Under the pieces are notes generated by a model. The model did no database searches. It worked only from the letters and a program-made list of their open reading frames with translations, and was not told where the DNA came from. From Pseudomonas sp. UBA2684 (GTDB taxonomy: Bacteria; Pseudomonadota; Gammaproteobacteria; Pseudomonadales; Pseudomonadaceae): a stretch of DNA of 64,000 nt. Location: positions 191,298-255,297 of the forward strand of contig DELY01000050.1 of NCBI GenBank assembly GCA_002354655.1, written 5' to 3'. Both the position numbers and the translations under genes were made by a program. Below are positions 1 to 64,000 of this stretch, piece after piece. Every line of letters begins with the position of its first letter. Position 1 is the stretch's first letter.

Positions 1-382
1 CGGTTTGCCACTCGGCGGCCACGCCGCACAGCGCACAGCACAACTGCATGCGCCGCTTGAGCAGCGGCTTGGTCTTGCCGAGCGCGCGGCCATCGGGCTT
101 ATGTCCTACCCGCCCAGGCTTCACCGTGCGGGCCGGCCAGTGCTCGATCACGGCCAACTCCTCGGCCGCCGCGTGCCAGCCGCGTAGCCAGTCCACATCG
201 CGGTCCAGGTAGGCCCGAATCAATTCCAATTCAGCCGAAGTCAGGTCGCGCAACTCCAGTTCGCGCGTGGGCTCGGCGGATAAACGACTCACGCTATCGG
301 CTTCATCCAGTGCCAGGGCAAGGCGTTGCAACAGCCGTTCGTACAAACCGCCGCTCGCCTCCGCTCGTCGCACTTGGACCAT
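1..382 (-). CDS. Zinc-ribbon protein, YbeL/DUF1451-like (3' end cut by window)
   Basis: The frame is open from an ATG at 382 down to the window edge, so the gene is partial and about 127 residues are visible. The start has a purine-rich GAGGTGGG upstream. The N-terminal part is charged and probably helical (YERLLQRLALALDEADS). Near the edge is a CxxC pair (CCALCG), the first half of a possible zinc ribbon. It is divergent from leuS, as ybeL is in E. coli. The family assignment rests on this context and the cysteine pair; the exact biochemical role is unknown. Confidence 0.6.
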   Translation of the reverse strand, partial: MVQVRRAEASGGLYERLLQRLALALDEADSVSRLSAEPTRELELRDLTSAELELIRAYLDRDVDWLRGWHAAAEELAVIEHWPARTVKPGRVGHKPDGRALGKTKPLLKRRMQLCCALCGVAAEWQT

Positions 383-540
383 CCACCCACCTCGCGCCGG
401 GCTCGTTCGTGCAGCCCATACAGCAAGCTTAGCGGCAGCCCCCCAACCAGCAGGCCGCCGCGACAAACGGCGACTTCACCCGGCGCGGCGTATGGCCGCC
501 GCTGTAATCAGGGTTTCCCTCAGTCAAGGGGGGTCATGTA

Positions 541-3386
<2,846 letters not shown>

Positions 3387-3445
3387 TTACGCCTGGCACG
3401 ACCGCATTGCGGCGTGCCGGGAGGCTCGACAAGGGGATAACCAAG

Positions 3446-4057
3446 ATGATGAAACGGAATCTGTTGATAATTGGTCTGGCAACATTGCTCAGCGCCTGTG
3501 GCTTCCAGTTGCGCGGCACCGGCGACGTGCAGTTTGCCCTCAAGGAACTCGACGTCAGTGCGCGCAATGCCTATGGCGAAACAGTCAAACTGGTCACCCA
3601 GGTGCTAGAAAACAACGACGTGCGGGTATTCCCTGGCGCGCCCTACAGCCTGGTGCTGAGCAACGAACAGGAAACCCAGCGCACCGCCAGCTACACCAGC
3701 TCGGCACGCAGCGCCGAATATGAGCTGACCACTACCCTCGATTACGAGATCCGCGGCGCGAAGAACCTGCTGCTGACGAGCAATCAGCTGGAAGTGCAGA
3801 ACTTCTATGTGCAGGACGGCAACAACCTGATCGGCTCCGACCAGGAAGCCGTTCAACTGCGTAACGAAATGCGCCGCGACCTGGTGCAGCAACTGGTGCA
3901 ACGCCTGCAGCTGGTGACACCGCAACAGCTCGACGAGCTGCAACAGGTTGCCGAAGCCAAGGCCAAAGCCGAAGCGGATGCCCTGGAAGCAGCGCGCCAG
4001 CGCGAAGCCGCGCAACCGCAGCAGTCGCCGGTGCAACTGCCGACGCCCAGCCCGTAA
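3446..4057 (+). CDS. lptE: LPS-assembly lipoprotein LptE
   Basis: LptE forms the plug of the LptD-LptE translocon that places lipopolysaccharide in the outer leaflet of the outer membrane. The chosen start (MMKRNLL) has AAGGGG upstream and gives a classic lipoprotein signal ending in the lipobox LSAC followed by GFQLRGTG, the LptE N-terminus. The upstream ATG at 3407 in the same frame would add 13 residues and spoil the signal. The tail is rich in Q, A and E. The position between leuS and holA is conserved. Confidence 0.93.
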
Positions 4058-4063
4058 GTTCGC

Positions 4064-4085
4064 CGGGGCCGCTTGCGTGGCCCCG
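4064..4085 (+). terminator. Hairpin between lptE and holA
   Basis: A 7-bp GC stem (CGGGGCC / GGCCCCG) with an 8-base loop lies between the lptE stop and the holA start. No T tract follows, so it may be an attenuator or an mRNA processing element rather than a true terminator. Confidence 0.3.
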
Positions 4086-4099
4086 CGCTCCAACACCCG

Positions 4100-5134
4100 A
4101 TGAAACTCAATCCGGCACAACTCGGCAAACACCTCCAGGGCAACCTGGCGTCGGTGTATGTGGTCAGTGGCGACGAGCCGCTGCTCTGCCAGGAAGCTTG
4201 CGACGCTATTCGCGCCGCCACTCGCCAGCAGGGTTTCAGCGAACGCCAGGTGTTCAACGCCGAAGCCAATTTCGACTGGGGCAATCTGCTGCAAGCCGGC
4301 GCCAGCCTCTCGCTGTTCGCCGATAAACGCTTGCTGGAATTGCGCCTGCCGTCCGGCAAGCCGGGCGATAAAGGCGCCGCCGCGCTGCTCGAATACCTGG
4401 GCCGCCCACCGGAAGACACCGTGCTGCTGGTCAGCCTGCCCAAACTCGATGGCAGCGCGCAAAAAACCAAGTGGGGCAAGGCGCTGATCGAAGGCGCGCA
4501 GACGCAGTTCGTACAGATCTGGCCGGTCGACGCCCATCAGCTACCGCAATGGATTCGCCAACGCCTGGCCCAGGCCGGCCTGAGCGCCAGCCAGGAAGCG
4601 GTGGAGATGATCGCCGTGCGCGTGGAAGGCAACCTGCTCGCTGCCGCCCAGGAAATCGAAAAACTCAAGCTGCTCGCCGACGATGGTCAGATCGATGCCA
4701 GCACGGTGCATGCGGCGGTCGCCGACAGCGCCCGCTTCGACGTCTTCGGCCTGATCGATGCGGCCCTCAACGGCGAAGCCGCGCACGCCTTGCGCATGCT
4801 CGAAGGATTGCGTGGCGAAGGGGTCGAGCCGCCGGTGATCCTCTGGGCATTGGCCCGGGAAGTCCGCCTACTGGCGAGCATTGCCCAGCAATACGGCCAA
4901 GGCATACCGCTGGAAAAAGCCTTCAGCTCGGCACGCCCACCGGTGTGGGACAAACGCCGCCCACTGGTCAGCAAAGCCCTGCAACGTCTGTCCGCCGCAC
5001 GCTGGGCCGCGCTGTTGCAGGATGCGCAGCAGATCGACGCACAGATCAAAGGCCAGGCGGCCGGCGATCCCTGGAGCGGCCTGAGCCTGCTGACCCTGAG
5101 CATCTGCGGCCAACGCCTGGGCCTGCCCCGCTAG
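4100..5134 (+). CDS. holA: DNA polymerase III subunit delta
   Basis: The delta subunit of the clamp loader opens the beta sliding clamp. The 344-residue product starting MKLNPAQLGKHLQG matches Pseudomonas HolA in length and N-terminus. The in-frame ATG at 4073 adds nine residues of hairpin sequence and is unlikely. The fold is seen in YVVSGDEPLLCQEACDAIR at the N-terminus, and the C-terminal helical region carries the WDKRRPLVSKAL motif. The TAG stop is formed by the first bases of a dispersed repeat (CTAGCAGGC). Confidence 0.95.
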   Translation: MKLNPAQLGKHLQGNLASVYVVSGDEPLLCQEACDAIRAATRQQGFSERQVFNAEANFDWGNLLQAGASLSLFADKRLLELRLPSGKPGDKGAAALLEYLGRPPEDTVLLVSLPKLDGSAQKTKWGKALIEGAQTQFVQIWPVDAHQLPQWIRQRLAQAGLSASQEAVEMIAVRVEGNLLAAAQEIEKLKLLADDGQIDASTVHAAVADSARFDVFGLIDAALNGEAAHALRMLEGLRGEGVEPPVILWALAREVRLLASIAQQYGQGIPLEKAFSSARPPVWDKRRPLVSKALQRLSAARWAALLQDAQQIDAQIKGQAAGDPWSGLSLLTLSICGQRLGLPR

Positions 5135-5190
5135 CAGGCTGTTGAAAAGCTACCAGCGCTGCCATCGCCAACGCTCTCAACGGCCTGCCA
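5131..5190. repeat. Short palindromic repeat starting at the holA stop codon
   Basis: A 60-bp element with inverted ends (CTAGCAGGCTGTTGA at the left; TCAACGGCCTGC near the right). Its first bases CTAG overlap the TAG stop of holA. The interior CTACC-GCGCTGCCAT resembles the interior of the longer copy at 8075-8232. Confidence 0.7.
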
Positions 5191-5274
5191 ACATCCAGAA
5201 CCTGGACTTTTTGCCGGGTGCGGATCATGCTTTGCCCGCCTGCGAACATGCAGGTCATTTCCCGAGGAAACGCC

Positions 5275-5433
5275 ATGGCGAAGAAAGCCAAACGCGGCCC
5301 GAACAAGGCCAAATCCCTGATTGCCCAGCCGCTGTTTCGCTCACGCCAGGAAACGCCCAGCAAAGGCAAAGGCAGCTACCGCCGCGAAGCCTCCCAGCAA
5401 AACTGGGAGGCTTCATACGTTCTGGCGGCTTGA
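5275..5433 (+). CDS. arfA: Alternative ribosome-rescue factor A
   Basis: ArfA enters stalled ribosomes on stop-codon-less mRNAs and recruits RF2 to release the peptide, as a backup to tmRNA. This 52-residue ORF starts MAKKAKRGPNKAK with CGAGGA upstream. It contains the family core PLFRSR, KGKGSYRR and NWEAS near the end. The codons for the last part of the protein lie in and after a perfect 12-bp hairpin at 5386-5414, the hallmark of ArfA self-control by mRNA truncation. The gene lies between holA and a lytic transglycosylase gene, as in other pseudomonads. Confidence 0.93.
   Translation: MAKKAKRGPNKAKSLIAQPLFRSRQETPSKGKGSYRREASQQNWEASYVLAA
5386..5414 (+). promoter_or_regulatory. Intragenic hairpin in arfA
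   Basis: A perfect 12-bp stem GAAGCCTCCCAG / CTGGGAGGCTTC with loop CAAAA lies wholly inside the arfA reading frame, just before its stop codon. In E. coli an equivalent hairpin causes RNase III cleavage or early termination, making a non-stop arfA mRNA whose product is tagged by tmRNA. The same role is inferred here from position and symmetry. Confidence 0.75.
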
Positions 5434-5505
5434 AAAGCCCGCCACAGCCCGCATCTCGCCTCAATCATGCTAAGGTTACCGCCTGCAAAATGTGCCGAGA
5501 CCGCC

Positions 5506-6789
5506 ATGCCTTACCTGCTTCTTCGGGGCCTGTCCCATAGCGTCACCGCCTGCATCCTGCTGTTTCTGACTGCCTGCGCCGAAGCGCCTGCCCAGCCGCT
5601 TGTTGCCGCGCCAGTCACACCCAGCGCAGCATCCACCAGCTCCGCCGCCAGTGTGGCCAGCAGCCCAACTCCGCTGCTCAGCTTCGATGAATGGCGCATT
5701 CTGCTGCGCAGCGATGCCATCGCCGCGGGTATCGATGCCGAGCTGTTCGATCGCACCTTCGCCGGCATCACCCTGGACCCGAATGTGATCAAGGCTGACA
5801 GCAGCCAGCCCGAGTTCACCCGCCCGGTATGGGACTACATCGACGGCGCCGTTTCCGTCTCGCGCATAGCCCAGGGCCGCCTGCTCAAGGCGCAGCATCG
5901 GTCAACCCTGAAAGCCATTCGCAGCGCCTACGCCGTGGACCATGAAGTGCTGATCGCGATCTGGGGCCTGGAAAGCAATTACGGCAGCAATATCGGCAGC
6001 AATAACGTGATCCGCGCCCTCGCCACCCTGGCCTACGACGGTCGCCGCCAGGTGTTCTGGCGCAGCCAGCTGCTGGCTGCGCTACAGATCCTGCAAGCCG
6101 GCGACGGCCCTGTCCAGGGGCTGATCGGTTCATGGGCGGGCGCCATGGGGCAAACCCAATTTATGCCAACCACGTTCAATCAGCATGCCGTGGATTTTGA
6201 TGGCGACGGTCGCCGCGACCTGTGGGCATCCACGCCCGACGCCCTCGCCTCTGCCGCCCATTACCTGCAAGCCTCGGGCTGGGAAAACGGCCAGCCCTGG
6301 GGCTTTGAAGTCAACCTGCCGCAGGGCTTCGATTACGCCCTGGCCGATCCAGAAGTGCGCCGCAGCCTGGCACAGTGGCGCGCCCTCGGGATCAACCCGG
6401 TCAGAGCCATCGATGCCAATGAGCAAAGCCTGGCAACGCTGTTTCTGCCCGCCGGTCATCGCGGCCCAGCCTTCCTGCTGCTGAACAACTTCCGCAGCAT
6501 CCTCAAGTACAACAACTCCACCGCTTACGCTCTGGCTATCGGCCTGCTCAGCGATGCGCTGGATGGCAACCCGGGCGTGCAGGCCGCCTGGCCGCGCAAC
6601 GACCGCCAACTAGGGCGCAGCGAGCGCATCGAACTGCAGGAACTGCTGACCAGCAAAGGCTACGAGCCAGGCCCGGCAGACGGCATCATCGGTGCCAACA
6701 CGCGCAAAGCCGTACGCGCGTTCCAGCAGAGCCTGGGGCAACCCGCCGATGGCTACCCCAGCCATGAGCTGTTGCAGCAACTCAGATAA
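5506..6789 (+). CDS. Lipoprotein lytic murein transglycosylase, MltB family, with peptidoglycan-binding domain
   Basis: Cleaves peptidoglycan glycan strands to 1,6-anhydro-MurNAc ends in the periplasm. The start MPYLLLRG gives a lipoprotein signal (lipobox LTAC); the ATG at 5467 adds 13 unlikely residues. The SLT_2/MltB catalytic domain contains IAIWGLESNYGSN with the catalytic Glu, then GAMGQTQFMPTTF and AVDFDGDGRRDLW. The C-terminus is a PG_binding_1 domain (LQELLTSKGYEPGPADGIIG). Context matches P. aeruginosa PA3992, which I recall as SltB3. Confidence 0.9.
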   Translation: MPYLLLRGLSHSVTACILLFLTACAEAPAQPLVAAPVTPSAASTSSAASVASSPTPLLSFDEWRILLRSDAIAAGIDAELFDRTFAGITLDPNVIKADSSQPEFTRPVWDYIDGAVSVSRIAQGRLLKAQHRSTLKAIRSAYAVDHEVLIAIWGLESNYGSNIGSNNVIRALATLAYDGRRQVFWRSQLLAALQILQAGDGPVQGLIGSWAGAMGQTQFMPTTFNQHAVDFDGDGRRDLWASTPDALASAAHYLQASGWENGQPWGFEVNLPQGFDYALADPEVRRSLAQWRALGINPVRAIDANEQSLATLFLPAGHRGPAFLLLNNFRSILKYNNSTAYALAIGLLSDALDGNPGVQAAWPRNDRQLGRSERIELQELLTSKGYEPGPADGIIGANTRKAVRAFQQSLGQPADGYPSHELLQQLR

Positions 6790-6795
6790 CCGACC

Positions 6796-6817
6796 GCGCA
6801 GCGCCCAAACGCTGCGC
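6796..6817 (+). terminator. Weak hairpin after the transglycosylase gene
   Basis: An 8-bp stem GCGCAGCG / CGCTGCGC with loop CCCAAA follows the stop codon by seven bases. There is no U tract, so it is only a possible terminator. Confidence 0.35.
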
Positions 6818-6949
6818 GCCGGCCCTGCCTCAGCGAGCAACCTGGACCGCACGGCGCCAGCCGGACTGAACGGTCAGCGTCTGTGATAAACTGCGCGGCG
6901 GCCACAAGCCGCCTCGTCCACGGAGCCTCTAGCGGAGCCCAGATTGCCG

Positions 6950-8002
6950 ATGTCCGATACCTCCCCGCCTAAAACCGTCGCCAGCGGCGAAAAATTCCGC
7001 ACCACTCAGGGCATCACCGCGATCAAGGACGGGCAAAAGCGCCGTGCCTCGAGCGAACCCCAGGTGTTCGAACCCAAACCCAAGTGGCTGCGGGTCAAGG
7101 CGCCCGGCGGCAGCCGCTTCGAGGCGGTCAAGCGTAATGTCGGCGAGCACCGCCTGAGCACCGTGTGCCAGGAATCCCACTGCCCGAACATGGGCGAATG
7201 CTGGTCCAACGGTACCGCCACCATCATGCTGATGGGCTCGGTGTGCACCCGCGCCTGCCGCTTCTGTGCGGTGGACACCGGCAACCCCAATGGCTGGCTG
7301 GACCTGGAAGAGCCGCAGAACACCGCCAAGTCGGTGGAGCTGATGGCACTGCGCTATATCGTGCTGACCTCGGTGGACCGCGACGACCTCGACGACGGTG
7401 GCGCCGCGCATTACGCGGCCTGCGTACGGGCAATCAAGGCGCGCACCCCGCAGGTGGTAGTAGAGGCCCTGACCCCAGACTTTGACGGCGATCTGCAAGC
7501 CATCGAACGCGTAGTGGATTCCGGCCTTGAGGTCTTTGCGCAGAACGTCGAGACGGTCAAACGCCTGACCCATGAAGTGCGCGACCCCCGCGCCGGCTAC
7601 GAGAAAACCCTGCGCGCGCTGGAACACGCCAAGCGCCATCGCCCGCAGATGCTGACCAAGACCAGCTTGATGCTGGGCCTGGGCGAGACCGACGAGGAGG
7701 TCATAGAAACCATGGATGACCTGCGCGCCATCGGCGTGGACATCCTCACCCTCGGCCAGTACCTGCAGCCCACGCGCAATCACCTGACGGTCAAGCGCTG
7801 GGTCAGCCCGGAAGAGTTCAATAGGTTCCGCGATATCGGCCTGGCAAAGGGCTTTATGGAAGTCGCCGCCGGCCCACTGGTACGCTCCAGCTACCGCGCC
7901 GACAAGGTATTCGAGAAGAACAACCTGGGCCTGGCCGCCCCGGTGCCCGTACCGGGCCAACACGTCGACAACAACCTGATTCCGACCCTCAATCTGAACT
8001 GA
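6950..8002 (+). CDS. lipA: Lipoyl synthase (radical SAM)
   Basis: Inserts two sulfurs into protein-bound octanoyl groups to make the lipoyl cofactor. It carries both iron-sulfur motifs: the auxiliary cluster [12 protein letters not shown] and the radical-SAM CTRACRFC. The C-terminal [12 protein letters not shown] is typical. The length is 350 residues from ATG 6950. A TTG two codons upstream (6944) is better spaced from GGAG at 6934 and remains possible. It faces lipB, which makes its octanoylated substrate. Confidence 0.96.
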
Positions 8003-8014
8003 TCGGGCCGCACT

Positions 8015-8055
8015 ACGCCTGCCCCTGAGCTTTGCCTGGGGGCAGGCGTTTGTTT
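8015..8055 (+). terminator. Rho-independent terminator of lipA
   Basis: An 11-bp stem ACGCCTGCCCC / GGGGCAGGCGT with a 13-base loop is followed by TTGTTT, directly after the lipA stop. Confidence 0.8.
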
Positions 8056-8074
8056 ATCCGCCCAAGCCATTACC

Positions 8075-8232
8075 AGCAGGCCGTTGAAACATGTAGGCGA
8101 GGCCGCCGAGACAAGGCGCAACGTTAGTAACAGCCTACGGCTGGTCAAAACGGCGAGGAAGCGGACTGGGCTCGCATCCGAGCCTGTTTTTAACGCCGTA
8201 TGGCAACGCAGGTAGTTTTTCGACGGCCTGCT
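8075..8232. repeat. Full-length dispersed inverted-ended repeat between lipA and lipB
   Basis: A roughly 158-bp element with near-perfect inverted ends (AGCAGGCCGTTGAAA at the left; the complement of AGCAGGCCGTCGAAA at the right). It has no coding capacity. Its right end supplies the lipB stop codon, read as CTAG on the minus strand. It is the most complete of at least five related copies in the window. Confidence 0.75.
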
Positions 8233-8884
8233 AGCAGTCTATTACGCCCGCCAGGGTCTGCTGCTGCGCGTAGTCGAGGTGTTTGACCAGTTGCTCACGC
8301 AGCCGGGCACTGACCTCGGAAAACTCCAGCGGACCGTCGAGCAAATCGGCCAACTGGGTGACCGGCATGCCGGCATAGCCGCAGGGGTTGATGCGCTGGA
8401 ACGGTTGCAGATCCATGTCGACGTTCAACGCCAGGCCATGGAAAGAGCGCCCATTGCGGATACGCAGGCCAAGCGAGGCGATCTTCGCCTCGCCCACATA
8501 GACCCCAGGCGCATCGGGCTTGGCATTGGCCGTCACGCCGTAACTGGCCAGGGTCGCAATCAGGCTTTGCTCGATGCGCGTCACCAGCTCACGCACGCCG
8601 AGGGAAGAACGGCGCAGGTCGAGCAACAGGTAGGCCACCAACTGACCGGGACCGTGGTAGGTCACCTGGCCGCCACGGTCGACTTGCACCACCGGGATAT
8701 CGCCGGCAAACAACACATGCTCGGCCTTGCCGGCCTGGCCCTGAGTGAACACCGGCGGGTGCTGCAACAACCAAATTTCGTCCGCCGTTTGCGCGTCGCG
8801 CTCGTTGGTGAAACGCTGCATGGCGTGCCAGGTCGACTCGTAAGCCACCTCACCCAATTCGCGAAAGCCGAGCGGCAGGCTCAT
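8231..8884 (-). CDS. lipB: Octanoyl-ACP:protein transferase
   Basis: Transfers octanoate from acyl carrier protein to lipoyl domains, the first step of lipoate assembly. The 217-residue product has the [12 protein letters not shown] signature at 70-81, catalytic Lys134 (KIASLGLR) and catalytic Cys168 (NPCGYAG). The ATG at 8884 overlaps the ybeD stop by one base (TGATG), so translation is probably coupled. The last codons and TAG stop run into the repeat at 8075-8232. Confidence 0.96.
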
Positions 8885-9162
8885 CACAACACCATGTGTA
8901 CGCGACCGGTGGCACGCAGGTCGACATGAATAGCCTGCAATTGCTCCACCCCGGTGGCGGTGATCAATACCTGCACCGAGAGGTAACGGCCATTGCGGCT
9001 ATCGCGGATCACCAAGGTGGTCGCATCGAGATCGGGCGCATGGCGCTGGATCACTTCGACTATCAGGTCGGCAAAACCTTCGCCAGCATCGCCGATCACC
9101 TTGATCGGGTAACGCTCGCAGGGGAATTCGATTTTTGGGGCTTGAACGTCAGTATCGGTCAT
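8884..9162 (-). CDS. ybeD: YbeD/DUF493 family protein
   Basis: A 92-residue cytosolic protein of the DUF493 family. It has the family motifs [12 protein letters not shown] and [11 protein letters not shown] and an ACT-like alpha/beta pattern. It lies between dacA and lipB, its conserved position in gammaproteobacteria. The function is not established; placement suggests a link to lipoate metabolism or its regulation. Confidence 0.9.
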
Positions 9163-9194
9163 GGGTATCAGCAGGCTTGTGGCCTGTCCAGAGC

Positions 9195-9216
9195 AAAACG
9201 CCCCGGATAGGGGCGT
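9195..9216 (-). terminator. Terminator downstream of dacA
   Basis: A 7-bp stem ACGCCCC / GGGGCGT, read on the minus strand, is followed by TTTT. It lies just after the dacA stop and before ybeD. Confidence 0.6.
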
Positions 9217-9228
9217 CCATGGGCGGAA

Positions 9229-10389
9229 TCAGTTGAACAAACCGTAGAAGAACAGGCGGATGCTATCCCACACGCGGCGGAAGAAGCCACCCTCCTCGAC
9301 GGTCTCCAGCGCCACCAGGTCGGCGCTGTGCACCACTTCGTCGCCCAGTTTGACTTCGACCTTGCCGATGACATCGCCTTGCGCGATCGGCGCGATCAGT
9401 TGCGGATTGAGGGTCATGCCGGCTTGCAGCTTGTCCAGCTGGCCTTTCGGCAGGGTCAAGGTCAGGTCGTTGGCCAGACCGGCCTTGAGCTGACGAGCGG
9501 CACCTTTCCAGACCTGCGCTTGCGCCAGTTCGGCGCCTTTCTGATAGAAGGTACGGGTCTCGAAGAAGCGGAAGCCGTAGGTCAGCAACTTCTGGGTTTC
9601 CGCCGCACGGGCCTGCTCGCTGACGGTGCCGAACACCGAGGTGATCATCCGCGCGCCATCGCGTACCGCCGAAGACACCAGGCAGAAACCAGCCTCTTCG
9701 GTGTGCCCGGTTTTCAGGCCGTCGACAGTCTTGTCGCGCCACAGCAACAGATTACGGTTGGGTTGTTTGATGTTGTTCCAGAAGAACTCCTTCTGCGAGT
9801 AGATCGCATAGTGCTCAGGGTCTTCGTTGATGATCGCGCGGGCCAGGATAGCCATGTCGTGGGCACTGGAGTAGTGCTCCGGGTCCGGCAGGCCGGTGGC
9901 ATTCATGAAGTGGCTGTTGCTCATGCCCAGACGCTCGGCGGCGGCATTCATCATGTCGGCGAAAGCCTCTTCGCTGCCGGCGATGTGCTCGGCCAGCGCC
10001 ACGCTGGCGTCGTTGCCCGACTGGATGATGATGCCGTGCAACAGGTCGCTGACGCTAACCTGGGTGCCAACCTGGATGAACATGCGCGAACCACCGGTAC
10101 GCCAAGCCTTCTCGCTGACCGTGACCAGGTCCTGCTCGCCGATCTGGCCCTTACGGATTTCCAGGGTGGCGATGTAAGCAGTCATCAGCTTGGTCAGACT
10201 GGCCGGCGGCAGACGCTGGTCACCATTGTTCTCCACCAGCACCTTGCCGCTGGCGGCATCCATCAGCACATAGGATTTGGCGGCTAACTGCGGCGGCGAC
10301 GGAATCATCACCTGGTTGGCCCAGGCGACCGGTGCAGTAAGCAGCAGAAGTGACAAGAACAGGCGTTGCGCAAAGCTGGTGATATTCAT
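9229..10389 (-). CDS. dacA: D-alanyl-D-alanine carboxypeptidase, PBP5/6 type
   Basis: Trims the terminal D-Ala from peptidoglycan pentapeptides in the periplasm. The chosen start MNITSFAQRLF gives a clean signal peptide (to VAWA); the longer frame to 10434 adds 15 residues. Active-site motifs are SLTK at 64-67, SGN at 124-126 and KTG at 226-228. A C-terminal beta domain and amphipathic anchor (WDSIRLFFYGLF) end the 386-residue protein. It is downstream of rlpA in the rod-shape cluster. Confidence 0.95.
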   Translation of the reverse strand: MNITSFAQRLFLSLLLLTAPVAWANQVMIPSPPQLAAKSYVLMDAASGKVLVENNGDQRLPPASLTKLMTAYIATLEIRKGQIGEQDLVTVSEKAWRTGGSRMFIQVGTQVSVSDLLHGIIIQSGNDASVALAEHIAGSEEAFADMMNAAAERLGMSNSHFMNATGLPDPEHYSSAHDMAILARAIINEDPEHYAIYSQKEFFWNNIKQPNRNLLLWRDKTVDGLKTGHTEEAGFCLVSSAVRDGARMITSVFGTVSEQARAAETQKLLTYGFRFFETRTFYQKGAELAQAQVWKGAARQLKAGLANDLTLTLPKGQLDKLQAGMTLNPQLIAPIAQGDVIGKVEVKLGDEVVHSADLVALETVEEGGFFRRVWDSIRLFFYGLFN

Positions 10390-10513
10390 CCGTCTCTCGA
10401 AGTTGCTAATGGTCAGACAGGCCCCAAAGGGCAAATTATGGCCTGCCGCAGTGGCAGGAACCGCACACGGGCGGCGTGCTGCTTAGGCAGATGAGCGGCC
10501 AATAAGTGCCGCG

Positions 10514-11518
10514 TCAATCTGCCTTCACCAGTGTTGGCTGGCCGAGATTGGCCAACCGCACACTGTCTTGCAGTTGCTCAGCCTCGCCCTGGCTGTTGAT
10601 CGGTCCCAGGCGCACGCGGTGCAGGATCTGCTGGTTGCGCACCACTGAGCTGATGAACACGGGGGCAGCTACCGTCTCGCTCAACTTGGCCTTGAGCAGC
10701 TCCGCAGCGTCCGGATTGGCGAAGGCTGCCACTTGGAGATACAGGCCAGAGACTGCGACTGAAGCGTTTTTTTTTGCGTCGATCTGCACCGGCAGCACGG
10801 CGGCTGCGTGTTGCTGCGGTGGCGGCGAATACTGTTCGAGCGGCTGCGCCAGCGGTTGCGCGACGGTTTTTATCTGGGCGCTCTGTTGCGGTGCCGCGAG
10901 CACCATCGGCACCGGCTGCCCCTGCTGCGCCCACCACTCGTGCGGGTCGATACCCTCGACCTTGACCCGCGCCGTACCGCTTTCGGCATAGCCGAGTTTC
11001 TTCGCAGCGGCGAAGGACAGGTCGATGATCCGGTCGGAATAGAACGGCCCACGGTCATTGACGCGCAGTACGGCACTCTTGCCGTTTTCCAGGTTGGTCA
11101 CCTTGACGTAGCTGGGTAACGGTAAGGTCTTGTGCGCGGCAGTCATGCCGTACAGGTCGTAGGTTTCGCCGTTGGCCGTGGCCTGGCCGTGGAACTTGGT
11201 GCCGTACCAGGACGCCGGGCCAACCGCCTGATAGCGGCGGGCATCGGGGATCGGGTAGTACTGCTTGCCGAACACGGTGTAGGGGCTGGCCTTGACCGGG
11301 CCGTAATGCGGCATCGGCACGGCATCCGGAATCCGCGAGACGTCCACATCCCACCAGGGCGCGCCATCCTTATGCGGCCGATTGAAATCGGCGGGGCCGG
11401 AAATGCCTGCGCCGGCCTGCACCGGCGCGCTCGGTGGCGGCGTACGCTTGGACGAACAGCTGGCCAGTGCCAGGGCGAGAACCGCATAAGTCGCGAGTGT
11501 GAACGGCAAGCCGCGCAT
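10514..11518 (-). CDS. rlpA: Septal ring lytic transglycosylase RlpA
   Basis: A lipoprotein enzyme that acts on denuded glycan strands in Pseudomonas. The 334-residue protein has a lipoprotein signal (LASC), a double-psi beta-barrel domain (VGPASWYGTKFHGQATANGE, LRVNDRGPF, IDLSFAAAKKLG) and a C-terminal SPOR domain (GLYLQVAAFANPDAAELLK) that binds denuded glycans. The ATG overlaps the upstream mltB stop by one base (TGATG). The stretch before SPOR is rich in Q, P and A and looks like a flexible linker. Confidence 0.94.
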   Translation of the reverse strand: MRGLPFTLATYAVLALALASCSSKRTPPPSAPVQAGAGISGPADFNRPHKDGAPWWDVDVSRIPDAVPMPHYGPVKASPYTVFGKQYYPIPDARRYQAVGPASWYGTKFHGQATANGETYDLYGMTAAHKTLPLPSYVKVTNLENGKSAVLRVNDRGPFYSDRIIDLSFAAAKKLGYAESGTARVKVEGIDPHEWWAQQGQPVPMVLAAPQQSAQIKTVAQPLAQPLEQYSPPPQQHAAAVLPVQIDAKKNASVAVSGLYLQVAAFANPDAAELLKAKLSETVAAPVFISSVVRNQQILHRVRLGPINSQGEAEQLQDSVRLANLGQPTLVKAD

Positions 11519-12537
11519 CAATGCTGCCCTCGCGCATCGACCAGCAACTCGGCCAGCTGATTGACTGCCATGGCGTACATCACGCTGCGGTTATAGCGGG
11601 TAATCACGAAAAAGTTCGGCAGGCCCAGCCAGTACTCGGCCCCTTCGGCACCCTCCAGGCGGAACGCGGTGACCGGCATCTCGGCGTCCAGTGAGTCCTT
11701 GCTCGACCAGCCTAGAGCGCGCAGCTCGGCGACATTCTTCACCGGGTCGAGGCCCTGGGTCAGGCCCTGCTCGACCTGCTCGCCCGATACGCTGGCGGCG
11801 CTGACCACCGGCTCGCCAGGCAACCAGCCATGACGTTTGAAGTAGCTGGCAACGCTGCCGATGGCATCCACCGGGTTGGTCCAGATATTGATGTGGCCGT
11901 CGCCGTCGAAGTCCACGGCATAGGCGCGGAAACTGCTCGGCATAAACTGCGGCAAGCCCATGGCGCCGGCATAAGAGCCTTTCAGATTGAGCGGGTCGAC
12001 CTGCTCCTCACGCGAGAGCATGAGAAATTCGCGCAGTTCCTTGCGAAAGAATGGTGCCCGTGGCGGGTAATCGAAGGCCAGGGTCGACAGCGCATCGACC
12101 ACCCGGTAACTACCGGTATTGCCGCCGTAGAAGGTTTCCACCCCGATGATCGCGACGATCACCTCGGCCGGCACGCCGTATTCCTGCTCGGCCCGCGCCA
12201 GGGTCTGTTCATGTTCGCGCCAGAAATCCACGCCACGGGCGATACGTGAGTCGGTGATGAAGATCGGCCGGTAATCTTTCCAGGGTTTGACCTTCTCCGC
12301 CGGGCGCGAGATGGCATCGAGGATCGCCTGCTTACGCTCCACTTCAGCGAACAGACTGACCAGTTGCTCACTGGCAAAGCCGTAGTCGCGGGTCATCTCG
12401 GCGACGAACTCGGCCACTTGCGGCGAGTTCGTGTAATCAGCGGCAACAGCCTGCTGAGCCAATCCGAACACGCTGGCCAAACCTAGCCAATGTGCATGCC
12501 GTACAGCCCAGCCACGCAGTATGTGCATTGAATTCAT
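11518..12537 (-). CDS. mltB: Lytic murein transglycosylase B
   Basis: A periplasmic lytic transglycosylase. The catalytic region contains VAIIGVETFYGGNTG with the catalytic Glu, then GSYAGAMGLPQFMPSSF and AVDFDGDGHINIW. The chosen start MNSMHILRGW gives an export signal ending QAVAA without a lipobox, so the protein may be soluble. An in-frame ATG at 12564 would overlap rodA. It sits between rodA and rlpA; the PAO1 counterpart is PA4001, which I recall as SltB1. There is no C-terminal peptidoglycan-binding domain, unlike the paralogue at 5506. Confidence 0.92.
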   Translation of the reverse strand: MNSMHILRGWAVRHAHWLGLASVFGLAQQAVAADYTNSPQVAEFVAEMTRDYGFASEQLVSLFAEVERKQAILDAISRPAEKVKPWKDYRPIFITDSRIARGVDFWREHEQTLARAEQEYGVPAEVIVAIIGVETFYGGNTGSYRVVDALSTLAFDYPPRAPFFRKELREFLMLSREEQVDPLNLKGSYAGAMGLPQFMPSSFRAYAVDFDGDGHINIWTNPVDAIGSVASYFKRHGWLPGEPVVSAASVSGEQVEQGLTQGLDPVKNVAELRALGWSSKDSLDAEMPVTAFRLEGAEGAEYWLGLPNFFVITRYNRSVMYAMAVNQLAELLVDARGQH

Positions 12538-12545
12538 AACCCCAA

Positions 12546-13691
12546 TTAAACCTGTGTGATCCATTTACGGTGCGTGTGGATCGACATCAAAATTCCAAAT
12601 CCTGCAAGCAGGGTGATCAGCGAGGTTCCACCATAGCTAATGAACGGCAGCGGCACCCCGACCACCGGCAACAGCCCGCTGACCATCCCGATATTGACGA
12701 ATACGTAAACGAAGAACGTCATGGTCAAGGCCCCCGCCAGGAGCTTACCGAACAGCGTCTGTGCTTGCACGGTAATCACCAGGCCACGGGCGATCAGCAG
12801 CAGGTACATCAACAGCAGCAAACAGACGCCGACCAGGCCGAACTCCTCGGCGAGCACGGCAATGATAAAGTCCGTATGGCTTTCCGGCAAAAAATCCAGG
12901 TGCGACTGGGTGCCGAGCAACCAGCCCTTACCCAATACGCCGCCCGATCCGATTGCCGCTTTCGACTGGATGATATTCCAGCCGCTGCCCAGCGGGTCGC
13001 TCTCCGGGTTGAGGAAGGTCAGCACCCGCTGCTTCTGGTACTGGTGCATGACAAAGAACCACATGGCCACGGCAATCGGCACCACCGCTGCCACTGCCCC
13101 GAAAATCCAGCGCCATTGCAGCCCGGCAATGAACAACACGAAGGTCCCCGAGGCGATTATCAACAGCGAGGTGCCGAGGTCCGGCTGCACCAGGATCAAG
13201 CCAAATGGCACGACAATCAGCGCCAGACTGATCGCGATGTGCTTAAAGCGTGGCGGCAGGCTGCGCTTGGACAGGTACCAGGCGATGGTCGCCGGCATGA
13301 TGATTTTCATGAATTCCGAGGGCTGGAAGCGAATCACCCCGGGGATATTGATCCAGCGGGTAGCACCCATGGCGTTGTGGCCCATCACATCCACCGCCAC
13401 CAGCAGGCCGACGCCGGCCACGTAGGCCAACGGCACCCAGCGCGCCATGAAGCGCGGCTCGAACTGGGCGATGATGAACATGCCGACCAGACCGATACCG
13501 AACGAACTGGCTTGCTTCATCAGCAAGTCGACGTTCTTGCCGCTGGCCGAGTAGAGAATAAACAGGCTGCCGGCCGCCAGCATCAGCAATAACAGCAACA
13601 GAATGCCGTCGATGTGCAGGCGCTGCAGCAGGCTGGCGCGGCGGCGCAGTACGTCTTCGTTGGACAGGGTACGGTCGAAGCTACTGTTCAT
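12546..13691 (-). CDS. rodA: Rod-shape SEDS glycosyltransferase RodA
   Basis: The peptidoglycan polymerase of the elongasome, working with PBP2. The 381-residue protein has about ten hydrophobic spans. SEDS signatures include PSEFMKI, QPDLGTS and the C-terminal PFISYGGTSL. It overlaps the mrdA stop by four bases (13688-13691), indicating tight co-translation with its partner transpeptidase. Confidence 0.96.
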   Translation of the reverse strand: MNSSFDRTLSNEDVLRRRASLLQRLHIDGILLLLLLMLAAGSLFILYSASGKNVDLLMKQASSFGIGLVGMFIIAQFEPRFMARWVPLAYVAGVGLLVAVDVMGHNAMGATRWINIPGVIRFQPSEFMKIIMPATIAWYLSKRSLPPRFKHIAISLALIVVPFGLILVQPDLGTSLLIIASGTFVLFIAGLQWRWIFGAVAAVVPIAVAMWFFVMHQYQKQRVLTFLNPESDPLGSGWNIIQSKAAIGSGGVLGKGWLLGTQSHLDFLPESHTDFIIAVLAEEFGLVGVCLLLLMYLLLIARGLVITVQAQTLFGKLLAGALTMTFFVYVFVNIGMVSGLLPVVGVPLPFISYGGTSLITLLAGFGILMSIHTHRKWITQV

Positions 13692-15577
13692 GGGCGAACC
13701 ACCTCTGCGCTCAAGGGCGGCGCGTACTCGGCTTTCAATTGGCCGTTTTCGTCGAGCAACCAGGCGTCCATCACCAGCTTGACTACCGGCGCGGCCACGC
13801 CCGAGCCGGACTCGCCGTTCTCCACCATTACCGCCACGGCAATCTGCGGGTTGTCGGCCGGAGCGAAGGCGACGAACAGGGCGTGGTCGCGGTGGCGCTC
13901 CTGCACCTTGTCGCGGTCGTATTTTTCACCCTGCTTGATCGCCACCACCTGCGCCGTACCACTTTTGCCGGCGATGCGGTAAACCGAGGCGTCGCCGACC
14001 TTGCGCGCGGTGCCGCGCGGCCCGTGCATCACTTGCTCCATGCCGAAACGCGCATGATCCCAGGCCTTGGGGTCGCGCAATTCGATGTCCGGCAACGGGG
14101 CACTGTCGACCGGCGGCAAGCCTTCGATGCTCTTGGCCAGGCGCGGGCGAATCCACTTGCCGCGATTGGCCATCAAGGCAGTGGCCTGCGCCAGTTGCAG
14201 CGGAGTGGTTTGCATATAGCCCTGGCCGATGCCGAGGATCAGGGTTTCCCCCGGATACCACGGCTGGCGGTAACGCGCGCGCTTCCAATCGCGCGACGGC
14301 ATCAACCCGGCGGTTTCCTCGAACATGTCCAGGGACACGCGCTGGCCAAGACCGAAGCGCGTCATGTAATCGTGCATCCGATCGATGCCCATCTTGTGCG
14401 CCAGGTCGTAGAAGTAGGTGTCGTTGGAGCGCGAGATGGCCAGCTCCAGGCTCACCCAGCCGTCGCCGCTGCGGTTCCAGTTGCGGTATTTGTGGCTGTG
14501 ATTGGGCAATTGGTAGAACCCCGGATCGAACACCCGCGAAGTGGGGGTGATCACGCCGGCATCCAGGGCGGCCACCGCCATCATCGGTTTGATCGTCGAA
14601 CCCGGCGGATACAGGCCGCGCAACACGCGGTTGTACAACGGCCGATCAATCGAATCGCGCAGCTCGGCATAGGCCTTGAAACTGATGCCGGTGACGAACG
14701 GATTGGGGTCGAAACTCGGCTGGCTGACCATCGCCAGCACTTCGCCGGTAGCCGGTTGGATCGCCACGATGGCGCCACGCCGCCCGGCCAAAGCGGCCTC
14801 GGCGGCCTCCTGCAAGCGCACGTCGAGGGTCAGCACCAGGTCCTTGCCCGGCAGCGGATCGGTGCGTTTGAGCACCCGCAAGACCCGCCCGCGCGCGTTG
14901 GTTTCGACCTCTTCGTAACCCACCTCGCCGTGCAACTGCTCTTCGTAGAAACGCTCGATACCGGTCTTGCCGATATGGTGGGTGCCGCTGTACTCCACCG
15001 GATCGAGTGCTTTCAGTTCCTTTTCGTTGATCCGCCCGACATAGCCCACCGAATGCGCGAAGTGCTCGCCCTGCGGATAGTGGCGCACCAGTTGCGCGAC
15101 CACCTCGACCCCTGGCAAGCGGAACTGATTGATGGCGATGCGGGCGATCTGCTCTTCGGACAACTCGAACAGCACCGGCACCGGTTCAAATGGGCGCCGC
15201 CCCTGACGCACGCGCTTCTCGAACAGCGTGCGTTCGTCTTCGCTGAGTTGCAGCACCTCGACGATCACATCCAGCACCTGCTGCCAGTCGCCGGCCCGCT
15301 CGCGGGTCAGGGTCAGGCTGAAGCTCGGCCGGTTGTCGGCGATGATCACCCCGTTGCGGTCGAAGATCAGCCCGCGGTTCGGCGGAATCGGCTGGACATG
15401 AACGCGGTTGTTCTCCGAGAGGGTCGAGTGGTACTCGAACTGCACCACCTGCAAGTAATACAGGCGCGCAACCAGTACCGCCGTAAGCAACAGGATCGCC
15501 ACGGCACCGACCAGCGCACGCGTACGGATTACCCGAGCGTCTTTTTCGTGGTCTTTGATACGGATCGGCTGCGGCAT
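13688..15577 (-). CDS. mrdA: Penicillin-binding protein 2
   Basis: The class B transpeptidase of the elongasome, which crosslinks strands made by RodA. The 629-residue protein has one N-terminal membrane span (VGAVAILLLTAVLVARLYYL), a pedestal domain starting at NRGLIFDRNG, and a transpeptidase domain with Ser327 in PPGSTIKPM, then SRSND and KSGTAQ. It is followed by rodA with a four-base overlap and preceded by rlmH with a 13-bp gap. Confidence 0.96.
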   Translation of the reverse strand: MPQPIRIKDHEKDARVIRTRALVGAVAILLLTAVLVARLYYLQVVQFEYHSTLSENNRVHVQPIPPNRGLIFDRNGVIIADNRPSFSLTLTRERAGDWQQVLDVIVEVLQLSEDERTLFEKRVRQGRRPFEPVPVLFELSEEQIARIAINQFRLPGVEVVAQLVRHYPQGEHFAHSVGYVGRINEKELKALDPVEYSGTHHIGKTGIERFYEEQLHGEVGYEEVETNARGRVLRVLKRTDPLPGKDLVLTLDVRLQEAAEAALAGRRGAIVAIQPATGEVLAMVSQPSFDPNPFVTGISFKAYAELRDSIDRPLYNRVLRGLYPPGSTIKPMMAVAALDAGVITPTSRVFDPGFYQLPNHSHKYRNWNRSGDGWVSLELAISRSNDTYFYDLAHKMGIDRMHDYMTRFGLGQRVSLDMFEETAGLMPSRDWKRARYRQPWYPGETLILGIGQGYMQTTPLQLAQATALMANRGKWIRPRLAKSIEGLPPVDSAPLPDIELRDPKAWDHARFGMEQVMHGPRGTARKVGDASVYRIAGKSGTAQVVAIKQGEKYDRDKVQERHRDHALFVAFAPADNPQIAVAVMVENGESGSGVAAPVVKLVMDAWLLDENGQLKAEYAPPLSAEVVRP

Positions 15578-15590
15578 CGGCTACTGCTGA

Positions 15591-16058
15591 TTATTTGTGA
15601 TAAGGATGGCCGGACAACACGGTCCAGGCACGGTAGATCTGTTCGCCGATCAGTATCCGCACCAACGGGTGCGGCAAGGTCAGCGGCGACAACGACCAGC
15701 GCTGCTCGCTACGCGCCTGCACCTCCGGCGCCAGCCCTTCCGGGCCACCGACCATGAGGTTGACGGTGCGCGCATCCAGGCGCCACTTATCCAGCTCGGC
15801 GGCCAATTGATCGGTGCTCCACGGTCGCCCTTCGACTTCCAGGGTGACGATGCGTTCCCCCGGCCCGACCTTGGCCAACATGGCGTCGCCTTCCTGACGC
15901 ATCATCCGCGCCACGTCGGCATTCTTGCCGCGCGTGGTCAGCGGAATTTCCACCAATTCCAGGGCCAGCTCGGTCGGCATACGCTTGGCATATTCCTGCC
16001 AACCGTCTTCCACCCAACGCGGCATCCGCGAGCCCACGGCAATCAATTTGATGCGCAC
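15591..16058 (-). CDS. rlmH: 23S rRNA pseudouridine-1915 N3-methyltransferase
   Basis: Methylates pseudouridine 1915 in helix 69 of 23S rRNA. A GTG start at 16058 gives [15 protein letters not shown] and a 155-residue SPOUT methyltransferase, the usual family length; the open frame upstream does not look like the family. The knot region carries LMVGGPEGL and the C-terminus ends [14 protein letters not shown]. It lies 11 bp after rsfS. Confidence 0.95.
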
Positions 16059-16069
16059 CGCCGTCGCCC

Positions 16070-16456
16070 TTATTCGTGATCCGGGCCTTGTCCAGGCGCG
16101 TGCAGGGCACGGCTTTGTTCGGCGCCCTGCCACAGACGCTCGAGGTCGTAGAACTGACGAGCGGTCGGCAGCATGACGTGAACGACGATATCGCCCAAGT
16201 CGAGCAAGGCCCACTCGCCGCTGTCCAGGCCTTCGCTGCCCAGCGGACGCACGCCCTGTTCCTTGACCTTTTCCAGCACGTTGTCGACCAGCGACTTGAC
16301 GTGGCGGCTGGAGGTGCCGCTGGCGATCACCATGAAATCGGTGATGCTGGTCTTCTCGCGCACATCGATGGTGGTGATGTCTTGCGCCTTGACGTCTTCC
16401 AGAGCAGCGATGGCCAGTTTGACCAGGTCTTCGCTGAGCATTTTTGGGTTCTTCAT
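16070..16456 (-). CDS. rsfS: Ribosomal silencing factor RsfS
   Basis: Binds L14 of the large ribosomal subunit and blocks subunit joining in starvation. The start [14 protein letters not shown] gives 128 residues with the DUF143 core ([38 protein letters not shown]). The longer frame to 16510 would overlap nadD and is not favoured. The nadD-rsfS-rlmH order is conserved. Confidence 0.94.
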
Positions 16457-16478
16457 AAGTAACTCGTTTGCCTCGTGT

Positions 16479-17138
16479 TCAGTTCGACGCACGGTACAGC
16501 CCGTGCGCATGGATATAGGCCAGTACCGCGTCAGGCACCAGAAAACGTACCGACTTTCCGCTCGCCAGCAGCGCGCGGATCTGGGTGGCAGACACCGCTA
16601 ACGGTGTCTGCCAGATAAAAGAAATCTGCCCACTCGGCCCATTCAGGGCCAGCGGGTCACTCACGCTACGTGCCGCCAACAGGTTGCGCAGGGTGTCCGA
16701 GGCTTCGCTATCGGCATCCGGACGCTGCAACACCAGGATATGACAGTGTTCCAACAACGCGTCCCAGCGATGCCAGCTCGGCAACCCGCAAAAGGCATCC
16801 CAGCCCAACAGCAGAAACAACTGATCGTCGGCCGCCAACTCGGCGCGCAACGATTCCAGGGTATCGATGCTGTACGACGGCTTGGCGCGCTTGAGCTCGC
16901 GATCATCCACGCTCAGCGGCGGCAAACCGGCCACCGCCTGCTCGACCATGGCCAAGCGATCACTCGCCGCGACCTGCGGCGTGTCACGGTGCGGCGGCCA
17001 TGCGCTGGGAATCAGACGCAACTCGTCGAGCGCCATGAACTCCGCCACTTCCAAGGCGCCGCGCAGGTGACCAATGTGCACCGGATCGAACGTGCCGCCG
17101 AAGATGCCGATGCGTCGGGCGCCGCTGCGTTTAGCCAT
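16479..17138 (-). CDS. nadD: Nicotinate-nucleotide adenylyltransferase
   Basis: Makes deamido-NAD from nicotinate mononucleotide and ATP. The nucleotidyltransferase signature [16 protein letters not shown] is near the N-terminus, followed by [13 protein letters not shown] and the C-terminal SATQIR motif. Length is 219 residues. The start overlaps the proA stop by eight bases. Confidence 0.95.
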
Positions 17139-18399
17139 TCTGCCCGCGCAGTTGACCGTCGCCGATCACCACATATTTTTCGCAGGTCAGGCCCTCCAGG
17201 CCGACCGGGCCACGGGCGTGCAGCTTGTCCGTGGAAATGCCGATCTCCGCGCCGAGGCCGTACTCGAAGCCATCGGCGAAACAGGTCGGGGTGTTGAGCA
17301 TCACCGAACTGGAGTCGACCTCGGCGAGAAAACGCCGGGCTTGCCCCTGGTGTTCGGTGACGATCGCATCGGTGTGGTGCGAACCGTAGTGATTGATGTG
17401 CTCGATGGCCTGCTCCAAACCGTCGACCACGCGGATCGAGAGGATCGCCGCCAGATACTCGGTGTGCCAATCCTCTTCGCTGGCCGGCGTGGCCTCGATC
17501 AGCGCACAGCTGCGTGCACAACCGCGCAACTCGACACCCTTGGCGCGGAGGCGCTCGGCCATGCCCGGCAGGAAGTCGGCGGCCACGGCCTGATCGACCA
17601 GCAAGGTCTCCATGGCGCCACAGATGCCGTAGCGGTAGGTCTTGGCGTTGAACGCGATGTCCTGCGCCTTGGCCAGGTCGGCATGCGCGTCGACGTAGAC
17701 GTGGCAGATGCCGTCGAGGTGCTTGATCACCGGCACCCGTGCCTCGCGACTGATGCGCTCGATCAGGCCCTTGCCGCCGCGCGGCACGATCACGTCGACG
17801 AACTCCGGCATGCTGATCAGCGCACCCACGGCGGCGCGGTCGGTGGTGTCCACCACCTGCACGGCGGCAGCCGGCAGACCCGCCTCGGCCAGGCCGCGCT
17901 GGATGCAGGCGGCGATGGCGCGGTTGGAATGAATGGCTTCCGAACCGCCGCGCAGGATGGTGGCGTTGCCGGACTTCAGGCACAGGCTGGCGGCGTCGAT
18001 GGTCACATTGGGCCGCGACTCGTAAATGATACCGATCACCCCGAGCGGCACGCGCATCTTGCCGACCTGAATCCCGGACGGGCGGTAGCTCATGTCGCGG
18101 ATCGCGCCGACCGGGTCGGGCAGGCTGGCGACCTGGCGTAGGCCTTCAATCATGCCGTCGATGCGTGCCGGGGTCAGCGCCAGGCGATCGAGCAGCGCCG
18201 GCTCCAGACCATTGGCACGGCCAGCGGCGAGGTCCTGCTCGTTGGCCGCGCCCAGCTCGGCGCGCGCAGCGTCCAACGCGGCGGCGGCGGCTTGCAGGGC
18301 ACGGTTCTTCTGCGCGGTACTGGCGCGGGCGACCACGCGCGAAGCTTGGCGGGCGGCCTGTCCCAGGCGGGTCATATAGTCGAGCACGGACTCAGTCAT
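17131..18399 (-). CDS. proA: Gamma-glutamyl phosphate reductase
   Basis: The second step of proline synthesis: NADPH-dependent reduction of gamma-glutamyl phosphate to the semialdehyde. The start [17 protein letters not shown] gives 422 residues, the standard length. The catalytic Cys lies in [13 protein letters not shown], with [16 protein letters not shown] and PRGGKGLI also visible. The frame continues upstream to 18597 without family features. It is first in a run of minus-strand genes extending to dacA. Confidence 0.96.
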
Positions 18400-18707
18400 G
18401 GGCTGCGGAGGTCTGGCTGGTGGAAAAAGTTGCTGATTATAGCCGGCACGCCGCCCCACGCCCAGCAGTGCCGGGCGGATGGTAAACAGTCCGTGCAATC
18501 GGGCCCGCCGGTAACGCCACCAGGCAACGGTCTGCGGCCACCTGGCACGAGACGGTGACACCCGCCCACACAGCCCGCCCGAAGGTTGGGTAAACAAAAC
18601 CAGCGCAGATGTTTACCTTCAATTCGGGTGCGGGAAAAACCGCGCCCAATGCCGGCGCCGTTAGCCGCAGCCCCATAAAAAGGCGGTTCACCGCCGGAGT
18701 GTTCGCC
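18400..18707. other. Divergent intergenic region before the hydrolase gene
   Basis: About 300 bp separate proA from the plus-strand hydrolase gene. Open frames here extend the neighbours but show no recognisable protein features. Promoters for both directions are expected, but I see no clear consensus. Confidence 0.4.
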
Positions 18708-19937
18708 ATGCGTTACCGCACCGACTACAGCGCCGCGCGACTCAGCGCCGCCCCGCAAGTGCTCGAACTCGGCTCCTGGCGCCTGCATTACCAGGCGTAC
18801 GCCACGCACAGCCACGACCGGCGCGCCCCGGTATTGCTGCTCGGCGGAGCATTCCAAAGCTTTCGCTCGTTCGCCAATGAAGTCAGCGAATTACTCACCG
18901 AACACCCGGTGATCCTGCTCGACCTGCCCAGCCAGGGCGGCAACCCGCAACTGGCAGCGGAATTGGGCCTGGAGCAGTTGGCCGACTTGATCGCCGCCTT
19001 CGCCGCCGAATTACAGCTGCCGCCGCTGATGCCCATCGGCCTGTCCTACGGCTCGGCCCTGGCCGCCCTGTTCGCCGCGCGCCACCCCAGGCATTGCGCC
19101 CGCCTGCTACTCGCCGGCATCAGCGCCTTTGGCCGCCCCGGTGCCCGCCTGCTGCTGGAAGAGAGCCTGGCACTGCTCGCCGAAGGCCGCAGCGACGCCT
19201 TCGCCCAAGGCGCCTTGACCGGCCTGCTCAACCCGCTGCGCCTGCACGAGACCGGGGTTGCCCCGGTATTTCGCAAAGCCTTGCTGCGGCAGATGCAGCG
19301 CCTGACGCCGAGCGAAGTCGAGCGTTACCGGCAAAACAGCCAGCGCCTCCTGGATTTTCCGGGGTTTGCCGGCCACCCGGCGTGTCCGACCCTGGTGCTG
19401 GCCGGCGAATACGACCACTTCACCCAACCGTGGGAACATGCGCACTTTGCCGCCGCCTGCGCCGACGCCACCTGTGCAGTGATCCACAACGCCGACCACC
19501 TGGCCCAGTTCGAGCGCCGCACAGCCTGCGCGGCGCTGTACCACCCGTTCCTGCGCGGCGAAACGCTGCCGCCACGCAGCGCCGGCGCCACACGCCTGGC
19601 GCGCCACCAGTTACTGAACCTGGAGAAACGCCACGAGGCGCGCCTGACACCCAGCAACCGACGCGCCCGACTGCGCCACAGCGACGCCGGCGAATGGTCG
19701 GTGGAGATCGCCGAACTGGGCTTTTTCGGCGGATTGCTGCACGGCGCACTGCCCTCTCAACTGCCGGTTCGCGGCTGGCACCTGCTCAACGGCGAGCTGC
19801 CCGCACAGCCCATCTTGCCGTTACGCCACAGCGGCAGTGGCCTGGCCTTCGTCTTCCCACACAGCGACGCCCAAGCCAGCAGCGCTTTAGCCGCCCAATT
19901 CAGCGCCCAGTCCTTGCCCGCCGTCGCCTGCGCGTAA
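18708..19937 (+). CDS. Alpha/beta hydrolase, RhlA-like, with C-terminal extension
   Basis: A 409-residue protein with no signal peptide. Residues 1 to about 280 form an alpha/beta hydrolase: PVLLLGGAFQSFRSFANE, VILLDLPSQG, nucleophile elbow GLSYGS, acid region AGEYDHF and His in HNADHL. The layout resembles RhlA, which makes hydroxyalkanoyloxy-alkanoates. The last 120 residues carry RRARLRHSD and ELGFFGGLLHG, loosely like PilZ motifs (RxxxR; D/NxSxxG), but degenerate. The start has GGAG upstream. The substrate is unknown. Confidence 0.75.
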   Translation: MRYRTDYSAARLSAAPQVLELGSWRLHYQAYATHSHDRRAPVLLLGGAFQSFRSFANEVSELLTEHPVILLDLPSQGGNPQLAAELGLEQLADLIAAFAAELQLPPLMPIGLSYGSALAALFAARHPRHCARLLLAGISAFGRPGARLLLEESLALLAEGRSDAFAQGALTGLLNPLRLHETGVAPVFRKALLRQMQRLTPSEVERYRQNSQRLLDFPGFAGHPACPTLVLAGEYDHFTQPWEHAHFAAACADATCAVIHNADHLAQFERRTACAALYHPFLRGETLPPRSAGATRLARHQLLNLEKRHEARLTPSNRRARLRHSDAGEWSVEIAELGFFGGLLHGALPSQLPVRGWHLLNGELPAQPILPLRHSGSGLAFVFPHSDAQASSALAAQFSAQSLPAVACA

Positions 19938-20003
19938 GCGCGCCGCGCGCCGAAGCAAACATCGCCAGCGGCGCGGACACCGCGGCGAATTCAGGGGACG
20001 CGT

Positions 20004-20048
20004 CTAGCAGGCCGTTTTTAGCCCAGTATCGGCAACGTAGCCTGCTAG
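20004..20048. repeat. Minimal palindromic repeat at a methyltransferase stop codon
   Basis: A 45-bp element with perfect 9-bp inverted ends (CTAGCAGGC / GCCTGCTAG) and the shared interior GGCAACGTAG. Its right end holds the TAG stop of the minus-strand methyltransferase gene. It is a short member of the family seen at 5131 and 8075. Confidence 0.7.
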
Positions 20049-20899
20049 AGACTGGCCTGGATAACCCGCACCAGCCCCGGCGTACGCGCCGGCTGCAAGC
20101 CCAGGGCGGCAGCCTGGGCGCTCGGGTCGAACACCTCGACCTGGCGAAAACCGCAGCGTTTGAAGCCGGCGACAATCTCTTCACCATTGCGGTAATGCAG
20201 GGGATAGCTACCGCGAGTCAGCCGGCCCACCAAATCCACGCCCCAGCGCAGCTGCCGATAACGCGGATGCTCGCGCAGGTCCGGGTACAGTTCGGTCAGA
20301 TAGGTCGCCTGCGGAAATGCCGCGAGCTGCTCGGCCAAACGCGTCCAGAACGCCTCGATCAGCGGCAACTCGAAGTAGTTCACCAGGCCCTCGGTAATCA
20401 CCAGAATCGGCTCGCGATGGTCGAGGCCGGCGAACAAGGCCGCCAGGCTCTTGCCACCGCGCTCGGCGAGAATGTCCACCGCCTTGACCTGGTGGCGCCC
20501 ATCCAGCCAGCCCTCGCCGTGCAGCAGCAGACGCTTACGCGCGGCCATCGCCGGCAGGTCAGCCTCGAGGTACTGCAACTGAGGATAACGCGCGCTGAAA
20601 CGCCGCCCCCGCGGCGACAAGCCACAGGCGATTTCAACCACCTGGCGCACGCCGCCCTGCTCGATAGCCGCCGTCAGCTGCGCATCGATCTGTAAATGCC
20701 GTTGCAGCAGAATATGCTCGATGTCCAGGCCGAAACCGACCCGCGCGCCCCAGGCGATCGGCGCCAACAAGCCGTGCACAAGGCGCCCGAACGCGGTGAC
20801 GAAAGCCGGTTCGGCCAACTGATGGCGGTACCAGACATAACCGGTGTAATGCGCACTGGGGCTGATATGCGCACTGCTGACGCGGGCACGTTCAGACAT
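20045..20899 (-). CDS. SAM-dependent methyltransferase, LCM-like (COG3315)
   Basis: A 284-residue protein from MSERARVSSAHISPSAHYTG. It resembles the leucine-carboxyl/polyketide O-methyltransferase group: HILLQRHLQIDAQL, a SAM-binding QVVEIACGLSPRGRRF, YLEADLPAMAARKR and the typical ITEGLVNYF followed by FWTRLA. The longer frame to 21118 would cross the divergent mpg start and is rejected. The methyl acceptor is unknown. The TAG stop lies in a dispersed repeat. Confidence 0.82.
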   Translation of the reverse strand: MSERARVSSAHISPSAHYTGYVWYRHQLAEPAFVTAFGRLVHGLLAPIAWGARVGFGLDIEHILLQRHLQIDAQLTAAIEQGGVRQVVEIACGLSPRGRRFSARYPQLQYLEADLPAMAARKRLLLHGEGWLDGRHQVKAVDILAERGGKSLAALFAGLDHREPILVITEGLVNYFELPLIEAFWTRLAEQLAAFPQATYLTELYPDLREHPRYRQLRWGVDLVGRLTRGSYPLHYRNGEEIVAGFKRCGFRQVEVFDPSAQAAALGLQPARTPGLVRVIQASL

Positions 20900-20963
20900 G
20901 CTTAAGGCTCTTATTGTTATGATCGCGCCCAGCCTATGCCCTGCCGCCGAGCGGTGACACCAC

Positions 20964-21680
20964 ATGCCACACGAACCCATCCTTAGTTTGCCCTGGCCAA
21001 CGGCCCAGCCTCTGGCGGCGAGCTTTTTCGACCGCGACGCGCGGCTGCTCGCCCGCGAACTGCTCGGCAAGGTGATTCGCCACCGCGTCGGCGAGCACTG
21101 GCTGGCCGCGCGGATCATCGAGACCGAGGCCTACTACTGCGCAGAGAAGGGCAGCCACGCCTCGCTGGGCTACACCGAGAAACGCCGCGCGCTGTTTCTC
21201 GATGGCGGGCACATCTATATGTATTACGCACGCGGTGGCGACTCGCTGAATTTCAGCGCGCAGGGGCCAGGCAATGCCGTGCTGATCAAATCCGCGGCGC
21301 CCTGGCTCGACCGTCATTCGGACGCCGCCAGCCTGGCGCAGATGCACGCCAACAACCCGGACGCCCACGGCTTGCCGCGCCCGCTGGAGCGGCTGTGCGC
21401 CGGGCAGACCTTGCTGTGCAGGGCCCTCGGCCTGAAAGTCACGGACTGGGATGCGCAACGTTTCGATACGCAGCGCCTGTTCGTCGACGACGTTGGCGAG
21501 CATCCCACTCCCGTTGTGCAGACCACTCGCCTGGGCATTCCCGCCGGGCGCGACGAACACCTGCCCTACCGTTTCGTCGACGCCGCCTTTGCCCGCCAGT
21601 GCACGCGCAACCCGCTGCGCCGTGGCCAGGTCGAAGGCCGCGACTACCACCTACTCCATCCCGAGGATGCGCACCAATGA
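20964..21680 (+). CDS. mpg: DNA-3-methyladenine glycosylase, AAG/MPG type
   Basis: Excises alkylated purines to start base-excision repair. The 238-residue protein has the AAG fold motifs LARELLGKVI, RIIETEAYYC with the catalytic Glu, HASLGYTEKR, IYMYYARGG and CTRNPLRRG. It is divergent from the methyltransferase and overlaps the next gene by four bases (ATGA). Confidence 0.93.
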   Translation: MPHEPILSLPWPTAQPLAASFFDRDARLLARELLGKVIRHRVGEHWLAARIIETEAYYCAEKGSHASLGYTEKRRALFLDGGHIYMYYARGGDSLNFSAQGPGNAVLIKSAAPWLDRHSDAASLAQMHANNPDAHGLPRPLERLCAGQTLLCRALGLKVTDWDAQRFDTQRLFVDDVGEHPTPVVQTTRLGIPAGRDEHLPYRFVDAAFARQCTRNPLRRGQVEGRDYHLLHPEDAHQ

Positions 21681-22993
21681 GCCAGTGGCTCGACACGCTG
21701 ACCACCTGGCTGGCCGCCAACCCACAGTGGCTGGGCCTGGCAATTTTCCTGATCGCTTGTATCGAATGCCTGGCAATTGCCGGGATCGTCGTGCCAGGCA
21801 CCATTTTGCTGTTCGCCGTCGCCGTGCTGGCCGGCAACGGCGCGCTGACACTCTGGCAAACCCTGGCCCTGGCCTACTGCGGCGGCCTGCTCGGCGACGC
21901 CCTGTCGTACGCGGCCGGGCGTTACTTCCACCAGGACATCCGGCGCCTGCCGGGGCTGCGCCAGCACCCGCAATGGCTGGCCGGGGCCGAAAACTACTTC
22001 CAGCGCTATGGCGTCGCCAGCCTGCTGGTCGGCCGCTATATCGGCCCGCTGCGCCCGATGCTGCCGATGGTCGCCGGCATGCTCAACATGCCGCTCGGAC
22101 GTTTTATCGCGGTCAGCATGCTCGCCGCCGCCGGCTGGGCGGTGGCCTATATGCTGCCGGGCTGGGCCACTGGCGCGGCGCTGCGCCTGCCCCTACCGGA
22201 AGGCTTCTGGTCGCAAGCCGCGCTGCTCGCCGGCGGCCTGGCTCTGCTGCTGGTGATCAGCGTGCAGAGCAGCCTGCGCGAACAACGCCACGCCAGCCTG
22301 ATCGCCGCCGGCCTGAGCCTGCTGCTGTTGCTCGGTCTGTTCATCGGCTGGCCACACCTCAGCCAGCTCGACCAGGGCCTGCTCGCCCTGGTTCAGGAAC
22401 AACGCAGCGCCAGCCTCGATAGCCTGATGGTGCTGATCACCCGCCTCGGCGATTTCTCCACGCAACTGGCCGCGGGCGTGTTGCTCTGTCTGTTGCTGCT
22501 GGTGGCCCGGCAATGGCGCGCGGCGATGTTCGCGGGCAGCGCCCTACTGGGCACGGCTCTGGCCAACGGTGCCCTCAAAGCCCTGTTCGCGCGCCACCGG
22601 CCGGAGGTTTTGCTGGAACCGCTGAGCAGTTTCAGCTTTCCCAGCGGTCACAGCTCGGCGGCGTTCGCCTTCTTTCTGGTGCTCGGCGTACTGGCCGGCC
22701 GTGGCCAACCGGCACGCCTGCGCCTGACCTGGTTACTCTTGGCAGCACTACCGGCGCTGGCGATTGCCTTGTCCAGGGTGTACCTGGGTGTGCATTGGCC
22801 CAGCGACATCATCGCGGGCGCTTTGTTGGCCGGCGGTCTGTGCGCCCTCAGCCTGGGCCTGACGCAATGGCAAACCGCGCTGAGCGCGCTGCCGGCAAAA
22901 GCCTGGTGGCTGATCCTGCCGGCGTGCATCGGGCTGCTCGGCGCCATCGCCACCTGGCAACTGTCGGAAGGGATACTGCTGTACCGCTATTGA
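21677..22993 (+). CDS. DedA-PAP2 fusion membrane protein
   Basis: A 438-residue protein. Residues 1-210 are a DedA/SNARE-associated domain (IECLAIAGIVVPGTILL, GGLLGDALSYAAGRYF, VGRYIGPLRPMLPMVAG), related to polyprenyl- or phospholipid flippases. The rest is a PAP2 phosphatase with all three motifs: KALFARHRP, FPSGHSSA and SRVYLGVHWPSD. About ten membrane spans are visible. A role in undecaprenyl-pyrophosphate or phosphatidate recycling is inferred. It is translationally coupled to mpg. Confidence 0.9.
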   Translation: MSQWLDTLTTWLAANPQWLGLAIFLIACIECLAIAGIVVPGTILLFAVAVLAGNGALTLWQTLALAYCGGLLGDALSYAAGRYFHQDIRRLPGLRQHPQWLAGAENYFQRYGVASLLVGRYIGPLRPMLPMVAGMLNMPLGRFIAVSMLAAAGWAVAYMLPGWATGAALRLPLPEGFWSQAALLAGGLALLLVISVQSSLREQRHASLIAAGLSLLLLLGLFIGWPHLSQLDQGLLALVQEQRSASLDSLMVLITRLGDFSTQLAAGVLLCLLLLVARQWRAAMFAGSALLGTALANGALKALFARHRPEVLLEPLSSFSFPSGHSSAAFAFFLVLGVLAGRGQPARLRLTWLLLAALPALAIALSRVYLGVHWPSDIIAGALLAGGLCALSLGLTQWQTALSALPAKAWWLILPACIGLLGAIATWQLSEGILLYRY

Positions 22994-22999
22994 AACAAC

Positions 23000-23071
23000 C
23001 GCACAGGCCAGGCGTGTGCCGTCTCAAATAACGCCGCACCGGCAACGCAGGTCGTTTTCAACGGCCTGCTA
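23000..23071. repeat. Partial palindromic repeat at the LON-domain gene stop codon
   Basis: Read on the minus strand it runs CTAGCAGGCCGTTGAAAA, then CCTGCGTTGCC and GGCGTT, matching the inner blocks of the 8075-8232 copy. The leading CTAG supplies the stop codon of the LON-domain gene. The distal end next to the PAP2 gene is degenerate. Confidence 0.65.
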
Positions 23072-23653
23072 GCCCTCACCCTGCAACTGATCGAGCAAGG
23101 CTTGCAGCAGGACCAAACGCTCCTGCGGCGCGTCGAGGGCCAGCAGTTGGAGTTTCTGCTCGGGCGCCAGAGGCAGCAGGTAGGCCAGTTGGTTAGCCAA
23201 TGCCGACTGGTCGTTGACCGCCTCGCTCATGCCCAGCGCGGCCACCAGCGGGTGCTCGGCCAGGGCGCTGAGCAGCGCGAGCAAATCGGCATGTTCGGCA
23301 CGCAACGGCGACGGCGACGCCTCGTCCAACCAGTCGACCTCGGCCATGGTCAGTTGGTCGGGCAATACCTGGGCGCGCTGCACCTTGAACCGCCGCCCAC
23401 CCTCGACCCGAATCCCCAGCAAGCCGTTGGGTCGCTGCTGAAAATCACTGATGCGCGCCTCGCAGCCCACCGCGGCAAAACGCTCGGCGGCTTCGCCGAC
23501 CTCCGCGCCCTCGACGATGCAGACCACGCCAAAGCCTTCGCCCTGCTTCATGCAGCGGCTGATCATGTCCAGATAGCGCGCCTCGAAAATCTGCAGGTCG
23601 AGCATGCAGCCGGGGAACAGCACGGTATTCAGCGGAAACAATGGCAGGTTCAT
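23069..23653 (-). CDS. LON substrate-binding-domain protein (no protease domain)
   Basis: A 194-residue protein starting MNLPLFPLNTVLFPGCMLDL, a typical stand-alone Lon N-terminal domain (LON/PUA-like). It contains IFEARYLDMI, FGVVCIVEG and NGLLGIRVEGGRRF. The ATPase and Ser-Lys protease domains of Lon are absent, which is normal for this family. The role is unclear. It lies close to lrgB on the same strand. Confidence 0.9.
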   Translation of the reverse strand: MNLPLFPLNTVLFPGCMLDLQIFEARYLDMISRCMKQGEGFGVVCIVEGAEVGEAAERFAAVGCEARISDFQQRPNGLLGIRVEGGRRFKVQRAQVLPDQLTMAEVDWLDEASPSPLRAEHADLLALLSALAEHPLVAALGMSEAVNDQSALANQLAYLLPLAPEQKLQLLALDAPQERLVLLQALLDQLQGEG

Positions 23654-23663
23654 CGCGTCGTCC

Positions 23664-24380
23664 TCATGCCAGTAAGACAATCGCCAACGGCAACAACACC
23701 GCCGTGACCATGCCCATCAAACTCATCGCCAACGCGGCGAAGGCGCCGCACTCCTCGCTCTCCTGCATCGCCCGGGCGGTACCGACCGCGTGCGCGGTCA
23801 TGCCCAGCGCCATGCCCAGCGCGGCGTGGTGACGTACACCGCAGACCCGCAGCAAGGACGGCCCGAGGATCGCCCCAACCACCCCGGTGATCATCACGAA
23901 CACCGCGGCCAGCGCGGCGATACCGCCAATCTGGTTGGCCACCAACATGGCGATCGGCGACGTCACCGACTTGGGCGCCATGCTCATCAGCATGATGTGC
24001 TCGGCACCGAACCACCAGGCGCAGGCCACACCGAGCAGCGTCGCCACGCTACCGCCAATGAACAGGGTCAGGATGGTCGGCCAGAACAACTGGCGAATCC
24101 GCCGCAGGTTGAGAAACAGCGGCACCGCCAAGGCCACAGTGGTCGGCCCGAGGAACAGGGTCAGGGCTTCGGCGCTGACTTTGTATTCGGCAAAGCTCAG
24201 GCCGCACAGCAGCAACACGCCGATGACGATCAACATCGACACCAGCACCGGCTGCAAAAGCACCCAGCGGGTCTTTTCATAGGCGGCAATCGCCAGCTGG
24301 TAGGCGCCCAAGGTCACTCCGGCACCAAACAACGGGTGATGCGTGACCGCCTGCCAGGCGCCATACCAGTCGAGCGTCAT
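23664..24380 (-). CDS. lrgB: LrgB/CidB family membrane protein
   Basis: A 238-residue membrane protein of the CidB/LrgB family, implicated in control of murein hydrolase export, cell lysis and pyruvate handling. The chosen ATG (MTLDWYGAW) overlaps lrgA by four bases. Family motifs are FLGPTTVALAVPL, APKSVTSPIAM and ALGMTAHAVGTARA. The reading frame upstream of this ATG belongs to a longer, non-family extension. Confidence 0.92.
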   Translation of the reverse strand: MTLDWYGAWQAVTHHPLFGAGVTLGAYQLAIAAYEKTRWVLLQPVLVSMLIVIGVLLLCGLSFAEYKVSAEALTLFLGPTTVALAVPLFLNLRRIRQLFWPTILTLFIGGSVATLLGVACAWWFGAEHIMLMSMAPKSVTSPIAMLVANQIGGIAALAAVFVMITGVVGAILGPSLLRVCGVRHHAALGMALGMTAHAVGTARAMQESEECGAFAALAMSLMGMVTAVLLPLAIVLLA

Positions 24381-24739
24381 ACGTCCTCCCGCTGGCGCTG
24401 TTGGCGCTCGATCAACTTTTGCATCATCCAGCCGGCAAAGACCACCGAGAGCACCAGCGACACCACCAGCGCGCCGACCACCGGCCAGAAGTCCGCGACG
24501 ATAGCCTCGGCGTACGCCATCACCCCCACGGCCGGCGGCACCAGCAGCAACGGCAGGTATTTGAGCAGGCTGCCGGCGGCCATCTGCAAGGGCTCGCCGA
24601 CGTCGCCCCGGACCAGCAAAAAGACGAACAGCAACAACATGCCGATGATTGGCCCCGGCAACATTGGCAGCAGCAAAACGTTGAGCGCAGTACCGAGCAA
24701 CTGGCACAACACCAGCCAGGACAGGCCGCGTAACAGCAT
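24377..24739 (-). CDS. lrgA: LrgA/CidA family holin-like protein
   Basis: A 120-residue, four-span membrane protein partnered with LrgB. LPGPIIGMLLLFVFLL and LLKYLPLLLVPPAVGVM are family signatures, and the C-terminus is charged. It is the first gene of a lrgA-lrgB pair. Confidence 0.92.
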   Translation of the reverse strand: MLLRGLSWLVLCQLLGTALNVLLLPMLPGPIIGMLLLFVFLLVRGDVGEPLQMAAGSLLKYLPLLLVPPAVGVMAYAEAIVADFWPVVGALVVSLVLSVVFAGWMMQKLIERQQRQREDV

Positions 24740-24987
24740 GGAAACTCTCCAATTCAGGTGATGGCCGGCATCGCGACGAGGCCACCAGCGAGCGCATCGA
24801 ACACCAGCCTAGGCACTCTCGGTGCCTGGGCGAACGGCGACCATTATAGGCTGGCAAATCGCTCGCCTATAACCCGCTATTCAGCAGGGCGCTGCGCGCT
24901 TGACCCAGCGCGCGACCCGTGATGATCTTAGGCAAGAGCGGTTTGCCACGAAAAACAATAAACACCCCGTCTCCTCAAGGAGGAACT

Positions 24988-25443
24988 ATGCCGTTAGTAC
25001 CCGTCGCACAACTGCAAGACTATGTAGGCAAGGAACTTGGACGTTCCGACTGGCTGACCATCGACCAGGAGCGCATCAACCAGTTCGCCGAATGCACCGG
25101 TGACCACCAGTTCATCCACGTCGATCCGGAAAAAGCCAAGCTGACGCCGTTCGGCAGCACCATCGCCCATGGCTTCCTCTCACTGTCGCTGATCCCGCTG
25201 CTGATGGAAAACATCATGATCATGCCCCAGGGCCTGAAAATGGCGGTCAACTATGGCCTCGACAGCGTGCGCTTCATCCAGCCGGTCAAGGTCAACTCCA
25301 AGGTTCGCCTGGTGGTCACCCTGACCGACGCCAACGAGAAAAACCCCGGTCAATGGCTGCTCAAGGCGCGCGCCGTGCTGGAGATCGAAGGCCAGGAAAA
25401 ACCCGCCTATATCGCCGAACCCTTGACCCTCTGCTTCGTCTGA
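24988..25443 (+). CDS. MaoC-like (R)-specific enoyl-CoA hydratase
   Basis: A hot-dog-fold hydratase acting on enoyl-CoA substrates. The 151-residue protein starts after a strong AAGGAGGAACT ribosome site. It carries the hydratase-2 motif CTGDHQFIHVDPEKA and FGSTIAHGFLSLSL with the catalytic Asp and His. It is alone between lrgA and a terminator hairpin. A role in fatty acid or PHA metabolism is likely, but the substrate is not defined. Confidence 0.92.
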   Translation: MPLVPVAQLQDYVGKELGRSDWLTIDQERINQFAECTGDHQFIHVDPEKAKLTPFGSTIAHGFLSLSLIPLLMENIMIMPQGLKMAVNYGLDSVRFIQPVKVNSKVRLVVTLTDANEKNPGQWLLKARAVLEIEGQEKPAYIAEPLTLCFV

Positions 25444-25459
25444 CCCCAGCACCGGCAAC

Positions 25460-25489
25460 GGGGCATGCAATCACCCGATTGCATGCCCC
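25460..25489 (+). terminator. Strong hairpin after the MaoC gene
   Basis: A perfect 13-bp stem GGGGCATGCAATC / GATTGCATGCCCC with loop ACCC begins 16 bp after the stop, followed by GTTGTGC. It probably ends the maoC transcript. Confidence 0.75.
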
Positions 25490-25576
25490 GTTGTGCATTG
25501 CGCGTGCACACCCGCGCACCGCTCATCGCCTGCTTTACGGCATACTCCCAGCAACCATTCTATCTGGATGCTCGTC

Positions 25577-27304
25577 ATGCGCCGCCTCGTCACCCTGGCT
25601 CCGCTGAGCCTTGCCCTGCTACTTGCCGCCTGCGGCGACGGCGAACCCCTGTTGCCGCCCGATGCCATCCTGCCCGACGGCGGACGCTATCGCGGCGCGG
25701 TGGTCGACGGCCTGCTGCAAGGTCCCGGACGCCTGGACTACCGCAACGGTAGCTGGTTCGCCGGCAGCTTCAAAGACGGCCAACTGCACGGTGCCGGCGA
25801 ATGGCACGGCGCACATGGCGAACACTACGTCGGTGAATTTCAGCAAGGCGCGCGGCATGGCCAAGGCACCCTGCGGCAAAGCGATGGCAGCACCTACAGC
25901 GGCGGCTTCGTCGACGGCCGCTTTGCCGGCGAAGGCAGCCTCGAACAGCAGGGCCAGGTTTATCGCGGCCAATTCAAAAACCATGCGTTCGACGGCCTGG
26001 GCACCCTGACGAACGCCGACGGCAGCAGCTTCCAGGGGCAGTTCCGCAACGGCCAACCCGACGGCCAGGGCGTGCGCCGCGACGAATACGGCAACCAGCT
26101 CAGCGGCGAATTCAACAACGGCCAGCTGCATGGCATGGGCAGCTACCAAGGCGCTGACGGCGAGCTGTACAGCGGCACATTCCACAACAGCCTGTTCCAC
26201 GGCAAGGGCCGCTATCAGAGCGCCGCCGGCGACGTCTGGAGCGGCCAGTTCGTCGACGGCGCACTGAGCGGCGCGGGCCAGTTCCAGGGCGCCGACGGCA
26301 GCCATTACCGCGGCCAGTTCCGCGACTGGAACTACCACGGCGCAGGTCACTTGAGCCTGGCCGACGGCAGTGTCTACGAGGGCCACTTCGCCCAGGGCGA
26401 ATACGCCGGCAGCGGCAGCCTGACGCGCGCCGACGGCAGCGTGCACAGCGGCACCTGGCTGCGCGGCCAACGTCTGCGTGACGAACACCAGCGTTTACTG
26501 CCCGACCCGCTGGAGCTCGGCCTGCTGGAGCAAGGCCGGCTGCTCGATGCGGCCATCGCTGGCCTGCCTGCCTCAACCCCGCAGATTGAGCTGTACAGCC
26601 TGACCCTGGCCGGCGACGGCAAGCAAAGCGTGTTCCTGCGCGAGGCCGATTACGTCGCGCAACTGCTCGACACCCGCTTTGCCGCCCACGGCAACATCAC
26701 CCTGGCCAACCACCGCGACCACCTCGCCGATCGCCCGCTGGCGACCCGTGAAAGCCTGACCCGCGCGGTGCAGGCGCTGGCCGAGCGCAGCGGCGCGGAA
26801 GACCTGATTTTCATCTACCTGACCAGCCACGGCTCGCGCCAGCACGAGCTGAACCTCGACCAGCCGCGCCTGCAACTGGCCGATCTGCCAGCCAGCGAAC
26901 TGGCCGCCCTGCTGACACCGCTGCGCGAGCGACACAAAGTGCTGGTGATCTCGGCCTGTTACTCCGGCGGCTTCATTCCGCTGCTGAAGGACGACAAGAC
27001 CCTGGTGATGACCGCCGCGCGCGCCGACCGGGTGTCGTTCGGCTGTTCGGAAGAAAACGACTTCACCTATTTCGGCCGCGCCCTGTTTGCCGAAGCCCTG
27101 CACGAGACCGACGATCTACAACGCGCCTTCACCCTGGCCACGGAGAAAGTCGCCGAGCGCGAGCAGGCCGACGGCTTCGAAGCCTCTGAGCCGCAAATCT
27201 GGGCGCCCCAGGCCGTATTGACGCACTGGCGCGAACTGCGCGAGCAACAAGCCAAGCGCGCCCTGAGTGCCACGCCCACCGACAAACCAACGGCCAGCCA
27301 CTAA
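25577..27304 (+). CDS. MORN-repeat lipoprotein with C13 (caspase-like) peptidase domain
   Basis: A 575-residue lipoprotein (signal MRRLVTLAPLSLALLLAAC). After the signal come about eleven MORN-type repeats (pattern YRGQF, YSGTF, DGQG spaced about 23 residues) to roughly residue 310. The C-terminal half resembles peptidase family C13: catalytic His418 in YLTSHGSRQH and Cys461 in ISACYSGGF. The protein should be periplasmic or outer-membrane attached. Targets are unknown. An alternative start lies three codons upstream at 25568. Confidence 0.85.
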   Translation: MRRLVTLAPLSLALLLAACGDGEPLLPPDAILPDGGRYRGAVVDGLLQGPGRLDYRNGSWFAGSFKDGQLHGAGEWHGAHGEHYVGEFQQGARHGQGTLRQSDGSTYSGGFVDGRFAGEGSLEQQGQVYRGQFKNHAFDGLGTLTNADGSSFQGQFRNGQPDGQGVRRDEYGNQLSGEFNNGQLHGMGSYQGADGELYSGTFHNSLFHGKGRYQSAAGDVWSGQFVDGALSGAGQFQGADGSHYRGQFRDWNYHGAGHLSLADGSVYEGHFAQGEYAGSGSLTRADGSVHSGTWLRGQRLRDEHQRLLPDPLELGLLEQGRLLDAAIAGLPASTPQIELYSLTLAGDGKQSVFLREADYVAQLLDTRFAAHGNITLANHRDHLADRPLATRESLTRAVQALAERSGAEDLIFIYLTSHGSRQHELNLDQPRLQLADLPASELAALLTPLRERHKVLVISACYSGGFIPLLKDDKTLVMTAARADRVSFGCSEENDFTYFGRALFAEALHETDDLQRAFTLATEKVAEREQADGFEASEPQIWAPQAVLTHWRELREQQAKRALSATPTDKPTASH

Positions 27305-27334
27305 GCTGATGGATATCAGCGGAGACTCGAAATT

Positions 27335-27976
27335 ATGTACTTGACGCCCCAGCACATCCTTCTCGCAGGTGCCAGTGGTTTGACTGGCGAACACCTGCTG
27401 GATCGCCTGCTCAACGAACCCACGGTGGCGCGCGTGCTGGCGCCAAGCCGCCGGCCGTTGGCCGAACACCCGCACCTGGAAAATCCGGTGGGCGAGTTGC
27501 TGGCGCTGTTGCCGCAGCTCAGCGGGCGGGTCGACAGCGCATTCTGCTGCCTCGGCAGCACGATCAAACAGGCCGGCTCGCAAGAGGCCTTCCGCGCCGT
27601 CGACCACGACCTGGTACTGGCCTTCGCCGAACGCGCGCGCGCGCTTGGCGCGCGGCATCTGCTGGTGATCAGCGCATTGGGCGCCGATGCGCAGTCCGCG
27701 GTGTTTTACAACCGCGTCAAAGGTGAAACGGAGCTGGCCCTGCAAGCCCAGGGCTGGCCGCAGCTGACCCTGGTGCGGCCATCGCTGCTGCTCGGCCCGC
27801 GCAGCGAATTCCGCCTGGGCGAGCGCCTGGCCGCACCGCTGATGCGCTGGCTGCCGGGCAAGTACCGCGGCATTGAGGCCACCGTGCTGGCGCGCGCACT
27901 CTGGCGCCTGGCCCTGGAAGAAGAAGACGGCGTGCGCGTGGTAGAGTCCGACCAGTTGCGCCGCCTCGGCCGCTAA
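27335..27976 (+). CDS. NAD(P)-binding Rossmann oxidoreductase (HTATIP2-like atypical SDR)
   Basis: A 213-residue protein with an N-terminal nucleotide-binding motif ([14 protein letters not shown]). Other signs are a CCLGST segment, [11 protein letters not shown], a YNRVKGETE motif that provides the usual Tyr-Lys pair, and [11 protein letters not shown]. This pattern matches NAD(P)H-binding proteins of the HTATIP2/YwnB group. The substrate is unknown. It follows the MORN gene by 30 bp and could be co-transcribed. Confidence 0.83.
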
Positions 27977-27996
27977 CCCCCTCATCGAGCCCACCC

Positions 27997-28344
27997 ATGA
28001 GCACATCCCATAACAGCTTGGTCGAAGCCCTTGAGGCTGCCGACATGCTGGAAATCGACGACCTCTACGCCTGGCAGTTCAACCTGGATAAAGAACTGCT
28101 GGCCCAGGTCAGCGCCGGCTCGGCCAGCGCTGGCAGCCAGGAACACGTACTGCTGAGCATCGAATGCATCGACGGTCGCGATCGGCGTCACTGGCAGTTT
28201 TCCCTGGCCCAGGTGATGGCAGCGACCTTCGATGCGGCGAGCGACAGCTGGTGCCTGACCAACGGCGAGGAACAGCACCGGATCAAGTGCTTTGCCGCCA
28301 TCAGTGGCGACAATAGCGACGCTGACAGCGGCGACGACGCCTGA
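27997..28344 (+). CDS. Conserved hypothetical protein (possibly DUF5629)
   Basis: A 115-residue acidic protein without signal or membrane span. It starts MSTSHNSLVEALEAADMLEI and contains WQFNLDKELL and IECIDGRDRRHWQFS. The C-terminus is an acidic Asp/Ser tail. I think it belongs to a Pseudomonas-restricted DUF5629 group, but this is from memory. It sits between the Rossmann oxidoreductase and a methyltransferase with short gaps. Confidence 0.7.
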   Translation: MSTSHNSLVEALEAADMLEIDDLYAWQFNLDKELLAQVSAGSASAGSQEHVLLSIECIDGRDRRHWQFSLAQVMAATFDAASDSWCLTNGEEQHRIKCFAAISGDNSDADSGDDA

Positions 28345-28361
28345 CCCGCCGGGAGCCCGTC

Positions 28362-28973
28362 ATGCCCCTGTATGAGCGCTATATCCTGCCGCACCTGATC
28401 GACTTCGCCTGCGGCATGGGGGCGGTGATGAAGGCGCGCGCGAAAATCGTCCCGCAGGCCCAGGGCCGGGTGCTGGAAATCGGCATCGGCAGCGGGCTGA
28501 ACTTGGCGTTTTACGACGCGCAACGCGTCAGCGCGATTGTCGGTGTCGACCCGTCCGCCGAGATGCAGAAACTGGCCCACGCACGCGCCGCCCGTATCGG
28601 TATCCCGGTCGAGATGATCGCCCTGGAGCTGGGCGAGATTCAGGCCGCCGAGGCCAGCTTCGACAGCATCGTCTGCACCTTTACCCTGTGCACCATCCCC
28701 GATGCCGTAGCCGCACTGAAAGACATGCGCCGGGTACTCAAGCCCGGCGGACGCCTGTTGTTCTGCGAACACGGTCTGGCGCCCGATGCGCCGGTGGTGC
28801 GCTGGCAGCACCGCCTGACGCCCTACTGGAAACCCCTGGCCGGCGGCTGCCACCTCAACCGCGATATCCCGGCGCTGATCGCCGCCGGCGGTTTCCACAT
28901 CGGCGCCCTCGACACCCGCTACCTGAAAGGGCCGAAGCCGATGACCCACGTATTTTCCGGCTGGGCAGACTGA
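28362..28973 (+). CDS. Class I SAM-dependent methyltransferase (METTL7-like)
   Basis: A 203-residue protein with SAM motif I (VLEIGIGSGLNLAFY), motif II (VGVDPSAEM) and motif III (VLKPGGRLLFCEHG), plus the GGCHLNRDI segment seen in METTL7/thiol-methyltransferase-like proteins. The N-terminal LPHLIDFACG helix is typical. The substrate is not evident. Confidence 0.85.
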   Translation: MPLYERYILPHLIDFACGMGAVMKARAKIVPQAQGRVLEIGIGSGLNLAFYDAQRVSAIVGVDPSAEMQKLAHARAARIGIPVEMIALELGEIQAAEASFDSIVCTFTLCTIPDAVAALKDMRRVLKPGGRLLFCEHGLAPDAPVVRWQHRLTPYWKPLAGGCHLNRDIPALIAAGGFHIGALDTRYLKGPKPMTHVFSGWAD

Positions 28974-29074
28974 AATCGGCGACGCGCCATAACGCCCCAC
29001 GCCGGCGCAGGTGCGCGGGGCATATTCTGTCTATCGTTGTTGGATATATTCATCGGATTGAAGCCGGTTCGCGC

Positions 29075-31663
29075 ATGAAGCCACCCTCGCGGTTGCCACT
29101 GATCACTCCTTATGCAGGCCCGCTCGGCGCCCTGAGCCTCTGCCTGTGCCTCGCGCTGCCGGCCTGGGCAGAGCCGCGCGATGTACGCGTGGGGGTGTAC
29201 GCCAACGAGCCGAAGATTCTGCTGGACGAGGACGGGCAGATCTCCGGCATTCTCGGCGAGTTGCTTGGCGAAATCGCCCGCCAGGAAGACTGGAGCCTGC
29301 AACCGGTGCCCTGCGAATGGCAGCACTGCCTCGAACTCGCACAACGCGGCGAGATCGATCTGCTGCCGGATGTCGCCTACCACGAAACCCGCGCGCTGCA
29401 ACTGGACTTCCACCGGGTGCCGTCGCTGTTCAGTTGGTCGCAACTCTACAGCCGCGACGACGCCCGCCTCAAATCGATACTGGACTTGCAGGGCCAACGC
29501 ATTGCCGTGCTGGATGGTTCCATCCAGCAGACCTACCTCAGGGCCCTGCTCGACAGCTTTGGCCTGGAGGCCGAGTTGATTGCGCTGGAGAGCCTGGAGC
29601 AAGGCTTCGAGCTGGTCGCCAATCGACAGGCCGAGGCCGTGGTGGCCAACCACCGCTTTGGCGACTTCCATGCCCCGCACTTCCAGATGCGCAGCGCGCC
29701 CATCATGTTTCAGCCGACCCAGCTGTTCTACGCCACGCGCAAAGGGCACAACGCCGATCTGCTGAGCGCCATCGACCGTCACCTCCTCAGCTGGCAAAGC
29801 AACTCATCCTCGCTCTACTACCAGACACTGCAGCGCTGGGGCGGCGAGCGCCCCAAACTGCTGATCCCCAGCAGCCTGTGGTGGGGCCTGGCGACGCTCG
29901 CCGCCCTGCTGTTGACGACCAGCGGCGGCGCCTTGCTGCTGCGCCGCCAGGTGGCGGAAAAGACCCGTCACCTCAAGGCCAGCGAACAGCGCCTGAACAC
30001 CATTCTCGACAGCGTCGAGGCGTACATCTACATCAAGGACCCACAGCTGCGGTACCAGTACGCCAACCGCAAGGTCTGCGAGCTGTTCGGGCAGCCGCTG
30101 GAACGCGTCGTCGGGCAGACCGACGACGCGTTCTTCGATGCCCTCACCGCCGCCAACCTGCAACACAACGACAGCCGCGTATTACGCCTCGGCGAACGGG
30201 TGGAGAAAGAGGAAACCAACCGCAGCCTGGACGGCAGCAGCGAGCGCACGTTCCTCTCGGTCAAACTGCCGTTGCTCCACCCCGACCAACGCATCTATAT
30301 GCTCTGCGGCATCTCCACCGACATCACCGAACACAAGAAGAACCTCGAACAGATCAATCGCCTGGCCTTCTACGACCCGCTCACCGGCCTGCCCAACCGC
30401 CGCCGGCTGCTCGACCGCTTGCAGCACGCCCTGGCCCAGCACGCGCGCAGCCAACTCGAAGGCGCGTTGCTGTTCATCGACCTGGATAACTTCAAGGACC
30501 TCAACGACACCCTCGGCCACGACATGGGCGACCAGTTGCTGACCCAGGTGGCCCAACGGTTGAGCAGCCATGTGCGTGAGGAGGACACCCTGGCGCGCCT
30601 CGGCGGCGACGAATTCGTGCTGATGCTGGAAGGCTTGAGCACGCACCCCGGCACCGCCATGCAGCAAATCGAAACCGTTGCCGGCAAGATCCTGCAGACC
30701 CTGGCGCTGCCCTACACGCTGCAACAACGTAGCCATACCAGCACCGCCAGCATCGGCGTGGCGCTGTTTTCCGAGGGCCACAGCACGGTCGACGAGGTGC
30801 TCAAGCGCGCCGACCTGGCGATGTACGAAGCCAAGTCCGCCGGACGCAACAGCCTGCGCTTCTTCAACCCCGAGATGCAGGCCGAAGTCAGCTCGCGCGC
30901 CAGCATGGAAAGCGATTTGCGGCAAAGCATGAGCGACCGCCACTTCATCCTGCATTACCAGCCACAGGTCGACCGGCATGGCCGGCTGCTTGGCGCCGAG
31001 GCCCTGATCCGCTGGCAACACCCCAGCCGTGGGTTGGTGGCGCCGGCCGATTTTATTCCGCTGGCGGAAAGCACCGGGCTGATCCTGCCGCTGGGCCGCT
31101 GGGTTCTGCACAGCGCCTGCCACCAACTAGTGGCCTGGTCCACACACCCCGAACTGGCGCAGCTGACCCTGGCGATCAATGTCAGCGCCCGGCAATTCCA
31201 CCACCGCGACTTCATCGACGACGTCCTGGCGGCCCTGGAAGAAAGCGGCGCCAACCCCGCGCGCCTGGAGCTGGAGCTGACCGAGAGCCATCTGGTGGAA
31301 GATGTGGAGGCCATGATCGTCAAGATGGGCCACCTCAGAAGCCGAGGCGTGCGTCTTTCGCTGGATGACTTCGGCACCGGCTACTCGTCGCTCAGCTACC
31401 TCAAGCGCCTGCCCCTGGATCACCTGAAGATCGACCGTTCGTTCGTCCAGGACCTGCTCAGCGAACCCAACGATGCCGCCATCGTGCGCACCATCGTGGC
31501 CCTCGGCGACAACCTCAACCTGGCGGTAACCGCCGAGGGCGTGGAAACCATGGCGCAGCGCGATGCCTTGCTGCAACTGGGCTGTCACAAATTCCAGGGC
31601 TACCTGTTCGGCAAGCCGGGGCCGGCGTACCTTCTGGAGAAATGGCCGGCGGCGACGGCCTGA
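29075..31663 (+). CDS. Diguanylate cyclase/phosphodiesterase with periplasmic SBP sensor and PAS domain
   Basis: An 862-residue inner-membrane signalling protein. It has a signal or TM helix, then a bacterial SBP family 3 sensor domain (VRVGVYANEPKILLDEDGQ to about residue 250). A membrane span (LWWGLATLAALLLTT), a PAS domain (LNTILDSVEAYIYIKD), a GGDEF domain with intact GGDEF at 510-514 and an EAL domain with EAL at 642-644 and DDFGTGYSSLSYLKRLP follow. Both catalytic motifs look intact, so synthesis and breakdown of cyclic di-GMP are both possible. The ligand may be an amino acid or a related compound. Confidence 0.93.
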   Translation: MKPPSRLPLITPYAGPLGALSLCLCLALPAWAEPRDVRVGVYANEPKILLDEDGQISGILGELLGEIARQEDWSLQPVPCEWQHCLELAQRGEIDLLPDVAYHETRALQLDFHRVPSLFSWSQLYSRDDARLKSILDLQGQRIAVLDGSIQQTYLRALLDSFGLEAELIALESLEQGFELVANRQAEAVVANHRFGDFHAPHFQMRSAPIMFQPTQLFYATRKGHNADLLSAIDRHLLSWQSNSSSLYYQTLQRWGGERPKLLIPSSLWWGLATLAALLLTTSGGALLLRRQVAEKTRHLKASEQRLNTILDSVEAYIYIKDPQLRYQYANRKVCELFGQPLERVVGQTDDAFFDALTAANLQHNDSRVLRLGERVEKEETNRSLDGSSERTFLSVKLPLLHPDQRIYMLCGISTDITEHKKNLEQINRLAFYDPLTGLPNRRRLLDRLQHALAQHARSQLEGALLFIDLDNFKDLNDTLGHDMGDQLLTQVAQRLSSHVREEDTLARLGGDEFVLMLEGLSTHPGTAMQQIETVAGKILQTLALPYTLQQRSHTSTASIGVALFSEGHSTVDEVLKRADLAMYEAKSAGRNSLRFFNPEMQAEVSSRASMESDLRQSMSDRHFILHYQPQVDRHGRLLGAEALIRWQHPSRGLVAPADFIPLAESTGLILPLGRWVLHSACHQLVAWSTHPELAQLTLAINVSARQFHHRDFIDDVLAALEESGANPARLELELTESHLVEDVEAMIVKMGHLRSRGVRLSLDDFGTGYSSLSYLKRLPLDHLKIDRSFVQDLLSEPNDAAIVRTIVALGDNLNLAVTAEGVETMAQRDALLQLGCHKFQGYLFGKPGPAYLLEKWPAATA

Positions 31664-31672
31664 GGAACACCC

Positions 31673-32044
31673 ATGCGCCCACTCAAGGTCTTCTACAACA
31701 GCGCCTGCCCGGTGTGCAAAGCCGGTATCGACGGTCAGCGCCAGCGCATGCAGGCCGGCGGCAGCTGCCCCATCGAGTGGATCGACGTGCACCACAACCC
31801 GCAGGCGGCCGCAGCGCTCGGCAGTGACCTGGAACAGGTACGCGAGCGCCTGCACGTGCAGGACAGTGCCGGTCAGATCACGGTTGGCGTCGACGCCTTC
31901 GCCGCGCTGTTCCAGCAGTCGCCGCGCCAGCGCTGGCTGGCGCGCCTGCTGCGGCTACCGGGCATTCACCTGCTGGCGCGCGGGGCGTACAACCTGTTCG
32001 CCCGCGTGCTGTATCGCTGGAACCGCTGGTGCAAGCACTGGTAA
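31673..32044 (+). CDS. DCC-family thiol-disulfide oxidoreductase-like protein (DUF393)
   Basis: A 123-residue protein with the DxxCPxC-type motif YNSACPVCKAGI near the N-terminus, the mark of the DCC/DUF393 family. The C-terminal half contains AFAALFQQSP and a hydrophobic segment ending YRWNRWCKHW. A redox role is inferred only from the cysteine pair. It starts ten bases after the GGDEF-EAL gene. Confidence 0.85.
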   Translation: MRPLKVFYNSACPVCKAGIDGQRQRMQAGGSCPIEWIDVHHNPQAAAALGSDLEQVRERLHVQDSAGQITVGVDAFAALFQQSPRQRWLARLLRLPGIHLLARGAYNLFARVLYRWNRWCKHW

Positions 32045-32053
32045 CGGGCGGTT

Positions 32054-32395
32054 TTACAGCCCGCCACTGACGCCCAGGCCCACGCCCAACTCGACGGCCA
32101 CGGCGAACGGCAGCAACAAGGTATCGAGCAACGCGCTGGCCGGCAGATCGAGTGCCGCGTATGTCGGCGCCTCGGCGCCAAAGCGCTCCAGTGGGCAACA
32201 GCCACCGTTCAGCGCATACCAATCCAGGCGGGTGCCGGCGTAGATCACCGGCGCCCCCGGCTTGGCCGCATCCAGGGTGCGCACGCTGGCGCAACCGCTG
32301 CACAACAACACAAGCGCCAGGCAAGCCAGTCGGTAGGATGGCTTAGCCAAAGGCGTCACCCATCGCGTGCTCGCCTGCACCGCCCGCTCACTCAT
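32054..32395 (-). CDS. YceK/YidQ family lipoprotein
   Basis: A 113-residue lipoprotein with lipobox LCSGC after a hydrophobic stretch and the DUF1375 features [14 protein letters not shown] and [13 protein letters not shown]. The start overlaps the ubiX stop by eight bases. It is likely outer-membrane attached; the function is unknown. The N-terminus is long before the hydrophobic core, so an internal start is possible. Confidence 0.8.
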
Positions 32396-33020
32396 CGCCG
32401 CTGACCTGATGGTGTTCGCCCCAGCGCGGCAGCATGTCCTGGGGAATGTTCAGGCAATTGAGGATGCGCGCCACGACGAAGTCGATCAGGTCATCGATGG
32501 TCTGCGGCTGATGGTAGAAGCCCGGTGCAGCCGGCAGAATGATTGCCCCCATATTCGACAGCTTGAGCATGTTCTCCAGGTGGATGCTGGAGAACGGCGC
32601 CTCGCGCGGCACCAGAATCAGCTGCCGGCGCTCTTTCAGCGCCACATCGGCGGCGCGTTCGATCAGGTTGTTGCAGGCGCCGGTGGCGATGGCCGACAAC
32701 GTACCGGTGGAACACGGCACCACCACCATGGCCGTCGGCGCACCGGAACCGGAGGCCGCCGGGGCCATCCAGTCTTCCTTACCGTACACGCGAATCTGCC
32801 CCGGCGCGGCGCCGGTGTACTCGCTCAAGAACGCCTGCATGGCCTGCGGTTTGCTCGGCAGGCTGACGTCGGTCTCGGTGGCCATGACCAACTGCGCCGC
32901 CTTGGAGATCAGGAAATGCACCTCGCGCTCTTCCTGCACCAGGCAATCGAGCAGGCGCAGGCCGTACTGCGCGCCGGAGGCGCCGGTCATGGCCAAGGTA
33001 ATGCGTTCAGGACCGCTCAT
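32388..33020 (-). CDS. ubiX: Flavin prenyltransferase UbiX
   Basis: Makes prenylated FMN, the cofactor of the UbiD decarboxylase in ubiquinone synthesis. The start [20 protein letters not shown] gives 210 residues. Signatures are [44 protein letters not shown] and [10 protein letters not shown]. Alternative starts upstream (33074) are not supported by the family. Its position after mpl is as in P. aeruginosa. Confidence 0.95.
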
Positions 33021-33064
33021 AAATTCACTCTCAAAGCTGCTGCGCTTGCTTATGCTGCGTTGAA

Positions 33065-33098
33065 CGATACCCATCGAGCCGATGGCTGATGGGTATCG
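33065..33098. terminator. Long hairpin between mpl and ubiX
   Basis: A perfect 11-bp stem CGATACCCATC / GATGGGTATCG encloses a second small stem AGCC / GGCT with loop GAT. The flank GCTGCGCTCAACCCATCC resembles a repeat common in Pseudomonas intergenic DNA. It could end the mpl transcript or be a mobile hairpin insertion. Confidence 0.6.
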
Positions 33099-33127
33099 CT
33101 GCGCTCAACCCATCCTAGAATTGGCGA

Positions 33128-34480
33128 TTAGCCGGCCAGGGCCACAGCCAGCTTGCCATGCAAGCCGCCAAAGCCGCCATTGCTCATCACCACCACCTGG
33201 GTGCCCGGCGCGGCTTCGGCCTTGACCCCGGCAATGATCGCCTCCAGGGAGTCGCAAACCTGGGTCGGCACTGTGGAGCTGGCCACCGTGGCCGCCAGGT
33301 CCCAACCGAGATTAGCGGGGGCGTACCAGTACACCGAATCGGCCTGCACCACGGACTCGGGCAAGCCATCGCGGTGGGCGCCGAGCTTCATCGAGTTGGA
33401 GCGCGGCTCAACGATGGCGATCAGTTTGGCGTCGCCGATGCGCTTGCGCAGGCCATCGAGGGTGGTGGCAATCGCCGTAGGGTGGTGGGCGAAGTCATCG
33501 AAGATGGTCACGCCCTTCACTTCGGCAACCTTCTCCATGCGTCGCTTGGCGTTGATAAAGCCGCACAGCGCGGCGATGCCCAGCTCCGGCACCACGCCGA
33601 CATGCCGCGCCGCCGCCAGCACCGCCAGGGCGTTGGCCACGTTGTGCTGGCCGGTCAGCTGCCAATCCACGGTGCCGGCAAGCTTGCCCGCGAAGCTCAC
33701 CTCGAAGCGCGAACCGTCGGCGCTAAGCAAACGCGCCTGCCACTGACCGCCTTCGCCGGTGGTTGCTACCTCCGTCCAGCAGCCCATCTCGATCACCCGC
33801 TTGAGCGCAGGCTCGGTGGTCGGATGAATGATCAGGCCGTCGCCCGGAATGGTGCGCACCAGATGGTGGAATTGCCGCTCGATGGCCGCCAGATCGGGAA
33901 AGATGTCCGCGTGATCGAACTCCAGGTTATTCAGGATCGCGGTGCGCGGGCGGTAGTGAACGAACTTGCTGCGCTTGTCGAAGAAGGCGCTGTCGTATTC
34001 GTCGGCCTCGACCACGAAGAACGGCGTGCCACCCAGGCGCGCGGAAATCCCGAAGTTCTGCGGCACGCCGCCAATCAGAAAGCCCGGGCTCATGCCGGCA
34101 TGCTCCAGCACCCAGGCCAGCATGCTCGAACTGCTGGTTTTGCCATGGGTGCCGGCCACCGCCAGCACCCAACGGCCCTGCAGCACATGGTCGGCCAGCC
34201 ATTGCGGGCCGCTGACATAGGGCAAGCCCTGGTTCAGCACATATTCCACCGCCGGGTTGCCGCGCGACAGGGCGTTGCCGACCACCACCAGATCCGGTGC
34301 GGGGTCGAGTTGCGCGGCGTCGTAACCCTGAGTCAATTCGATGCCCTGGGCTTGCAGCTGGGTGCTCATGGGCGGGTAGACATTGGCGTCGGAGCCGGTC
34401 ACGCGGTGGCCCAGCTCCTTGGCCAGCACGGCCAGCGAGCCCATAAAGGTGCCGCAGATACCGAGAATATGGATGTGCAT
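33128..34480 (-). CDS. mpl: UDP-N-acetylmuramate:tripeptide ligase Mpl
   Basis: Recycles peptidoglycan tripeptide by ligating L-Ala-gamma-D-Glu-meso-DAP to UDP-MurNAc. The 450-residue protein begins MHIHILGICGTFMGSLA, contains the P-loop AVAGTHGKTSSSSM, then FDDFAHHPTAI and the ligase C-terminal domain. Length and motifs match Mpl rather than MurC. Confidence 0.95.
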   Translation of the reverse strand: MHIHILGICGTFMGSLAVLAKELGHRVTGSDANVYPPMSTQLQAQGIELTQGYDAAQLDPAPDLVVVGNALSRGNPAVEYVLNQGLPYVSGPQWLADHVLQGRWVLAVAGTHGKTSSSSMLAWVLEHAGMSPGFLIGGVPQNFGISARLGGTPFFVVEADEYDSAFFDKRSKFVHYRPRTAILNNLEFDHADIFPDLAAIERQFHHLVRTIPGDGLIIHPTTEPALKRVIEMGCWTEVATTGEGGQWQARLLSADGSRFEVSFAGKLAGTVDWQLTGQHNVANALAVLAAARHVGVVPELGIAALCGFINAKRRMEKVAEVKGVTIFDDFAHHPTAIATTLDGLRKRIGDAKLIAIVEPRSNSMKLGAHRDGLPESVVQADSVYWYAPANLGWDLAATVASSTVPTQVCDSLEAIIAGVKAEAAPGTQVVVMSNGGFGGLHGKLAVALAG

Positions 34481-34528
34481 AAGGTCCTCGAAGCGGGCAA
34501 ATCGCGCCCGATAAAAACTGGCCGCAGG

Positions 34529-34669
34529 TTAGCACAGCGGCCCCTGGCGCGGCCTATGCCTCAGCCGCCGCGGTTCGACCGCACCGCTACGAGAAAGGTC
34601 GCAATCATCCGCCCAGAACAGCGCCTCGCGGCGCAGTTCATCCTCGGTTATCTGTCGGGTCACGGCCAT
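34529..34669 (-). CDS. Possible small protein upstream of mpl
   Basis: A 46-residue open frame from ATG 34669 to TAA 34529, on the mpl strand and ending 48 bp before it. The N-terminal part (VTRQITEDELRREALFW) looks like an acidic-basic helix, and the tail is arginine-rich. There is no strong ribosome site. It is divergent from the acetyltransferase gene. Coding potential is judged by eye only. Confidence 0.4.
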   Translation of the reverse strand: MAVTRQITEDELRREALFWADDCDLSRSGAVEPRRLRHRPRQGPLC

Positions 34670-34859
34670 GATTCGCGCCTACAACAGCCGCGGGCTCAAC
34701 GCCTCAGGCGCGGCCTTAGCCTTACGTCTAGGCCAGCAACGGGCAAATCAAACGCTTGCTTGGATTGCGCTTTCCAAAAGCTTTAGGCAGCATCGGTGCG
34801 TCGCTGGCATAGCACCTGCATTGCCGAAGCAGCCCATCCCATTGAAGTCGAGGCCCGCC

Positions 34860-35315
34860 ATGCGCATCGTCCAAGCCACCCTGGAGCACCTGGACCTGCT
34901 GACCCCGCTGTTCGTCAAATACCGTGAGTTCTATGGCGAACTGTCTTTCCCCGATTCGTCGCGCAAGTTTCTGGAAACCCGTCTGCGCCGCAAGGAATCG
35001 GTGATCTACCTGGCCCTGGCCGATGACGACGACAAGCTGATGGGCTTCTGCCAGCTCTACCCCAGCTATTCCTCGCTGTCGCTCAAACGCGTGTGGATTC
35101 TCAACGACATCTACGTGGCCGAAGACGCCCGCCGCCAGTTGGTCGCCGACCGCCTGCTGCAAACCGCGAAGAAAATGGCTAAGGAAACCAACGCCGTGCG
35201 CATGCGCGTCGCCACCAGCCGCGATAACGAGGTGGCGCAGAAGGTCTACGAGTCCATCGGTTTCGTCGAAGACGAGCAGTTCAAGAACTACGTGCTGCCC
35301 ATCAACGGCGACTGA
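34860..35315 (+). CDS. GNAT family N-acetyltransferase
   Basis: A 151-residue cytosolic acetyltransferase. Motif A/B signs are WILNDIYVAEDARRQLVADRLL and the C-terminal ATSRDNEVAQKVYESIGF. The frame is open further upstream to 34668, but the family start is MRIVQATLEHLD. The acceptor is unknown. A strong hairpin follows the stop. Confidence 0.88.
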   Translation: MRIVQATLEHLDLLTPLFVKYREFYGELSFPDSSRKFLETRLRRKESVIYLALADDDDKLMGFCQLYPSYSSLSLKRVWILNDIYVAEDARRQLVADRLLQTAKKMAKETNAVRMRVATSRDNEVAQKVYESIGFVEDEQFKNYVLPINGD

Positions 35316-35334
35316 CCGCCGTCCGCGCGGCTTT

Positions 35335-35366
35335 ACACAGCTGTATCGCCAGTGATACAGCTGTGT
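35335..35366 (+). promoter_or_regulatory. Perfect hairpin between GNAT and SBP genes
   Basis: A perfect 13-bp stem ACACAGCTGTATC / GATACAGCTGTGT with a six-base loop begins 19 bp after the GNAT stop. It ends only two bases before the ATG at 35369. It is preceded by CTTT but has no U tract after it. It would hide any ribosome site of the next gene. Confidence 0.7.
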
Positions 35367-35368
35367 GC

Positions 35369-36163
35369 ATGTCACTACATCGCCTGTATCGCCTGATCGG
35401 CGGCCTTTGCCTGAATGTTTGCGCCAGCCTGGTGCAGGCCGAGACATTGCGTATCGCCACCCTCGAATGGTCCCCCTACGTCGGCGCCGACTTGCCCGGC
35501 CAAGGTTTAGCCGCGCGCATTCTGCATGAAGCCCTGGCGCTCGAAGGCATGCAGGCCGAACTGGTGTTTCTGCCCTGGCAACGCGCGCTCAACGATGCCA
35601 GCGCCGGACGCTATGACGCGTTGATGCCGGCCTATCTGTCGACGGAGCGCGCCGCGCTGTTCCACACCTCGATGCCGTTGCTCGATTCGCAACTCGGGTT
35701 TTTCCGCCGCCGCGACCAGGCCATCGCGTTTACCGACCTCGACAGCCTGCGCCCCTATCGCATCGGCGTGGTGCGCGGCTACGTCAACCGCGAAGATTTC
35801 GACCACGCCGATTACCTGCACAAGGAAGTGGTCACCCACGACTGGCAGAATCTGGAAAAACTCCTGCGCGGACGCCTCGACCTGGCGGTGGTCGACCGCT
35901 ACACCGGCTATCACCTGCTGGCGCGCCATGCACCGGCACTGCGCGAACGCCTGGAGTTCATCGAACAGCCGCTGGCAGTCAAACCGCTGTATGTCCTGGT
36001 GCCGCGCAGCAGGCTCGATGGCCAGCAACTCAACGCCCGCATCGATCGCAGCCTGCGCACCTTGCACCGTAGCGGACGGATCGAACAAATGGTCGCGCAA
36101 GCCCGCCTGGAACAGGCCAGCGCCATCCGCGCATTCGCCGGCCAGCATTTTGGCGCGCGCTGA
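35369..36163 (+). CDS. Periplasmic substrate-binding protein, SBP family 3
   Basis: A 264-residue exported protein: signal MSLHRLYRLIGGLCLNVCASLVQA, then ETLRIATLEWSPYVGADLPGQG, FLPWQRALNDASAGRYDAL and RIGVVRGYVN. This is the amino-acid/polar-compound binding family, here without transporter genes nearby. The start has no ribosome site because the hairpin abuts it; a GTG at 35363 is an alternative. The ligand is unknown. Confidence 0.85.
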   Translation: MSLHRLYRLIGGLCLNVCASLVQAETLRIATLEWSPYVGADLPGQGLAARILHEALALEGMQAELVFLPWQRALNDASAGRYDALMPAYLSTERAALFHTSMPLLDSQLGFFRRRDQAIAFTDLDSLRPYRIGVVRGYVNREDFDHADYLHKEVVTHDWQNLEKLLRGRLDLAVVDRYTGYHLLARHAPALRERLEFIEQPLAVKPLYVLVPRSRLDGQQLNARIDRSLRTLHRSGRIEQMVAQARLEQASAIRAFAGQHFGAR

Positions 36164-36176
36164 TCGGCGCCCGCCG

Positions 36177-37781
36177 TCATCCCGCCAGGCCACTCACACT
36201 CAGCCACAAGCCCAGCGTCAACTGCACCAGCAGCACGCCCACCACGGCCAGGCGCCAAGCGTGTGTTTGGGGGCGCCGCGGCGCCACTGACAACGCCGCC
36301 TGCAAGGGCCGCTGCAAGGCCTGCTGAAACGCCGACAGAGCCTCGAAACGCGCAGCCGGCTGCGACGCCAGGGCGCGCGCCAAGACGCCATCCCACCCCG
36401 CCGGCAAGCGCGCGGTGAAGTTCGCCAACGGCACATAGCGGCTCAACGGCCCACCTTCCTCCCGAGCCACTTCCGGCCACTGGCCACTGAGCAGCCAATA
36501 GGCCAGGGCCGCCAAGGCGAACTGATCGGCGTGGCCATCCACCGGCTGGGTGCCACGCAATTCCGGCGCCAACGGGATCGCCTCGGCCGGCAGGCGCTGC
36601 CGCGGCACGCCCGGCAGCAGCGCGGCGTATTCCGGCAACAGCAACAAGCGACCGCCCTCGCCGATCAACATATGCCGTGGGTTCAGCCACAGTCCCTGCA
36701 TGCCGCGGCGCTGCAACGCACGCACGGCCGCAATCGCCTGCTCGAGCAGGGCCAGCACGCATGCTCCATCCAGCGGGCCATGGGCCGCCGCCCAATCCGC
36801 CAGGCTGCGCATGCCTGGTGGCGGCAGCTCGAACAATAAAAAGGCGTGATGCCGTGGCCGGTGGGAAGACAATACCTGCGGCAAACTGGCCAGCGGGCTG
36901 CGCCGCAACGCCCACTCGCGCTGCCAGAAGGCATCGTCGGCCGCCTGCTCGGCCAGCCACAGCAAGGCCTCGCGACCACTCTCGTCACACGCGCGAAACA
37001 AGCGCCTGGGCGGGCCGAACGGACACTCGCCCAGCAGCGTCCAACCGTCCAGCTGCATGCCCACAACGGCCTCGCGCAGCGCCGGCCACTGTTCGCGCGG
37101 CGCCGCTGGCGGCAGGCTCTCGGGCGCCCCAGGCAACAGCAGCACGGCCGCGCCAGGAGCCTGCAGCAATGGCCTCAGCAGCGCCGGCAGACGTTCGCGA
37201 CTGAGTGCCTGGCAAGCGCTGCGAAAACCCTGCAAATCGGCCACGCCAAGCAACGGCTGCGGCGCCAACAGCAGCGCTTCGCCCACAGTCAGCGGCAAGC
37301 TGTGCTGCACCAGCGCCAATTCGGCCTGCATGCCCAACTGCATCCCGTCGCGACCCACCAGGCTCTGCAAGCTGCCGCCGTGGTAACGCAACAGGCCAAT
37401 CGCACCGGCCTGCAGGAACTGCGCCTCGCCGTCCTGCAGCAGCAACACGCCGGCATCCAACTGCGGGATGCTGCGGCCGCTTTGCTGACGGCGAAACAGC
37501 TGCTGGTTGAGCGCCGCCAGCACCTGACGCGCCGCCTGCGTCTCGCTCCAGCCTTCCGGCGTGCAGCGATAGTCGGCAAACAGCGCATCCAGATAATGCT
37601 CCAGGGCTTGCACCACATCAGGGCACTCGCGTGCCCAGAGCAATGCCACCAACAGCACCGGCGAGCGCCCCTGACGCCCCGCCAACCACATCGCCCGCGC
37701 CCGCGCCGCCTGGGCCGGCAGGTCGATACCGTGGCCCTGCACCAGGCTGACGGCACGATGATCCATGCGCTCTATCGACAT
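36177..37781 (-). CDS. Degenerate PP2C phosphatase/protein kinase-like membrane protein
   Basis: A 534-residue protein arranged like the bifunctional PP2C-kinase proteins of Pseudomonas. The N-terminal half resembles a PP2C fold (LDAGVLLLQDGEAQFLQAGAIGLLRYHGG) but lacks the Asp motifs (no DGMGG, no GDSR). The C-terminal half resembles a kinase domain, but the HRDxKxxN loop is replaced by LWLNPRHMLIGEGG and no DFG is seen. It ends in a membrane span (LAVVGVLLVQLTLGLWLSV). It is probably a pseudoenzyme or scaffold; the function is unknown. Confidence 0.6.
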   Translation of the reverse strand: MSIERMDHRAVSLVQGHGIDLPAQAARARAMWLAGRQGRSPVLLVALLWARECPDVVQALEHYLDALFADYRCTPEGWSETQAARQVLAALNQQLFRRQQSGRSIPQLDAGVLLLQDGEAQFLQAGAIGLLRYHGGSLQSLVGRDGMQLGMQAELALVQHSLPLTVGEALLLAPQPLLGVADLQGFRSACQALSRERLPALLRPLLQAPGAAVLLLPGAPESLPPAAPREQWPALREAVVGMQLDGWTLLGECPFGPPRRLFRACDESGREALLWLAEQAADDAFWQREWALRRSPLASLPQVLSSHRPRHHAFLLFELPPPGMRSLADWAAAHGPLDGACVLALLEQAIAAVRALQRRGMQGLWLNPRHMLIGEGGRLLLLPEYAALLPGVPRQRLPAEAIPLAPELRGTQPVDGHADQFALAALAYWLLSGQWPEVAREEGGPLSRYVPLANFTARLPAGWDGVLARALASQPAARFEALSAFQQALQRPLQAALSVAPRRPQTHAWRLAVVGVLLVQLTLGLWLSVSGLAG

Positions 37782-37903
37782 TGGCAGTCCCTCCTCAACG
37801 CGACTGCCTTGTCCTTTGCAGCCTTTATGCCGAGTCGGCGCGGCTTGTCGCCTGTGCGGTCCGCGCTTAAGGTGGTCTGCCTGATTCCCGGAGTCGCCTC
37901 AGC

Positions 37904-38743
37904 ATGTGGTCGTTCCGCGCCTGGCGCCGCCAGCGCATCCTTGCCCGCCACCCGATCGAGCCCACCACCTGGGCCACGGTGCGCCGACGCCTGCCGATTC
38001 TCGACGGCCTGACGGAGGCCGAAGAACAACGCCTGCGCGAGCGCGCGGTGCTGTTTCTACACCGCAAACACCTGACGGCCCTGCCCGGGGTCGAACTCGA
38101 CGAGGTCGATCGGCTGGCCCTGGCGGCGCAAGCCGAGCTGCCGTTGCTGCACCTGGCCGAGCTGAACTGGTACCAGGGCTTTCATGAGATCGTTCTGTAC
38201 CCGGACGACTTCGTCAGCCCGCAACGCCACCGCGACGCCAGCGGCGTGGTGCATGAGTGGGATGGCGAACACAGCGGCGAAGCCTGGCAGCAGGGCCCGG
38301 TGATTCTCGCCTGGCCGGGCGTGCAGGCCAGCGGCGGCTGGGAAGGCTACAACCTGGTGATCCACGAACTGGCGCACAAGCTCGACATGCTCAATGGCGA
38401 TGCCAACGGCCTGCCGCCACTGCACCGTGACATGCGCGTCGGCGAGTGGGCCAGTGCCATGCAGGGCGCCTTTGATCAGCTGAATGCCGAGCTGGATGCC
38501 AACCCTGACGGCGAAACCGCGATAGACCCCTACGCGGCGGAAAACCCGGCGGAGTTTTTCGCCGTGACCAGCGAATACTTCTTCAGCGCCCCGGATCTGC
38601 TCGCCGAGGCCCTCCCGGCGGTGTACGCGCAACTCGCACTGTTCTACCGACAACAACCGCTGGCGCGCCTGCACGACCTGCAAGCGGCTCACCCGGACTA
38701 CCGCATTACGCCCGAAGTAGGTCACTGCGCGACCAATGGCTAA
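37904..38743 (+). CDS. mtfA: M90 family zinc metallopeptidase MtfA
   Basis: MtfA is a cytosolic aminopeptidase that binds the Mlc repressor in E. coli. The 279-residue protein carries the HExxH zinc motif in VIHELAHKLD, with the downstream Glu in NPAEFFAVTSEYFF. LNWYQGFHEIVLYP and VILAWPGVQASG are family blocks. It is divergent from the kinase-like gene, with 122 bp between. Confidence 0.92.
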   Translation: MWSFRAWRRQRILARHPIEPTTWATVRRRLPILDGLTEAEEQRLRERAVLFLHRKHLTALPGVELDEVDRLALAAQAELPLLHLAELNWYQGFHEIVLYPDDFVSPQRHRDASGVVHEWDGEHSGEAWQQGPVILAWPGVQASGGWEGYNLVIHELAHKLDMLNGDANGLPPLHRDMRVGEWASAMQGAFDQLNAELDANPDGETAIDPYAAENPAEFFAVTSEYFFSAPDLLAEALPAVYAQLALFYRQQPLARLHDLQAAHPDYRITPEVGHCATNG

Positions 38744-38777
38744 GTACGCCGGCGTAGCAACCGCTGGGGAATGTGCC

Positions 38778-38783
38778 TATAAT
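38778..38783 (+). promoter_or_regulatory. Candidate -10 box for ppa
   Basis: A perfect TATAAT lies 39 bp before the ppa start. No good TTGACA was found at the right spacing upstream. Confidence 0.5.
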
Positions 38784-38821
38784 CCGGCCACTTTTTTTGG
38801 CCCATCCCAGGGAGTCGCCCC

Positions 38822-39349
38822 ATGAGCTACAGCAAGATTCCGGCCGGTAAAGACCTGCCGAACGACATCTACGTCGCCATCGAAATCCCGGCCAACCACG
38901 CGCCGATCAAATACGAAATCGATCACGACAGCGACTGCCTGATGGTCGACCGTTTTATGGCCACGCCGATGTTCTACCCGGCCAACTACGGGTTCATCCC
39001 GCACACCCTGGCCGACGACGGCGACCCCCTCGACGTGCTGGTCGTGACCCCGTATCCGGTTGCTCCAGGCTCGGTAATCCGCGCCCGCCCGGTCGGCGTG
39101 CTGCACATGACCGACGAAGCCGGTGGCGACGCCAAACTGATCGCCGTACCGCACGACAAGCTGAGCCAGCTGTACGTGGACATCAAGGAATACACCGACC
39201 TGCCGGCCCTGCTCCTGGAGCAGATCAAGCACTTCTTCGAGAACTACAAAGATCTCGAAAAAGGCAAGTGGGTCAAGGTTGAAGGTTGGGGCAACGCCGA
39301 CGCGGCCCGCGCCGAAATCATCAAGGCGGCCGCGGCTTACCAAAAATAA
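38822..39349 (+). CDS. ppa: Inorganic pyrophosphatase
   Basis: Hydrolyses pyrophosphate, pulling biosynthetic reactions forward. The 175-residue family I enzyme starts [18 protein letters not shown] and contains [33 protein letters not shown] with the metal-binding Asp cluster, and [15 protein letters not shown]. It has a good ribosome site (CAGGGAGTC). It is the last core gene before accessory DNA. Confidence 0.97.
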
Positions 39350-39370
39350 GCCCTGACCACCCCCTAAAAA

Positions 39371-39392
39371 CCGGCCACAAGCCGGCTTTTTT
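39371..39392 (+). terminator. Rho-independent terminator of ppa
   Basis: The stem CCGGC / GCCGG with loop CACAA is followed by CTTTTTT, 21 bp after the ppa stop. Confidence 0.85.
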
Positions 39393-39562
39393 ATGCTCCA
39401 AAAAAACACTATAAAGTCCTAACCACAAGCTTATAGCCTAGATAAGTCAATGGCTTAAGCCATCTCTAAATCCGATCCAATCCGATGAGATTCGACCCCA
39501 TCCGAGCGTGAAGTGGGGGGACAAGTGGGGGGACAGAGGCGAACCGATGTGGCGGTGACCTA

Positions 39563-39739
39563 ATGGGAAAGCTGAATCCAAAGCAGGTCGAGAACCTCGC
39601 AGAACCTGGCACCTACGAAGAGGGAGACGGACTTCGACTAGTGGTAAAAGCGGCTAGTCGAAAATCGTGAGTACTGCGTTTTCAACTGCCAGGCAAACGC
39701 AGAGAGATGGGCCTAGGCTCCTACCCGGAAGTGAGCCTG
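39563..39739 (+). pseudogene. Tyrosine integrase remnant (DUF4102 N-terminus)
   Basis: The reading frame starts MGKLNPKQVENLAEPGTYEE and continues with GDGLRLVVKAASRKS, then an in-frame TGA at 39668 where integrases of this family have Trp, then VLRFQLPGKRREMGLGSYPEVSL. This is the N-terminal arm-binding region of P4-type integrases only. The rest is missing and replaced by IS256-type sequence. Upstream, two GTGGGGGGACA-like repeats resemble the usual leader of such integrases. No attachment-site core could be named. Confidence 0.75.
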
Positions 39740-39852
39740 CATTACGTGTCCTGGAAGCGTCGCGTAAAGGTGGCGGCTGACCTGAGGAGGATTTACCAGT
39801 CTGCCACGGCAGACGAGGCCGAACGGCGCCGCGGAGAGTTCGAGGCCAAGCA
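39740..39852 (+). pseudogene. IS256-family transposase fragment, 5' part
   Basis: In frame with the integrase remnant, the codons read YVSWKRRVKVAADLRRIYQS and then ATADEAERRRGEFEAKQ. These match the region of IS256/mutator transposases between the catalytic Asp and Glu. It is broken at the AAGCA target site of the chromate transposon and resumes at 48274 (DDDYLPIGQSWRRNWARI). Confidence 0.75.
39848..39852. repeat. Target-site duplication, left copy
   Basis: AAGCA directly before the left inverted repeat; the second copy lies at 48269-48273. The 5-bp length is that of Tn3-family elements. Confidence 0.9.
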
Positions 39853-39890
39853 GGGCAGCCCGCAGAATTCGGAAAAAATCGTACGCTAAG
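39853..39890. repeat. Left 38-bp terminal inverted repeat
   Basis: It starts GGGCAGCCCGCAGAATTC and ends TCGTACGCTAAG, the Tn501/Tn1721 type. The fourth base is C where the right end has G. Confidence 0.92.
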
Positions 39891-39919
39891 GCGCCCCATC
39901 TGCTTGCGCGCGAGCGCTC

Positions 39920-41134
39920 TCAAGAGGAGGGTTTCTCGTGCTTCCGAAACGCGCGCCAAAGTGCAACGTCATAGGCGATCTTGAGCAGGCCGCAGGCAAC
40001 CAGCGGCGCCGCCAGCCAGCCAGCGGCGAACAGGGCGCCGCCAATGGCGGGGCTCGCTGCGGCGGCAAGGCTCCTGGGAGCGGCGGTGAAGCTCGCCGCC
40101 GCGGCGCGCTCTGCCGGCGTTACCACCGCCATGACGAAGGCCGAGCGCGTCGGCACGTCCATCTGCGACAGGGCGCTGCGCAGGAACAGCAGCGCGAGCG
40201 CCGCCGGCAGGCTATCGGCGAAGGCGGCGAGGATCAGACAGACGCTGGACGGGATGTGCGTGAACACCATCGTATTGATCAGACCAATATGGCGTGCCAC
40301 CCAGGGGGCGGCGAGCTGGGAGCCGGCCGACAGCAGTCCGGCCCAGAAGAAGAACTGGCCGGCAGCGGCGAGTGAGAGGTCGAAACGCTCGAACAGCCAG
40401 AGCGCGAGTAAGGTATTGACGATCAACCCGCCGGCGAAGGCATCGACCGAGAACAGCGCCGCCAGTTTGATCACGATGCCGCGCGAAGGCCCCAGTGCTG
40501 CGGACGGCGCCGCCTGCTCGTGCACGCGGTGGTCCGGCAAGGCGCGATACAGGACGAAGATCGCGACACCGATCAGCCCGTAGGCGACGAACATCAGGCG
40601 CAACGCGTCGAGTTGGGCCAGGCCGGCATCAGTCAGCACTTGCGGGATCACGGTCGCCAGCGAACCGGTCGCGGCACACAAGGCGCCGACGAAGGTGTAG
40701 CGCGCGAACAGGAAGGTGCGCGCCTCGCCTTGTGCCGATTCGGCCAGCCGCGCATGCTCCAGCGGCAGAAAGACGCTGACGTCGCCGGAGCTGGGGTTCA
40801 TCGTGCCGACGAAGGCGACGATCAGCAGCGGCCAGAAGGCGCCGATGCCGCCCAGGCCGGCCAGCAGCAGACCGGTGGCGGCCATCAGCCAGGCGGCGGC
40901 GAGGAGCAGCCGGCGCTGCGGAAAGCGATGGCCCCATTGCCCGACCGCCAGGGTCGCCAGCGCCGATCCGAGCAGGGTGGCGGAGCTGATCAGCCCGACT
41001 TCCCACTTGCCGAGCCCGAGCGTGAGCAGATAGACCGGCAGCAGAATGGCCACAAAGCCGTCGGTGAAGGCCCGCAGGGCCCGGCCGATCAGCAGCAGGC
41101 GTGCCTCGGGCGCGACGCCGGCGGGCAGCAGCAT
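39920..41134 (-). CDS. MFS transporter, last gene of the chromate operon
   Basis: A 404-residue, roughly twelve-span major facilitator protein. It starts MLLPAGVAPEARLLLIGRAL with the ATG overlapping the chrF stop by one base. Segments include FTDGFVAILLPVYLLTLGLG, VGQWGHRFPQRRLL (loop 2-3 like motif A) and MDVPTRSAFVMAVV. The longer frame to 41194 runs into chrF. Coupling to the chr genes suggests a role in metal or oxyanion stress, but the substrate is unknown. Confidence 0.82.
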   Translation of the reverse strand: MLLPAGVAPEARLLLIGRALRAFTDGFVAILLPVYLLTLGLGKWEVGLISSATLLGSALATLAVGQWGHRFPQRRLLLAAAWLMAATGLLLAGLGGIGAFWPLLIVAFVGTMNPSSGDVSVFLPLEHARLAESAQGEARTFLFARYTFVGALCAATGSLATVIPQVLTDAGLAQLDALRLMFVAYGLIGVAIFVLYRALPDHRVHEQAAPSAALGPSRGIVIKLAALFSVDAFAGGLIVNTLLALWLFERFDLSLAAAGQFFFWAGLLSAGSQLAAPWVARHIGLINTMVFTHIPSSVCLILAAFADSLPAALALLFLRSALSQMDVPTRSAFVMAVVTPAERAAAASFTAAPRSLAAAASPAIGGALFAAGWLAAPLVACGLLKIAYDVALWRAFRKHEKPSS

Positions 41135-41598
41135 CACTTCAGGCCGGGCAGGCGGGCGACCGTCTTCAGCGGCCCCGTGGTTGAGTGGGCGCACCAGGCG
41201 TAGAGCGCGTCGTACATCACCATGCCTGCCTTCAGCATCTCGTGGTCGTCGGCGAAGTTGAGCGACAGCCCTTGCGAGATGGCGAGCAGGCCGGCCGCTT
41301 CGGTCGCCAGTTGCGGCTGGGCACAGTCGGCGGCCCGCACGATGAGCGCCAGCTTGTTCAAGGCCGGATCGTCGAGTTTGTACTTCTCGATGAAGGCATC
41401 GAAGCTGCAGCGGTCGCTGTGGTGGCCGAGCTCTACATTCGGCACGTCATAGGGGATCGCGCCGGTGTCGGCCGCGACTCTCATGACGTCACTTGCCGGC
41501 ACGTACAGGAACTCGGGGGCCTCGTCGACGAAGCGCGCTACCAGCCAGGGGCAGGCGATGCGGTCGATCTTGGGCCGTTCGCGGGTGATCCATTTCAT
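41134..41598 (-). CDS. chrF: ChrB-domain protein ChrF-like
   Basis: A 154-residue cytosolic protein equal to the C-terminal ChrB domain (WITRERPKIDRIACPWLVAR, HHSDRCSFDAFI, LALIVRAADCAQPQ). The gene lies two bases after the chrC stop and is coupled to the MFS gene. In chromate operons such short ChrB relatives are called ChrF and are thought to be regulatory or redox helpers. Confidence 0.82.
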   Translation of the reverse strand: MKWITRERPKIDRIACPWLVARFVDEAPEFLYVPASDVMRVAADTGAIPYDVPNVELGHHSDRCSFDAFIEKYKLDDPALNKLALIVRAADCAQPQLATEAAGLLAISQGLSLNFADDHEMLKAGMVMYDALYAWCAHSTTGPLKTVARLPGLK

Positions 41599-41600
41599 GC

Positions 41601-42194
41601 TCAGCCCTCCACCTTGGCAAATGCAGCGTCGGCAGCCGTCCAGGACAGGTTCTGCATGAAGGCGTCCACATAGGCCCCGGCCTTGGCGCCGAAGTCCATG
41701 TGGTAGCTGTGCTCGTACATGTCCAGGGCGATGAGCGGCGTGGCGCCGGCGAGGTTGTGGGCGTGGTCGGCGGCCCAGGCGTTCACGAGGCGCCCGCGGC
41801 GCGGGCTCCATACCAGCAGGGTCCAGCCGGAGCCGCCGCCCTGGGCCTTGCCCATGGCCGTGAATTCGGCGCGCCACGCGTCCACGGAGCCGAAGTCCCG
41901 CTTGATGGCCTGCTTCAACGCTCCGCCAGGGTCGCCGCCGGTACCGCCGAGGGAATCGAAGTACACCTCATGCAGGATCATGGAACCGCTGGCGATCATC
42001 TCCTCGCGCTTGAGGCCGTTGATCTCGAACACCGGGGCGCTGGCCCAGGTCAATTCGGCCAGGCGCTGCTCGATGGCATTGAGGCGCTTGACCGCCCCGC
42101 CGTAGTTGTTTTCCCAGTGGCTGACGATGAGCTTCTCGGACAGGCCGGTGAGTTTGGCCGGATCGCACGAAAGGGGCTTCAGTTCGTAAGGCAT
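41601..42194 (-). CDS. chrC: Fe/Mn superoxide dismutase, ChrC
   Basis: Removes superoxide formed when Cr(VI) is reduced in the cell. The 197-residue protein has metal-ligand regions SHWENNYGG and LHEVYF, the GSGWTLLVW block, and the Asp/His ligands in ALDMYEHSYHMDFG. GAGGAAG is upstream of the start. Its place between chrA and chrF is the usual ChrC position. Confidence 0.9.
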   Translation of the reverse strand: MPYELKPLSCDPAKLTGLSEKLIVSHWENNYGGAVKRLNAIEQRLAELTWASAPVFEINGLKREEMIASGSMILHEVYFDSLGGTGGDPGGALKQAIKRDFGSVDAWRAEFTAMGKAQGGGSGWTLLVWSPRRGRLVNAWAADHAHNLAGATPLIALDMYEHSYHMDFGAKAGAYVDAFMQNLSWTAADAAFAKVEG

Positions 42195-42253
42195 CTTGGC
42201 TTCCTCAGTAGGGTGGATCGGAAACGGCGCGGCGAAGGCTGACTCGATCAGAT

Positions 42254-43486
42254 TCAGCCTTGGTTCGGAAACACCAGCCAGCCCGCCAATCCCGCCGCGA
42301 GGATCACGACGACGACGTTGAGCTTGTTCTTCCAGGCATAAAGGAATGCCAAGCCTGCGGCGAAGATTGACATGCCCATCGTCAGCGATGGCACACGTTC
42401 AGCCGTGACCTGCGCCAGGTCGAGGGTGGTTGCGCCGATCAGGCCGACTACGCCGGCCGCGACGCCGTCCAGGAACGCGTGCAGCCGTTTGTTCTCCACG
42501 ACCGCCTCCAGCCGGTCGTAGAAAATCAGCGAGAACGCAAAGGCCGGAAGAAAGACACCCACCGTCATGGCCACCGCCCCGATCGGCCCCCCTGCCACAT
42601 AGCCGACGAACGTGGCGAAGATGATGAGGGGTGCCGGCAGCACACCGGACAGTGCCAGGCCGTCCAGGAACTGCCCATCCGTCATCCACCCGCGCCCGAC
42701 GGCGTCGTTGCGAACGAACGGGATCGCCGTGTAGGCGCCGCCGAAGGTGAGCAAGCCGGCCTTCAGGCCCGAGGCGAAGATGAGCAGCACCGATGCCTGG
42801 CCTTGAACGACCGTTTCCACCAGCTTCGCCGCCGGCGCAGCCCACAAAGCCACGGCCGCGGCCAGCGCCACCGCCCCCAGTGTCACCAGCAGCGCCAAGA
42901 CTCGATGCTTCAGCACGAGCAGGGCGTACACCAGGCCGCTCGCCGGCAGGGTGATCCAGAAGTCGACACGAGCCATGGCGGCCAGCGCGCAAACGATGGC
43001 AATGGCCCACAACCAGCGATCGAGCAGGATGTGCTCGCCGATGCGGTGCACGGCGCGCACGATCAGGGCGATCACGGCCGCCTGCACGCCAAGGAACGCC
43101 GCGCCCAGCGAGGTGCCCACGAATTCGATCTGGAAGTACAGCCAGGACAGCGCGAACATCAGCAAGAATCCGGGAAGCATGAACCCGAGTCCCGCCAGTA
43201 CGCCCCCAAGCCGCCCCTTCGCTCGGATGCCCAAATGAACGCATATTTCGTGCGCTTCGGGTCCGGGCAGCACCTGCATCACCGCAAGCAGCTTGTTGAA
43301 GCGTCTGCTGGAGATCCAGCGTTCCTCGTCCACGAGCTCGCGGCGCAACATGCCGATCTGAGCCACAGGCCCGCCCCATGCGAGCAAGCCGAACTTGAGG
43401 AAGCGCGCGAAGAGCTGCAGGTAGCTCATCGCTGGAGGGACGGCTTCAGTCGTGGCAGCGGTCTGAGGTCTGGTCGGGGCGTTCAC
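42254..43486 (-). CDS. chrA: Chromate efflux transporter ChrA
   Basis: Pumps chromate out of the cell. The 410-residue protein is a two-domain CHR-family transporter: FGLLAWGGPVAQIGMLRREL and VLPGPEAHEICVHLG in the first half, GLLTFGGAYTAIPFVRNDAV and GVLPAPLIIFATFVGY in the second. It begins with GTG at 43486, overlapping the chrB stop by four bases (GTGA), so the two are translationally coupled. Confidence 0.95.
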   Translation of the reverse strand: MNAPTRPQTAATTEAVPPAMSYLQLFARFLKFGLLAWGGPVAQIGMLRRELVDEERWISSRRFNKLLAVMQVLPGPEAHEICVHLGIRAKGRLGGVLAGLGFMLPGFLLMFALSWLYFQIEFVGTSLGAAFLGVQAAVIALIVRAVHRIGEHILLDRWLWAIAIVCALAAMARVDFWITLPASGLVYALLVLKHRVLALLVTLGAVALAAAVALWAAPAAKLVETVVQGQASVLLIFASGLKAGLLTFGGAYTAIPFVRNDAVGRGWMTDGQFLDGLALSGVLPAPLIIFATFVGYVAGGPIGAVAMTVGVFLPAFAFSLIFYDRLEAVVENKRLHAFLDGVAAGVVGLIGATTLDLAQVTAERVPSLTMGMSIFAAGLAFLYAWKNKLNVVVVILAAGLAGWLVFPNQG

Positions 43487-44427
43487 GTTGCTTTGTCCTC
43501 GTAACTCTTGAGTAGCCAGTCAAAGACTTCACACGCGCGGGTAAGCAGCGCGTCGTCGTCGGGTTCGGATGCGCGCAGGCCGGCGAGCAGCGCTTCGATG
43601 CCCAGCGCTTCCGCGACCGGGAGTCCCCCCACGTCCAGGCAATGCACGAGCTCGCCCAGACGTACCAGTGCAGGGGCGGAATCAAGTCCGAAACTCGCCA
43701 GCAGCGTCTCGAAGGTGACCTTGGTGCCGACGTGGCTGAACGCCGCTCCGTCGAAATCGAAGCCGAGCCAATCAGCTTTGCAGTCGGAGGGGCTCGCCAG
43801 CCAGACGATGCGAGCGCTCGGGTCGATGAACCGGCGGATCAGCCAGGCACTGGCCAGCCGATCCACCCACGGGCGCGCCCGCGTGGCCCAGGTGCGGCCC
43901 TGATAGTCGGAGCGGCCCAGCCGCGGAACATCCGCCTCCCGGGCGGTCGGCTCGTCGGGAGACAGGCGGCGGGTGATCGCGTCGCGCAGGTCGTCGAGCA
44001 GCTTCAAGGTCTGGCGCTGCGCCTCGCCAGGGAAGAAGTCGATGCGCGCCACCTGCTCGAAGCGGCGCACGAGCGCCTGGAGCTTGCGTGCGGCGGCTGC
44101 GCCATCCAGGGATGTCAGGCTCCGTCCGAGCTCCTTGATCTCCTCGGCGATGCCGGCGTACTCCTCGCCACGGTCGAACAGGGCGCGCAGTGCAGCCTCC
44201 TGGGCTTCGTCACACCCCGACAGACGATAGACCTCGCCGCTGCCTCCGGCCTCCGCCGCCTGCGCCGCCACTTCGTCCAGCGCTGCGGCGTTGTCGGCCG
44301 TGTCGGGCAGCAGATAGACCCCATCACGCAGCGTTGCGCAGCCCAGCGCCTTGACGGAGCGCCAGGCGCGCATGCGGCCGGTCGATGCCTTGGTGGGCAG
44401 GCTGATGAATAGGGCAAGAAAGCTCAA
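43483..44427 (-). CDS. chrB: Chromate-sensing regulator ChrB
   Basis: A 314-residue protein starting with TTG (SFLALFISLPTKASTGRMRA) after AGGAG. The N-terminal part is helix-rich and winged-helix-like; the C-terminal ChrB domain contains WVDRLASAWLIRRFIDPSA, HVGTKVTFETLL and HCLDVGG. ChrB is the repressor/sensor of chromate operons. It lies first in the operon, opposite tnpR across the resolution site. Confidence 0.93.
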   Translation of the reverse strand: MSFLALFISLPTKASTGRMRAWRSVKALGCATLRDGVYLLPDTADNAAALDEVAAQAAEAGGSGEVYRLSGCDEAQEAALRALFDRGEEYAGIAEEIKELGRSLTSLDGAAAARKLQALVRRFEQVARIDFFPGEAQRQTLKLLDDLRDAITRRLSPDEPTAREADVPRLGRSDYQGRTWATRARPWVDRLASAWLIRRFIDPSARIVWLASPSDCKADWLGFDFDGAAFSHVGTKVTFETLLASFGLDSAPALVRLGELVHCLDVGGLPVAEALGIEALLAGLRASEPDDDALLTRACEVFDWLLKSYEDKAT

Positions 44428-44460
44428 GCACGGGCTCCTTCGTCAACAAGGAATAGCGAA

Positions 44461-44480
44461 TGTAATAGACTCTACATCAC
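44461..44480 (-). promoter_or_regulatory. Candidate chr operator in the chrB promoter region
   Basis: An imperfect 18-bp palindrome (ATGTAGAGTCTATTACAT on the minus strand) lies about 40 bp before the chrB start, in an AT-rich stretch with TTGAGT and TATAAC boxes. ChrB binding is inferred. Confidence 0.4.
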
Positions 44481-44510
44481 GTTATAGTTAAAACTCAATT
44501 TGTGCTGAAG

Positions 44511-44600
44511 CGTCAATTTAAGGCATACCCTAACTGGATGTCAGGAAAGGCCGCGCCGCACCGTCAGAATAGAGTCTACTTTCATATTCTTTGACACCTG
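44511..44600 (+). promoter_or_regulatory. Resolution site (res) of the transposon
   Basis: Between chrB and tnpR lie CGTCAATTTAAGGCATACCC and, 50 bp on, a segment bounded by GTCAG and TTTGACA. The GGCATACCCTAAC block and paired GTCA/TGAC ends resemble Tn21-group res subsites bound by TnpR. The tnpR promoter should lie in the same segment. Confidence 0.6.
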
Positions 44601-44704
44601 CTTGCCAAGGTCACAGATTTCAGCCTGACAAATTCAAGGCTTAGGGCGCAATGGAACCAAAAACCAACGTAAGCCCTGCCGCCCATCCAGCCCATGGAGG
44701 CATC

Positions 44705-45265
44705 TTGCAGGGACAACGCATCGGTTACGTCCGGGTCAGCAGTTACGACCAGAACCCGGAACGCCAACTTGAGCAGGTCGAGATCGGCAAGCTGTTCACC
44801 GACAAAGCCTCGGGCAAGGACACCCAGCGTCCACAGCTGGAGGCCATGCTCGGTTTCGTCCGCGAAGGCGATACCGTGGTGGTGCACAGCATGGATCGCC
44901 TGGCACGAAACCTCGATGATTTGCGCCGCCTGGTGCAGAAGCTGACCAAGCGCGGTGTGCGCATCGAGTTCTTGAAGGAAGGCCTGGTGTTCACCGGCGA
45001 GGACTCGCCGATGGCCAACCTCATGTTGTCGGTCATGGGGGCCTTCGCCGAGTTCGAGCGCGCCCTGATCCGTGAGCGGCAGCGCGAAGGCATCGCCCTG
45101 GCCAAGCAGCGCGGCGCGTACCGGGGCCGCAAGAAGGCCCTGTCCGACGAGCAGGCTGCTACCCTGCGGCAGCGGGCGGCTGCCGGCGAGCCCAAGGCGC
45201 AGCTTGCCCGCGAGTTCAACATCAGCCGGGAAACCCTCTACCAGTACCTCCGCACGGACGACTGA
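44705..45265 (+). CDS. tnpR: Tn3-family resolvase (serine recombinase)
   Basis: Resolves cointegrates at res. A TTG start at 44705 with GGAGG upstream gives 186 residues, the length of Tn501/Tn21 TnpR, beginning LQGQRIGYVRVSS with the catalytic serine in VRVSS. DKASGKDTQRPQLEAML, VVVHSMDRLARNLDDLRRLV and a C-terminal helix-turn-helix (LAREFNISRETLYQYL) are intact. An ATG at 44651 adds 18 residues with a weak ribosome site. Confidence 0.94.
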   Translation: MQGQRIGYVRVSSYDQNPERQLEQVEIGKLFTDKASGKDTQRPQLEAMLGFVREGDTVVVHSMDRLARNLDDLRRLVQKLTKRGVRIEFLKEGLVFTGEDSPMANLMLSVMGAFAEFERALIRERQREGIALAKQRGAYRGRKKALSDEQAATLRQRAAAGEPKAQLAREFNISRETLYQYLRTDD

Positions 45266-45268
45266 TAC

Positions 45269-48235
45269 ATGCCGCGTCGCTTGATCCTCTCGGCCACGGA
45301 GCGGGACACCCTGCTTGCGTTGCCGGAAAGCCAGGATGACCTGATCCGCTACTACACCTTCAACGATTCCGACCTGTCGCTGATCCGTCAGCGGCGCGGC
45401 GACGCCAACCGCCTGGGCTTCGCGGTGCAGCTCTGCCTGCTGCGCTACCCCGGCTATGCGCTGGGCACCGACAGCGAGCTGCCCGAGCCGGTCATCCTGT
45501 GGGTGGCCAAGCAGGTTCAGGCCGAGCCGGCGAGCTGGGCGAAGTACGGCGAGCGGGACGTGACTCGCCGCGAGCACGCCCAGGAACTGCGCACCTACCT
45601 GCAACTGGCTCCATTCGGCCTGTCGGACTTCCGCGTCCTGGTGCGCGAATTGACCGAGCTGGCCCAGCAAACCGACAAGAGCTTGCTGCTGGCCGGTCAG
45701 GCGCTGGAGAGCCTGCGGCAGAAGCGGCGCATCCTGCCGGCGCTGAGCGTGATCGACCGGGCCTGCTCGGAGGCCATTGCGCGGGCCAATCGGCGGGTCT
45801 ACCGCGCCCTGGTCGAACCACTCACGGACTCGCATCGGGCCAAGCTGGACGAGCTGTTGAAGCTCAAGGCCGGCAGCAGCATCACCTGGTTGACCTGGCT
45901 GCGACAGGCACCGCTGAAACCCAACTCCCGGCACATGCTTGAACACATCGAGCGGCTGAAGACATTTCAGCTGGTGGACTTGCCCGAAGGCCTGGGCCGG
46001 CACATCCACCAGAACCGCCTGCTCAAGCTGGCCCGCGAGGGTGGGCAGATGACGCCCAAAGACCTCGGCAAGTTCGAGCCGCAGCGACGTTACGCGACCC
46101 TGGCCGCCGTGGTGCTGGAGAGCACCGCGACCGTGATTGATGAACTGGTCGATTTGCATGACCGTATCCTGGTCAAGCTGTTCAGCAGCGCGAAGCACAA
46201 GCATCAGCAGCAGTTCCAGAAGCAGGGCAAGGCGATCAACGACAAGGTGCGCCTGTACTCAAAAATCGGCCAGGCTCTGCTGGAAGCCAAGGAAAGCGGC
46301 AGCGATCCCTACGCGGCCATCGAGGCGGTGATTCCCTGGGATGAGTTCACCGAGAGCGTCAGCGAGGCCGAGCTGCTGGCCCGGCCGGAGGGCTTCGATC
46401 ATCTGCACCTGGTCGGCGAGAACTTCGCCACCCTGCGCCGCTACACGCCGGCCCTGCTGGAGGTACTGGAACTGCGCGCCGCACCGGCCGCGCAAGGCGT
46501 GCTGGCAGCCGTGCAGACCCTGCGCGAGATGAACGCCGACAACTTGCGCAAGGTGCCGGCCGATGCGCTCACAGACTTCATCAAGCCGCGCTGGAAGCCG
46601 CTGGTGATCACCCCGGAAGGCCTCGACCGGCGCTTCTACGAAATCTGCGCCCTGTCCGAACTGAAAAATGCCCTGCGCTCCGGCGACATCTGGGTCAAAG
46701 GCTCGCGGCAGTTCCGCGACTTCGACGACTATCTGCTGCCGGCAGAGAAGTTCGCCGCGCTCAAGCACGAGCAGGCCCTGCCCCTGGCGATCAACCCGAA
46801 CAGCGACCAGTACCTGGAAGAGCGTTTACAGCTGCTGGACGAGCAGTTGGCCATCGTCACCCGCCTGGCCAAGGACAACGAGTTGCCCGATGCCATCCTC
46901 ACCGAGTCCGGGCTGAAGATCACCCCACTGGATTCTGCGGTGCCGGATCGGGCGCAGGCGCTGATCGACCAGACCAGCCAGTTGCTGCCGCGCATCAAGA
47001 TCACCGAACTGCTGATGGACGTGGACGACTGGACGGGCTTCAGCCGCCACTTCACCCACCTGAAGGACGGTGCCGAGACCAAAGACCGGACGTTGCTGCT
47101 GTCCGCAATCCTCGGTGATGCGATCAACCTCGGGCTGACCAAGATGGCCGAGTCGAGCCCCGGCCTGACCTACGCCAAGCTGTCCTGGCTGCAAGCCTGG
47201 CACATCCGCGACGAAACCTACTCGGCGGCCCTGGCCGAGCTGGTCAACCACCAGTACCACCATGCCTTCGCCGCCCACTGGGGCGACGGCACCACCTCAT
47301 CCTCCGATGGCCAGCGCTTCCGCGCAGGCGGCCGGGGCGAAAGCACCGGGCACGTCAACCCGAAGTACGGCAGCGAGCCGGGACGGCTGTTCTACACCCA
47401 CATCTCCGACCAGTACGCGCCGTTCAGCACCCGCGTGGTGAATGTCGGCGTGCGCGATTCCACCTATGTGCTCGACGGCTTGCTGTACCACGAGTCCGAT
47501 CTACGGATCGAGGAGCACTACACCGACACGGCCGGCTTCACCGATCACGTCTTTGCCCTGATGCACCTGCTGGGCTTCCGCTTCGCGCCACGCATCCGCG
47601 ACCTCGGCGAAACCAAACTGTACGTGCCGCAGGTCGTGCAGGCCTACCCGACGCTGCGCCCGCTGATCGGCGGCACCCTGAACATCAAGCACGTCCGCGC
47701 CCATTGGGACGACATCCTGCGCCTGGCCAGCTCGATCAAGCAGGGCACGGTCACCGCCTCGCTGATGCTGCGCAAGCTCGGCAGCTATCCGCGCCAGAAC
47801 GGCCTGGCCGTGGCCCTGCGCGAGCTGGGCCGGATCGAGCGCACGCTGTTCATCCTCGACTGGTTGCAGAGCGTCGAGCTGCGCCGCCGCGTGCATGCCG
47901 GATTGAACAAGGGGGAAGCGCGCAACTCCCTGGCCAGGGCGGTGTTCTTCAACCGCCTCGGTGAGATCAGGGATCGGAGCTTCGAGCAGCAGCGCTATCG
48001 GGCCAGCGGCCTCAACCTGGTGACGGCGGCCATCGTGCTGTGGAACACGGTGTACCTGGAGCGCGCCACCCAGGCGATGGGCGACACGGGCAAGCCGGTA
48101 GACGGCGAGCTGCTGCAATACCTGTCGCCGCTGGGCTGGGAGCACATCAACCTGACTGGCGATTACGTCTGGCGGCAGAGCCGCAGGCTGGAAGACGGTA
48201 AGTTCCGCCCGCTACGAATGCCCGGAAAACCTTAG
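45269..48235 (+). CDS. tnpA: Tn3-family transposase
   Basis: A 988-residue transposase, the size of the Tn501/Tn1721 enzymes. The N-terminal DUF4158 region begins [18 protein letters not shown]. The DDE domain shows [36 protein letters not shown] and the C-terminal NAIVLWNT-like segment ([15 protein letters not shown]). It follows tnpR by three bases and its stop codon lies within the right inverted repeat, as in Tn501. No frameshift is seen. Confidence 0.96.
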
Positions 48236-48268
48236 CGTACGATTTTTTCCGAATTCTGCGGGCTCCCC
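48231..48268. repeat. Right 38-bp terminal inverted repeat
   Basis: It reads CTTAGCGTACGATTTTTTCC and ends CTGCGGGCTCCCC, complementary to the left end with one mismatch, and includes the tnpA stop codon. Confidence 0.93.
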
Positions 48269-48273
48269 AAGCA
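48269..48273. repeat. Target-site duplication, right copy
   Basis: AAGCA directly after the right inverted repeat. Confidence 0.9.
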
Positions 48274-48340
48274 GGACGATGACTACTTGCCAATTGGCCA
48301 GTCTTGGCGGCGCAACTGGGCCCGGATCACGCCCTTCTGA
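48274..48340 (+). pseudogene. IS256-family transposase fragment, 3' part
   Basis: Joined to the left part across one AAGCA copy, the frame reads EAKQ then DDDYLPIGQSWRRNWARITPF and a stop. SWRRNW is a typical IS256 transposase segment. The element is cut off after this point; the catalytic Glu region is missing. Confidence 0.72.
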
Positions 48341-48525
48341 GCGAGCCCAATCGTGACAATCACTTTGTCAACCTTAAGTCAGTGTCCACTCAACCCGGGA
48401 CAGGCAAGCCAAGCAATCAGTAGGGTCTGACTCCCATCGACGCACGGCAGGTCGTTATAATTTAAGACGCCAATCCTGCCACCCAAATTGGCTAAGCAAA
48501 CATCGAAACTAGCCTCAGGTAATCC
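48341..48525. other. Spacer and promoter region before the IclR gene
   Basis: About 185 bp without a recognisable gene. A TATAAT box lies at 48456-48461, 65 bp before the iclR-type start; no clear -35 element was seen. TAATCC directly precedes the ATG and no strong ribosome site is evident. Confidence 0.45.
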
Positions 48526-49287
48526 ATGGCCACGCCAGTTAATTTATCCGTCATAAAAGCGTTTCGAATGCTGAATGCCTTCGAGTATGCCGGGGAAAAA
48601 CTAAGCCTCTCGCAACTTACCCGGCGCCTCGATATGAATGTCGCCACCGCCCATCGCTTCCTGATCACCCTGCAATCGGTGGGGGCAGTAGTGAAGACGC
48701 CGAATGGATCCTTCGAACTGGGGTTGTTGCTGGCCGATCTCGGCGGAAAGGTGTCGATCATCGATGTGATGAACAGCATCTCCATGCCCCATGTCGAAAG
48801 CCTGGCCGAGCGCTTCGGCGAGACCATCCATGCCGCTATCCTCGACAACGACATGGTTTGCTATGTGGCTAAGGGCGAGGTCTCGCGCAGCCTCACGCTG
48901 ATCACGCACATCGGCAAGCGCTTGCCGGCCTATTGCACGGGACTGGGCCAGGCCCTGATGTCGACGCTTGACGAAGCCGAGTTGCAGCGCTGCATCGCCC
49001 GCCAATCCTTCCAGCCATTCACGGAAAAGACGACCACCGAGCCGGCCGCGCTGCTCGAGAAGTTGCAACTGACCCGAGAGCGAGGCTATGCGATCGACGA
49101 TGAAGAAGTGGAGATAGGCTTGCGCTGCGTGGCGGTGCCGATCATCGGGCGCAGCAACCAGCTCAAAGCAGCGATTTCCCTGTCGGCGCCAACCACCCGC
49201 CTGGACCAGGCGAAGGTCGAGGAAGTTGCCCAGGCATTACGCGAACAGGCCTTGCTGATTGGCGAGAAGCTGGCCGCCCGGCCCTGA
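48526..49287 (+). CDS. IclR-family transcriptional regulator
   Basis: A 253-residue regulator: N-terminal winged helix (LSLSQLTRRLDMNVATAHRF) and C-terminal effector domain (GETIHAAILDNDMVCYV, KRLPAYCTGLGQALM, LRCVAVPII). The family often controls aromatic-acid catabolism. It is transcribed towards the minus-strand catabolic genes and is the only regulator visible in the island, so it is the likely controller of the pathway. Confidence 0.92.
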   Translation: MATPVNLSVIKAFRMLNAFEYAGEKLSLSQLTRRLDMNVATAHRFLITLQSVGAVVKTPNGSFELGLLLADLGGKVSIIDVMNSISMPHVESLAERFGETIHAAILDNDMVCYVAKGEVSRSLTLITHIGKRLPAYCTGLGQALMSTLDEAELQRCIARQSFQPFTEKTTTEPAALLEKLQLTRERGYAIDDEEVEIGLRCVAVPIIGRSNQLKAAISLSAPTTRLDQAKVEEVAQALREQALLIGEKLAARP

Positions 49288-49309
49288 GACGGCATCGATC
49301 ATGACTCCC

Positions 49310-49888
49310 CTAATCGTCGGGATGCAGGTGTAGCCGCAGGTTGTTCATGATGCGCGCCGTCAGCCCCCATATCTGCTCGGTGCCGCAATCCAGCACCAGA
49401 CTGTGTTTTTCCTCGCCGTCGTAGATCCTGCGCTCCTGGCGATAATGGTCGGCCTGGAGAAAATGGCTCAAGGGCACTTCGATCACCTCGGCCACCTCCT
49501 TGGCCTGCAGTCGCCAGCGCAGCGGACGCGTGACGATGCCCACCACGGGATAGATCACGACGCCACGGCTGTTGCGGCAGAGCGGTAGCACCAGCGGTAC
49601 CTGCACTGCCGCTGGTGGCAAGCCGACTTCCTCTTGCGCCTCACGCAACGCGGCGCGTATCACCGCCCCCTGGTCCACCGCTTCGAGAAGGCCACCCGGC
49701 AAGCTGATTTCCCCCGCATGCCGGCGCATGCCGTTGGCCCGTCGGGTGAATACCACCGGGCACTCGGGCTCGGCGGCGAGCAGCGCAATCAGCACTGCCG
49801 CCACCTTCTCCGGCCCGGCATCCAAGTGCGGCGCCTCGCCGCTCAGTTGAGCTAGACGCTGCAGCGCTTGTGCCGTTATCGCGTGCAT
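49310..49888 (-). CDS. NUDIX hydrolase, CoA-pyrophosphatase-like
   Basis: A 192-residue protein from MHAITAQALQRLAQL, preceded by GGAGG. The Nudix box is GGLLEAVDQGAVIRAA followed by LREAQEEVGL, and the PLCRNSRGVVIYPVVGIV segment fits the NudL/CoA diphosphatase group. The frame extends upstream to 50035 through the reductase gene but has no family features there. It is the last gene of the minus-strand cluster. A role in housekeeping of CoA or nucleotides is likely. Confidence 0.85.
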   Translation of the reverse strand: MHAITAQALQRLAQLSGEAPHLDAGPEKVAAVLIALLAAEPECPVVFTRRANGMRRHAGEISLPGGLLEAVDQGAVIRAALREAQEEVGLPPAAVQVPLVLPLCRNSRGVVIYPVVGIVTRPLRWRLQAKEVAEVIEVPLSHFLQADHYRQERRIYDGEEKHSLVLDCGTEQIWGLTARIMNNLRLHLHPDD

Positions 49889-49929
49889 GTCGTACCTCCT
49901 CCGCAGCCGCAAAGAAACGCCAACGCCCC

Positions 49930-50946
49930 CTAGAAGAAGCGGTCGAAATGCACCTGTTCGGCCGGCACGCCCTGGTCGAGCAGCAGCATTTTGGTGGTTG
50001 CCTGCACCATGGGCGGAGGCCCTGCCAGATAGCATTCGTAGTCGGCCAACGTACCTGCCAAAGCCTGCTCCAATACTTCGTGGATAAAGCCTACCGCCCC
50101 CTCCCAGCCATCGCCGGGCGTGGGCTCGGAGATGGCGGCATGGAAGCGGACCCGCTCGGTAAAGCCGGGCAGAGCTTGCAGCTCAGCCAGGCCGCAGATA
50201 TCGGCGGGCGTGCGGCCACCGAAGAAGAAGTGCAGTTTGCGCCCGGCCATCGCCGGATCGCTGAGCATGCCGCGGGCGATCGACAACACAGGCGAGATAC
50301 CCGAGCCGCCGGCGATGCAGAGCACATCACGCGGCACCGCGGTTTGCAGGAAAGCCAAGCCGTAAGGCCCTTGCAGCGTGACCTGGTCGCCCGGCGCGAG
50401 CATGGTGAACAGCGGCTCGGTTACCCGCCCACCGGGCTTCTTGCGGATCCAGAACTCCCATATGCCCTCGGCATTGGCGAGGTTGCTCATCGAGTAGGCC
50501 CGCGGACCGGGAGGAGCATCGCCGAGGCTGAGCATGGCGTACTGCCCCGGCAGGAAACGCGCGGGGGCGGGGCCGTGGAAGCGGAACTCGGTGATATCCG
50601 GGGTCAATTCGCGGCGGCTTTCCAGAGTGGCCTGGAAGCGCTGCGGCAGTATGCTCGGGCGGAAGCTTTCGTCGGTGCGCATGCTGATCACCAGATCACT
50701 TTTCGCGCGGCACTGGCAAGCCAGCTTGCGTCCCTTCTTCAGATCGCGGGCGGTCAGTCCCGGCGCATCCGGCCAGAGCTCCTCGACCTCGCCCTCAATC
50801 AGTTCGAATTTGCAACTGCCGCAACCACCCGAGTTGCACTCATAGGAAAGGCCGAGTCCGGCCGCGAGCCCGGCACGCAAAATAGAGTCATGCGTCTCGG
50901 TTTGTTCGAAAGACGCGTCGCTGTTGTGGATCTGTACGATAGGCAT
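49930..50946 (-). CDS. Ferredoxin-NAD(P) reductase component of a ring-hydroxylating dioxygenase
   Basis: A 338-residue electron-transfer protein. Residues 1-90 are a plant-type 2Fe-2S ferredoxin (YECNSGGCGSCKFELIEGE, with the fourth Cys in KLACQC). An FAD domain (RAYSMSN) and an NAD domain (CIAGGSGISPVLSIARGML) follow. The start has GAGAGG upstream. It most likely passes electrons from NADH to the Rieske ferredoxin at 51984, which feeds the dioxygenase at 60108-61974. Confidence 0.9.
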   Translation of the reverse strand: MPIVQIHNSDASFEQTETHDSILRAGLAAGLGLSYECNSGGCGSCKFELIEGEVEELWPDAPGLTARDLKKGRKLACQCRAKSDLVISMRTDESFRPSILPQRFQATLESRRELTPDITEFRFHGPAPARFLPGQYAMLSLGDAPPGPRAYSMSNLANAEGIWEFWIRKKPGGRVTEPLFTMLAPGDQVTLQGPYGLAFLQTAVPRDVLCIAGGSGISPVLSIARGMLSDPAMAGRKLHFFFGGRTPADICGLAELQALPGFTERVRFHAAISEPTPGDGWEGAVGFIHEVLEQALAGTLADYECYLAGPPPMVQATTKMLLLDQGVPAEQVHFDRFF

Positions 50947-50982
50947 AACGGCCTCTCTTGGATTTATGGGTTGAACGCCGCG

Positions 50983-51966
50983 TTACAGGCCCAGAAAACG
51001 CAGACAGTTGGTCGTCTGCAAGGCTTCGCGGTCGGCCGCGCTGAGCCCCAGCCCCTCCAGCCGACGGCCGGGATGACTGTCACGAATGACGAAGGGATAG
51101 TCGGTGCCAATCATCAACTGGCTCGTGCCGTAGACCTGCATCAGGTAGGTCAGCGCCGGCTCGCTGTAGACTAGGGTGTCGTACCAGAACTGCCGCGCCA
51201 CTTCCTGCGGCGAAGAGGGGATCGCCTCGCGCAGCGGCTTGCTGATTTCCCAGCCGTGCTGCAGGCGCGGCAGGATCATCGGGAAGGAGCCGCCGCCATG
51301 GCTGAAGGCAATGCGCAGGCGCGGGAAGCGGTCGAGCACGCCGTTGGCAATGAAGGCGGCGATGCCCAAGCCGTTCTCGTTGGGGAAGCCGACCAGCGCT
51401 TCGATCAACGGTGGCCCGTAGAGCCGCTCCTTGGTCGGGTGCAGGGCATGCACGAACAGGCACATGTCCTCTTCCTGCAGGGCGGCGAAGAACGGATCGA
51501 AACGGCGGTCACCCATGGCGATGCCGTTGATGTTCGAGCCCACCTCGACCCCGACCAGAGCGTATTCGTGCTTGAGGCTGCGCACTTCGCGCGCGGCCCG
51601 TTCCGGGTCCTGCAGCGGCACCATGCCCAGGCCGTAGAAACGCTGTGGAGCTGCGGCGACCATCTCGGCGATGGTGCCGTTGATATAGCGGCCGAAGGCC
51701 AGGGCATCGTCGAGGCCGAACCAGTAGGACAGCAGCTCCGGCATCGGCGACAGTACCTGGCGCTCGACGCCCTCGGCGGCCATTTCCTCCAGGCGCCGGT
51801 TGCTGTCCCAGGCGTTGGCGGATACTTCGCGGAACGGCTTGTCGCCGATCATCACCGTGCGGTGATGGCCCTCGCCGCAGTGCATGCAGGGCCAGCCATG
51901 GTTTTTTTCCCGGCCCGGGTAGGCGGGAAAATCGGCCGGGACAACATGGGTGTGCATATCGATCAT
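50983..51966 (-). CDS. ACMSD-like amidohydrolase decarboxylase
   Basis: A 327-residue amidohydrolase-2 family protein very like 2-amino-3-carboxymuconate-semialdehyde decarboxylase: metal motif MIDMHTHVVPADFPAYPG, then PFREVSANAWDSNRRLEEM, SYWFGLDDAL, CLFVHALHP, FSHGGGSFPMILPRL and LMIGTDYPF with the catalytic Asp. The start is preceded by GAGGAG. In this pathway it should remove the carboxyl group from the meta-cleavage product (a 2-hydroxy-3-carboxymuconate semialdehyde type). An aromatic decarboxylase role is the alternative. Confidence 0.85.
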   Translation of the reverse strand: MIDMHTHVVPADFPAYPGREKNHGWPCMHCGEGHHRTVMIGDKPFREVSANAWDSNRRLEEMAAEGVERQVLSPMPELLSYWFGLDDALAFGRYINGTIAEMVAAAPQRFYGLGMVPLQDPERAAREVRSLKHEYALVGVEVGSNINGIAMGDRRFDPFFAALQEEDMCLFVHALHPTKERLYGPPLIEALVGFPNENGLGIAAFIANGVLDRFPRLRIAFSHGGGSFPMILPRLQHGWEISKPLREAIPSSPQEVARQFWYDTLVYSEPALTYLMQVYGTSQLMIGTDYPFVIRDSHPGRRLEGLGLSAADREALQTTNCLRFLGL

Positions 51967-51983
51967 GTGTTTCTCCTCGCGGC

Positions 51984-52334
51984 CTAGGCCTTGATTGCGC
52001 CGGCGGAGAGGTCGAGATAGACCTTGCCGCTTTCGACCGTGACCGGATACACCTTGATGGGCAGCACGCAGGGAAACGACAGCGCCTCGCCGGTGCGCAC
52101 ATCGAAGGTGCCGCCATGCCAGGGGCATTCCACCACGCAGTCCTCATCGACTTCGCCTTCGGAAAGCAGCGCCTGGCCGTGGGAGCAGATGTCGTCGGTG
52201 GCGTAGAACGCATCGGCGACCCGGTACACAGCCACCGGGCCGAGACCGGGCGGGGTCACCTGATGGATTTCGCTATTGCCCAACACATCCGCGTCGCAGA
52301 CGTAGAAGTGGGACATATTGATTACAAGGTCCAT
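51984..52334 (-). CDS. Rieske-type ferredoxin
   Basis: A 116-residue protein with the Rieske [2Fe-2S] ligands CSH (in DDICSHGQALLSEGEV) and CPWH (in VECPWHGGTFD). The start MDLVINMSHFYVCDAD follows AGGAG. It is the electron carrier between the reductase and the dioxygenase alpha subunit. A longer frame to 53264 is overlap with the EamA gene. Confidence 0.92.
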   Translation of the reverse strand: MDLVINMSHFYVCDADVLGNSEIHQVTPPGLGPVAVYRVADAFYATDDICSHGQALLSEGEVDEDCVVECPWHGGTFDVRTGEALSFPCVLPIKVYPVTVESGKVYLDLSAGAIKA

Positions 52335-52354
52335 AGCGGCTCCTTTCTCAGAAC

Positions 52355-53257
52355 TTATGCCAGCCCATAGGTCGTCACCAGAATCACCCCCGCAACGGTG
52401 GCGACGGTTCCGGCGACGACTTGAGGCGTGAAGATTTCGTCCGCGCGGATGAACACGTACGACACCAGCAGGACGAACAGTGGCGTGGTGGCGGCCAGCG
52501 GTGCGATGACCACCAGGCCCTCGAATTGCAGCGCCGCATACAGCAGCACCGGCCCGAGACTGGAAAAGATCCCGGCGAGCACGAAGAAACCGAGCTCGCG
52601 CCGACTGCAGCGGATTTCGCCAACCGCACCGGTGAACAGCACGTACAGCGTGGAGAAGAACCAGGAAGAGGTGCAGGTGACCGCCGCCGCGGTCACCGCA
52701 TCCGAACCGATGTCGATCCCGATCTTGCGAAAAACGATGGATATACCGTAGGACAACGAAGCCACCAGCGGCAGCAGCAGATAGATACGCGACACGTTCT
52801 GCAGACTGCGGGTCGGGTTCTGCCCGCCCTGCGCACCGACCACCACGCTGCCCAGCACCACCATCAAGGCGCCCAGCAAGCCCAGGTTGGTCACCTCTTC
52901 GCCGAGGAACAGAATCGCCAGCACCACGGAGATCACCGGATGGGTCAAGGTCAGCGGTGTGGTGATATTCGCTCCGAGTTTGGCCATTCCCTGGAATTGA
53001 AAGAGCCGGCCCAGCAAAGGCGCGAACACCCCGGAGAGGAAGAAGTAGCGCCACTCCCACCATTGCTCGAACTGCCAGCCGTAGACCAGCAGGCTCCAGC
53101 CCCAGAGAAAAACCACGTTGACAAATAACGTCAGCCACAACGCAGTCGTCGTCGACGCGCTCTTTACCCCGACCCGCACAAAAACGAAGGTGAGCGCAAA
53201 CATCAAAGCCGAAAGCAAGGCCATGCCAATAGGCAGCGCTCCAGACACATCGGTCAT
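52355..53257 (-). CDS. EamA/DMT-family transporter
   Basis: A 300-residue, ten-span protein of the drug/metabolite transporter superfamily. The two EamA halves show PLTLTHPVISVVLAILFLGE and APLAATTPLFVLLVSYVFIR, with the usual conserved Pro and Glu. It is inside the catabolic cluster, so it probably moves the aromatic acid or an intermediate; export of a toxic intermediate is equally possible. Confidence 0.88.
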   Translation of the reverse strand: MTDVSGALPIGMALLSALMFALTFVFVRVGVKSASTTTALWLTLFVNVVFLWGWSLLVYGWQFEQWWEWRYFFLSGVFAPLLGRLFQFQGMAKLGANITTPLTLTHPVISVVLAILFLGEEVTNLGLLGALMVVLGSVVVGAQGGQNPTRSLQNVSRIYLLLPLVASLSYGISIVFRKIGIDIGSDAVTAAAVTCTSSWFFSTLYVLFTGAVGEIRCSRRELGFFVLAGIFSSLGPVLLYAALQFEGLVVIAPLAATTPLFVLLVSYVFIRADEIFTPQVVAGTVATVAGVILVTTYGLA

Positions 53258-53440
53258 ACTTCATTCACTCCTGTACATGCGGCGGCACTCGGTTATCCGA
53301 TAGGGTTCTGCGTTATGGCCACGGCCTTGCTCGCCAAGCCACCGACTTAACGGCACAACCCAGGCAGCCAGGCCCATGCTGAACACGATCAGGCCCGGGC
53401 ACGGCGTGAAACGCCGTACCTGCAATCGCAACGATGACTG

Positions 53441-54250
53441 TCAGCGCGCCACGGACGAGATACGCATGCCCCGCTTGCCGGTATCCAGGATTTCGCCGGT
53501 CATATAAGAAGCATCGTCGGAGGCCAGGAAAACGATCACCGCGGCCTGCTCCTCGATGGAAGCGGGTCGATCGAACAACCCCTCCTTGGTGACGTAATCG
53601 TAGAACTGCTGGTTCCACTGCTTTTCCTGGTCGCTCAACTCGCGTTCCAGGCGCGGCGTCGGCCGTTCCTTGACCGCCGTGTTGCCCGGTGCGACGCAGT
53701 TGACGCGGATATTGAAGTCCGCCAGCTCGACCGCCAGCGCCGTGGTCAGCCCGACCACGCCGCCTTTCGACGCGGAATAGGGAATGCGGAAAATCCCCAT
53801 GGTCGCGTTGGAGCCGACGTTGACTATGGCGCCGCCCCGCGCCTGCATGTACGGCACCACCGCACGGCAGCACCACAGGGGCGGCCAGAAGGAGCGCTCG
53901 ACCTCGGCCTTGATCTCGTCTTCGCTGTAATGCCAGAACGGCTTCTTCCAGATGGTCCCGCCGACGTTGTTGACCAGCACGTCGATACGCCCGAAGGCCG
54001 ACTCGGTTTCGGCCATCACGCTTTGCGCCCCGGCGTAGGTCGCCAGATCGGCGATCGCCACCGCCACCTCCAGGCCCTCCGCACGCATGGCCTCGGCGGC
54101 CTCATGGGTCGGCGCGGCGGACTTGTCCGCTAGCACCACCTGCGCTCCCTCGCGGGCCAGACGCCACGCCGTCGCCAGCCCGATGCCCTGCCCTGCGCCC
54201 GTCACCAGGGCAACCTTTCCTAAAAATCGTCTGCAACCTTGTTCGCTCAT
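53441..54250 (-). CDS. SDR cis-dihydrodiol dehydrogenase (BenD/CmtB-like)
   Basis: A 269-residue short-chain dehydrogenase from MSEQGCRRFLGKVALVTGAG. NAD motif TGAGQGIG, NNVGG, catalytic Ser region VGSNATMG and YSASKGG are present. The C-terminal SIEEQAAVIVFLASDDASYM resembles benzoate and p-cumate cis-diol dehydrogenases. It should rearomatise the cis-diol made by the ring-hydroxylating dioxygenase. A start at 54268 is possible. Confidence 0.88.
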   Translation of the reverse strand: MSEQGCRRFLGKVALVTGAGQGIGLATAWRLAREGAQVVLADKSAAPTHEAAEAMRAEGLEVAVAIADLATYAGAQSVMAETESAFGRIDVLVNNVGGTIWKKPFWHYSEDEIKAEVERSFWPPLWCCRAVVPYMQARGGAIVNVGSNATMGIFRIPYSASKGGVVGLTTALAVELADFNIRVNCVAPGNTAVKERPTPRLERELSDQEKQWNQQFYDYVTKEGLFDRPASIEEQAAVIVFLASDDASYMTGEILDTGKRGMRISSVAR

Positions 54251-54304
54251 AATCCCATCCGTTTGCAACTCGATCGTGATCGGCCCGCTACGCGGCCAAA
54301 CCGT

Positions 54305-55162
54305 TTATTCGCTGAATTCCTCGACGTTGGGCTTGGCGCCCCACATACAGAACGAAGACGGCTTCATCTCGAACTGGCGCGGCGTGTACGAGGCATCGTC
54401 GGTGATTCGCTTCACACCCGAGGAATATTCGTAGACGCGCCCGTCCGGGCCGAGGAAGTAGATGAACATCGCCGTCGAGGTCGGGTGCCGGCCCGGCCCG
54501 AAGGCGATGGGCACACCACGCTCCTGCAGGAAGTACCAGGAGCGCATCACGTCATCGATGCTCGCGACCTGGAAGTTCACGTGCTGCACGCCGATCTTGT
54601 CCGAGGGGAACAAAGCGATCTTGTGGTGCACCTCGTCGATGCGCAGCAGCGCACCATCGCCGATCCTGTCGCTGACCCGGGCGCTGAGCACCGAGGTCCA
54701 GAAAAGCAGGTCGCGCTCGATATTGCGGCTGTGCAGACCGAAATGACCGAACTCGGTGATCCCGGCATCGCGCGCGGGAAAGTAGCGCACGCCGGTCTGG
54801 TGTGGCCGATAGACCAGCTCGATGCGGTTGTCGTTGGGATCGGTAAAGGCAACGAAGGCCTCGACCCGGCGCTCTTCGCATTCGGCCGGAGTACCCCAGT
54901 TGACCTCGATACCTTGTGTGGCCAGCTCGCTCTCGGCCATCTTCAGCTCCGCCAGGTGGCGCAGTTCGAACGCCGAAACGTCATAAGACGCATCGCCCTG
55001 GATGTAGCAGAGGTTGAAGGCGCTGCTGTCGCCACGCAGGTAGGCGTGGGTCGCGGTTCTTTCGCGTAACTCCAGGCCAAGTATGCCGGTGGCGAAACGC
55101 ACCATTTCATCGAGGTCATGGCAACCAAGGCGCAGGTAGCAGATATCGTGCAGATTGATCAT
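54305..55162 (-). CDS. Extradiol ring-cleavage dioxygenase, VOC superfamily
   Basis: A 285-residue type I extradiol dioxygenase with two VOC domains. Probable Fe(II) ligands are His in EFGHFGLHSRN, His in IGVQHVNFQV and Glu in GRVYEYSSG. GGAG lies upstream of the start, four bases after the TRAP permease stop. It is expected to cleave a catechol-type acid in the meta position, comparable to 2,3-dihydroxy-p-cumate or 2,3-dihydroxybenzoate 3,4-dioxygenases. The exact substrate is not determined. Confidence 0.88.
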   Translation of the reverse strand: MINLHDICYLRLGCHDLDEMVRFATGILGLELRERTATHAYLRGDSSAFNLCYIQGDASYDVSAFELRHLAELKMAESELATQGIEVNWGTPAECEERRVEAFVAFTDPNDNRIELVYRPHQTGVRYFPARDAGITEFGHFGLHSRNIERDLLFWTSVLSARVSDRIGDGALLRIDEVHHKIALFPSDKIGVQHVNFQVASIDDVMRSWYFLQERGVPIAFGPGRHPTSTAMFIYFLGPDGRVYEYSSGVKRITDDASYTPRQFEMKPSSFCMWGAKPNVEEFSE

Positions 55163-55166
55163 GGCT

Positions 55167-57137
55167 TTAGTCTCCACTCGTAGTATTCATCGGTGTCTTG
55201 GCCAACCCACCACGTGTCGCACTCACGCGTTGGTGCAACTGCGGAAAGAAACGCCTGGACAACAGATAACCGCCGACGATAAGCAGCCCCGTCACACCGA
55301 CCATGTCCCAGGCCGACATCGACAGCAGCCCAGCAGCGATCATGGCGACGCGGACCCAGCGATTCAGCATGCCGTGGTACCAGCCCTCAACCGCGGAGGC
55401 GATAATCAGCACGCCCACGGTTACCTTGGTAATGTCGAACAGCGCCGTCTCCCAGCCGCCGATCAGCAGCAGACCGGGGTTGTAGACGAAGGCGAAGGGC
55501 AGCAGGAACGCCACCATGCCGACCTTCACCGCGGTCATGGAAACCGCCATCGGGCGCTCGTCGGCGATGGTACTGGCGACATACGCCGACACCGCGACCG
55601 GGGGCGTGATATACGAGGCCACCGCATAGAAGATCAGGAACAGGTGAGCCTGCATCACGGTCAGGCCCGCTTCGACCAACGCCGGCGCCACCATCACCGC
55701 CACCAGCGAGTACACCGCCACGACCGGCATGCCCAGCCCACAAACGATGGTCACCACTGCCGCCAGCAACAGGGCGATGAACAGGTTGATCTGGGCGATG
55801 CCGAAGATCAGCGCGGCCAGTTTTGACGCCAGGCCAGTGATGTTCAGGCCCAACAGCAGGATACCGGCACCCGCCACCGCGGCGATCAGCGGCGCCAGGG
55901 CGGTGCAGACCTCGATGCAGGCCTCGATGAAGCGGCGCGGATTGATGCGCGTCTTGGCCGTGGTCCAGCTCGCCACGATCACCGCCAACAGGCCCGCCGT
56001 CGCCGCCAGCGCCGGGGTATGCCCGTCGAGCATGTAGTAGACAAGGATGCTCATCGGCACCACGAAGACCCAACCGGTACGGACCACTGTCCACAGCGTC
56101 GGCACCAAGCTGCTGTCGATCGTGCCGACGTCGCGGCGGCACGAGTAGCAATGCACCTGGGTGTAGATGGCTGCGTAGTAGAGCAACGCTGAGGCCAGGA
56201 TGGCCGCACAGATCTCGCCGTAGGCGATTCCGGTAAATTCCACCATGAGGAACACCACCGCGCCCATCACCGGCGGCAGCAGGGCACCACCGGTCGCGGC
56301 GACCGCCTCCACCGCGGCGGCATAGCGCCCGGTGAAGCCCGAACGTTTCATCATCGGGATGGTGATCGGCCCGGTGGTCATCACATCGGCGGCCGGGCTG
56401 CCGGAGATCATGCCGAACAGGCCGCTGGAGGTGACCGCGACCTTGGCCGAACCACCAGCAGAACGCCCGGCGATCAACGCGGCCAGATTGAAGAAGAACT
56501 CGCCGCCGCCACTCTTCTCGAGAAGCTTACCGAAAGTGACGAACAGGAAAGCATAGACCGCCGCCACCTGAACCGGCGCCGAGAACAGACCACCGTCCTG
56601 TGGCGAGACCATCAGGCCCTCGAGCAGGTAATCCCACTCCAGACCACGATGGCCGAAGAACCCCGGCAGGTAATTGCCGAACAGGCAGTAGGAGATTACC
56701 AGCCAAACCACCACGGAAATGCCTGGACCGACACAGCGACGCAGCAACTCCAGAGTGAGGAACAGATACAGCCCCGCCACGGCCAGATCAAGAGGCAGGA
56801 ACTCGCTCAGCCCGCTGATCCAGTCGTGATAACGGCTCATCTGCGAAATCAGATAGAGCCCCCCGATCAGGCTCAAGCCGGACAGGATGTAATCGCCAAG
56901 GGTGCTGCGATGAACGTCCGGCGCGTAGCTGATCGCCAGAAACGAGATCACATACATGGGCACAACGAAAACAATAGCCAGCTCCAGCCGGCCGAACTCG
57001 CCGGCAAGCGCATACCAGACCTCGAAAATTGTCAGGGGCACCGCCAACAAGGCAAAAAAGGCATATTTATTACGATCCAAGGGCAACTTGTTACCCATCT
57101 GGAACAGCAGCCAGAATGATCTTTTTATGTAGTGCAT
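55167..57137 (-). CDS. TAXI-type TRAP transporter permease, fused DctQ-DctM
   Basis: A 656-residue membrane protein with the small (4TM) and large (12TM) TRAP subunits fused, as usual for TAXI systems. GLFGMISGSPAADVMTTG, VEAVAATGGALLPPVMGA, GLGMPVVAVYSLVAVM and ASYITPPVAVSAYVAS are family motifs. An AGAGG lies upstream of the start. It works with the binding protein at 58809 to take up an organic acid using the sodium or proton gradient. Confidence 0.92.
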   Translation of the reverse strand: MHYIKRSFWLLFQMGNKLPLDRNKYAFFALLAVPLTIFEVWYALAGEFGRLELAIVFVVPMYVISFLAISYAPDVHRSTLGDYILSGLSLIGGLYLISQMSRYHDWISGLSEFLPLDLAVAGLYLFLTLELLRRCVGPGISVVVWLVISYCLFGNYLPGFFGHRGLEWDYLLEGLMVSPQDGGLFSAPVQVAAVYAFLFVTFGKLLEKSGGGEFFFNLAALIAGRSAGGSAKVAVTSSGLFGMISGSPAADVMTTGPITIPMMKRSGFTGRYAAAVEAVAATGGALLPPVMGAVVFLMVEFTGIAYGEICAAILASALLYYAAIYTQVHCYSCRRDVGTIDSSLVPTLWTVVRTGWVFVVPMSILVYYMLDGHTPALAATAGLLAVIVASWTTAKTRINPRRFIEACIEVCTALAPLIAAVAGAGILLLGLNITGLASKLAALIFGIAQINLFIALLLAAVVTIVCGLGMPVVAVYSLVAVMVAPALVEAGLTVMQAHLFLIFYAVASYITPPVAVSAYVASTIADERPMAVSMTAVKVGMVAFLLPFAFVYNPGLLLIGGWETALFDITKVTVGVLIIASAVEGWYHGMLNRWVRVAMIAAGLLSMSAWDMVGVTGLLIVGGYLLSRRFFPQLHQRVSATRGGLAKTPMNTTSGD

Positions 57138-57262
57138 GAGGTACCTCTACTTACTGGTGCCAGTGCAACCAACTGACGTAGTGGCTGATTGCGGTCGCGG
57201 GAATATATCCCGGAGTGGGCCACCCATTGGCGGGCCACCCCAGCGTTAACGGTAACCAGCGA

Positions 57263-58621
57263 TTACCACTCGACCTGCGCGCGAGCCTGCACAAAGCTGG
57301 GTTCGTCGCCATTGTTCGGTCCGCCATCGACCTTAAGTACATTTCCGTATTCCAGACTGAAGCGCAGCCGCTGCTCCGGATACCAGTTGACGCCCAGCAT
57401 CAGCATGTCGATCTTGCCGCCATCGATGCTACCGTCGGTGAGATCGACGGTGCTGTAACCGCCCGCCAGTTGCCATGCACCAATGCCGCCCTGGCTCAGG
57501 CTACGTGCCGGCGTGGGCGCGGCGAAGAGCCCGCGGCCGGCATCGTAGGCACGCGACTCGCCGGTGAGGAAGTAACCGGCCTGCACGTAACCACCGGTGA
57601 ACTCCGGCTTCTCGCCGTCAGCGAGGCCGCCCTGGACCTGATCGTACTTCTGCTGGAAGTACTCGGATTCCAACTCGAACGGACCGCGTTGATAGATCGC
57701 CTGCACACCCGCACCGATAAAGCCGTCGGAGGTGAAATTGCCGGTGTCCACAGGACGGAACGAGCTGATGTGGGTTTGCGGACGCGTACGCTGACGGTGG
57801 GCGTCGGAACCATTGGAGGACTGGTGGCGCAACGACGCGCCAAGGTTCAGCACGTGCCCCCTTTCCTGAATCGGGTTGAAGGTGAACTGGGTGGCCAGAT
57901 CGACCGGGTCGTTGCGGTTGGCTTCCGAGGCACGGGTGCCCAACACCGCCTGGGCCGCGCCGAAGCTCCAGCGCCAGTTCGAACCGATCAGATCGCTGCG
58001 CCCGCCCAGACGCCGCTCACCCGCGCCGAGCAGCAGGCTGGAAGTGGGCTGCTCCATGAACATCGTGTATTTCGGGCTCTGCTGGCCCTGGAAACCGAAC
58101 GGCTGAAACTGGTTGCCCAAGTACAGGCTGAGCTGGTTATCAGCCGGTTTGAAGCCGTGGTAGCCCAGATAGGCATCCTTGATGCCGCTCTCACCGCTGC
58201 CAGTGAAATCGTACTGAAACACATACGACCAGTCCTTGTAGAGGGTCCCGCTGGCTTCCAGGCGGGCCTGGCGGAACTTGGTGCCGCTGCCCATTGGCGA
58301 CAGGTCGGTGTCGTACCAGGAGGTGTCCATCAGCAGGCGGCCACCGATACGGAAGGTGAAATTGCCGTCCTCGGTGGCGAGTTGCATGCGGCCGCCGCGC
58401 TCCTGGACCGTGACGATGTTGCCGGCGCGCTTGCTGGCCTGAGCGGCTTGCGCCTCGGCTTTGACGGCGGCCAGCGCTTCCTCTAGGGCCCGCACACGTT
58501 CAGCCAGGTCCTCTTCGGCCGCGTGTGCCGCCTGGATATTGGCGGTCAGCAGCAGGCCACCCAGGGCGAATGCCGTCAGCTTAGCAACGCCGGAGCATTC
58601 GTTGATTTCATAGTTTTTCAT
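57263..58621 (-). CDS. OprP/OprO-family outer-membrane porin
   Basis: A 452-residue porin with a signal peptide (to HAAEED), an N-terminal coiled-coil (RVRALEEALAAVKAEAQAAQ), and a beta-barrel of the phosphate-selective porin group (FRIGGRLLMDTSWYDTD, DWSYVFQYDFTGSGESGIKD, GNQFQPFGFQGQQSPKY). It ends in the OMP signature VQARAQVEW. The gene sits between the binding protein and permease genes, so it probably lets the aromatic acid cross the outer membrane. Confidence 0.9.
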   Translation of the reverse strand: MKNYEINECSGVAKLTAFALGGLLLTANIQAAHAAEEDLAERVRALEEALAAVKAEAQAAQASKRAGNIVTVQERGGRMQLATEDGNFTFRIGGRLLMDTSWYDTDLSPMGSGTKFRQARLEASGTLYKDWSYVFQYDFTGSGESGIKDAYLGYHGFKPADNQLSLYLGNQFQPFGFQGQQSPKYTMFMEQPTSSLLLGAGERRLGGRSDLIGSNWRWSFGAAQAVLGTRASEANRNDPVDLATQFTFNPIQERGHVLNLGASLRHQSSNGSDAHRQRTRPQTHISSFRPVDTGNFTSDGFIGAGVQAIYQRGPFELESEYFQQKYDQVQGGLADGEKPEFTGGYVQAGYFLTGESRAYDAGRGLFAAPTPARSLSQGGIGAWQLAGGYSTVDLTDGSIDGGKIDMLMLGVNWYPEQRLRFSLEYGNVLKVDGGPNNGDEPSFVQARAQVEW

Positions 58622-58808
58622 GACCACTCACCTTTTTTTATCTTTATTATTAAGAAAGCTTCTTAACATTCAGCGCATGCGCTGCCCGTCCCGTGGTTCG
58701 CCAGCGCCCAGGGTCGTTACTTCACGGCTTCAGGGTGGCGCTGGCGGTACGGGATCTACTGGGCACCGTGGAACGTGCGACGGTGGCGGACGCTCCGCAG
58801 TGCAGCGG

Positions 58809-59858
58809 TTACTCGATCAAACCGACTTCGCGGTAGAACGCCTCCGCGCCGGGATGCAGCTTCAGGCTGCCGACATCTGGCAGACGCTCGCGACTGGCCA
58901 GTGACAGCGCCGGGTGCAGGGAGCGGTAGCGCTCCATTTGTTCGTACATGGACTTGGTCAGCTTGTAAGCGTCGTCGAAGGTCGCCTCTGGACCGGCGAC
59001 GATGATGAAGCTGGTGAAGGGCACGTACAGGTCTTCCTTCTGGAAGGTGTAGGCACCGCCGGGAATGACGCCGACCTTCACACCCAGCTCCTTGGCCACG
59101 TACTCGGCGAGTTCCTTGGAAAGTGGAATGAAGGCGATGTCCTGCACACTGCCCAGTTCGACGATGGCCCCCGCCGGCGTGGCGCCGCCGGTTATGATCA
59201 CGTCGAGGCGGCTGTCGCGCATCAGGTCGTTGGACGCGCCGGTGGGTTGCGGCACCAGGGTGCCGCCCCAGCTTTCGATGTCCTTCATGGTCTTGCCGTA
59301 ATAGGACAGCAGCGTCCGGACATGCTCGCGGGCCCAGAGGTTGCCTGGCTGGTTCACCGACAAGCGCATGGGGATTTCTTTCTTGATCAGGTCATCGAAG
59401 CTGGTGATGCCGTGCTGATCGAGAAACTGCTTGCGCGCATAGACCTTGAGCGCGAACACGTCCGGCGCGCCATTCAGCACACCGGTGATGCTGCCCTCGG
59501 GATAAGCCTCGCGGAACGGCGCGCGACCTTCATAGGCCATGCGCGGTTCGACGATGCTCTCGAGGGCGAACGGGCGACGCCCGGTACGCAGGTATTCGAG
59601 GCCGCCGGCCGGATTGCCCGGCTCATAGATGATGCTGGAGTTGGGATAGTTGCGACGTACCGCGTCGATTACCCCTTCGCCAAAGACCGACACCTGACCA
59701 CCCGAGGAATAACCTGCGATGGTGACGTTGACCGGCCCTTCCTTGACCTGGGGCGTGGCCGCGACGGCCATGGTGGCGTTGGCCGCAATGGCCAGCAGCG
59801 CAGTTCCCAGTATTCTGCGATTGAATGTGCAGCCGAGCTGCACCAAGGCATTCAACAT
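58809..59858 (-). CDS. TAXI family TRAP transporter substrate-binding protein
   Basis: A 349-residue periplasmic binding protein: export signal ending MAVAATPQ, then NVTIAGYSSGGQVSVFGEGV, MRLSVNQPGNLWAREHVRT and a C-terminal VGVIPGGAYTFQKEDLYVPF region. It captures the substrate for the fused permease at 55167. The binding pocket cannot be assigned from sequence. Confidence 0.9.
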   Translation of the reverse strand: MLNALVQLGCTFNRRILGTALLAIAANATMAVAATPQVKEGPVNVTIAGYSSGGQVSVFGEGVIDAVRRNYPNSSIIYEPGNPAGGLEYLRTGRRPFALESIVEPRMAYEGRAPFREAYPEGSITGVLNGAPDVFALKVYARKQFLDQHGITSFDDLIKKEIPMRLSVNQPGNLWAREHVRTLLSYYGKTMKDIESWGGTLVPQPTGASNDLMRDSRLDVIITGGATPAGAIVELGSVQDIAFIPLSKELAEYVAKELGVKVGVIPGGAYTFQKEDLYVPFTSFIIVAGPEATFDDAYKLTKSMYEQMERYRSLHPALSLASRERLPDVGSLKLHPGAEAFYREVGLIE

Positions 59859-60107
59859 GACTAAATCTCCAATTGTTCTTGTACTTATGGTTAAAAATCG
59901 TCGTGTTTCTTGCAGCTAAAGCCCTGGATAAGGTGTCCTGCCTTATTCAGTAGTGCCGAGTCCGGTGATCCCGAACTCAGCGCCAGCAACTCCATCTGCC
60001 GCGGAGCTTTGAGTGCTCCAGAACTTCCATGCTGCTTGCACTCTGCCTCCTCAGGGGTCGCTGACAAGCTCGCCGACACGTCGATGCCGGCGCTGCCCAA
60101 CCGCCGA

Positions 60108-60638
60108 TCAGACCAGGAAGGTCAGGTTCGGCATTGCCTCGTCGTTGTTCAGCAACATCACTTTCTTGCTGCGGATGCGGAACCCCTCGGGGGTGCTCTG
60201 CAGCCGATACACACACTTGCCGAACCAGATGTTCTGCACGCCGACGCGAATCTCGCCGAGCACGAAACTGGAGGCGACCTCCAACTCGTCGCCCTCGCTC
60301 CTGAGCGGCACCACGCCGGAGATGGTGCGGACCAGCTTGGCCTGCGGCCGATAGGCGTGGGCGGTCTTGTCCTTCAAGCGCATCATGCGTTCGCTCAAGT
60401 TCGCGCGATTGTCGTAGATGATCGCGATGCCGGTGCTCGGGTCCTGATCGTCGTCGTTGCACGGCACCCAATAGAGGATGTCGTCACCGGACCACAGGGC
60501 CATCCAGCGGTCGTACTCGTGTTCGTCCATCAAGGCTGCTTCATAGGCCAGAAAGCGTTCGAGGCGCAGTTGCGTCTCGATGTCCAGGATGCCGCCGACC
60601 AAGGCCGCCGGGGCCGCGTTTACAATTTGCTTCGCCAT
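60108..60638 (-). CDS. Aromatic-ring-hydroxylating dioxygenase beta subunit
   Basis: A 176-residue NTF2-fold small subunit. RLERFLAYEAALMDEHEYDR, WMALWSGDDILYWVPCNDDD and AHAYRPQAKLVRTISGV match the family of BenB, BphA2 and CmtAc. It has a structural role in the alpha3beta3 oxygenase. It follows the alpha subunit by 34 bp. Confidence 0.92.
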   Translation of the reverse strand: MAKQIVNAAPAALVGGILDIETQLRLERFLAYEAALMDEHEYDRWMALWSGDDILYWVPCNDDDQDPSTGIAIIYDNRANLSERMMRLKDKTAHAYRPQAKLVRTISGVVPLRSEGDELEVASSFVLGEIRVGVQNIWFGKCVYRLQSTPEGFRIRSKKVMLLNNDEAMPNLTFLV

Positions 60639-60672
60639 CGATTTCTCTCCGCTTCGGATGTAACCGGCCGCC

Positions 60673-61974
60673 TCAGCGAGCGGTCATCAGGCGCTTCCAT
60701 TCCTGCATTTGCGCCCGTTGGGTGGTCTCGTCGCTGATACAGGCCGTTACGCTGCCGTCCTCGTCGACTTGCTCGCGGTTCAGGCCGCGGGCCAGCAGCA
60801 CCCAGGGCTCGGAATCGGCCAGCAAGCCGCGCTGGGTACGTTCGAAAATCTCGGCATCGTCCGGCGAACCGGCGGCGGCCGGGCCATAGAAGGCCTCGTG
60901 GGCGCGCAGGCGCTTCTCGTTGATGCTCGGCCCCACGCCCTTGAGAAACACCGGATACATCAACACTTCGGTTTCGCCCGGGCTGATCGGAATCACAACG
61001 CGCACATGGTCATGAATCAGTTGCAGGTTGGGGAACAACCCCAGATGCGGGTCGCCGTGCCAGGCCAGCAATTCCTCGGCGTGCTCCTGGCCGTAATTGG
61101 CCACCATGTCCGCCACGTACTGACGGCCATCTTCGCTGCGCTGCAGATCGTCGATCGCCATCGCCGCATGGGAACGGCGCTGCTCGCGAAAATCCAGGCA
61201 GGCGTGGCCATTGGCGAAGCCGCGGGTACGGCTCTGCGAGACGTCGGCAAAGGGGTCTTCCAGGTGCAACGCGCCCACGGCGGAGCCAATGGTGCTTTCG
61301 CGCTTGCTGAAGATCTTGAACACCGACATGTGCACGTAGTGCGGGTGGTAGCCGTCCATGCCGATCTGTTTCCAGTTGCCGCGGTACATGGTCTTGTTGA
61401 CCACACCCGGCTTTATCTCGATTTCGCCGACCGGCGAAGAGTCGATCATGATGTCGAAGAACTGCTTGGTCGAGCCCAGGTAGTCGTCGAAGCTCATGCC
61501 TTCCTCGGCCAGGCTGGCGAAGACGAAGCCGCGGTAGCTGCCGACACGCGGCACCTTGGGCAAGGCATGCTGTTCGCTGGAGAAATTCTTGTCGTAGGCT
61601 TCTGGCCCGGTGACCCCGACCAGGTTGCCCTTGGTGTCGTAGGTCCAGCCGTGGTACCAGCATTGGAAGCGTTTGGCGTTGCCGCGTGGTGCTTCGCAGA
61701 CCTGGGCGCCACGGTGGCGGCAGCGGTTGATCAGCAGTTGCACCTCGCCGTTTTCGTCACGCGTGGCGATGACCGGAAAACGGCCCAACTGGATGCGCTT
61801 GAAATCGCCGAATTTGGGAATCTCGCTCTCATGCAGGGCGAACAGCCAGGTGCGATGGAAGATACGTTCCATCTCGTCCTGGAAAATCTGCTCATCGGTA
61901 AAGATGGAGCTATGCACGCGGTCTTCTTTGACCAACGCGCCATAGTCACGACTGGATGCAATCAACGTTGTCAT
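60673..61974 (-). CDS. Aromatic-ring-hydroxylating dioxygenase alpha subunit
   Basis: A 433-residue catalytic subunit. Rieske ligands are CRH in LINRCRHRGAQVCEAPRG and CWYH in KRFQCWYHGWTYDTKG. Mononuclear-iron ligands include the two His in GMDGYHPHYVHMS and a downstream Asp in LIHDHVRV. It introduces both atoms of O2 into the ring of an aromatic acid, giving a cis-diol. The benzoate/p-cumate type is favoured by the neighbouring SDR gene. The substrate is unresolved. Confidence 0.92.
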   Translation of the reverse strand: MTTLIASSRDYGALVKEDRVHSSIFTDEQIFQDEMERIFHRTWLFALHESEIPKFGDFKRIQLGRFPVIATRDENGEVQLLINRCRHRGAQVCEAPRGNAKRFQCWYHGWTYDTKGNLVGVTGPEAYDKNFSSEQHALPKVPRVGSYRGFVFASLAEEGMSFDDYLGSTKQFFDIMIDSSPVGEIEIKPGVVNKTMYRGNWKQIGMDGYHPHYVHMSVFKIFSKRESTIGSAVGALHLEDPFADVSQSRTRGFANGHACLDFREQRRSHAAMAIDDLQRSEDGRQYVADMVANYGQEHAEELLAWHGDPHLGLFPNLQLIHDHVRVVIPISPGETEVLMYPVFLKGVGPSINEKRLRAHEAFYGPAAAGSPDDAEIFERTQRGLLADSEPWVLLARGLNREQVDEDGSVTACISDETTQRAQMQEWKRLMTAR

Positions 61975-62048
61975 TGTTATGGCCTCATCACTACAGGTCT
62001 TAGCCGCCGTCGCTGCGGCGTGGGTTCCAGCGGCGGTGCCGCGTGGCG

Positions 62049-62879
62049 CTATTCGTTGAGGAAATCCGTCACCAGCTTGTTGAAGCGCGCAGCGTGCTCG
62101 ATCTGCGTCCAGTGCCCGCAGCGGCCGAACATGTGCAATTGCGCATGCTCAATCAGCTCGAACAGCGTCTTCGAGGTCACCGGCGGCACGATGCGGTCTT
62201 CGCGGCCATGGATGATCAGGGTCTCCTTGTCCAGCGCGCGGATGTCGGCCTCCGCGCTCGCCAGGGCATCGACCCAGCGCTGGCGCGGGGCCGGGAACAT
62301 CTGCGCGAACGCCTCCTGGTAGCCGGGGCGGATGCTGGCGCGATAACGCAGCTCAGCCAGTTCGTCGCTGATCAGCGCCTTGTTGTAGGCGAAGCTGTCC
62401 ATCAGGTGGCGCATGCCTTCGACCGACGGCGCGTAGCCCCAGACATCGTCCAGGCCCTGGGTCAGCTCGAAGTCGACACCGGCGGCGCCCATCAGCACCA
62501 GGCGCCGCACGCGCTGCGGATGACGAATCGCCATGGCCAGCGCCAGGGCGCCGCCGTAGGAATTGCCGACCACATCGGCCTGCTCGATGCCGAGAGCGTC
62601 GAGGAAGTCGATGGCGTGCTTGACCCAAGTGTCCAGGTTGTAGCGGATGCCCTCGGGGCGCTCGGTGTAGCCGAAGCCGACCATGTCCGGCGCGACCACG
62701 CGGCGGCCCTCGGCCAGCAGCGGGATATTCAGCCGCCAGTTGGCCCAGGCGGTAACGCCGGGCCCGGAGCCGTGCAGCAGCAGCAACGGCGTAGCGCTGC
62801 CCTGGCCGGCATCGTGGTAGTTGGTGTCGATGCCGCCCGCGTCGATACGCAGGCCGATTTCCGGATTCTCCACGCTCAT
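62049..62879 (-). CDS. Meta-cleavage product hydrolase, DmpD/XylF-like
   Basis: A 276-residue alpha/beta hydrolase. LLLLHGSGPGVTAWANWRL, VGFGYTERPEGIRY, nucleophile GNSYGG, HGREDRIVPP (acid) and FGRCGHWTQIEH (His) are all intact. It closely follows the DmpD/XylF pattern of 2-hydroxymuconate-semialdehyde hydrolases. It would split the decarboxylated ring-fission product to a small acid and 2-hydroxypenta-2,4-dienoate. It overlaps the tautomerase stop by four bases. Confidence 0.92.
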   Translation of the reverse strand: MSVENPEIGLRIDAGGIDTNYHDAGQGSATPLLLLHGSGPGVTAWANWRLNIPLLAEGRRVVAPDMVGFGYTERPEGIRYNLDTWVKHAIDFLDALGIEQADVVGNSYGGALALAMAIRHPQRVRRLVLMGAAGVDFELTQGLDDVWGYAPSVEGMRHLMDSFAYNKALISDELAELRYRASIRPGYQEAFAQMFPAPRQRWVDALASAEADIRALDKETLIIHGREDRIVPPVTSKTLFELIEHAQLHMFGRCGHWTQIEHAARFNKLVTDFLNE

Positions 62880-63076
62880 TTCTTATCCTTATCGCGTTGT
62901 GCCATTGATTGTCCTGCCGTGCCCCAATGGGTCTTGGGCAGTTCCTGGAGCAGCACCCGAACGGCTTCGGGCTTCACCACCAACGTCTCGACGACAGTCG
63001 CCGTGAGATCGTGGATCAGGCGTTCTTTCAGTTCGGCCGAGCGGCCTTCGACAATCGTTACCTGCAACAGCGGCAT
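62876..63076 (-). CDS. 4-oxalocrotonate tautomerase family protein
   Basis: A 66-residue protein from MPLLQVTIVEGRSAE, leaving the catalytic Pro1 after removal of Met. The core RLIHDLTATVVETL and VRVLLQELPKTHWG match 4-OT (DmpI/XylH). It converts 2-hydroxymuconate or its decarboxylated relative to the keto form. The frame extends upstream to 63124, but Pro1 decides the start. Confidence 0.9.
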   Translation of the reverse strand: MPLLQVTIVEGRSAELKERLIHDLTATVVETLVVKPEAVRVLLQELPKTHWGTAGQSMAQRDKDKK

Positions 63077-63095
63077 GGTCGGCCCTCTCTTCGAA

Positions 63096-63890
63096 TCAGA
63101 TGAAACGCGCGCTGACCGAGCCAAGGCCCTGGTAACGCACGGTAATGTTGTCGCCCGGCGCCACCGGCACCGCCGCGGTGATGCCGCCGGTCATGATGAA
63201 ACTGCCCGCCGGGATATGCTCGCCGCGTTCGGCCAGCAGGTTGGCCAGCATCGCCACGCTGGAAGCAGGATGGCCAAGCACTGCGGCACCGGCACCGAGC
63301 TCCACCACTTCGCCGTTCTTCTCCATCACCACGCCGAGGGTGCGCAGGTCCACGTCGGCGACATTGGCCATTTGCCCGCCGGTAATGAAACGGGTCGAGG
63401 AGGCGTTGTCGGCGACCACGCTGATCAGGTCAAACTTGAAGTTCTCGTAGCGCGAGTCGATCACTTCCACCGTCGGCACGACGAAGTCGGTGGCCGCCAG
63501 CACCTGGCCGATATGGCAGCCCGGGCCGTGCAGCGGCGCCTTGGTGACGAAGCTGATCTCCGCCTCGATCTTCGGGTGGATCAGTTTGGCGCAATCCACC
63601 ACGCCGCCGTCGGCGACGCTGAAGTAGTCGGCGAGGAAGCCGTAGATCGGCGTTTCCACGCCCATCTGCGCCATCTTCGCCCAGGAGGTCAGGCCCATCT
63701 TCAGGCCGACGATCTTGTTGCCGCGGGCCTCCTTGCGCCGGCGGATTTCCCACTGCACGTCGTAGGCGTCGGCGAAGGTCATGTCCGGGTAATCGTTGGT
63801 CACCTTGCTGATGTCATGCACATGCAGCTCGGCGTTTTCGATGTGCTCGGCCAGGGCCAGCACCTGTTCGCGGGTCAGGGTACGGTTCAT
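63096..63890 (-). CDS. dmpH: 4-oxalocrotonate decarboxylase / 2-oxopent-4-enoate hydratase-family DmpH
   Basis: A 264-residue protein nearly identical in layout to DmpH/XylI: TREQVLALAEHIENAELHVH, DMTFADAYDVQWEIRRRKEA, LKMGLTSWAKMAQMG, IEAEISFVTKAPLHGPGCHI and NASSTRFITGGQMANVADVD. It decarboxylates 2-oxohex-3-enedioate to 2-hydroxypenta-2,4-dienoate. The start ATG overlaps the preceding stop by one base. Confidence 0.93.
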   Translation of the reverse strand: MNRTLTREQVLALAEHIENAELHVHDISKVTNDYPDMTFADAYDVQWEIRRRKEARGNKIVGLKMGLTSWAKMAQMGVETPIYGFLADYFSVADGGVVDCAKLIHPKIEAEISFVTKAPLHGPGCHIGQVLAATDFVVPTVEVIDSRYENFKFDLISVVADNASSTRFITGGQMANVADVDLRTLGVVMEKNGEVVELGAGAAVLGHPASSVAMLANLLAERGEHIPAGSFIMTGGITAAVPVAPGDNITVRYQGLGSVSARFI

Positions 63891-64000
63891 CAGTTGCGCT
63901 CCTTACGGGCGGCCAATAGGTCGAGGGCGACGTCGACGATCATGTCTTCCTGGCCACCGACCATGCGCCGTTTGCCCAGTTCGACGAGGATGTCCACGGC
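63890..64000 (-). CDS. dmpG: 4-hydroxy-2-oxovalerate aldolase DmpG, C-terminal end
   Basis: Only the last 36 codons lie in the window. They read [20 protein letters not shown] and [14 protein letters not shown] before TGA, the typical C-terminus of DmpG/MhpE/NahM aldolases. The gene is partial at the window edge and the stop overlaps the dmpH ATG (TGATG). The enzyme makes pyruvate and acetaldehyde, normally with an acetaldehyde dehydrogenase partner, which should lie beyond the window. Confidence 0.88.

Follow-up and report, generated by a model that had tools for sequence, protein, structure and literature searches.

The palindromic repeats at the ends of four genes in the 64,000-bp stretch of Pseudomonas sp. 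UBA2684 DNA analysed here (the window) are members of a genome-wide MITE family, with the terminal repeat CAGGCCGTTGAAAAA and a flanking 4-bp YTAR duplication. With a probability that we put at about 0.88, the repeats are IS5-type MITEs whose position on stop codons is explained by the duplication of a YTAR target together with the survival of harmless insertions. The stop-codon insertions are then what a mobile element of a known kind would ordinarily produce, which gives a one-step account of a sequence common to the ends of several unrelated genes.

In the window, all four repeats adjoin a CTAG, and in each case its TAG serves as the in-frame stop codon for a called gene (Table 1). Exact matches to CTAGCAGGC, at 5131(+), 8226-8234(-), 20004(+), 20040-20048(-) and 23064-23072(-), agree with the gene calls and confirm the statement of the initial annotation that the holA, lipB, LON-domain and methyltransferase genes end in a repeat-associated TAG. 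The calls come from a simple codon-usage script and are an uncurated annotation; Pfam is consistent with the gene names given earlier in all four cases. Nine called genes of the window end in TAG, including the four adjoined by a repeat. With one mismatch, the 9-mer CTAGCAGGC occurs 31 times in the window against 20.7 expected, a weak excess that was reached in 2 of 100 shuffles. The repeats do vary in length as had been noted, the sizes being corrected here to 53, 154 and 37 bp and a one-ended remnant. The description of all inner blocks in each repeat was too strong, since the copy at 20004 is without GTTGAAAA and the copy at 5131 has some of the blocks only. Nor does the TAG lie inside the repeat's own end, as had been proposed: CTAG is the flanking target copy, and other copies have CTAA, TTAG or TTAA there. 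Rfam gave no match at gathering score in the window.

Table 1. Genes, MITE copies and target copies at the four repeat sites of the window
Feature	Position	Strand	Remark
holA-like gene	4073-5134	+	Pfam DNA pol III delta; repeat at TAG stop
Left 4-bp target copy CTAG	5131..5134	+	5132-5134 = holA-like stop codon
Shortened MITE, 53 bp	5135..5187	+	right flank 5188-5191 = CCAA (decayed copy)
Far target copy, now CCAG on + strand	8073..8076	-	
MITE, 154 bp, terminal repeats at both ends	8077..8230	-	
Target copy CTAG	8231..8234	-	8231-8233 = lipB-like stop codon
lipB-like gene	8231-8887	-	Pfam LplA/B catalytic; repeat at TAG stop
Target copy CTAG	20004..20007	-	
Shortened MITE, 37 bp	20008..20044	-	
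Target copy CTAG	20045..20048	-	20045-20047 = methyltransferase-family stop codon
Methyltransferase-family gene	20045-20899	-	Pfam leucine carboxyl methyltransferase; repeat at TAG stop
One-ended MITE remnant	~23030..23068	-	start approximate, far end unrecognisable
Target copy CTAG	23069..23072	-	23069-23071 = LON-domain gene stop codon
LON-domain gene	23069-23680	-	Pfam LON substrate-binding; repeat at TAG stop

The whole-genome search that had been recommended found a dispersed family: the 18-base end, allowing at most 3 mismatches, occurs at 104 places in the same genome compared with 5 for a reversed control, far beyond chance. Inverted ends pair in 51 of the 76 clusters fetched, some of them by chance, and the 96 elements listed, a few of which are chance pairs, are short (39-256 bp) and non-coding with inverted ends, as is characteristic of MITEs. 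Where YTAR stands on both flanks, the two copies are identical in 49 of 68 pairs from three genomes (14/24, 17/20 and 18/24, with shuffle means of 6.1, 6.0 and 10.9), the target duplication of a MITE; YTAR is on neither flank in 10 of 49 own-genome pairs. The family shows the 4-bp YTAR duplication, with CTAG commonest, that marks target choice in the IS5 group, and IS5 itself is reported to duplicate Py-T-A-Pu, mostly CTAG (PMC5493358). The suggestion that the element inserts at a stop, perhaps recognising CTAG, came close, the actual target being YTAR, which is duplicated. A 2-bp TA duplication, with the Y and R as bases of the element, was considered and dropped because the agreement between flanks, judged by eye, extends past TA. 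As a query, the MITE matched a single plasmid record, at 40% coverage, and no phage sequence, and among the papers listed in searches of an open-licence library none was recognised as a description of it.

An autonomous element of 1331 bp, with the same ends as the MITE, is present in the related genome G255, and full-length copies also occur in G078, so that the family has the autonomous relative expected for a MITE. Its transposase scores 264 bits against the IS5 model NF033581 (cut-off 140), and four of the five Pseudomonas plasmid records matching the element at 99-100% are annotated as ISPst12 family, IS5 type. Both ends are exact in 9 of the 11 G255 copies fetched, and all nine of these carry a perfect 4-bp duplication (CTAG in five, TTAG in two, CTAA and GTAG in one each, the GTAG being outside YTAR). 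ISPst12 is like the MITE in having the terminal repeat and a 4-bp YTAR-type duplication, and unlike it in its length and transposase gene; by eye, there is no resemblance beyond the terminal repeat. Since ISPst12 was found neither in the draft genome that contains the window nor in G180, the mover was not seen in these genomes. Near the two DDE_Tnp_1 genes of the former there are no matching ends; end-like sequences occur only in L139, with 3 mismatches. An ISPst12-like transposase or a relative presumably moved these copies.

By the mechanism that we propose, the DDE transposase of the ISPst12-like element would recognise the terminal repeat in trans, cut YTAR with a 4-base stagger and insert the element, YTAR being duplicated on both sides. 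Because the TAR of YTAR is a stop codon (TAG or TAA), the gene-side copy would keep the stop in frame after insertion and leave the protein unchanged. Since YTAR is scarce in genes (26 of the 85 sites in the window are coding, though the window is 90% gene-covered) and insertions there would mostly be lost, survivors would collect between genes and on stops. A transposon with a stop codon in its target motif can in this way settle in a genome packed with genes and leave the genes intact.

In three genomes pooled, 36 of 90 elements are on a stop, whereas non-coding YTAR sites that hold no element are on a stop in 91 of 612 cases (odds ratio 3.8); in the background of this test 66 of 405 YTAR sites are on stops, with which a separate count (69/405) agrees. 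In the own genome, 39 of 52 rows had the required YTAR on one flank or both and were kept, L083, L097 and L107 being left out as chance pairs, while L065 and L073 were left-out rows on stops. In G255, 25 of 33 rows were kept (six left-out pairs involved ISPst12 ends, and one of these six pairs is on a stop), and in G180 27 of 28 (L305, on a stop, was left out). These rows cover the best 30 of 54 places in G255 and the best 30 of 60 in G180 (fewest mismatches), plus L241. One kept own-genome element inside a called gene is excluded from the 90, and 25 unpaired clusters stand outside the count, one of which (window 23069) is on a stop. The near-constant position described at first holds for the four window copies and gives way to these proportions in the three genomes. 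The initial annotation had named copies lying mostly away from stops as evidence against its reading, and this is half borne out: most (54/90) are off stops, yet the match to stops exceeds that of non-coding YTAR sites.

Such an excess might also arise if the element actively preferred stops or gene 3′ ends, through DNA structure or the ending of transcription or translation, beyond YTAR choice and selection. The excess indeed persists when the comparison is with sites within 60 bp (odds ratio 1.9, p 0.02) or 100 bp (2.4, p 0.002) of a facing gene end, but within 30 bp it is not significant (1.7, p 0.13), nor is it in G255 alone (p 0.12). Only one of the nine ISPst12 copies, among which fewer losses would be expected, is on a called stop. 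We consider an active preference unlikely, and the stop excess appears to be made by selection rather than by active stop targeting. Comparing fresh insertions with survivors would be a clear test of how far selection alone positions mobile elements.

Orthologous loci with and without the element could be compared, as had been advised. In G014 both holA and lipB end in CTAA with the element absent, and at holA both flanks align at offset 0. Since these stops exist without it, the element need not bring a stop, and the idea that it carries one is unsupported at these two of the four sites. Two other relatives, L171 and L188, both of which outscore G014 by protein at lipB, end this gene in TGA. 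The LON gene of G014 ends in GTAA, which is not YTAR, and the stretches compared gave no reported match to the methyltransferase gene. Behind holA and lipB, the element is absent among the 29 relatives listed for each.

It had also been suggested that the repeats share a direction behind genes and work as transcript-end devices. The 140-bp elements do fold as a single hairpin (z -7.9 to -9.3), most subfamilies have an A-run, stem and T-run, and terminator-like matches lie inside three of the four window elements. However, an unbroken five-T run is found in one of these only, the GAAATC subfamily has an interrupted T-run in its inner hairpin, and a GC-rich stem followed by a T-run, as in an intrinsic terminator, is not present in all copies. 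Among the gene contacts of the listed elements, orientation after the stop is random (20 vs 19), so the shared direction seen in the window is chance, and a one-directional device was rejected as the cause of the position. Given also the majority of copies off stops and the absence of the element behind holA and lipB in relatives, it is very improbable that a host terminator device placed behind genes accounts for the repeats, and annotators should be cautious not to take such repeats as regulatory signals. The majority of copies off stops, the non-significant excess within 30 bp of gene ends and the random orientation point instead to target-site choice and survival of harmless insertions.

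REPs are common in pseudomonads, and dispersed palindromes in a pseudomonad-like genome could bring to mind REP/REPIN elements, for which a RAYT enzyme would be the mover. REPs, however, are not known to leave a target duplication such as the 4-bp one seen here, and the ends are those of a DDE element of the IS5 family, which leaves this origin next to no likelihood. Among described MITEs, MITEPsy1 of P. syringae is likewise a small IS5-like pseudomonad element, duplicating CTAG or YTAA and shown to move, but it is 100 bp long, with the terminal repeat GGAAGGTCTGAAAAAGCC and ISPsy2 as proposed parent (PMC3189936). R0, R2 and R6 of P. fluorescens are similar as dispersed palindromic intergenic repeats that favour tail-to-tail gene pairs, and the ends of R0 and R2 are common to insertion sequences; R6 (177 bp) was compared by its published description (PMC2718517). 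MITEAba12 of Acinetobacter is also a short MITE, with an insertion sequence resident in the same genome as its mover, but differs in its 9-bp duplication, its length of 113 bp and its ends (PMC6382973).

The inner palindrome shows compensatory changes and has kept its pairing among diverged copies, unpaired intermediates being few. In an alignment of 31 distinct 140-bp elements out of the 96 listed, its 29 inner pairs have 101 alternative Watson-Crick against 22 uncompensated cells, compared with 0 against 29 for the 15 pairs of the terminal repeat. In the hand-drawn fold, two pairs never form, and further pair types show no excess (20 vs 21.0 in shuffles). It is conceivable, though doubtful, that the palindrome is an independent unit, a fold under selection as DNA or RNA, which rides several transposases and settles on stops, serving element upkeep or gene-end structure; arm-onto-arm copying by template switching would be a plain alternative for the kept pairing. 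At least two further terminal repeats, unrelated to that of the family, also enclose related cores (L084 and L122; L093).

At all four repeats in the window, the TAG of the adjoining CTAG is the stop codon of a called gene, as the initial annotation had noted, and these stops account for 4/9 of the called window genes ending in TAG. The repeats are copies of a small non-coding element with inverted ends (MITE) that begins beyond the CTAG. The suggestion that the element brings the stop with it found no support at the two genes compared with an empty site: in the related genome G014, the best-matching relative at holA, holA and lipB lack the element and still end in CTAA, with a downstream indel at lipB. 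At the empty holA site (offset 0), 48/64 bases of the left flank and 55/110 of the right flank are identical, as against at most 45 right-flank identities at 24 other offsets. The stops of both genes differ among relatives' loci, lipB ending in TGA in two relatives with a higher-scoring LipB (L171, L188), and the element was seen in the 75 bases after neither the holA nor the lipB stop in the 29 relatives' loci listed for each gene, out of 58 relatives searched.

Features of the window, and loci of the same draft genome that carry the core between other ends
Feature	Position	Strand	Remark
holA-like gene	4073-5134	+	stop TAG within CTAG adjoining element
MITE by holA-like gene	5135-5187		begins beyond CTAG
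terminator-like site	5155-5175		weaker tail
MITE by lipB-like gene	8077-8230		begins beyond CTAG
terminator-like site	8167-8186		five-T tail, unbroken
lipB-like gene	8231-8887	-	stop TAG within CTAG adjoining element
MITE by methyltransferase-family gene	20008-20044		begins beyond CTAG
methyltransferase-family gene	ends at 20045	-	stop TAG within CTAG adjoining element
MITE remnant by LON-domain gene	about 23030-23068		begins beyond CTAG
terminator-like sites, two overlapping	23032-23050		weaker tails
LON-domain gene	23069-23680	-	stop TAG within CTAG adjoining element
other-ended loci L084, L122, L093	contigs C26, C41, C29		

The 4.83-Mb draft genome contains the 18-base end CTAGCAGGCCGTTGAAAA at 104 places with up to three mismatches (reversed control, 5), and a similarity search with the 164 bases at 8073-8236 gave 56 matches. 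Merging the listed places of both searches yielded 76 fetched clusters, with inverted ends paired in 51 and unpaired in 25, each class including some chance matches in coding DNA; three loci (L062, L064, L101) contain N runs, presumably scaffold gaps, and their lengths are unreliable. Oriented elements from this genome and two relatives, G255 and G180, range from 39 to 256 bp, with 140 bp in 35/96 and 52 bp in 7/96, the shorter form appearing by eye to have lost the DNA between two copies of ACGGCCT. The exact 20-base YTAR-plus-end sequence is present in 36/298 genomes of the genus. Many copies in G255 (e.g. L271-L273) belong to a second subfamily, whose end is CAGGCTGTTGAAAAACTAT.

YTAR predominates among the four bases flanking the element ends. 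It is found on both sides in 24/49 pairs in the window's genome, 20/27 in G255 and 24/28 in G180, and on neither side in 10/49, 2/27 and 1/28, respectively. Where both sides are YTAR, the flanks are identical in 14/24, 17/20 and 18/24 pairs (shuffle means 6.1, 6.0 and 10.9), and the non-identical pairs differ by transitions at the outer positions only, as expected of old insertions. IS5 duplications are given as Py-T-A-Pu, most commonly CTAG (PMC5493358), YTAR is described as the motif of IS5 (PMC10359306), and MITEPsy1 of P. syringae is described as an active IS5-like MITE with CTAG/YTAA duplications (PMC3189936). The present family is a further IS5-like MITE of this sort, with a terminal repeat different from that of MITEPsy1. 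No description of it was recognised in the open-licence literature searched, and the term 'stop codon' is absent from the main text of a 2024 review of prokaryotic MITEs (PMC10969869).

A DDE_Tnp_1 search of six relatives rich in these ends led to a 1331-bp autonomous element in G255 with the same ends, whose transposase carries DUF772 and DDE_Tnp_1 domains and reaches 264 bits with the IS5 model NF033581 (cut-off 140). The element is matched at 99-100% identity in five Pseudomonas plasmid records, four of them annotated as ISPst12 family. Such plasmid matches, together with gene content, point to Pseudomonas as the probable host of the window. Nine of 11 candidate stretches fetched from G255 have both ends free of mismatches and perfect 4-bp duplications (CTAG 5, TTAG 2, CTAA 1, GTAG 1), differ from the L242 copy by at most two bases and lie on a called stop once (L243); the remaining two have diverged and retain one recognisable end each. 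Among ten end-carrying genomes searched, five gave matches, full-length in G255 and G078 and as pieces in G288, G082 and G270, and none was found in G180, G113, G123, G063 or the window's own draft genome, so that the MITE copies in the window's genome either are orphans in this draft or would belong to a relative of ISPst12.

Beyond the four window copies, the near-constant position at stop codons claimed initially held only as an excess. Outside called genes, 36/90 elements lie exactly on a stop (own genome 16/38, G255 5/25, G180 15/27; loci of the latter two from the best 30 of 54 and best 30 of 60 places, plus L241), compared with 91/612 non-coding YTAR sites of these stretches that carry no element (pooled odds ratio 3.8, p = 1e-7; per genome 3.7, p = 0.0003; 2.5, p = 0.12; and 7.2, p = 3e-5). 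The pooled odds ratio shrinks towards facing gene ends, from 2.7 (p = 0.0002) within 200 bp to 2.4 (p = 0.002) within 100 bp, 1.9 (p = 0.02) within 60 bp and 1.7 (p = 0.13) within 30 bp, and much of the surplus therefore reflects a displacement of elements towards gene ends, where most available YTAR sites are stops. We infer that selection against insertions in promoters and operons would be enough to explain the excess; a mild extra preference of the element for stops beyond such selection is conceivable. At L094, L275 and L288 two convergent genes share a single insertion, each of whose target copies supplies one of the stops.

Four of the 76 clusters match the interior without the MITE terminal repeat. 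L122 and L084 instead carry inverted termini some 20 bases long that resemble GAGAGCCTGCCCACGATCTG (about GAGAGCCTG..ACGATCTG) and L093 has GGCAGTCCCTTGC; clear ends were not found at L089. The core therefore moves with termini of more than one type, as though different families of transposon shared it.

Three 140-bp elements fold into a single long hairpin, one of them on both strands (z -7.9 to -9.3), and the folding of the window copies is less distinct (z -3.1, -2.3, -3.1). RNAalifold gave 44 pairs on 31 distinct 140-bp elements, with both sides changed in 13. A hand-drawn 46-pair fold had a covariation score of 0.157 (shuffles 0.072, slid partners at most 0.053) and further pair types no more than in shuffles. 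Counted on the 44 RNAalifold pairs, with 5/136 replacing 39/100, the 29 inner pairs have 101 alternative Watson-Crick and 22 uncompensated cells, as against 0 and 29, respectively, for the 15 pairs of the terminal repeats, these cells being related by ancestry and not independent events. The inner pairing could reflect either selection on the fold or the copying of one arm onto the other by template switching, known as quasipalindrome correction.

A role as a transcript-end device had also been proposed. Terminator-like sites number 33 in 4900-23300 (13.3 in shuffles) and occur inside three of the four window elements. The elements may have a terminator effect. The common direction of the window repeats was a matter of chance, since the CTACC arm is the one nearer the stop in 20 gene contacts and the one farther from it in 19. 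The longest inverted repeat pair in the window, at 39853-39891 and 48230-48268 (39 nt, 97% complementary, 8338 nt apart), could delimit a larger mobile segment.
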